Source: a virus. Taken from it: 24,223 nucleotides of DNA. Below the pieces are notes generated by a model. The model searched no databases and was not told the DNA's origin. It saw only the letters and a program-made list of their open reading frames with translations. The position numbers were made by a program, and so were the translations under genes. Location: positions 1-24,223 of IMG/VR virus record IMGVR_UViG_3300032006_000080; one strand, 5' to 3'. This document shows positions 1-24,223 of this stretch, piece after piece (within the stretch, counting starts at the first letter, position 1; every line of letters begins with the position of its first letter).

Positions 1-260
1 TAGGTAGGATTGTCCTCACGTACTCTAGTAATGTTAGGGTTAAGTTCTGTACCAAAGGATTTATAGCACCCTCTACCCATAACCTCCACAATTTCTCTGA
101 GGTCACCCCGTCCTTGTCCATTACGGCCTACAGTACCATCCCTATTGCCACCTTTAGAAGTCCAACCCTGCGCTCCTATGTGTTCTAAATAACCGTGAAG
201 TTGTACATCGTTAACAACATTCTCAGCTACCATAAATACTTTTGGTTCTACTCTATGCAT
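1..260 (-). CDS. thyX: FAD-dependent thymidylate synthase ThyX, N-terminal part
   Basis: This is the first 86 codons of a gene that runs off the left edge. ThyX makes dTMP from dUMP using methylenetetrahydrofolate, FAD and NADPH. The visible part matches the N-terminal pattern of phage and bacterial ThyX: a beta strand (KVFMVAE), then LHGYLEHIGAQGW, then the helix GDLREIVEVMGRGCYKSF followed by LNPNITRVRED. The catalytic RHRxxSxNExSxRY motif lies beyond the edge, so activity cannot be judged. The start ATG overlaps the stop of the upstream gene (TAATG), and AAGGAG lies 8 bases before it. It closes the replication block, where a dTMP source fits. Identification rests on remembered family patterns. 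Confidence 0.8.
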   Translation of the reverse strand, partial: MHRVEPKVFMVAENVVNDVQLHGYLEHIGAQGWTSKGGNRDGTVGRNGQGRGDLREIVEVMGRGCYKSFGTELNPNITRVREDNPT

Positions 261-754
261 TAGTCTCTCTCCTTATAAGTACGTAGAGCTACTATTCTAG
301 ACACAGTTTGGAACCCTGATGTATAAGCTTTTAGAAGACCTTCGATTCTAGTATGAATGGTTTCATACTCAATCACAGTCTTACGCATGTCTTTTAATTC
401 ATCATAGGTTCCAAAAGCAGCTCCCCTTACTTCTTCCCTAGTTAACTTTTTCTTTCCTACCATCTCTCGTTCTTCAGCTAATTTAAATATAGCAGCAGAA
501 TAAGCTTCATCAAAAGCTGCTTCATAAGCATTCTTCTTGGAAGAAACATCAGCTAACTCTCGTTCTAGATGGGCTTTATAGCCACCATATACAGTTAGAA
601 AAAGTTCTAATTTTTTAGTATCTGCATTCATAAGAGAAGAGAAGTCCAACTCTTCCCGCTCCCCTAAATCAATTTTCATCAGGGGAACATTGACATCAAC
701 TACATATTCATCAGCCTTGTTGACTGCTGATAACGGAGTCCATCGCTTTTCCAT
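260..754 (-). CDS. Helical protein, possible UvsY-like recombination mediator
   Basis: A 164-residue protein. I chose the ATG at 754 because AAGAGG lies 7 bases upstream; an open frame also extends to 799 without a good ribosome binding site. After an extended N-terminus (1-40) it is almost entirely helical and charged, with a coiled-coil-like stretch at 45-110 and a last helix (120-160) ending TSGFQTVSRIVALRTY. Its layout and size resemble T4 UvsY, a recombination mediator that loads UvsX on SSB-coated DNA; in UvsY the C-terminal helices end in a comparable SGALDAIKSRGF...MRAFE stretch. A RecA/UvsX-like recombinase and an SSB are encoded nearby, which fits. The similarity is by eye and weak, so any helical phage protein remains possible. 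It overlaps the upstream nuclease gene by 44 bases. Confidence 0.45.
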   Translation of the reverse strand: MEKRWTPLSAVNKADEYVVDVNVPLMKIDLGEREELDFSSLMNADTKKLELFLTVYGGYKAHLERELADVSSKKNAYEAAFDEAYSAAIFKLAEEREMVGKKKLTREEVRGAAFGTYDELKDMRKTVIEYETIHTRIEGLLKAYTSGFQTVSRIVALRTYKERD

Positions 755-1457
755 TCGGCACCTCTTTACATCTACAATATTTCTCACCTGTACATACAAC
801 AGGCATCGTAGTCATCCTTCTAATCCGTTCACACTTCTCTAGTAATTGCATCCAAACTTCTGCATTTCTAGTGACTTCAAAACATTTAACTTGTTGGTCA
901 TTCTTGTTTTCATATAAGACTATACCATGTTCTAAGTTTAAAAGATTCAAATATATTTGAAGTTGTAGATAATGATCAGGTTTAGGATCTGTAATCAAAG
1001 CTTTAAAACCTTTATCATTAATAGATTTTAATTCAACTACAGTTTTACCATACACTTCATGCTGTATGATAAAGTCATATCGTCCTGCTATAGGTGGGTC
1101 ATGTAAAAAGACGGACTGTTCTTCAGCTAACCATATACCCATATCTTTAAAGTACTTAGAGAATCTATATCCTAGATAATCCCCACAATCAAATATCCGC
1201 CGTACATTAGCTGGAATAGGAGTAGCAACTGCTAACCCAAAAAAAGCTAAATATATGTATCTATCGCAGGGACTACTAAGAATAGATGGGTAGAATTTCC
1301 CTCCTCTACTAGGATAGGGTTGTTTCTGTAATCTATCCTCTAGAGTTTTAACTAGCCACTCATCTTGATTTACAACTAACTGTTTGGGCTTAGTGGTTCG
1401 TCGTTTACGTGTTTTTGGAACTGTGGTTCCTCTACCAATTTGTTTAACGCCTGCCAT
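711..1457 (-). CDS. Cas4/RecB-like PD-(D/E)XK nuclease with likely Fe-S cluster
   Basis: A 248-residue nuclease of the PD-(D/E)XK superfamily, close in layout to phage Cas4-like exonucleases. Visible motifs: GRYD at 125-128, VVELKS with E142 and K144, and the QxQ helix LQLQIYL at 164-170. One cysteine before the core (C64, SSPCDRYIY) and three after it (C222, C228, C230) reproduce the one-plus-three arrangement that holds a 4Fe-4S cluster in Cas4, AddB and Exo5. Residues 1-30 are very basic (KTRKRR). It probably processes DNA ends for recombination or degrades host DNA. No Cas1/Cas2 or repeats are present, so this is not CRISPR machinery. The ATG at 1457 has AAGGA 8 bases upstream. The start lies inside the upstream nuclease gene (82-base overlap). 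Confidence 0.8.
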   Translation of the reverse strand: MAGVKQIGRGTTVPKTRKRRTTKPKQLVVNQDEWLVKTLEDRLQKQPYPSRGGKFYPSILSSPCDRYIYLAFFGLAVATPIPANVRRIFDCGDYLGYRFSKYFKDMGIWLAEEQSVFLHDPPIAGRYDFIIQHEVYGKTVVELKSINDKGFKALITDPKPDHYLQLQIYLNLLNLEHGIVLYENKNDQQVKCFEVTRNAEVWMQLLEKCERIRRMTTMPVVCTGEKYCRCKEVPNGKAMDSVISSQQG

Positions 1458-1726
1458 AATGTATCCTTCACCCCCACTTTAGAGTTTTCTTTTATGTGGA
1501 GCACATTTTCAACTCCATAAATTCGCATGATATCTGCATCCCGTTTTACATCTCGTTTTTTAAGATGCCCATAGATACCATCTGCTTCTATAACCATACC
1601 CAATTCAGGGATAAAGAAATCCGCTATATACCCAGCAATTGGTACTTGTTGGTCATAGCGGAGTCCTATTTCAGATAGAACATCCGCTATAACCATTTCC
1701 TGTTGAGTATAATCTTTAGGTAACAC
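1376..1726 (-). CDS. Small Vsr/DUF559-like endonuclease
   Basis: A small protein with the restriction-endonuclease-like fold of DUF559/Vsr proteins. It shows TQQE near the start, then AGYIADFFIPELGMVIEADG, which carries the D...ExD catalytic triad (D36, E47, D49 from the start used here), then H54 and basic residues, then the closing strand VENVLHI. Such proteins nick or cut DNA; phages use them in recombination, repair or host DNA breakdown. The start is uncertain. A TTG at 1744 gives 122 aa, but no ribosome binding site precedes it. I prefer the GTG at 1726 (116 aa), which has AGGAG about 10 bases upstream inside the end of the recombinase gene. It overlaps both neighbours, including 82 bases of the next nuclease gene, which suggests tight co-translation. 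Confidence 0.65.
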   Translation of the reverse strand: MLPKDYTQQEMVIADVLSEIGLRYDQQVPIAGYIADFFIPELGMVIEADGIYGHLKKRDVKRDADIMRIYGVENVLHIKENSKVGVKDTLWQALNKLVEEPQFQKHVNDEPLSPNS

Positions 1727-2657
1727 TAAGTTTAAGCTCCTCAAGACGGGAAGGATTCTCTATAAAGAAATGTTTCAACCCATTCATCCCTTGAATTTTC
1801 TCCTCCCCATACATATACCACGGGCCTCGTTGTTGAATCAAATCTTGTGTAAGAGCTTCACGAATAAAGCTTTCTACTATATCAATCCCACCTTCTATCC
1901 TAAACGGAATCTTAACATTATTCCAATGTTCCCCACCTATCTTAGTCTTCCGCATTCTAATATCCATATCAAATCCTACCTTAGTACCTTTGGGTTCTTC
2001 AATCCACCCATCCCGTTTGACCTGTAGTAAAGAATGAGCAAAGAATGTTTGAGCTAATCCTCCTGGCATTGCATCAATAGATACAGGGCCAAGACTAGAC
2101 CTTATCTGATTAATCAATACCAAAGCTGACCCATTCTTTAGATGGGGTAACAATTTAGGTAGTGATGAATTCACAAATCTAGCTTGCCATGCCATTGGAT
2201 TATATCCAAACTCTTCCTCATAAACAGCGGATGGGACAAGTCCTGCCATACTATCAAGTACAACTAATCCCACCCCATTCATCATCATTTCTCTAACTGT
2301 TTCAAAAGCTTCTTCACCAGTAGTTGGTTGACATACTAATATATTCTCCGTATCTAAACCGCACTTCTGCATCCACGCAGCATCCCACGATTGTTCCGTA
2401 TCCACCCAACCTACAAGGTCATTATTATGTTGAGCATTAACTGCTATCTGAGAAGCTAGAAAACTCTTACCTACATTAGGTGGGCCATACAAAAGGGATA
2501 TACGCTTCTTTGCTATACCTCCCCCTGTAAGTTTATCCAATGCTGGTATCCCAAAGGGGATTTTATCATAATCTAGTTCGGCACTATTTCCCCTCCGTAG
2601 ATTAAGTTTCTTATTTCCCAACAGTTGTTCAATGACATCTTTAGCATTATCTTTCAT
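1716..2657 (-). CDS. RecA/UvsX-like recombinase
   Basis: A 313-residue ATP-dependent strand-exchange protein. The RecA core is clear: Walker A GPPNVGKS at 58-65, the catalytic glutamate in DTEQ (E88), Walker B LVVLDS at 131-136, and LINQIRSSLG at 181-190, the RecA signature leading into DNA-binding loop L2. Residues 1-30 form a short basic N-terminal segment, and the C-terminus (from about 255) differs from bacterial RecA, as is common in phage UvsX-type proteins. Strand-exchange recombinase is more likely than a Sak4-type annealing ATPase, because L2 and a full-length core are present. The ATG has a near-perfect AGGAGG 5 bases upstream. Downstream genes (two nucleases, a possible UvsY-like mediator) look like partners. 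Confidence 0.85.
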   Translation of the reverse strand: MKDNAKDVIEQLLGNKKLNLRRGNSAELDYDKIPFGIPALDKLTGGGIAKKRISLLYGPPNVGKSFLASQIAVNAQHNNDLVGWVDTEQSWDAAWMQKCGLDTENILVCQPTTGEEAFETVREMMMNGVGLVVLDSMAGLVPSAVYEEEFGYNPMAWQARFVNSSLPKLLPHLKNGSALVLINQIRSSLGPVSIDAMPGGLAQTFFAHSLLQVKRDGWIEEPKGTKVGFDMDIRMRKTKIGGEHWNNVKIPFRIEGGIDIVESFIREALTQDLIQQRGPWYMYGEEKIQGMNGLKHFFIENPSRLEELKLSVT

Positions 2658-2670
2658 TCAATCCTCCTGA

Positions 2671-2883
2671 TTATTTATCTAATACCTCTTCAATTTGAGC
2701 ATCCACTCTATTTTTCAACACATGCCAAACTTGATCTGCAACCATACCAGCTTCATCTATTTGTTGATTAATTGGTAAAGTTGTATCTATCTGGTCTATG
2801 CTAAGGTCTACCCTACCATACTGATTAGACGATAAATCTCCTACTCTAAACGTAAATCCTAAATGTACACTCACCTTAGACAT
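2671..2883 (-). CDS. Small conserved-looking phage protein, unknown function
   Basis: A 70-residue protein that I do not recognise with confidence. It begins with a beta-rich half (VSVHLGFTFRVGD, GRVDLSIDQID) and ends in a single amphipathic acidic helix (VADQVWHVLKNRVDAQIEEVLDK). Small beta-then-helix proteins of this type are often found beside phage recombinases, but no function follows from that. The ATG at 2883 is preceded by GGGAGG with 7 bases spacing, and the frame overlaps the end of the MazG-like gene by 8 bases, so it is very likely translated. Fourteen bases separate it from the recombinase start. Confidence 0.6.
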   Translation of the reverse strand: MSKVSVHLGFTFRVGDLSSNQYGRVDLSIDQIDTTLPINQQIDEAGMVADQVWHVLKNRVDAQIEEVLDK

Positions 2884-3076
2884 TTATATTCCTCCCTTCA
2901 CTTTCTAATAATTCCTGTTTTAAATACAGGGCTAAATCCAATACTTCTTCATATGCATTTTGTAGGGGAGAAATCATATTATTTCGACTGCCTACTTCCA
3001 GCCTCCCCCCATATTTCTTTTCACCTAATTGCGCTCTGGCCTCAATATCTTCTTGTACTATCTTAGCTATATCCAT
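2876..3076 (-). CDS. Small MazG-like all-alpha protein
   Basis: A 66-residue helical protein. The pattern IVQEDIEARAQLGEKKYGG, a linker, then LQNAYEEVLDLALYLKQEL is that of the short phage proteins related to MazG-type all-alpha NTP pyrophosphatases; the EExxD motif (E43, E44, D47) is the metal-binding part. It lacks the second ExxD helix needed for a full active site within one chain, so it could act as an oligomer or in another role. I chose the ATG at 3076, which has GGGAG 5 bases upstream, over a TTG at 3088 that has no site. It overlaps nothing but follows the polymerase stop by two bases. A TGTGATATAAT box ends 27 bases upstream. Confidence 0.6.
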   Translation of the reverse strand: MDIAKIVQEDIEARAQLGEKKYGGRLEVGSRNNMISPLQNAYEEVLDLALYLKQELLESEGRNINV

Positions 3077-3078
3077 AT

Positions 3079-5058
3079 CTACTCCCAATCTATATATTCC
3101 TCTATTATATCACACTTAGGCTTCCACTTAGACCAATCAATTTTAGTTGCCCATGAATCCTGGCACACTTCCATATCAACTTTGAGTGGAATATCTAAAC
3201 TATTAGCTTCTAATATGAGTTGTATTTGCTGTGGTAACTCACGTATTTCATCATCATGGATTTCACAAATGATTTCATCATGGACTTGCAGCAAAATATT
3301 ACTCTTTTTATCATTAAGATATTCATGTACATATACCATCCTCTCATTTAAGATATCGGCACTGGTGCCTTGTACCAAATAGTTTACACCTTTATAGCCC
3401 AGCGTATTATCTATTCTATAGATACGACCATACCGATTCTTTATCCAACCTCTTGATTCAACAGTATTAATTACCCTATTAATAAACGAGCGAGAACCAT
3501 GAATATTATTAAAGTACTGTTGCTTATACGCCTTTGCTTGGTCAGTTGTCGTACTCAATTGTTGAGCTAGTCGCTTATTACCTAACCCATAAAGAATACC
3601 AAATGTTATATTTTTTGCCATCTGCCTATAGAACTTAAATTCTGAATGTTCTTCATTAATACCAAACGCTATCTTGGCGGATTCACTATGGAAGTCTACA
3701 TCATCTCTATTTAGCAGTTCATCCATCTCTGCATTGTGCAGATAGCTCAGGAAAACACGTACTTCCATTTGTGAATAGTCGAAACTGACCAAAGTATAGT
3801 TAGCCCTAGGTATAAATAACCTCCGTACAGCCACTTGGTCTATGTCAGAAGTATCAAAGGATTCATCGCCTACGAATCCCCATGTATCTAGAACAGAATT
3901 ACTGAGAGTAACGTCAGACAATTCTCCCTTAGATTTAGAGGATACTATGGCATTAATTCTCCCTTTAACAATCTCCCTTTCCTCTTCAGATAAAGTTCTA
4001 TCACTAAGTTTAAAGTGAGTACGAGGTATGTTCTGAAGATTGGGTTCTCTAGAAGAGAGCCTACCTGTTAATGTTCCCCAGTTACAGAACGAGGTATGAA
4101 GCTCATCCGTTTCAATATAGGGTTCAATATAAGTAGACTGTAGCTTTTCTAGAGAACGATACTGCCTTACTAGTCCCGCTAATTCATTATCTATTTGAAC
4201 TAAAGCTACTTCACTCCATGACTCTTTATCCTTAGGAGTTTTAACAGGGGAACTAATACCCATGCTTGCAAAGATTTCTCCTAGTTGTTGAGTACTACTA
4301 ATATTAAAGTCATGCCCAACCATACTATAAATCTTCTGTGCTACTTCCTCTTTACGTTGAGAAAGTTTAGTAAACACTTCATTAGCATACTCTGTATCAA
4401 CTATAACTCCTCGTCGTTCCATATCAAATAGAACTCTAGTCAACTCACATTCAAGTTCAAAAACTTCTTCTTGCTGACTTTGCCTAATTTGTTGCAGTCG
4501 TTCCATATATAATTTAAATGTCCACCACACATCCTGCTTACAATATTCACCTAATCTATCTGGTGGAGCCATAGAAAAATCTTTATGCCATTTATTCTCT
4601 TGTAGATATTTTTTAGTTTCTATATCATAGCTAGCTGCTTGTTCTCCAAAACTTCTAGTAATAGCATCGGTTAGTCCTAAATCTCTAACAGCCGTATGTT
4701 CAGTTAAACGTACCATAACTAGAACATCTATTAACTTTTGACGATCTAATATTAGACCCTCATTAACTAAAAAATGTAAATCAAACTTAATATTGTAACC
4801 AATTAAGGTGGACGGTATTTCATTAAGCCATGAAATTATTTCTTGACGAGCTGCTGCGGATAGATTCTCTCCTTGTTGATGCCGAAACGGAAAATAATAA
4901 TTAAAAGGAAGTTCACCATCTACGGAACAAATACCTAATCCACAAATTTGGTTACTACCATAAGGATTTAAACCATTAGTTTCTACATCTATAACCCATT
5001 GATTAGACATACTTAGAGCCTGTTTAGTATCCTTATATGTGTCATTGGTGACAATCAT
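3079..5058 (-). CDS. Family A DNA polymerase with 3'-5' exonuclease
   Basis: The replicative polymerase, 659 residues from the ATG at 5058, which forms an ATGA overlap with the upstream stop; an ATG at 5073 would add five residues but has no ribosome binding site. The exonuclease domain has Exo I DVET (D24, E26), Exo II N89xxxD93 and Exo III YxxxD (Y172, D176), so proofreading looks intact. The polymerase domain has GRLSSREPNLQNIP, motif A FDYSQMEVR (D427), motif B RQMAKNITFGILYG (R478, K482, F486, Y490) and motif C QVHDE (H593, D594). The residue matching E. coli Pol I F762 is Phe. There is no 5'-3' exonuclease domain, which is normal for phage enzymes. About 60 extra residues sit between QNIPR and motif A (346-408). 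The last codons (CDII) contain a promoter-like box. Confidence 0.95.
   Translation of the reverse strand: MIVTNDTYKDTKQALSMSNQWVIDVETNGLNPYGSNQICGLGICSVDGELPFNYYFPFRHQQGENLSAAARQEIISWLNEIPSTLIGYNIKFDLHFLVNEGLILDRQKLIDVLVMVRLTEHTAVRDLGLTDAITRSFGEQAASYDIETKKYLQENKWHKDFSMAPPDRLGEYCKQDVWWTFKLYMERLQQIRQSQQEEVFELECELTRVLFDMERRGVIVDTEYANEVFTKLSQRKEEVAQKIYSMVGHDFNISSTQQLGEIFASMGISSPVKTPKDKESWSEVALVQIDNELAGLVRQYRSLEKLQSTYIEPYIETDELHTSFCNWGTLTGRLSSREPNLQNIPRTHFKLSDRTLSEEEREIVKGRINAIVSSKSKGELSDVTLSNSVLDTWGFVGDESFDTSDIDQVAVRRLFIPRANYTLVSFDYSQMEVRVFLSYLHNAEMDELLNRDDVDFHSESAKIAFGINEEHSEFKFYRQMAKNITFGILYGLGNKRLAQQLSTTTDQAKAYKQQYFNNIHGSRSFINRVINTVESRGWIKNRYGRIYRIDNTLGYKGVNYLVQGTSADILNERMVYVHEYLNDKKSNILLQVHDEIICEIHDDEIRELPQQIQLILEANSLDIPLKVDMEVCQDSWATKIDWSKWKPKCDIIEEYIDWE
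3104..3114 (-). promoter_or_regulatory. Extended -10 box upstream of MazG-like gene
   Basis: TGTGATATAAT on the coding strand is a perfect TRTGnTATAAT extended -10 element. It lies inside the last codons of the polymerase gene (CDII), 27 bases before the ATG at 3076. No TTGACA-like -35 is visible, as is common with extended -10 promoters. Confidence 0.5.
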
Positions 5059-5303
5059 TGTGCAGCATTCCATTCTGGTGGGTCAAAATGTCCTGCCTCT
5101 GCCATTCGTTTCATTAAACTATTATAAGCTTCTGCCACTGACGTACCCTGACCTGTTCTCCAAGTCTTATGTTTATCAGGAGCATTAATTTGCCATTGTT
5201 CTCCATCTAAGTCTCTTGGATCTCTACCTAATCTAACACTAAAATTAGCAAAGTTGTAATACAACGAGTGCATAACATCCATATCTGTTTTACTAAAAAT
5301 CAT
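5055..5303 (-). CDS. Small protein of unknown function
   Basis: An 82-residue protein without a recognised domain. It has an N-terminal helix-like stretch (FSKTDMDVMHSLYYNFANFSVRLG), a polar loop rich in D, R and W (RDLDGEQWQINAPDKHKTWRTG) and a C-terminal helix (SVAEAYNSLMKRMAEAG). The central part resembles a small beta-hairpin carrying conserved-looking tryptophans, but I cannot place it. The ATG has GGGGGAG 4 bases upstream, inside the end of the previous gene, which it overlaps by 11 bases. Its stop overlaps the polymerase start (ATGA), so it is probably translated with the polymerase. Confidence 0.6.
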   Translation of the reverse strand: MIFSKTDMDVMHSLYYNFANFSVRLGRDPRDLDGEQWQINAPDKHKTWRTGQGTSVAEAYNSLMKRMAEAGHFDPPEWNAAQ

Positions 5304-5517
5304 GTTCTCCCCCTACAACGAAATTCCCCATAGGATGGGGTGGCTTCTCTTCTTCTCTAATTTTACCATACAATCTAAGAATACGCTTAGTTTCCTGTAT
5401 AGTCTGTAGATGTGATGGCCCCGTCTTCTGAATATACCAATTTAATAAGAGTTCTATAACTTCATCTAAAGTGGGGGGGCCGAAGCCCCCACCACTTATT
5501 GTCTTAGAAGAGTTCAT
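5293..5517 (-). CDS. Small protein of unknown function with a hairpin in its 5' end
   Basis: A 74-residue frame that I do not recognise. After a glycine/proline-rich start (SGGGFGPPT) it has a helix TLDEVIELLLNWYIQKTG and a second helix SHLQTIQETKRILRLYGKIREEEK. The ATG at 5517 overlaps the end of the SSB gene by 14 bases and has no clear ribosome binding site. Codons 10-15 are formed by a C(UUCG)G hairpin (5475-5490), so the first residues may be dictated by RNA structure. No downstream ATG, GTG or TTG in the first third offers a better start. The frame is open and in line with its neighbours, but its start is doubtful. Confidence 0.5.
   Translation of the reverse strand: MNSSKTISGGGFGPPTLDEVIELLLNWYIQKTGPSHLQTIQETKRILRLYGKIREEEKPPHPMGNFVVGGEHDF
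5475..5490 (-). other. GC-rich hairpin with UUCG tetraloop
   Basis: On the coding strand GGGGGC-TTCG-GCCCCC forms a perfect 6-bp GC stem closed by C(UUCG)G, one of the most stable RNA tetraloops. It begins 14 bases after the SSB stop. No T-run follows it, so it is not a standard intrinsic terminator. T4 mRNAs carry similar CUUCGG hairpins between genes, where they affect mRNA ends and stability; a like role is inferred. Confidence 0.7.
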
Positions 5518-6205
5518 CTAACTTTATTGCTTCAGAGGATGCTGTATGCCCATTGGATGTAGCAGTTGAAGCCGTTACAGACCCATACCTATCCCTAAAA
5601 TATTCTTTAACCGCAGGGAGGTCACCCTGCTCTTCAAACTTATCATTAGGAATTTCCATATCTCTAGCGGTTGCTGAAATAGCATAGGAAGTATCCAGCA
5701 TACCTGAACCAGAACGTTTAATACGCATTACTCCTTTATCCAACTGACCCCAATCATTATAAACATCAACCAATTGATTCCAGATATAATCACTACGCCC
5801 AAAAGTTAAAGCTACGAGCCGATAGTCATTAACGACTTCCTTATACATCTTTTTACCACCTGGGCCTGCAACCTCTTCCCAGGAATCCACACGCTTCTCA
5901 GGATGTATTACTTCGTGTACGAAAGCCCAGAAGCCAAACTTATGGCTAGGCCGTGTATCTGAAGGAACATCAGAAGTGTCCGTATCTGGGTCAGATAGAA
6001 GGTTCACCCACCGATTACCAGACCTATACGTATAAATATAAAACTCATCTAGCTTAGAATCATCTTCATGTCCTGTAGCTAATGAGGTTATAAACGCTTG
6101 GTCACCATCTTTAAACCAAATTTCTCTACCTACCGCTTGGTTACCATTACTAATACCAGTTCGTTGTTCTTCCCTGCGTTCTTGAATTCTATTTATTCCA
6201 CCCAT
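5504..6205 (-). CDS. Single-stranded DNA-binding protein (phage type)
   Basis: A 233-residue protein that looks like the gp32-like ssDNA-binding proteins found beside phage primase and polymerase genes. The core (about 28-180) is beta-rich and aromatic: IWFKDGDQAFITSL, FYIYTYRSGNRWVNLL, FGFWAFVHEVIHP, YRLVALTFGRSDYIWNQLVDVY and GVMRIKRSGSGMLDTSYAIS. It is followed by a flexible Ser/Thr linker (208-225) and a short acidic tail ending LDELF. An acidic tail with a terminal Phe is the usual protein-docking signal of ssDNA-binding proteins (T7 gp2.5, E. coli SSB). No zinc-binding cysteines are present, unlike T4 gp32. It would coat the unwound strand and recruit polymerase and recombinase. The ATG has AAGGAG 9 bases upstream, and a TGTGATATAAT box precedes it by 36 bases. 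Confidence 0.7.
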   Translation of the reverse strand: MGGINRIQERREEQRTGISNGNQAVGREIWFKDGDQAFITSLATGHEDDSKLDEFYIYTYRSGNRWVNLLSDPDTDTSDVPSDTRPSHKFGFWAFVHEVIHPEKRVDSWEEVAGPGGKKMYKEVVNDYRLVALTFGRSDYIWNQLVDVYNDWGQLDKGVMRIKRSGSGMLDTSYAISATARDMEIPNDKFEEQGDLPAVKEYFRDRYGSVTASTATSNGHTASSEAIKLDELF

Positions 6206-6219
6206 AATTTATTCTCTCC

Positions 6220-7083
6220 TTACCAATAATTTCGTTCATTTATTATATCACAAAGTTGGTTTTTATTTCTTATATCTTGTACATCTTTAACACCCTCAGG
6301 CAAGGTTATATATGAAACAATAAAGCTGTTCGATAGCTCTTTAAAAATTTTATTCATAGCTCGTTGTCCTGTAGTATCATTATCTAAACATATAACAAAT
6401 TCTTGTGTAGGTATATTATATAACATTTCCCGTTGTTTTTTCGACATGCTTGCCCCCAAGAGGGCCACGGAACCAAACCCATGTTGGTCTAGCCACATAG
6501 TATCCAGGCTTCCCTCCGTTATACAAACAAAGGAGTGTTTAAATAAGTGGCAAGCTCCAAACAAGAGCTTGGACTTCTTTAATCCTTTGGAATACATATA
6601 TTTAGGAGTAGCATTTAAACGTCTACTCACCCAGCCAACTAGTCGCTTATTTAGATCAGCAACAGGAATGATTAAATCATTATAAGTATTAATAGCGCAT
6701 CCCCATTTCATTAGAGTATCACTATTAAATCCTCTTTCAATAATCCATTTGGGAACCGTATCACATAGAAATGGGAAGTCTACTAAAGGAAGTTCTGTAT
6801 CGTCCTCCATAGTAAACCCATCAAAAAGGTTTATATTGAAGTCAGCTTCCTGCTCATGTAATAGACTATCTATTTGAATACGTGAATAATTTAAATATCT
6901 TTGCAAGAAACTTTTAAGGTTACCAGAACCACATCCTGCAAAACAAATCCATACCCCCTTCTCTACATTAATAGAACACGAATCTATTTTATCCTCATGG
7001 AAAGGGCATCTGATAGAGAATTCATCTTTATACGTAGATGGAGTTATGCCTGCATCTAACAATACATTTGTCCAATCGATCAT
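6220..7083 (-). CDS. DnaG-type DNA primase (zinc finger plus TOPRIM)
   Basis: A 287-residue primase that makes RNA primers at the fork. The N-terminal zinc finger is CPFH (C26, H29) with C47 and C51, a CHC2-like ligand set. The TOPRIM core has ITEGSLDTM (E190, D194), CLDNDTTGQRA (D233, D235) and DVQD near 267-270. At 287 residues it is far shorter than bacterial DnaG (about 580) and lacks its own helicase-binding domain; in T7 these functions are fused, while here the helicase is the gene immediately upstream. The two genes overlap by TAATG, with AGGAGAG before the start. The C-terminus (CDIINERNYW) overlaps a promoter-like box for the SSB gene. Confidence 0.88.
   Translation of the reverse strand: MIDWTNVLLDAGITPSTYKDEFSIRCPFHEDKIDSCSINVEKGVWICFAGCGSGNLKSFLQRYLNYSRIQIDSLLHEQEADFNINLFDGFTMEDDTELPLVDFPFLCDTVPKWIIERGFNSDTLMKWGCAINTYNDLIIPVADLNKRLVGWVSRRLNATPKYMYSKGLKKSKLLFGACHLFKHSFVCITEGSLDTMWLDQHGFGSVALLGASMSKKQREMLYNIPTQEFVICLDNDTTGQRAMNKIFKELSNSFIVSYITLPEGVKDVQDIRNKNQLCDIINERNYW
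6242..6252 (-). promoter_or_regulatory. Extended -10 box upstream of SSB gene
   Basis: TGTGATATAAT, identical to the copy at 3104-3114, lies in the last codons of the primase gene (CDII again), 36 bases before the SSB ATG. No clear -35 is visible. Strong separate transcription would suit SSB, which is needed in large amounts. Confidence 0.5.
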
Positions 7084-8321
7084 TAAAACTCTCCTGTTAA
7101 TTGTGAATCTTCCTTAATACAGCCTGTATCTACATCCCACGATAAAGTGGAATTATCAATATTCAATTCACCATCCCGATATTTCTGATACTGAATAATA
7201 CGTTGAAAATCATCATCTTCAACCATACACATTGAAAGAGCTACATCGGAAGCCCTAAGTAATGCATCACCAAAAGCCACATGTTCAGCTCTAGGTGGGG
7301 CGTATAAATCAGCTGCATCCCTATTGGCTTGGGTAGAAACAAACATAGCAATATTATGGCTCATACATAGATTCTTTAACCCATAAAATAGAGAGTGGGA
7401 TTGTTCCCACATAGCTTTCTTACCATCTCCACTAGAAACCAAATAGACACCATCTAGAACAATGAAGTCAGGTTGATGTTTACGAACTAATCCAGATATG
7501 GCATCTAAAGACATACCTTGTTGACCCTCTATATGGTCACATATTAACATGTTTCTACCATTCAATTTAATGAGGAACTCTTTGTACGCATTTTCATCAA
7601 TAGCATCTCCATTTCTTAATGCCTTATGAGAGAAATTATATCCCATCATATTAGCTAATACAATATCAGTCCGAAGACTGATAGCATTAGTAGGCATCTC
7701 TGTAGAGATGAGCAAAGTTTTATAGCCAGCCATCATTGCAACCGCTGCTGCATGGACACATAACCAAGTCTTACCCATAGCTGGTCTAGCGAACAGAGAA
7801 ATCAATTCTCCTGGCATCCAACCCACACCAATATTATTAATAGATTCAAAGGAAGTTGGTATCCCCATCATACCTTCTTGGCGTAAGTCATTCTTTCTCT
7901 TCCATTCATTATACCGTTCTAGATGTCCACTATCATAATTGGTGACATCCTCATCATATACTAACCCAATATCTTGTAATGCTGTTACAATCTGGGCATA
8001 GGCATCTTTAGGTTTCTCAAGCAACATAGCCTTGTTCTTTTGAAATGACCCGACTACTTGTCTAAAGAGTACTTGGTCTTTGAAAGTATCTAACGCATAA
8101 TCAAAAGTGAGGTTGGTTGCTGCATCATCTAGCGTAGGGTAATTTTCACAAATAGTAGCAGTAGTAGGTAGTTCTCCATAGCTATCTAGATACTTAGTTA
8201 CAAATTTATATGCATCCCCATGCTGTGCAAAATCCTGTGACGTATATTTAAATCGGTTGAAATTTTTCTTTTCAGTTAAACCCAATATTAACCCTGATTC
8301 AATGTAATCATAATTCTCCAT
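7083..8321 (-). CDS. DnaB-type replicative helicase
   Basis: A 412-residue hexameric RecA-fold helicase. The ATPase domain (about 155-405) begins IPTSFESIN and has Walker A ARPAMGKT (178-185), the glutamate in STEMP (E208), Walker B FIVLDGVYL (D290), the sensor-like strand FVSTQAN (327-333) and a C-terminal KYRDGE segment. The N-terminal 125 residues are helical and resemble the DnaB collar domain. It would load at the origin, unwind DNA ahead of the polymerase and work with the primase encoded next to it. The ATG has GAAGGAG 5 bases upstream. No separate loader (DnaC-like) gene is recognisable, although the unknown gene at 8533-9030 sits in a suitable place. Confidence 0.88.
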   Translation of the reverse strand: MENYDYIESGLILGLTEKKNFNRFKYTSQDFAQHGDAYKFVTKYLDSYGELPTTATICENYPTLDDAATNLTFDYALDTFKDQVLFRQVVGSFQKNKAMLLEKPKDAYAQIVTALQDIGLVYDEDVTNYDSGHLERYNEWKRKNDLRQEGMMGIPTSFESINNIGVGWMPGELISLFARPAMGKTWLCVHAAAVAMMAGYKTLLISTEMPTNAISLRTDIVLANMMGYNFSHKALRNGDAIDENAYKEFLIKLNGRNMLICDHIEGQQGMSLDAISGLVRKHQPDFIVLDGVYLVSSGDGKKAMWEQSHSLFYGLKNLCMSHNIAMFVSTQANRDAADLYAPPRAEHVAFGDALLRASDVALSMCMVEDDDFQRIIQYQKYRDGELNIDNSTLSWDVDTGCIKEDSQLTGEF

Positions 8322-8324
8322 TCT

Positions 8325-8603
8325 CTACTCCTTCTTTGAATCATAGATAATTCGATTAGAATCGTTGTGTACATAGTATATCACATCCGCTTGTTCTTGA
8401 AATGTATCAACCATTTCCTTTGCTTTAGCAAAAGTCGAAACGGTATCCTCAATCCATACTTGTTTATTTAACTGATGAACACCTATAATTCTAAACTCTC
8501 CCTCTGGTGCTGTTCTACCTTGTATGTCTTGCTTATCTAGATCCTTCTTTACTTTTATTAGTCCTAGTTGCCTTTTTCTTTGGTGCCGTTCCCTCTTTCT
8601 CAT
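8325..8603 (-). CDS. Small basic-N-terminus protein, unknown function
   Basis: A 92-residue protein of unknown function. The first 25 residues are strongly basic (RKRERHQRKRQ, KVKKD); the rest looks like a small alpha/beta fold with strands FRIIGV, QVWIEDTVS and DVIYYVHND and a helix AKAKEMVDTFQEQ between them. A nucleic-acid-binding role is possible from charge alone. The ATG has GGAG 7 bases upstream and lies inside the preceding gene (71-base overlap), so start and length rest on that site. Only one base-triplet gap separates its stop from the helicase start. A TGTGATATACT box lies within its 3' end. Confidence 0.55.
   Translation of the reverse strand: MRKRERHQRKRQLGLIKVKKDLDKQDIQGRTAPEGEFRIIGVHQLNKQVWIEDTVSTFAKAKEMVDTFQEQADVIYYVHNDSNRIIYDSKKE
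8375..8385 (-). promoter_or_regulatory. Near-match extended -10 box upstream of helicase gene
   Basis: TGTGATATACT matches the recurrent box except for TATACT. It lies in the 3' end of the preceding gene, in a different reading phase (codons for DVIYY), 53 bases before the helicase ATG. Weaker than the perfect copies. Confidence 0.35.
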
Positions 8604-9030
8604 CAGTACACTCCATCAATTCTTTTTCCAATTCTTCTATGCGCCGTTTATCTCTAGCTTTAGGAAACCATTTAGCTTTAATCATTCTTAACTGCTTCCA
8701 TTTATCTATATATTCTTGTTGATTACTAGAATATATTTTCCATTGTAATTCAGGATTATCATCAGTTGATAGATAATATTTAATTCCTGCAACAAAATAT
8801 GGGATATGTACTGTATTAGAATTCCGCTTAATACAAGATACTATCCCACATAAAATGGCAAAGACATCATGTGACTCTAGTAAACCCTTTAATAACTTCA
8901 TTTCATATCCTATGAATCTAGATGACACATATTCTTTGCCATGTTTCTTATAATACTCTTCTGAAAAAATTCTATGTAAATCGTGGCTATTATAATCTTC
9001 TATTGCTTTCTCCCGTTTTTCCATAATCAT
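8533..9030 (-). CDS. Helical protein of unknown function upstream of helicase
   Basis: A 165-residue, mostly helical protein that I do not recognise. It has a hydrophobic central part (LLKGLLESHDVFAILCGIVSCI, VHIPYFVAGIKYYL) and a very charged, lysine-rich C-terminal tail (from RIEELEKELMECTDEKEG onward). I start it at the ATG at 9030, which has AAGGAG 9 bases upstream; a TTG at 9048 would place that site inside the gene. It overlaps the end of the sigma gene by 41 bases. Its place between sigma and helicase would suit a helicase loader or a replication initiation factor, but no ATPase or HTH motif supports this. Confidence 0.6.
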   Translation of the reverse strand: MIMEKREKAIEDYNSHDLHRIFSEEYYKKHGKEYVSSRFIGYEMKLLKGLLESHDVFAILCGIVSCIKRNSNTVHIPYFVAGIKYYLSTDDNPELQWKIYSSNQQEYIDKWKQLRMIKAKWFPKARDKRRIEELEKELMECTDEKEGTAPKKKATRTNKSKEGSR

Positions 9031-9562
9031 AAAATTCTTCTCCTTCAAATAACGCTTGTACCTTTTCTCTAAGAGTTAATCGAATAGAATAAGCAGATTC
9101 ATGTAAATCTTCTGTAATCTCTTCCATTGTTAACCCTTCTAATCTTAACACAATAAACTGTTCTTCTTTAGTTGTTAAATTACTATTACGTAATAATTCT
9201 AACACTTCTAGTTCTTCAAAAGAATCATCGGCTATACCTAGGGCCTGCTGGACTTTATTAGACGGAGCTTCATCATAAGTAGTATCTAATAAGTCATCTA
9301 TACTCTGTACTTCTAGATGCTTACGCTGTGCTTTAACTATTAATGTACGTAAAGTATTCATCATAGTCGTATGAAGATAAGTATGGAAAGACGTACCCAA
9401 TGATGAATCAAAACCTTTAGCAGCTTTCAGAATAGCTATCCGTAGTTCTTGAGCAATATCATCTCTATCCATATCTAATACGAAAACAGAGGAAGCTAAT
9501 TTCTGCACTTTAGGTTCCCATTGAGTAATTAAATCATCATTGATTTCTATTTCCGTTTCCAT
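8990..9562 (-). CDS. Sigma-70 family RNA polymerase sigma factor
   Basis: A 190-residue small sigma factor. Region 2 spans about 12-80: VQKLASSVFVLDMDRDDIAQELRIAILKAAKGFD, then TSFHTYLHTTMMNTLRTL, the pattern that binds the core polymerase clamp and the -10 element. A loose acidic linker follows (about 85-120), then region 4 at about 128-172 (LTTKEEQFIVLRLEGLTMEEITEDLHESAYSIRLTLREKVQ), a helix-turn-helix for the -35 element. It would redirect host RNA polymerase to phage promoters. The ATG at 9562 has GGAG 7 bases upstream; a GTG at 9574 has none. It is encoded between structural and replication genes, beside an HTH/zinc-finger protein. Confidence 0.85.
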   Translation of the reverse strand: METEIEINDDLITQWEPKVQKLASSVFVLDMDRDDIAQELRIAILKAAKGFDSSLGTSFHTYLHTTMMNTLRTLIVKAQRKHLEVQSIDDLLDTTYDEAPSNKVQQALGIADDSFEELEVLELLRNSNLTTKEEQFIVLRLEGLTMEEITEDLHESAYSIRLTLREKVQALFEGEEFYDYGKTGESNRRL

Positions 9563-9783
9563 AGTTTTCTCCACAAACTTTTAGGGGTATAACCTTTAGC
9601 AATTAAATACGCATAATTAGCCATTACTCCTGAAAAGAACAAAACAATTAGATATAATGTCCACAAAGGTAATGGTGCAAATTTAAAGAAAGTTACCATA
9701 ATAGCATCCTCTAACATATGCATCGCTGTAATACCCACGAATAATTTCCAATATAACTTATCTACCTTATGATGTACGTGCAT
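9547..9783 (-). CDS. Small membrane protein with two transmembrane helices
   Basis: A 78-residue protein with two predicted membrane helices (about 13-33 and 39-62) joined by a short loop FAPLPLW, and a basic tail (KSLWRKLWKRK) that should stay in the cytoplasm. The first helix contains a charged LED (25-27). The start has GAGGAG close upstream. Size, two helices and the basic tail would fit a holin or a superinfection-exclusion protein, but there is no endolysin next to it that I can name, so neither can be claimed. It overlaps the sigma gene start by 16 bases. Confidence 0.6.
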   Translation of the reverse strand: MHVHHKVDKLYWKLFVGITAMHMLEDAIMVTFFKFAPLPLWTLYLIVLFFSGVMANYAYLIAKGYTPKSLWRKLWKRK

Positions 9784-10178
9784 TAAATACTCCTCTGTCC
9801 TGTTATCCCATCTTTTTGTCCACGGTTATAACAAGAACGACTACAAAAAATATGTAAATACCCTCGCCTATAACTATCTTTAATTATACGCTTTTTACGA
9901 CGAAACTTTAAATGACAAAATTCACAGTTCACCCAAATAAATTTAATATCTTCTTTACATTTACCTGGGCAAACCTTTTGTTTATTGGGGGTAGGACTAT
10001 TACATACAGGACAATAAACTAACTTCTTTCGTTGATATAATCCTTTAGTAGGTAGTCCTGCCTCCTTTAATATACGAAAAATTCGCTGCTTTGTTACACC
10101 AAGTTTCTGAGCTATGGCTGGTAAAGTCAGATAAGGCTGACTCTCCTTCAAAGCTATTGCTTCTCTTCGTGTAGACAT
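9783..10178 (-). CDS. HTH plus double zinc-finger DNA-binding protein
   Basis: A 131-residue putative transcription regulator. Residues 16-42 (LTLPAIAQKLGVTKQRIFRILKEAG) form a helix-turn-helix. Two four-cysteine zinc sites follow: C56/C59 with C70/C74, and C85/C88 with C112/C116, the second separated by a basic segment (KFRRKKRIIK). The stop overlaps the next start (TAATG-like junction at 9783). No ribosome binding site precedes the ATG; instead a perfect TGTGTTATAAT box overlaps it, so translation may be coupled to the upstream gene 14 bases away. It is encoded two genes before the sigma factor, so a role in the transcription switch is a reasonable inference; HNH endonuclease was considered, but no H-N-H pattern is visible. 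Confidence 0.7.
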   Translation of the reverse strand: MSTRREAIALKESQPYLTLPAIAQKLGVTKQRIFRILKEAGLPTKGLYQRKKLVYCPVCNSPTPNKQKVCPGKCKEDIKFIWVNCEFCHLKFRRKKRIIKDSYRRGYLHIFCSRSCYNRGQKDGITGQRSI

Positions 10179-10187
10179 TATAACACA
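10177..10187 (-). promoter_or_regulatory. Extended -10 box over the HTH gene start
   Basis: TGTGTTATAAT is a perfect copy. Its last bases are the first two of the ATG of the HTH/zinc-finger gene, so a transcript from it would start inside that gene and carry the membrane protein and sigma genes rather than the HTH reading frame. Confidence 0.4.
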
Positions 10188-10192
10188 TTAGC

Positions 10193-10645
10193 CTAGATAA
10201 TAATCTCTACATTGCTACGATTAAATATATACATACCGCTCCCCTTCTTGGGCCAACTATCGGACTGGGGTTCAAATATCTTAGAAGTACCATTTGAAAA
10301 GATAATTATATTGTAGGCATGACCACCATCATAATCTATAACCAACCCTACAGTATTGATATGAAATTTCCTATCTACTCTAGCTTTGAACGAGAAGGCA
10401 AAATTATCACAGTCATATTTCTCAGCAACATATTTTTTATTATCTGTCCAATCCCAATCAATAATTTTTTGAAACTCTTTCTCAGAAACGGCTACATATT
10501 TATTATCTAACCAAGTCATCTTGGCTCCACCAATAGCCTTACTAACATCACGTTTAAGCATATCCTTATGTCCTGTAAGTTCTGGCGGAGTTAAAATAGC
10601 TAGGTCATCTTTTAATTTTATAAGGGTAGATACTAGTTCTCCCAT
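10193..10645 (-). CDS. Papain-like protein resembling the MOA agglutinin C-terminal domain
   Basis: A 150-residue protein whose central part reads KYVAEKYDCDNFAFSF, then GLVIDYDGGHAYNIIIF, then KIFEPQSD. The order Cys (C79), His (H109), Glu (E125) and the surrounding DCD, GGHAYN and EPQ matches the papain-like cysteine protease domain at the C-terminus of the Marasmius oreades agglutinin (Cys215, His257, Glu274 as I recall), a family also found in phages. Substrate and role are unknown; peptidoglycan or a host protein are both possible. There is no signal peptide, membrane helix or separate binding domain. The ATG has GAGAGGTGG upstream, and the gene overlaps the previous one by 13 bases. The match is by eye, from a remembered pattern. 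Confidence 0.6.
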   Translation of the reverse strand: MGELVSTLIKLKDDLAILTPPELTGHKDMLKRDVSKAIGGAKMTWLDNKYVAVSEKEFQKIIDWDWTDNKKYVAEKYDCDNFAFSFKARVDRKFHINTVGLVIDYDGGHAYNIIIFSNGTSKIFEPQSDSWPKKGSGMYIFNRSNVEIII

Positions 10646-10824
10646 TTGTCTACCACCTCTCGTATCTCCTTAGCAAGGACTAGAGCTTCATTACGTTCAT
10701 CTTCTAATACTTTGATACGTCTACTTAAAGATTCTATCTGTGCTGCCATCTCTTCATCTTTAGGCGCACCCGATTTAGCTTTCAATAAAGTTAACAATTG
10801 TTCTAAAATTTTATTCAACGTCAT
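10633..10824 (-). CDS. Small coiled-coil protein
   Basis: A 63-residue, almost wholly helical protein. Residues 1-17 are an amphipathic leucine-rich helix (KILEQLLTLLKAK), and residues 23-60 form a coiled-coil-like helix (EEMAAQIESLSRRIKVLEDERNEALVLAKEIREVV). No signal peptide or lipobox is present, so a spanin is unlikely. The ATG has GGAGG 9 bases upstream, inside the preceding 40-aa frame, which it overlaps by 14 bases. Function unknown; a small structural or assembly-adaptor role is possible. Confidence 0.55.
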   Translation of the reverse strand: MTLNKILEQLLTLLKAKSGAPKDEEMAAQIESLSRRIKVLEDERNEALVLAKEIREVVDKWEN

Positions 10825-10933
10825 CTGTACTGCCCTCCAATAAATCTAATGCAAGGTCACATTGACGGGCTAACCATCCATCGAATTTGCATATTTGGCT
10901 AGTGAACACTAATATTTTTATTACAATTTTCAT
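10811..10933 (-). CDS. Very small ORF (40 aa) with strong ribosome binding site
   Basis: A 40-residue frame that begins MKIVIKILVFTSQICKFDGW and ends TDDVE. Its ATG at 10933 is preceded by AGGAGGAGAT, one of the best Shine-Dalgarno sites in the window, placed directly after the stop of the 1609-aa tail gene. It fills the otherwise empty gap of about 120 bases, and the ribosome binding site of the next gene lies inside it, with the two frames overlapping by 14 bases. The short hydrophobic start (KIVIKILVF) is too short for a membrane helix. Function unknown; it may mainly couple translation across the gap. Confidence 0.55.
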   Translation of the reverse strand: MKIVIKILVFTSQICKFDGWLARQCDLALDLLEGSTDDVE

Positions 10934-10945
10934 ATCTCCTCCTGA

Positions 10946-13900
10946 TTAATTACCTTCTAACGTATCTATCCTAGTGGTTAAAGCATCATTCTGACTTTTA
11001 AGTTCTTGAACAGCTTTAACTAACATGGGAAGTAACCATGAAGTATCCAAAACTTCAAAGTCCTCTATAACAATTTGATTATCAGCATCTTCAACCCAAA
11101 CCCCTTCATCACTTTTCTTCCAACCATAAGATTCTTTTACTGGCTGAACAGCTGTTGCAACTACCTCTTTCACTTCTTGAGCAATAAAACCTACTTCAGT
11201 ATCTTTACGGTTAGGTCGATACGAATCCTTAAAATTAAATCGCCTAGGTTTTAATTGGAGTAGTGTATCTAAAGCGGGTTCCATATCAACAATATTTTCT
11301 TTTACACGTTCATCTGAACTAGTTGCCCAAGTAGCTTGAGTAGAAAGAGCTACACCATTTACATGTAGTAAATGAGATGGGGTACTAGTACCTATACCAA
11401 GTCTAGCAGCTCCTGATGTACCATCTAATATAATCGGTTGACCATTTGCTACCAAACCAAGTTTGTCATTGCTAAGTCTGAATATACCCGTATTTGGATC
11501 TAAACTAAAAGTGTAGGAGGGTGATCCTGCTGAACCATCGGTAGCTGTTAAAGGATAACTAACCGTAGCTGAACCACTACCAACAGAATATTCAGTGGTT
11601 CCTATTTTCATATATAAGGTAGTACCACGAATATACAAAGCTCCCCAGTTTGTTGCAGTTGTAGCACTGGGAGCAGAAGCTTTAATACTTATATAGTGAG
11701 TGTTGGCATAAATAGTTCCCCACGGGCCAGTCTGTGGGCCTCCAAGTCCTATCTCACCTGGGATATGAGGAGCTAGGTAGTTAACTTCAGGGTCAGTTAT
11801 ATATGTACCATTATTCGTTCTTGAAGCAAATAATATACGGTTATGACCAGCACTAGACTGACCCCACATACTATAGTAATAGTCAGCTGTTGAACCAGTC
11901 CCATGTTGAAGATTAATGGGATGTTGTTGGTCTTTCATCCATAAGCCCATATTATCTAAAAGACAAGCTCCCTCACCAAATTCAGCTTTTCCAGTAGTAG
12001 CTCTAATTTCAAATTGCTTAGTATTGTCCTTAACACCCACTATACCAGCGTTATTAATAATAATACCTGACCCAGTGGGGTTACCACTTTCATCCCTGTT
12101 TACTCCATCACTGGTTCGTATTTTACCATCAGTACCAGATAGAGTAATTGTCTTCGCATCTAATGAGCCTGCTTGAATATGATCAGCTATAACAGCATTA
12201 GCTGCTATAGCTACAGCATTAAGAGTAGGGGTTTTAGAATTAAATGGTAAGATGGTGGGAGCTGTTTGGTTAGTATCAGCACCCACAACAATTAAAGCTA
12301 ATAATAAATTGTTATCCCCCATTGCTGTCGAATGTACAGTAGTAAATTGTGGAGTAGTAGAAACACTAGTATCAATATACATATAATTAGTAGTATTATC
12401 AGCTAATCCAGAAAGTTTAGTTCCTGCTGCTATAGAAATACTTGTATTATCTCCATATGTTAAAGTAGATGCACCATTAGATGTTCCATTATCCCACATA
12501 ATTTGATTATAGTTTTCATTAGTATGTTTTCTGATAGATATATTAGAAGCCCACGGTCTAGCTCCTGGCTTTAATAATGCTGATGTTAACGAATTCTGAT
12601 TAAAGGAAAACCCAGGATTCATAATATTACTAGCTACACCCCATGTATTATCAAATACATATAAAAATTGTATATTAGGAATACCTTTAGGAAATTGTAT
12701 AGTTCTACTGTAAAAGCTAGTCCCTGGTTTACCAATAGTTCTAGACCCAGCATCTTCTAATGTTCCTATGTTTAAGTATGCTAATTCTATATAACTATCT
12801 GCCTTAACATAACCAAAATCTGAATAATCTATTATATCAATATTTAAGGAATATCTTCCTAAGTCATCAACAACACCATCACGGTCTAAATATAATATAT
12901 ATTGAGTATATGGCCCCATACAAGTATTCGGAGGATTAGGAGCACCAGGGTCATTACTATCATTAAATGTAGTAAGTCCTGCTCTAACTAGGGCTTCATC
13001 AGTATCTCCCGCTTTAAAAACATATGTACGTCTACGTCCACTATTAACAACTATAGACCCACCCGACCATGAGAATGTGTTATAATCCTTTTTAAGGGGG
13101 TCACTTACTTCAGTGGGAGTTTCTGCATTCTCATTATCATGCCACCAAAGAACACCTTTAGCCGTATACGCTCCTGAACCTAAATCTTTTTGTTCTATAA
13201 CAATTGGGTCAACTATTTCTGAAATAATCTCAGGATCTTCCTCAGTGGAAGGTCTAGATTTAAAAACAACTTTATCGTTCATACCAATAACTTCTAGTTC
13301 AGAATAAACTTGCCCATTAGCCCATGAGTAATATATACTCTCCACAAGAAAGTCGCCTGCTATGCCCAATAAAAGATTTTCAATTCTAATTGAATCTCCA
13401 GCCCGTATCGGTGCGTAAATACTATAGGTATCTCCCGATTGCCAAGAACCCACAGAAGGACTAGCCTCAGCTAATGTATCTTCTTTCCATAAAGATGCAG
13501 TAACATTATTACTTTGGGTAAGAGTGATGAAGCCTACAAATTTATCTGAACTACCTGAAGCCATTGAAGTTCTTTGAACAGCACAACCACGTTTCATTCC
13601 GTAAGAAGCTGGTGTTACACCACCAGAGAAACTTTCAGATGGGTATAGAGTAGAGCCTGAACTTGACAGCCCCGCTGTACCTCTCATAGTAATGTGTGGG
13701 TAATCTTTAATCCTAAAGGTTCCGGTACGTAATCGTTTAGTTTCTTTATTATTAGCTTTTAAAAATTCATTTTCAATTCTATTACGTAAGTCTTGATATG
13801 TGGCCTTAGGACTGTGTACTTTTTTAGTTTGTTTATAACCCCGATCCGCAGCAGGATAAGATACGAATTTAATTTTAGCTCCACGAGGATTTCCTGTACC

Positions 13901-15775
13901 AGCACCACTATGATCCATTTCATAATAATGGCTTCGTTCATATAACACATCGCCTGCGGTAAGAGTTCTGATTACATCTTCTTGAGGACTACTAACTATA
14001 ACATAGTGATTACCTTCTTCATCCTTACCTTGTATCTGAACATTACCTATCCATGTCTTTGTCCCATAATTAATATAAGGATATTCAGTAACACTCGTAA
14101 AAACCTGTTGGACATTGGCACCTGTCTCATCCGCATCGTTATCACCCGCAGCGTCTATATCCCGACCTAGTGGCCCTATCTTAGTATGAAGCGAACTTAC
14201 TTGATGGAATGTCCTAGATTTATATTCACCAGCAGCTACTTTCTTTAGGAAACCATTAGATACTGCACTGTTAGGCCAAGTTTGGCTTATATCACCATCA
14301 GCATAATTACAAGAAAAATCTTCAAGGTCATCATCATTACTATCAAAAGGCTCTACATATATAAGAGCAAATTCTAATGTTTCTTCTTCTTCTGTTGTGT
14401 CTGTATCCGTACCCAACACATCATACATATCCCATGTATATCCATTTATGGCACCCATCCAGTTATCTGGAGTAGTCATGTCCCAATATTTAGTACTTGG
14501 AAGCATTGCCGACATTAATTTTCTTCCAGTCGTTCCTGTTGCACCAGGGGAACTAGTAGTAATATAATTGCCAAACTTAAAATGCATCCCACTTTGACCT
14601 TTTGGATTAGCACCCGCAGGTTTCCCTCGATCACGCTCTTTAGTATACGGATAGGTTAAAACTAAATGGCTTACATAAGCAGCACCATGTGCTTCAAACT
14701 CATACCCATCTTGAAGCATATTACGAGCTTTATCTGAAACTGTTAAACTTGCACCACTTGTTTCCTCTATAGGATTAACAGCGTATTTAACTGCTAATCC
14801 TCTAGTATTAGGAGTATTCGTATTTTTATATCCCCGTCTACTATATACAAAATCTTGTTGAGGTAATAACGTAGCCCCGTTTGCCTGAAGTCGTGGGTCA
14901 AGTCTAGTAGCATCTAAATGGAAAGTAAAGCCCATTTTACCATCCCCTTCTGCCCAAACCTCAGCGGATGCCTGATCTTGAATTTCCGTAAGCGTATTCT
15001 TCTTAATTTTATTAACGTCTAACTTTGAGTTGGGGTCTGTTATCCTAATACTCTCTTCTGTCCAATTCTTAATCTTGGGGGATGTTGTCCATGATTCTAT
15101 TTTATCTGTATCAGTAAATCCAATTTCAATATTACCTGATGTGTTAACGTATGAAGTTCTCTCTATCAACTGTTTAATTATATGATAATGATTACGAACT
15201 TCGTTGTGCTCTAATAGTGTATCATTATTTGACCCACTCTCCTCCCTAGTAGTAGTTAAACGGTACTCTAATTCCCGTTCTTCTTCAGCTGGTGACTCTT
15301 CAAAAGGCACATTTTTACCTAATTCATATAAAGCATCCCGACAAGTAAGAGTTAGAGTACTTCCTCTAGATAAATCATAAGTTTCTTCCCTTTTAATTAT
15401 ACGTCCGACAAACAATGTCATAAACGTATCTGTTTCATAGACAATAATACGGGTAAACTCATTTAACATTCCATGAAATTGAGGAATCTGGGGATTAACT
15501 AGTGGGTCTTCTCCAAAAGTATAGGAATTGTTAGGTTCTGTAAAAGTCCCTAAGGGTTTACTTTGTCTGTTATTCAGCGTAAGACGTATTTGTAAGGGAG
15601 CACCTTGATCATCCTCTAGTTCCATTGCTAGAACAGGAGATCCACCAGTATGGCTATACGGTTTATTCGTAGGAGTTACAGCAGCATTAGCATCATACTC
15701 TGAATTTTCCTCTTTATTTTTTAGTTCATTCCATTTTGACCCAGCGTAATATAAAACAGTAAGTCTACTAGCCAT
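10946..15775 (-). CDS. Tail hub/host-specificity protein with C-terminal S74 chaperone
   Basis: A 1609-residue tail protein, the largest gene here. Residues about 60-160 (beta-rich, RIIVYETDTFMTLFVGRIIK then STLTLTCRDALYEL) look like a baseplate-hub domain; beta-rich segments continue to about 830 (SIRIENLLLGIAGDFLVESI). From about 1190 (ADHIQAGSLDAKTITLSG) to 1290 it has the repeats typical of phage host-specificity proteins, and near 1460 a fibre GIGTSTPSHLLHVNG segment. The C-terminus is a peptidase S74 intramolecular chaperone: SSDERVKENI with catalytic Ser about 1487, VGFIAQEV, then a coiled coil (SQNDALTTRIDTLEG). S74 domains fold the trimer and cut themselves off at that serine. It should sit at the tail tip and contact the host. 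The ATG follows the upstream stop by two bases. Confidence 0.8.
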   Translation of the reverse strand: MASRLTVLYYAGSKWNELKNKEENSEYDANAAVTPTNKPYSHTGGSPVLAMELEDDQGAPLQIRLTLNNRQSKPLGTFTEPNNSYTFGEDPLVNPQIPQFHGMLNEFTRIIVYETDTFMTLFVGRIIKREETYDLSRGSTLTLTCRDALYELGKNVPFEESPAEEERELEYRLTTTREESGSNNDTLLEHNEVRNHYHIIKQLIERTSYVNTSGNIEIGFTDTDKIESWTTSPKIKNWTEESIRITDPNSKLDVNKIKKNTLTEIQDQASAEVWAEGDGKMGFTFHLDATRLDPRLQANGATLLPQQDFVYSRRGYKNTNTPNTRGLAVKYAVNPIEETSGASLTVSDKARNMLQDGYEFEAHGAAYVSHLVLTYPYTKERDRGKPAGANPKGQSGMHFKFGNYITTSSPGATGTTGRKLMSAMLPSTKYWDMTTPDNWMGAINGYTWDMYDVLGTDTDTTEEEETLEFALIYVEPFDSNDDDLEDFSCNYADGDISQTWPNSAVSNGFLKKVAAGEYKSRTFHQVSSLHTKIGPLGRDIDAAGDNDADETGANVQQVFTSVTEYPYINYGTKTWIGNVQIQGKDEEGNHYVIVSSPQEDVIRTLTAGDVLYERSHYYEMDHSGAGTGNPRGAKIKFVSYPAADRGYKQTKKVHSPKATYQDLRNRIENEFLKANNKETKRLRTGTFRIKDYPHITMRGTAGLSSSGSTLYPSESFSGGVTPASYGMKRGCAVQRTSMASGSSDKFVGFITLTQSNNVTASLWKEDTLAEASPSVGSWQSGDTYSIYAPIRAGDSIRIENLLLGIAGDFLVESIYYSWANGQVYSELEVIGMNDKVVFKSRPSTEEDPEIISEIVDPIVIEQKDLGSGAYTAKGVLWWHDNENAETPTEVSDPLKKDYNTFSWSGGSIVVNSGRRRTYVFKAGDTDEALVRAGLTTFNDSNDPGAPNPPNTCMGPYTQYILYLDRDGVVDDLGRYSLNIDIIDYSDFGYVKADSYIELAYLNIGTLEDAGSRTIGKPGTSFYSRTIQFPKGIPNIQFLYVFDNTWGVASNIMNPGFSFNQNSLTSALLKPGARPWASNISIRKHTNENYNQIMWDNGTSNGASTLTYGDNTSISIAAGTKLSGLADNTTNYMYIDTSVSTTPQFTTVHSTAMGDNNLLLALIVVGADTNQTAPTILPFNSKTPTLNAVAIAANAVIADHIQAGSLDAKTITLSGTDGKIRTSDGVNRDESGNPTGSGIIINNAGIVGVKDNTKQFEIRATTGKAEFGEGACLLDNMGLWMKDQQHPINLQHGTGSTADYYYSMWGQSSAGHNRILFASRTNNGTYITDPEVNYLAPHIPGEIGLGGPQTGPWGTIYANTHYISIKASAPSATTATNWGALYIRGTTLYMKIGTTEYSVGSGSATVSYPLTATDGSAGSPSYTFSLDPNTGIFRLSNDKLGLVANGQPIILDGTSGAARLGIGTSTPSHLLHVNGVALSTQATWATSSDERVKENIVDMEPALDTLLQLKPRRFNFKDSYRPNRKDTEVGFIAQEVKEVVATAVQPVKESYGWKKSDEGVWVEDADNQIVIEDFEVLDTSWLLPMLVKAVQELKSQNDALTTRIDTLEGN

Positions 15776-15777
15776 GT

Positions 15778-16338
15778 CTAACTACCCCCAAACACGCTTT
15801 TAATAACATCTCGTCTAGACATAGAAACAAATTGCATTTGACAAATCCATCTATCTTCCCGACCAGCATCCATTTGAAAACGAGCTTGCTGTAAGGCCAC
15901 TTCGTATTCACCGCCTCCCGTAGCCCAATTAGTACCATTAGCAGTATCCCCATCAGTATCAATATTATAAACTGGATAAGTAGCATCCCCAATAATTAAA
16001 GTAAGATTGTTATCATCATCTGCTATCCACTCATATAGGTTTTGCTCCAGCATATTTTTATATGGTACAAAAAAATCTACTCCCGCTATAGTAACTTTGT
16101 CCATTCCTTTATAAGCAACAGGGAAAGAAGTATCTTTATTTGCTCCTACACTATCTACTATGGCAGACACAGTAATAGAAGGACGAAAGATACCAAAATC
16201 TACTAATTGTGGAGTATTTTGAGGTATAGGAATTTGAATAGGTGTTTTCTGAAGGTTTACAGTAACACTATCAACTTTTAAAGCATATCGAGTTGTATTC
16301 GTTCCATCTGTATAAACTAATCTGATTGATAAATCCAA
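15778..16338 (-). CDS. Baseplate/distal tail protein candidate
   Basis: A 186-residue, mostly beta-stranded protein (TRYALKVDSVTVNLQ, SITVSAIVDSV, MDKVTIAGVDFFVPY, LTLIIGDATYPVYNI, then RFQMDAGREDRWICQMQFVSMS). Position directly after the tape-measure-like gene and before the hub gene is where tailed phages encode distal tail or baseplate proteins, and the strand-rich composition agrees. No catalytic motif is seen. The start is TTG: no ATG or GTG exists upstream in frame, and AGGAGG lies 5 bases before the TTG, overlapping the previous stop (TAGGAGG). I do not recognise the exact family. Confidence 0.65.
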   Translation of the reverse strand: MDLSIRLVYTDGTNTTRYALKVDSVTVNLQKTPIQIPIPQNTPQLVDFGIFRPSITVSAIVDSVGANKDTSFPVAYKGMDKVTIAGVDFFVPYKNMLEQNLYEWIADDDNNLTLIIGDATYPVYNIDTDGDTANGTNWATGGGEYEVALQQARFQMDAGREDRWICQMQFVSMSRRDVIKSVFGGS

Positions 16339-16347
16339 TTATTCCTC

Positions 16348-17457
16348 CTAAGCATCTTGATACATACCATTGAACCCTCCAGCAGGGTTACCTGGCAACC
16401 CACCGAACAACTTTCTGGTTTTATTGGGAACATCAGCATTCTCCAGCTTGTGTCTCTCTCTAGCTTCATCCATCTTATTTCCTAACATGTTGGCTATTAG
16501 GCCACCAGCAGTAGTACCAATGATGGAACCTAACATCATACCACCAGGGCCACCAGCTGCACCCAAGGCCAGACCGATTCCTCCCCCAATAGCACTATAT
16601 GTGGCAGCTCTTCCTCCTCCACCCTCCATAGCTCCCCAGGCTGTCATTCCTGCTCCCATCAGCAAACTTCCACCAACTCCCATTGCTCCTCCTCTCATAG
16701 AACTATACATACCCATTCGGTTTTTAGTTCTATCCCATCTGGTTGGGCCTGATGTTCCTGGTGGATCACCAAGCCAACCCCACCCAGGAGGCATTTGACT
16801 ATTACCTTGATTCATTTGAAGCTTATTAAATATTGTATTATTATAAATACCCGTTAACCATTTTACAATACTCATAATACCATATTTCCACAAATTCGTA
16901 ATCGTAGCCCAGATGGGTAGAACTTTCCATACAAAAAATCCTATAATAACATATTGTAAACTTTCTGTAACGGCTTGCTTTACATATTTATACCACCATT
17001 GTCCTTGAATTCTCTCCCCTAAAGTTTCGAGCCATGCAACTGCACGTTCTACCCACTCTCTAATTTCTTCAGCTTTCTGTTGGATTTGAGGAACAGAATT
17101 AGCCATAGTTTTTAAGGCAGGAATGATTAGAGGCATAAACGCAGCAAGTACAACGTCTACCATTGCACCTAAGATCTGGAAAATAGTTCCTAATACACCA
17201 GTGAAAATCTGGGACTGTTTGAGGAGGGCAGCAACACCTACTTGAATACCTAACGTACTACGTAAGTATCCTTTACCCGTTTTCTTTAGTTCTTCTAAAT
17301 TAGAATTGTTTTCCTTTTCTTGCCCTTCTTTCCTATTACTTTTAAAAGAGCCTCCTGCACCAGGGCCAATATTATTAACATCAACACCACCGCCAGGAGC
17401 ACTCTCTGTTCCCAGAATTCTAACGCCAATTTCATATAGATTGTCAGGTGTTGTCAT
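16348..17457 (-). CDS. Short tape-measure-like tail protein
   Basis: A 369-residue protein in the tape-measure position, right after the frameshifted chaperone genes. Residues 73-118 (GVAALLKQSQIFTGVLGTIF and onward) and 167-205 are hydrophobic helices, a helical charged segment lies at 122-155, and 255-325 is extremely glycine-rich with GxxxG-type repeats (GGGIGLALGAAGGPGG). Tape-measure proteins set tail length and often carry such membrane-active parts. At 369 residues it is short; at the usual rough ratio of 0.15 nm per residue it would predict a tail near 55 nm. Local GC is higher in the glycine-rich half than in neighbours. The ATG directly follows the previous stop (TAAATG), with GGGG upstream. 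Confidence 0.65.
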   Translation of the reverse strand: MTTPDNLYEIGVRILGTESAPGGGVDVNNIGPGAGGSFKSNRKEGQEKENNSNLEELKKTGKGYLRSTLGIQVGVAALLKQSQIFTGVLGTIFQILGAMVDVVLAAFMPLIIPALKTMANSVPQIQQKAEEIREWVERAVAWLETLGERIQGQWWYKYVKQAVTESLQYVIIGFFVWKVLPIWATITNLWKYGIMSIVKWLTGIYNNTIFNKLQMNQGNSQMPPGWGWLGDPPGTSGPTRWDRTKNRMGMYSSMRGGAMGVGGSLLMGAGMTAWGAMEGGGGRAATYSAIGGGIGLALGAAGGPGGMMLGSIIGTTAGGLIANMLGNKMDEARERHKLENADVPNKTRKLFGGLPGNPAGGFNGMYQDA

Positions 17458-17664
17458 TTAAATCCCCATATTGGAACGCCTCATTTCCCGTTCCTGTTGT
17501 TCATTTTCATAATCTCTAAAAGCTTGAACCGTACCCATTAATATGACCATATCTTTGTCAGATACGGTTGATATTAGTTCCCACGGAACCTCCATTTTTA
17601 GCAATCCTACTACTGTAACCCAATAATTATCAAGAAAATATTCTTCTGACTCTGTATCTGGCAC
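17458..17664 (-). CDS. Tail assembly chaperone, frameshift (T-like) part
   Basis: The 68-residue reading from a GTG at 17664 is acidic and helical: EEYFLDNYWVTVVGLLKMEVPWELISTVSDKDMVILMGTV, then FRDYENEQQEREMRR. The PWELI...LSD-like pattern with a following ExEQ helix is typical of the second tail chaperone frame (gpT part of lambda gpGT). Independent initiation looks poor, because the G-run directly abuts the GTG with no proper spacing. The frame is open upstream to the AAAAAAA site at 17688-17694 and is exactly -1 to the upstream gene. It is therefore most likely made as the tail of a 204-aa fusion (128 + 76 residues) that recruits the tape measure to the tail tube. Confidence 0.75.
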   Translation of the reverse strand: MPDTESEEYFLDNYWVTVVGLLKMEVPWELISTVSDKDMVILMGTVQAFRDYENEQQEREMRRSNMGI

Positions 17665-17681
17665 CCCCCGTATTAATTTTG

Positions 17682-18071
17682 CTACTCTTTTTTTGCTTCT
17701 TCTACTTTAGAAGCATCTTCTCCAAAAGCTTTAGGTACTAGGGCTTCTAATGCACTACCTAATCGTGCATCAATAGAGGATAAAAATCGCTCATCAGTAG
17801 TTCCCCAAGGAGCAGAAATTAGCATTAATTGAAGACAGTTTCTAACATACCTGTCTCCATCGAAATCTACCTCTCCGCCATCTTTCCATGTTAAACATTC
17901 AGAAATAATCTTATTACGCTTACTCCACGGAATAGGTTTTATTTGAACGGGGAATTCATCCCCTGTTTCAGGGATAACTACTGTATGAGTTTCTACTCCA
18001 GCTTCGACAAAATATTTTGAAAAGTCAAATACGCCATCTGGATTACTACTTCTTTTTTGTTTTGTTGACAT
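17682..18071 (-). CDS. Tail assembly chaperone, G-like part
   Basis: A 129-residue protein between the tail-tube-like gene and the tape-measure-like gene, where tailed phages encode gpG-type chaperones. It has a beta-rich half (THTVVIPETGDEFPVQIKPIPW) followed by helices (RYVRNCLQLMLISAPWGT, LGSALEALVPKAF) and a charged tail EDASKVEEAKKE. The last lysine codons are part of the A_AAA_AAA slip site, so a fraction of ribosomes would add 76 further residues. It would bind the tape measure during tail assembly and be absent from the virion. The ATG has AGGAGG 5 bases upstream. Confidence 0.78.
   Translation of the reverse strand: MSTKQKRSSNPDGVFDFSKYFVEAGVETHTVVIPETGDEFPVQIKPIPWSKRNKIISECLTWKDGGEVDFDGDRYVRNCLQLMLISAPWGTTDERFLSSIDARLGSALEALVPKAFGEDASKVEEAKKE
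17688..17694 (-). other. -1 programmed ribosomal frameshift site A_AAA_AAA
   Basis: On the coding strand the zero frame reads GCA AAA AAA GAG TAG. The seven As are in exact X_XXY_YYZ phase, two codons before the stop. Slipping back one base continues as AGA GTA GCA AAA TTA and runs without a stop into the frame ending at 17458. Upstream AGAAGAAG could act as a stimulatory SD-like element. I see no strong downstream stem-loop. Confidence 0.85.
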
Positions 18072-18080
18072 TCTTTCCTC

Positions 18081-20561
18081 CTACGGATAATAAGGCTCCC
18101 TATCTCTAATCATTATATCAATATTTCTCATAACAAAATCACACTGTACTTGGAATGGAGCTTCAGTAACAATAGTATGTGGAGCACTTCTCAGGAATGC
18201 TCCCTGTTCTCCAACTCCGCCTCCCGCATCATTAGTATATCCAGTAGTTGCAGGAGATTCAAGAGAGGTTACAGCATTAGGACGAGCTAACACTTCTCCT
18301 GGCCTACGCCCTGGAATCCTAACAATTATACAATCTTCTACGCCTGGTGCGCCTTCTATATCACCTCTAGAAAACTTCAACTCTATGTGGAAACCTTTAT
18401 GTCCACCAGATTGGTCAGTATATCTACCTTCCAGTAAAAGTTCTTTAAAGAGAGAAGTAGCATTATCTAAATCATTAGCTGTTGTTGATTTAGTATCAGG
18501 CAATGCCACTGTACATTGCATAGAGTATTCTCTACGTTGTTCCCTTAATTCAGCTGGCCCACGATGGTCACCGTGACGAGGGCCAATATAATAACGAGGG
18601 TCTAGATTATTATTTACAGATAATGCAAAACTTCTAATACGGGCAAATTCAACAGCTGTAGAATTAGAAGCACCCAACAACTTAATTGAACCACTGGAAA
18701 AATAATAAGGCTTGGTAGTTGGGAATACTATATCAGATGCTGATATATCATTCATCATAGCAAAGCCAGGAATATCCGCTTTAGCAGCTCCCTCACTAGT
18801 TCCTCCCCCACCAGCATTTTGTGCTATCGTGGTATCAGGATAACGAGTACTTCCTGAATGCTTTCCCTGATTATGAATCATGTCAGTAAAAGCTAGACTA
18901 TCCCAGTTGACTGAAATCAATCCTCCTTCTTCACCAAGAATGGTCATAGCTCCTACTTTACCGCCTAACCATCGACGGTCAAAGTCGTTCTCAGCATTGG
19001 CTTCACTATCTTTCATATGTAGATGCATACTAATAGTATCAAGGTCTACCATTTCCGTTAGATAATGTTCTATGTAAGTAGATGGACAAGTTGTTCCATT
19101 TTTAGACTCTAATCTAAAACCATATATCCGACAATTAAATCCGATATTAGTATTAGTTTGTTGATCTCCTCCAGCAGCATGATCATAACTTAGAGGATAA
19201 TCTAATTCTACCCAAGCAGATGGATTAACCATGTTAGTAGTTTCATTATTGTTAATCCACGCAGCTAAATCGGCACCAGTCCGCTGTTTATTCAATGTCT
19301 TAATTTTTCTAATCTCTAATTTATTTCCAAGATTGTACCCAGTATTACTTAATATATTACTATACAATCGTTGAGAACGGTCATAATTAACAGTACCCTC
19401 GTTTCCTAGCAAACCCTCCGTATAATCTATTAATAGATAATCTCCCTCTTCTAGAATTGTAGTTAAATTATTAGAGGAGAGCTTAATCCATGTGTCTCCT
19501 TTTTTGGCATCAGCACCCGTAGCAAGGCCCACACCATTCCGCCTTGGAAAAGCGTTTTCACCTCCAGTCGTAGTATCATCAGCTTCAGTATGACCCAAAT
19601 TTATAATAGATCCCGTACCATCTCCACTTCCAGACCCACTCCCTAGATAATCTGCTGTTAAAGCAATCATACCATAAGGTATTGGAGTATCTTTACCGAT
19701 AGCAAATCGAAGGGGGAAACCGTTTGTTAATATAAGACCATTCAAGGCTCCCATATAAGATTGCTGTCCTGCATACATTCCATTAAAGTTTCTATTAGCA
19801 GTAGTTCCTAGGAAATAGCGAGGTTCTAAGGTAGGTGTAAAATCAGGAGTATCTACAGTCTCGTATACACCTGGGACAATATTTATATATTTTCTATGTA
19901 CTGTAGCTCCTCTATTGTCTGCTCCTTGAAGAAGAGCAATATTACCATAATTAGAAAATGCAGGAGTTGCATAACTATGAGCAAATTGATTATGATTACC
20001 AGTGTACGTAAGATCACCACTGGCTCCATTTGCCACACCCTCATCAGTTGGGTAATGATTAAAGCCTAAGGGCCGATCAAAATAAAGAATTCCTTCATCC
20101 CTGGAAAAAGCTGGACTACTACCGCTCACTACAGAGGTATCGGTAACTTCAACATGTTCAATACGCCGTACCTCAGGATTAACTATAGACCGTTTCGCAG
20201 TTCTCTCAGGAACATAATATTGGTCATTTGAACCTGTCCTAGCGGGATCCCAATCAAATGCAACTAGGTCACCCCGCTTAAATTTTGACACAGCATTCAC
20301 ATAACATTTCCGATCTCCTGCTAATAATGGAGTACAACTGGATTTAATATTAGCATCAGGTGTGGGGTCATTACCAGTATCATTTCCCCCTGGCCCTCTT
20401 AATACATTTATGGTTGGTGTTCTACTAAAGAAGGCAGAGTAAACCACTGTAGGGCTACTAGTTGTATATGCGGAAGCAGGGACAATAAGCTCTGAGTCTG
20501 CCCCAGGAGCTACTTCACTAGCAATTGTGAGTTGTGATTGATCAGGTCGTAAGACAGCCAT
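18081..20561 (-). CDS. Major tail tube-like protein, unusually large
   Basis: An 826-residue structural protein. Its place (after the tail-terminator candidate, before the chaperones) is that of the major tail tube protein. The C-terminal third fits: VNWDSLAF, SSGSIKLLG, VEFARIRSFALSVNNNLDPRYYIGP, AELREQRREYSMQCTVALPD, LFKELLLEG and FHIELKFSRGD read like the beta-barrel of phage tube proteins. Tube proteins are usually 150-400 residues, so about 450 residues at the N-terminus are extra. These are rich in G, N, T and D, with no catalytic motif, and could be surface decoration. A tail sheath is possible by size but lacks recognisable sheath features. GGAGG lies 6 bases before the ATG, and a promoter-like pair lies just upstream. 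Confidence 0.6.
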   Translation of the reverse strand: MAVLRPDQSQLTIASEVAPGADSELIVPASAYTTSSPTVVYSAFFSRTPTINVLRGPGGNDTGNDPTPDANIKSSCTPLLAGDRKCYVNAVSKFKRGDLVAFDWDPARTGSNDQYYVPERTAKRSIVNPEVRRIEHVEVTDTSVVSGSSPAFSRDEGILYFDRPLGFNHYPTDEGVANGASGDLTYTGNHNQFAHSYATPAFSNYGNIALLQGADNRGATVHRKYINIVPGVYETVDTPDFTPTLEPRYFLGTTANRNFNGMYAGQQSYMGALNGLILTNGFPLRFAIGKDTPIPYGMIALTADYLGSGSGSGDGTGSIINLGHTEADDTTTGGENAFPRRNGVGLATGADAKKGDTWIKLSSNNLTTILEEGDYLLIDYTEGLLGNEGTVNYDRSQRLYSNILSNTGYNLGNKLEIRKIKTLNKQRTGADLAAWINNNETTNMVNPSAWVELDYPLSYDHAAGGDQQTNTNIGFNCRIYGFRLESKNGTTCPSTYIEHYLTEMVDLDTISMHLHMKDSEANAENDFDRRWLGGKVGAMTILGEEGGLISVNWDSLAFTDMIHNQGKHSGSTRYPDTTIAQNAGGGGTSEGAAKADIPGFAMMNDISASDIVFPTTKPYYFSSGSIKLLGASNSTAVEFARIRSFALSVNNNLDPRYYIGPRHGDHRGPAELREQRREYSMQCTVALPDTKSTTANDLDNATSLFKELLLEGRYTDQSGGHKGFHIELKFSRGDIEGAPGVEDCIIVRIPGRRPGEVLARPNAVTSLESPATTGYTNDAGGGVGEQGAFLRSAPHTIVTEAPFQVQCDFVMRNIDIMIRDREPYYP
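18112..18120 (-). promoter_or_regulatory. Extended -10 box upstream of tail chaperone gene
   Basis: TGATATAAT (TGnTATAAT) lies in the end of the tube-like gene, 40 bases before the chaperone ATG at 18071. It lacks the outer TG of the stronger boxes. Confidence 0.3.
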
Positions 20562-20593
20562 ATTTTTCCTCCATAGTCAATACCTACTAATAT

Positions 20594-20621
20594 ATTATAC
20601 TCTAATTTACGTTATTTCCAA
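20594..20621 (-). promoter_or_regulatory. Promoter-like pair before the tail tube-like gene
   Basis: TTGGAA, 16 bases, then TATAAT, ending 32 bases before the ATG at 20561. The -35-like half is in the final codons of the tail-terminator candidate; the -10 is in the gap between genes. The flank GTATAATATAT is shared with the box at 22505-22510. Confidence 0.5.
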
Positions 20622-21077
20622 GAGAACTGCCCTATTCTCTAATTGAATTCCAATCACTCCTACCCATAAATTTACTTGTTGTTGCGTCTGTTCTGAAAAA
20701 TTCATGAATCTAATTCGTTGAAAAGATGTCATATCATGCACTTTAAGGTGACAGACACGCCTAATCTCTCGTAATATATTATATAAGCGTTGTCTATCTA
20801 CTAGTGTATATATCTCTAATTCTACCATATATTGACGATTACCATATTTAAAATTACCAATAGGCTGTTCATCCATTGCTGGATTCCCCGCTCTACCAAT
20901 AATTTGGTCATTTACATTTAAGTCAGCTCTAAATGGGTCAGGTGAACCATTAGCTCTAGTACCTGTTGCTTCTATAAAGCCTGGTTTCTGACCACCACTA
21001 GCAATATAGTTAGTAAAGTCCCAGTTGGTTTCTAAAAGATCTAATACATCACTGACGGGTAACGGTTCAGGAGTCAT
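20607..21077 (-). CDS. Tail terminator candidate
   Basis: A 156-residue protein encoded between the head-tail adaptor and the tube-like gene, the usual place for the tail terminator (gpU-like) that caps the growing tail and joins it to the neck. The pattern fits: N-terminal helix VLDLLETNW, then strands YMVELEIYTLV, helix RQRLYNILREIRRVC, strands and a final VNLWVGVIGIQLENRAVLLE. The family is too divergent for a firm call, so a neck or completion protein is an alternative. The start overlaps the upstream stop (TAATG), with GAGG 7 bases before it. The last codons supply the -35-like half of a promoter for the next gene. Confidence 0.55.
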   Translation of the reverse strand: MTPEPLPVSDVLDLLETNWDFTNYIASGGQKPGFIEATGTRANGSPDPFRADLNVNDQIIGRAGNPAMDEQPIGNFKYGNRQYMVELEIYTLVDRQRLYNILREIRRVCHLKVHDMTSFQRIRFMNFSEQTQQQVNLWVGVIGIQLENRAVLLEIT

Positions 21078-22213
21078 TAAAATACCTCAAATGCTCTTAA
21101 CGTATCTAACATTAATTCAACTTCCATTGACCACGATTCAACTCGTTGCAATAGTTGTATTCTGTCTGCACCACTCACTACAAGAGTTCCAAAATCTGCA
21201 CTTCTTATAACTTCGATTGCTGCTAATTTTCTGGCAGCTTCATGTACAATCCCTGATTCCCTTGCATCAGCATGGATATCACGGCCTGCAAGATAAGAAA
21301 CTTTAACGGGCATCATAAATTCACCACCACCGAATCTCCATATAGGAGCATTATAGGACATAAATCTGGCTGGTAATAAGAAATATCTGGAAAAGTGAAC
21401 CATTCCAACTTCCTTTAAGAGGAAGTAATCTTGACCCCTACCAGTATTTTTAGTTTCCCAATCGCCACCATCCCATATATCTAAACTAATAATTTTATAG
21501 GGGTCTGGTCTATCTAATTTAAATCCATTAAGATTAAAATCATGGTATTCCTCAGCTACATAAGCTGGTCGCCAAGATTTACGAGTCATATAATCTATAC
21601 GGGATTCCGCAGCCTGTATAAAGCCTTCAACTGTATCCTTACTAGGAGTTGTTGTAGATGAAAAATCAGTAGCTGGATTCCCAGGAGTACCAACAATATT
21701 TCCTAACTGTAGGAAAGTAAACACATCACTAGTACTACAATAGGTAGCCCTAGGACGTTTTTGAATCCTATATAGTTGAGGTGGGGTAGTAACACTTGCA
21801 GCCGTTACTTTAATCCAATATTTAGTTTGACTGTTTACAGCCTGTGTACCCCAAGTTTTAAGTTGATTGGCGGGGAACATTTCCACTCCATCTCGTTTAA
21901 AATCATATGATAATCCAGCTTTAGGGTCATTAACATCAAAAGTTAAACGGCTTGATGAAGGAGTAAACGTTGTCCACCCATCACTTCCATCAGAAAAGGC
22001 CCAAGTTAATGCACCTAAACTACCTGATGAAGCGAGGTCAAATACAGCCATATCAAATTTCTCTGAATCCCCTAGAAAGAGGACATGGCTAGATGTATTC
22101 AAAATAGTGACCGCAGTACCTACTGGAGATTGCATCTCCAAAGTTATGTTCGTATGATTACTACCATCAAAACTAAATATTGTATCAAATTCTAAGCCTG
22201 CTGATGAAGGCAT
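21077..22213 (-). CDS. Head-tail adaptor fused to an N-terminal beta domain
   Basis: A 378-residue protein with two parts. Residues 160-340 read like the gp6/gp15-type head-tail adaptor that binds the portal: STSDVFTFLQLGN, then DTVEGFIQAAESRIDYMTRKSW, then beta segments and VKVSYLAGRD followed by GIVHEAARKLAAIEVI. Residues 1-150 form a separate beta-rich domain (LFLGDSEKFDMAVFDL, TWAFSDGSDGW, KYWIKVTAASVTTPP). Adaptors are usually 100-200 residues, so the N-terminal half is an added domain, perhaps exposed at the neck. The ATG has AAGGAG 5 bases upstream. No portal or capsid gene is in the window; they should lie beyond 24223 or elsewhere. Confidence 0.6.
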   Translation of the reverse strand: MPSSAGLEFDTIFSFDGSNHTNITLEMQSPVGTAVTILNTSSHVLFLGDSEKFDMAVFDLASSGSLGALTWAFSDGSDGWTTFTPSSSRLTFDVNDPKAGLSYDFKRDGVEMFPANQLKTWGTQAVNSQTKYWIKVTAASVTTPPQLYRIQKRPRATYCSTSDVFTFLQLGNIVGTPGNPATDFSSTTTPSKDTVEGFIQAAESRIDYMTRKSWRPAYVAEEYHDFNLNGFKLDRPDPYKIISLDIWDGGDWETKNTGRGQDYFLLKEVGMVHFSRYFLLPARFMSYNAPIWRFGGGEFMMPVKVSYLAGRDIHADARESGIVHEAARKLAAIEVIRSADFGTLVVSGADRIQLLQRVESWSMEVELMLDTLRAFEVF

Positions 22214-22222
22214 TGTTTCTCC

Positions 22223-22471
22223 TTATGAAGCTATTACTTCAGGTGGGTATTGTTCACTCCTCTCTAAACTATCTACATCTACTGTTCCATTTGTGCTTTC
22301 TGGTTCATTCTCTTGTTGCTTCCCCCTCAAGTACATAGCTATGCCATTGAGGTTATGAATCTGTTGCATGAGGGTTTCCCTCTGCTGATTCAATTCATTT
22401 GCTTGCGCCACTAATTGTTCCAACTGTGTATTTATCTGAGTCAAATCCTGTTCCACATCTATATCTGCCAT
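22223..22471 (-). CDS. Small coiled-coil protein, unknown function
   Basis: An 82-residue acidic protein. Residues 5-55 form a heptad-like helix (DLTQINTQLEQLVAQANELNQ and LMQQIHNLNGIAMYLRG); the rest is a disordered acidic tail. Nothing identifies its role; small coiled-coil proteins in structural modules may be assembly factors. The ATG has AAGGAGG 7 bases upstream, and a TATAAT box with a 19-base palindrome lies in the leader. Confidence 0.6.
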   Translation of the reverse strand: MADIDVEQDLTQINTQLEQLVAQANELNQQRETLMQQIHNLNGIAMYLRGKQQENEPESTNGTVDVDSLERSEQYPPEVIAS

Positions 22472-22504
22472 TGTTCGCCCTCCTTAACTTTTGTTTCCTT
22501 ATAT

Positions 22505-22510
22505 ATTATA
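22505..22510 (-). promoter_or_regulatory. -10 box next to a palindrome
   Basis: TATAAT in the context GTATAATATAT, 33 bases before the coiled-coil gene start at 22471. No TTGACA-like -35 is present; a 19-base palindrome occupies that place. Confidence 0.4.
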
Positions 22511-22517
22511 CTATTTT

Positions 22518-22536
22518 ACTATAGATATTCTATAGT
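22518..22536. promoter_or_regulatory. 19-base palindrome, possible operator
   Basis: ACTATAGATATTCTATAGT is a perfect inverted repeat (8-base arms, 3-base centre). It begins one base after the stop of the 248-aa gene and ends 7 bases before a TATAAT box. No T-run follows it on the coding strand, so terminator is unlikely. An operator or phage-specific promoter dyad is inferred. Confidence 0.45.
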
Positions 22537-22537
22537 A

Positions 22538-23284
22538 TTATGTACTTCTAACCGCTTTACGCCATAACTGTTTATAAACTCCTGTGAAGCCTTGGGAAAT
22601 CCTAGCACTAGTAGACCTCACTAAATTGGTGTCCTCTTCTGTCATAGGTTTTAGCTCATGTTGAAAATTATCCCTCTTAAAAGGAATTAGTTGTATTAGT
22701 GGGGTTCCCTGTGAAATCACACCTTCAAAGTCTTCTGGGCCTGTCCACACAAATGGAAATGATATGTTGTTAAAATAAGAATCAGTTGCTACAATTGCAG
22801 GAATCATTTGAAAGTTAGGATTGCCACCATTAAGTGGAGTAACAAATAATGTCGAGTAGCCTTTCGGGGTTTGGATAAGCCAAGGGTTAGTAAATTTAAA
22901 AGAATTCCCTCCCGTTGTCTTCCCTTCTTCCATAAGAGGCATACCCTCCGTCTGTGTTGGGTGATGATCCTCTATATGCCCACTTGAATTAGCAGACGAT
23001 TGCCACCCAAACTCTAGGGCTAGTTGCCCTGTCTCTTCATCAAAACCAGTATTCACATATATATCACTCCACAAAGGAACTATGTACCCCTGAGTCATTG
23101 CATCGAAAAAAGGCATACATGCTTTAATATGCTGAGGGGCATATGGTGGGTCACCTTCCTTTAGAATACTTGCTTGCTTATACCAATCTGGCAAAGCTTT
23201 CGCAGCGGGTACAATGGGTGCAATAAAAGCATTCTCTGCTGGATATTTAAAAGTGATTAGTTTCTTATCTTTCCTTAGTTTCAT
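22538..23284 (-). CDS. Conserved-looking phage protein of unknown function
   Basis: A 248-residue soluble protein. It has the opening IAPIVPAAKALPDWYKQ, then CMPFFDAMTQGYIVPLWSDIYV, FKFTNPWLIQTPKGYSTLFVTPLN, SFPFVWTGPEDFEGVISQGTPLIQLIPFKRD and a helical basic end. This pattern recalls a family I have seen in marine phage genomes without an assigned function; I cannot name it. There is no signal peptide, membrane helix, or nucleotide-binding motif; a cupin- or double-barrel-like beta fold is possible. The ATG has GGGAGG 8 bases upstream, and a TGTGGTATAAT box precedes it by 28 bases. It lies between tail-fibre and head-tail genes, so it may be structural, but an accessory enzyme is equally open. 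Confidence 0.6.
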   Translation of the reverse strand: MKLRKDKKLITFKYPAENAFIAPIVPAAKALPDWYKQASILKEGDPPYAPQHIKACMPFFDAMTQGYIVPLWSDIYVNTGFDEETGQLALEFGWQSSANSSGHIEDHHPTQTEGMPLMEEGKTTGGNSFKFTNPWLIQTPKGYSTLFVTPLNGGNPNFQMIPAIVATDSYFNNISFPFVWTGPEDFEGVISQGTPLIQLIPFKRDNFQHELKPMTEEDTNLVRSTSARISQGFTGVYKQLWRKAVRST

Positions 23285-23312
23285 ATCTTATACCTCCCTA
23301 TTAACTGTAAAC

Positions 23313-23323
23313 ATTATACCACA
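23313..23323 (-). promoter_or_regulatory. Extended -10 box upstream of 248-aa gene
   Basis: TGTGGTATAAT, a perfect TRTGnTATAAT, lies in the 40-base gap after the fibre gene, 28 bases before the ATG at 23284 and 6-8 bases upstream of where transcription would start. This is the one perfect copy wholly outside coding sequence, which supports a regulatory reading. Confidence 0.55.
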
Positions 23324-23324
23324 T

Positions 23325-24223
23325 TTACCCTTTTAATTCATCTATCTCTGCTTTTAATTCTTTGATTGCTGCTAATAGAATACTTGTGAATCTTCCGTAT
23401 TCCACAGCCCTGAATTCATTATCAGCAGCATGGCCTTCGTCACCATCAAGCCACTTTGTAATTATTTCAGGAAACTCTGCTTCAATATCTTGAGCAATCA
23501 TTCCAATTTCTAAGGCCGTGCCATAGCCTTTTGCCCGTTCTTCTGAAACATTAGTAGTGTCCCAATTAAATTTAACTGCTCTAATGTTTGCAAGTTTTGG
23601 AAGCACTCCAGTTAATTCAGTAATGTTAGTCTTTAAGCGTTCATCAGAACTTGTTGGGTGGCTGCTACCATGCACAGAACCACCAACGTCTAGTTTATAA
23701 GAACTGCTTGGACTATTAGTACCTATTCCTACTGCTGCGTTACAATTTAAGTTTAGATACGCCCCAGTTCCTTGACTATCATATCTAGCATTATTAATTA
23801 GTACGAAGTCTTGATAACAATGCATAATTAATTTAGCATGAGTATTAGTAGTATGTGTTGTGTTTCTCATTGTGAATTGATAATAGTTATCATTACTACT
23901 TTCTAATAAAATTGCGTTGTCATTTCCAGTTAATACGTGGAGTTTAGCTGCGGGAGAAGTTGTACCAATTCCTACATCCCCAGTAGATTGAATTCTCATC
24001 TTCTCCGCTCCAGCTACTACCCAACTCATATATTCGGAATTTGAATTATAATTGGCAACTATCCCAGCCAATTGAGCCTGTGAAGGAGAAGCAAATGTTA
24101 AATTCATTTCAGAGTTATCTGGGGCTAATATACTAATACCAGCATGAGTATTAGACTCTACAATCAGCTTGGCATTATATCCAGATGCGCCACCACTAGC
24201 TCCTTGTTTAACAGTTAAAACAC
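23325..24223 (-). CDS. Tail fibre C-terminal part with S74 chaperone domain
   Basis: The last 298 residues of a gene that begins beyond the right edge; the frame is open to base 24223 without a start or stop, so an ATG at 24107 is internal. It has fibre-type repeats (STGDVGIGTTSPAAKLHV and AVGIGTNSPSSSYKLDVGG) followed by the peptidase S74 domain: TSSDERLKTNI with the catalytic Ser, IRAVKFNWDT, EIGMIAQDIEAEFPEII, EYGRFTSILLAAIKELKAEIDELKG. S74 domains act as intramolecular chaperones for trimeric fibres and cleave themselves off. This is the second S74 protein in the window, so the phage probably has two trimeric fibre types. Confidence 0.85.
   Translation of the reverse strand, partial: VLTVKQGASGGASGYNAKLIVESNTHAGISILAPDNSEMNLTFASPSQAQLAGIVANYNSNSEYMSWVVAGAEKMRIQSTGDVGIGTTSPAAKLHVLTGNDNAILLESSNDNYYQFTMRNTTHTTNTHAKLIMHCYQDFVLINNARYDSQGTGAYLNLNCNAAVGIGTNSPSSSYKLDVGGSVHGSSHPTSSDERLKTNITELTGVLPKLANIRAVKFNWDTTNVSEERAKGYGTALEIGMIAQDIEAEFPEIITKWLDGDEGHAADNEFRAVEYGRFTSILLAAIKELKAEIDELKG

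Follow-up and report, generated by a model that had tools for sequence, protein, structure and literature searches.

Recurrent TGTGnTATAAT boxes as predicted −35-independent promoters in a lineage of uncultured phages

The window (the whole 24,223-nucleotide stretch of viral DNA analyzed here) contains four perfect TGTGnTATAAT boxes on its minus strand, as well as a one-mismatch form. The box TGTGATATAAT at 3104–3114 falls within the 3′-terminal part of polA, with the likely ATG of the following gene 27 nt downstream, and is identical in 7/7 close sequences; the same sequence at 6242–6252 sits inside the 3′ end of the primase gene, 36 nt before gene 5504–6205, and is unchanged in every close relative that reaches this site. 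The one-mismatch box, TGTGATATACT at 8375–8385, likewise falls within the 3′ end of its upstream neighbor, gene 8325–8603, 53 nt before the DnaB-like helicase gene, and this site reads TGTG[AG]TATACT throughout the close relatives. At 10177–10187 the box TGTGTTATAAT is intergenic and overlaps the ATG of gene 9783–10178 (as TATAATG), so a transcript started here could not include the start codon of that gene; the site is TGTG[TC]TATAATG in 7/7 close sequences, with the N position alone varying. The remaining perfect box, TGTGGTATAAT at 23313–23323, lies 28 nt before gene 22538–23284 and is homologous to a single box, TGTGGTATAATATATAAG, in the relatives G001 and G002. Apart from the free N position, the boxes are unchanged in close relatives; these contigs are orthologous, so that counts across them are not independent. 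Two conserved box sites are fused with the start codon as TATAATG, which is unexpected for a promoter of that gene.

Gene 9783–10178 (minus strand) encodes an HTH/zinc-ribbon-like protein, with HTH_23 and treble-clef matches below the Pfam cut-offs, and lies two genes upstream of a phage sigma factor gene (8990–9574, minus strand). Homologues of the HTH protein are present in many far relatives without the box. The sigma factor has regions 2 and 4 and lacks region 3, as expected of ECF (group IV) factors: the window protein matches Sigma70_r2 at 1.3e-10, and across its family Sigma70_r2 is found in 31/31 members, weak region-4 matches in 17/31 and region 3 in none. Its best solved relatives are sigma-E and AlgU/sigma-H, and no gp55 match was seen for it. 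A structure model, itself weak (pTM 0.40), gives ECF-like fold matches and carries no information on specificity; the DNA-reading segments are nearly invariant across the family.

When both strands of the window are scanned, five perfect TGTGnTATAAT matches are found against 0.14 from shuffled sequence; none of 100 shuffles reaches five. The original prediction named the four perfect minus-strand boxes, all of which the scan recovers, and put the chance rate well under one per strand; the shuffle value is 0.14 for both strands together. By the gene coordinates, none of its eight named boxes is more than 55 bases from a gene start, against a claimed limit of about 55. Its near match at 8375 stands, with one mismatch, and that at 18112 is weaker: ATTGATATAAT (18112–18122, minus strand) has two mismatches and lies in the 3′-terminal part of the tail-tube gene, the same DNA is present in G001 and not in G019, and the encoded residues may explain the sequence. 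The boxes are not confined to the coding strand as had been stated, because the fifth perfect match, TGTGTTATAAT at 13076–13086, is on the plus strand, antisense within the tail-fibre gene 10946–15775. This match is probably due to chance, and the close relatives have zero perfect TGTGnTATAAT on the non-coding strand. One-mismatch sites as good as 8375 also occur mid-gene on the minus strand (6415, 7635, 12488 and 21350). Plain TATAAT occurs at chance level in the window (47 found versus 50 expected), so that TATAAT by itself is no ground for claiming the boxes at 20594 and 22505, which had been placed in the same class; these two have AGTATAATA, which belongs to another, family-wide motif. 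Division of the gene array into separate transcription units was also proposed and is unsupported, because terminator-like sites, which would bound such units, show no excess over shuffles in the window, and several boxes lie within the preceding gene. An Rfam scan of the window gave zero matches and so no known RNA element.

In a 57-kb relative, G002, the motif ranks first among all split 10-mers, with seven occurrences versus 0.14 expected and none on the opposite strand, and permuted hexamers give at most one; all seven perfect boxes are on the coding strand at most 98 nt from a start, and two overlap the ATG. The presumed early block of G002 (39.5–57 kb, a label assigned from gene content) holds nine TRTGn boxes without a −35 where 1.2 are expected, with two on the opposite strand. 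The density of TRTGnTATAAT is 1.76 per 10 kb in the window's lineage versus 0.22 in sister lineages, a difference of about eight times. At box sites that encode CDII the codons are all fixed, compared with 37–56% elsewhere. No close relative was found among cultured phages, and a search for the host by a polymerase scan of 84,980 genomes returned only remote matches, at most 32% identical, many of them in Patescibacteria. The exact string TGTGNTATAAT gave no match in a literature search.

The same junctions in sister lineages carry promoters of a more familiar kind. At the polA junction a −10 hexamer lies at one exact offset in 14/16 anchored contigs, all 14 with TG; ten of these combine a TTGACA-like −35 at 17 bp with weaker hexamers, whereas the four from the window's lineage have the perfect TGTGATATAAT and no −35. 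In the sister lineages the 3′ end of polA reads TTGACA-17-TACAAT/TACACT, at an offset identical to that of box 3104. The helicase junction has a −35 in 14 contigs, while the five of the window's lineage have TGTG and no −35, and in the sisters a TTGACA with its −10 lies a few bases or less from the position of box 8375. Near gene starts, TTGAC-type promoters number zero in 125 kb of the window's lineage versus 23 in 275 kb. A search for a hidden −35 at the boxes gave best matches with at least two mismatches, and mostly three to five. Taken together, the junctions amount to a natural experiment in promoter evolution, some lineages having −35/−10 promoters where another has predicted extended −10 promoters that lack a −35, and this fits the prediction of the mix-and-match model.

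We conclude that the TGTGnTATAAT boxes very probably form a set of promoters of bacterial type that do without the usual −35 box. The comparisons between genomes support this identity well, because the motif is the top split 10-mer in G002, its conservation is orthologous with the N position free, and sisters have −35/−10 promoters at the same spot. All sites have TG one base upstream of a near-TATAAT −10 hexamer, the −35 is absent (which is a different matter from its being dispensable), and the boxes lie a short distance before genes in gene orientation, with one of the five in the window antisense. An origin in chance and coding constraint, through AT-rich DNA and conserved CDII residues, might be suspected from the antisense match, the mid-gene near matches and the encoding of CDII by two of the four boxes. 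We nevertheless rule it out as scarcely credible: the pattern tops the ranking in an independent genome where it was not preselected, non-coding sites are conserved with N alone varying, the CDII codons are fixed beyond the level elsewhere, and the sites show positional homology with −35/−10 promoters, as at the polA junction, to which the shuffles and the permuted hexamers can be added. Operators of a phage regulator such as the HTH protein 9783–10178, instead of or besides promoters, would account for the beginning of that gene (with its weak HTH match) within a box and for the TATAATG overlap at two genes, which is odd for a promoter. This is quite improbable, however, given that the consensus and its free position are exactly those that theory gives for a sigma-70 extended −10, that the sites line up with the −10 of relatives' −35/−10 promoters, and that many far relatives have HTH homologues but no box.

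The original prediction left the reader of these promoters as either the host RNA polymerase or the phage sigma factor; promoter identity is upheld by conservation and by the −35/−10 promoters at sister sites, and of the two readers the host is favored. Reading by the phage ECF-like sigma, as in phiEco32 and 7-11, draws on the location of the sigma gene in the same block with a box before its cluster, on the absence of a −35 at every box, and on the similar 7-11 motif TGTGATGTTATA, which also lacks one (PMC4331800, PMC5333181). Yet TGTGnTATAAT is found only in the window's lineage despite near-invariant DNA-reading segments, TTGACA promoters occupy these junctions in sisters that possess the same sigma, early reading of the box-rich presumed early block must precede any phage sigma, and the whole family shares a different motif, [AG]GTATAATA; we therefore think this reading unlikely. 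Two points favor a host sigma-70-type polymerase as reader of the TGTG boxes: their enrichment extends to the presumed early region, and the phage sigma is of ECF-like type, having only regions 2 and 4. We accordingly consider it likely that the boxes are −35-independent extended −10 promoters read by the host housekeeping sigma-70-type RNA polymerase.

In the mechanism that we propose, TGn and a consensus −10 would drive transcription without a −35 through the host housekeeping holoenzyme, from boxes that occur in the presumed early block and, in the replication block, at fixed junctions (HTH/sigma, helicase, the genes following primase and polA, and Holliday-junction resolvase). The box would at some junctions replace the sister TTGACA-17-TACAAT/TACACT, with a perfect −10 and TGTGn compensating for the missing −35. 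The structural operons carry the second box, [AG]GTATAATA, a candidate target of the phage ECF-like sigma. We infer transcription start at the boxes, the sigma assigned to each class and the timing. The box set is best read as a lineage-wide change of promoter architecture. A more specific account, which we regard as improbable, is that the lineage moved genome-wide to −35-independent promoters because the host holoenzyme is unable to use a −35 or has its sigma region 4 blocked by a phage protein, with the structural operons handed to the phage ECF sigma reading [AG]GTATAATA. T4 AsiA blocks sigma region 4 in this way, TGn or other strong contacts giving promoters partial protection from it. 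No AsiA-like or other anti-sigma was seen among 30 presumed early G002 ORFs scanned against PHROGs, which does not prove absence.

The second box class precedes the neck, tail-tube, portal and capsid operons. In the window AGTATAATA occurs on the minus strand at 22504–22512, before gene 22223–22471 (7/7 genomes have [AG]GTATAATA at this gene), and at 20593–20601, before the tail-tube gene 18081–20561, where the motif is present in seven genomes across the family; a search of viral contigs for further tail-tube relatives found none. These are the boxes at 22505 and 20594 discussed above. A weak TTGGAA/TTAGAA before the tail-tube gene is a −35-like candidate for this class; it is probably coding sequence of the preceding gene and is missing in G026. 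The second motif is perhaps read by the phage's own sigma, and it offers a checkable guess at what a new phage ECF sigma might target. Together the boxes yield a predicted map of promoters across a large family of uncultured phages. They also matter for annotation, since a standard −35/−10 scan overlooks the predicted TGTGnTATAAT promoters.

Among known systems, T4 late promoters and gp55 (PMC2988020) resemble the [AG]GTATAATA class and not the TGTG boxes, in having a single TATA-type box before structural genes, perhaps without a −35, and a sigma-family protein. The T4 8-bp TATA box and a gp55 homologue were not found here: the motif is [AG]GTATAATA, and the window sigma resembles ECF sigma-E and, unlike gp55, retains a region-4-like HTH. 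The phages phiEco32 and 7-11 likewise have an ECF sigma; theirs reads extended −10 elements that lack a −35, and their early genes have host promoters (PMC4331800, PMC5333181). Neither of the motifs found here, TGTGnTATAAT and [AG]GTATAATA, is the same as theirs (TAATGTATA and TGTGATGTTATA). Staphylococcus phage K (PMC11598898), compared by promoter architecture, has host-type promoters with extended −10 elements frequent in early/middle genes and a different, −35-less late arrangement; its early/middle promoters retain a −35, whereas the window's lineage has none. The boxes resemble sigma-70/sigma-A extended −10 promoters, including the tgTGnT '−15 element', in which TGn directly precedes TATAAT, TG often lies ahead, TGn can make up for an absent −35 and a perfect TGnTATAAT needs none (PMC2613000). 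They differ in that here the predicted promoters of a whole phage lineage would work without a recognizable −35 at any site, while those of its sisters are of the −35/−10 type.

A pattern scan of the window recovered the four perfect TGTGnTATAAT boxes of the original prediction exactly where it had placed them on the minus (coding) strand, at 3104, 6242, 10177 and 23313. It had held that every box lies on this strand, but a fifth perfect match, on the plus strand at 13076, is antisense within the tail-fibre gene (10946-15775), and one-mismatch sites are present mid-gene too. With both strands taken together, the five perfect matches in the window compare with 0.14 expected from shuffled sequence, and 0 of 100 shuffles gave as many as five. 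The suggested proximity to gene starts holds: four minus-strand boxes lie 28 nt (23313), 53 nt (8375, a one-mismatch site and one of the two near matches that the prediction listed), 36 nt (6242) and 27 nt (3104, to the likely ATG) from the next start, each of the last three within the 3' end of the gene upstream; the box at 10177 overlaps the start codon of the next gene. Because terminator-like sites in the window are at shuffle level, with no excess, and a standard -35/-10 scan of the window recovered none of the TGTG boxes, the sequence gives no sign that the gene array is split into separate units, as had been proposed. The boxes are better described as predicted internal promoters within a long same-strand array.

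The DNA polymerase of the window, a 24-kb virus record, has seven close IMG/VR relatives at 82-86% identity and a wide family at around 56-62%, and its best cultured match is below 30%; sigma and helicase scans added four close contigs. In G002 (57.4 kb), the largest of the close relatives, the coding strand has seven perfect boxes and the opposite strand 0. In a ranking of all split patterns in this genome (4+6 bases, gap 0-2), none being picked in advance, TGTGnTATAAT came first (7 vs 0.14 expected), and other permutations of TATAAT after TGTGn each occurred at most once. The box at the polA 3' end (3104) is identical in 7 of 7 aligned sequences, the codons immediately upstream of it varying and including a 9-base indel, and that at the primase end (6242) is identical in all close relatives compared. 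Across close relatives the helicase box (8375) reads TGTG[AG]TATACT and that of the HTH gene (9783-10178) TGTG[TC]TATAATG, the sole variable base in each being the free position. All codons are fixed in the two coding boxes, which encode the residues CDII; by comparison, among conserved residues of these genes the share of invariant codons is 48% for Cys, 56% for Asp and 37% for Ile. Taken alone, the fixed CDII codons (about 0.1 per site) are moderate evidence.

Two perfect sites, 10177 and coding position 23830 of G002 (resolvase gene), merge with the ATG of the next gene (TATAATG), and this fusion is conserved at both. A transcript starting there would therefore be without that start codon; these predicted promoters may serve downstream genes only, or mark regulatory overlap. 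Adjoining the HTH/sigma cluster is a small gene (10193-10645), confined to the close lineage, that matches lectin/agglutinin C-terminal domain models.

A second class of box precedes the structural operons. GTATAATATA or TAGTATAATA is among the top-ranked patterns in three distant family genomes (G019, G024 and G026), and six distant genomes together hold 41 copies of [AG]GTATAATA on the coding strand vs 5 on the opposite one, permuted controls leaning to the coding strand as well, less strongly. This motif precedes the tail-tube gene (18081-20561 in the window) in seven genomes, the neck-region gene in 7/7 and the gene ahead of portal in 6/12, is present also in the scaffold/capsid operon leader, and is rare among replication genes (sigma, 4/84; the gene at 5504-6205, 3/85). 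The plain TATAAT boxes at 20594 and 22505, which had been grouped with the TGTG boxes, are members of this class; TATAAT alone is not enriched in the window (47 found vs 50 expected). The scaffold/capsid leader holds, between promoter and operon, a conserved GTCGG-GGTGGCTTAGACCAAC in four genomes across the family (G002, about 34370-34400 in coding positions; G019, 58949; G024, 39512; G026, 45084), which could fold as a small hairpin and has no Rfam match. Between the terminase and portal genes of G002, a predicted protein judged by eye from its translation is ribonucleotide reductase-like (coding positions 26888-28735; L104:8677-10524). In the window, a phrog_7084 gene (22538-23284) is flanked by the TGTG box at 23313 and the AGTATAATA box at 22505; it is not in G002 or the relative G001, where a single box occupies its place, and its relatives, at about 30-38% identity, are on unrelated large virus contigs. 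In this arrangement it resembles an inserted cassette carrying a promoter of its own. After its stop and before the AGTATAATA box, a perfect 9-bp inverted repeat on the minus strand (22517-22537; TACTATAGA-ATA-TCTATAGTA) is a possible hairpin or operator.

The TGTG boxes had been assigned to either host RNA polymerase or the phage sigma factor. In the latter (8990-9574), region 2 and a weak region 4 are recognisable but region 3 is missing, and its closest solved relatives are sigma-E and AlgU; in sigma-70, the TGn contact is made by region 3 (PMC2613000). Reading by the phage sigma has a precedent in phiEco32 and 7-11, phages whose ECF sigmas work with extended -10 elements that lack a -35 (PMC4331800, PMC5333181). 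However, the segments with which the window's sigma would read DNA hardly vary within the family, so its natural target should be a family-wide motif, which TGTGnTATAAT is not. TRTGn boxes without a -35 are, moreover, enriched at 39.5-57 kb of G002 (9 vs 1.2 expected; 2 opposite), a block of small, mostly unassigned genes plus a Mom-like gene that is presumed to be the early region. On both grounds these comparisons favour host polymerase as the probable reader, and reading by the phage sigma appears improbable, if well short of negligible. The Mom-like DNA modification gene of this presumed early region lies at coding positions 49751-50269. A strong G/C stem-loop (GGGGGG...TTGTGAACCCCCC), seen only in G002, recurs four times between small genes of this region (43403, 44147, 51097 and 55643), with a -10-like box after some of the copies. 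At 39518 and 51444, a strong G/C hairpin lies only a few bases past TGTGTTATACT and TATGGTATAAT boxes, which would place the start of a transcript from either box inside the hairpin.

More distant relatives were surveyed for -35/-10 promoters, allowing at most 2 mismatches to TTGACA/TATAAT. Of 78 distinct sequences upstream of the helicase, 36% have one (opposite strand, 0%), as do 39% of 49 upstream of the gene that follows polA (opposite strand, 10%), compared with ≤1% at primase, polA, recA and two neighbouring genes. This survey gave no such signal at the HTH gene or the gene after primase, so the promoter swap is documented for two of the junctions rather than for all of them. When 16 contigs were aligned by anchoring on the conserved polA end, a -10 hexamer was found at one exact offset in 14, each with TG, and was almost absent at other offsets. 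In ten of these contigs the hexamer is weaker (TACACT, TACAAT or TATACT) and a -35 stands at 17 bp, either TTGACA itself or one mismatch from it; the four from the window's lineage have a perfect TGTGATATAAT without a -35. The same trade is seen at the helicase junction (14 with a -35, five without), with the -10 displaced by 3-5 bases. Within 80 nt of a start, the window's lineage has 0 TTGAC-type promoters (125 kb) and the others 23 (275 kb), and TRTGnTATAAT density is 1.76 vs 0.22 per 10 kb, counts that are not independent since close contigs overlap as orthologues; in G002 alone, about five TTGAC-type promoters are predicted from the far rate and 0 were seen.

The extended -10 proposal is thus well supported by enrichment over shuffles, conservation in which the free position alone varies and the swap at orthologous junctions, and we suggest that the TGTGnTATAAT boxes are a real, conserved class of predicted promoters of a known kind. 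They provide an uncommon comparative record of change in promoter architecture. Host change or a phage anti-sigma are offered only as ideas for how the -35 was lost in the window's lineage. In the sigma-70 mix-and-match model, the lack of a -35 can be offset by TGn, and with a perfected -10 plus TGn the -35 is no longer needed (PMC2613000); the swap in the window's lineage fits what this model allows.
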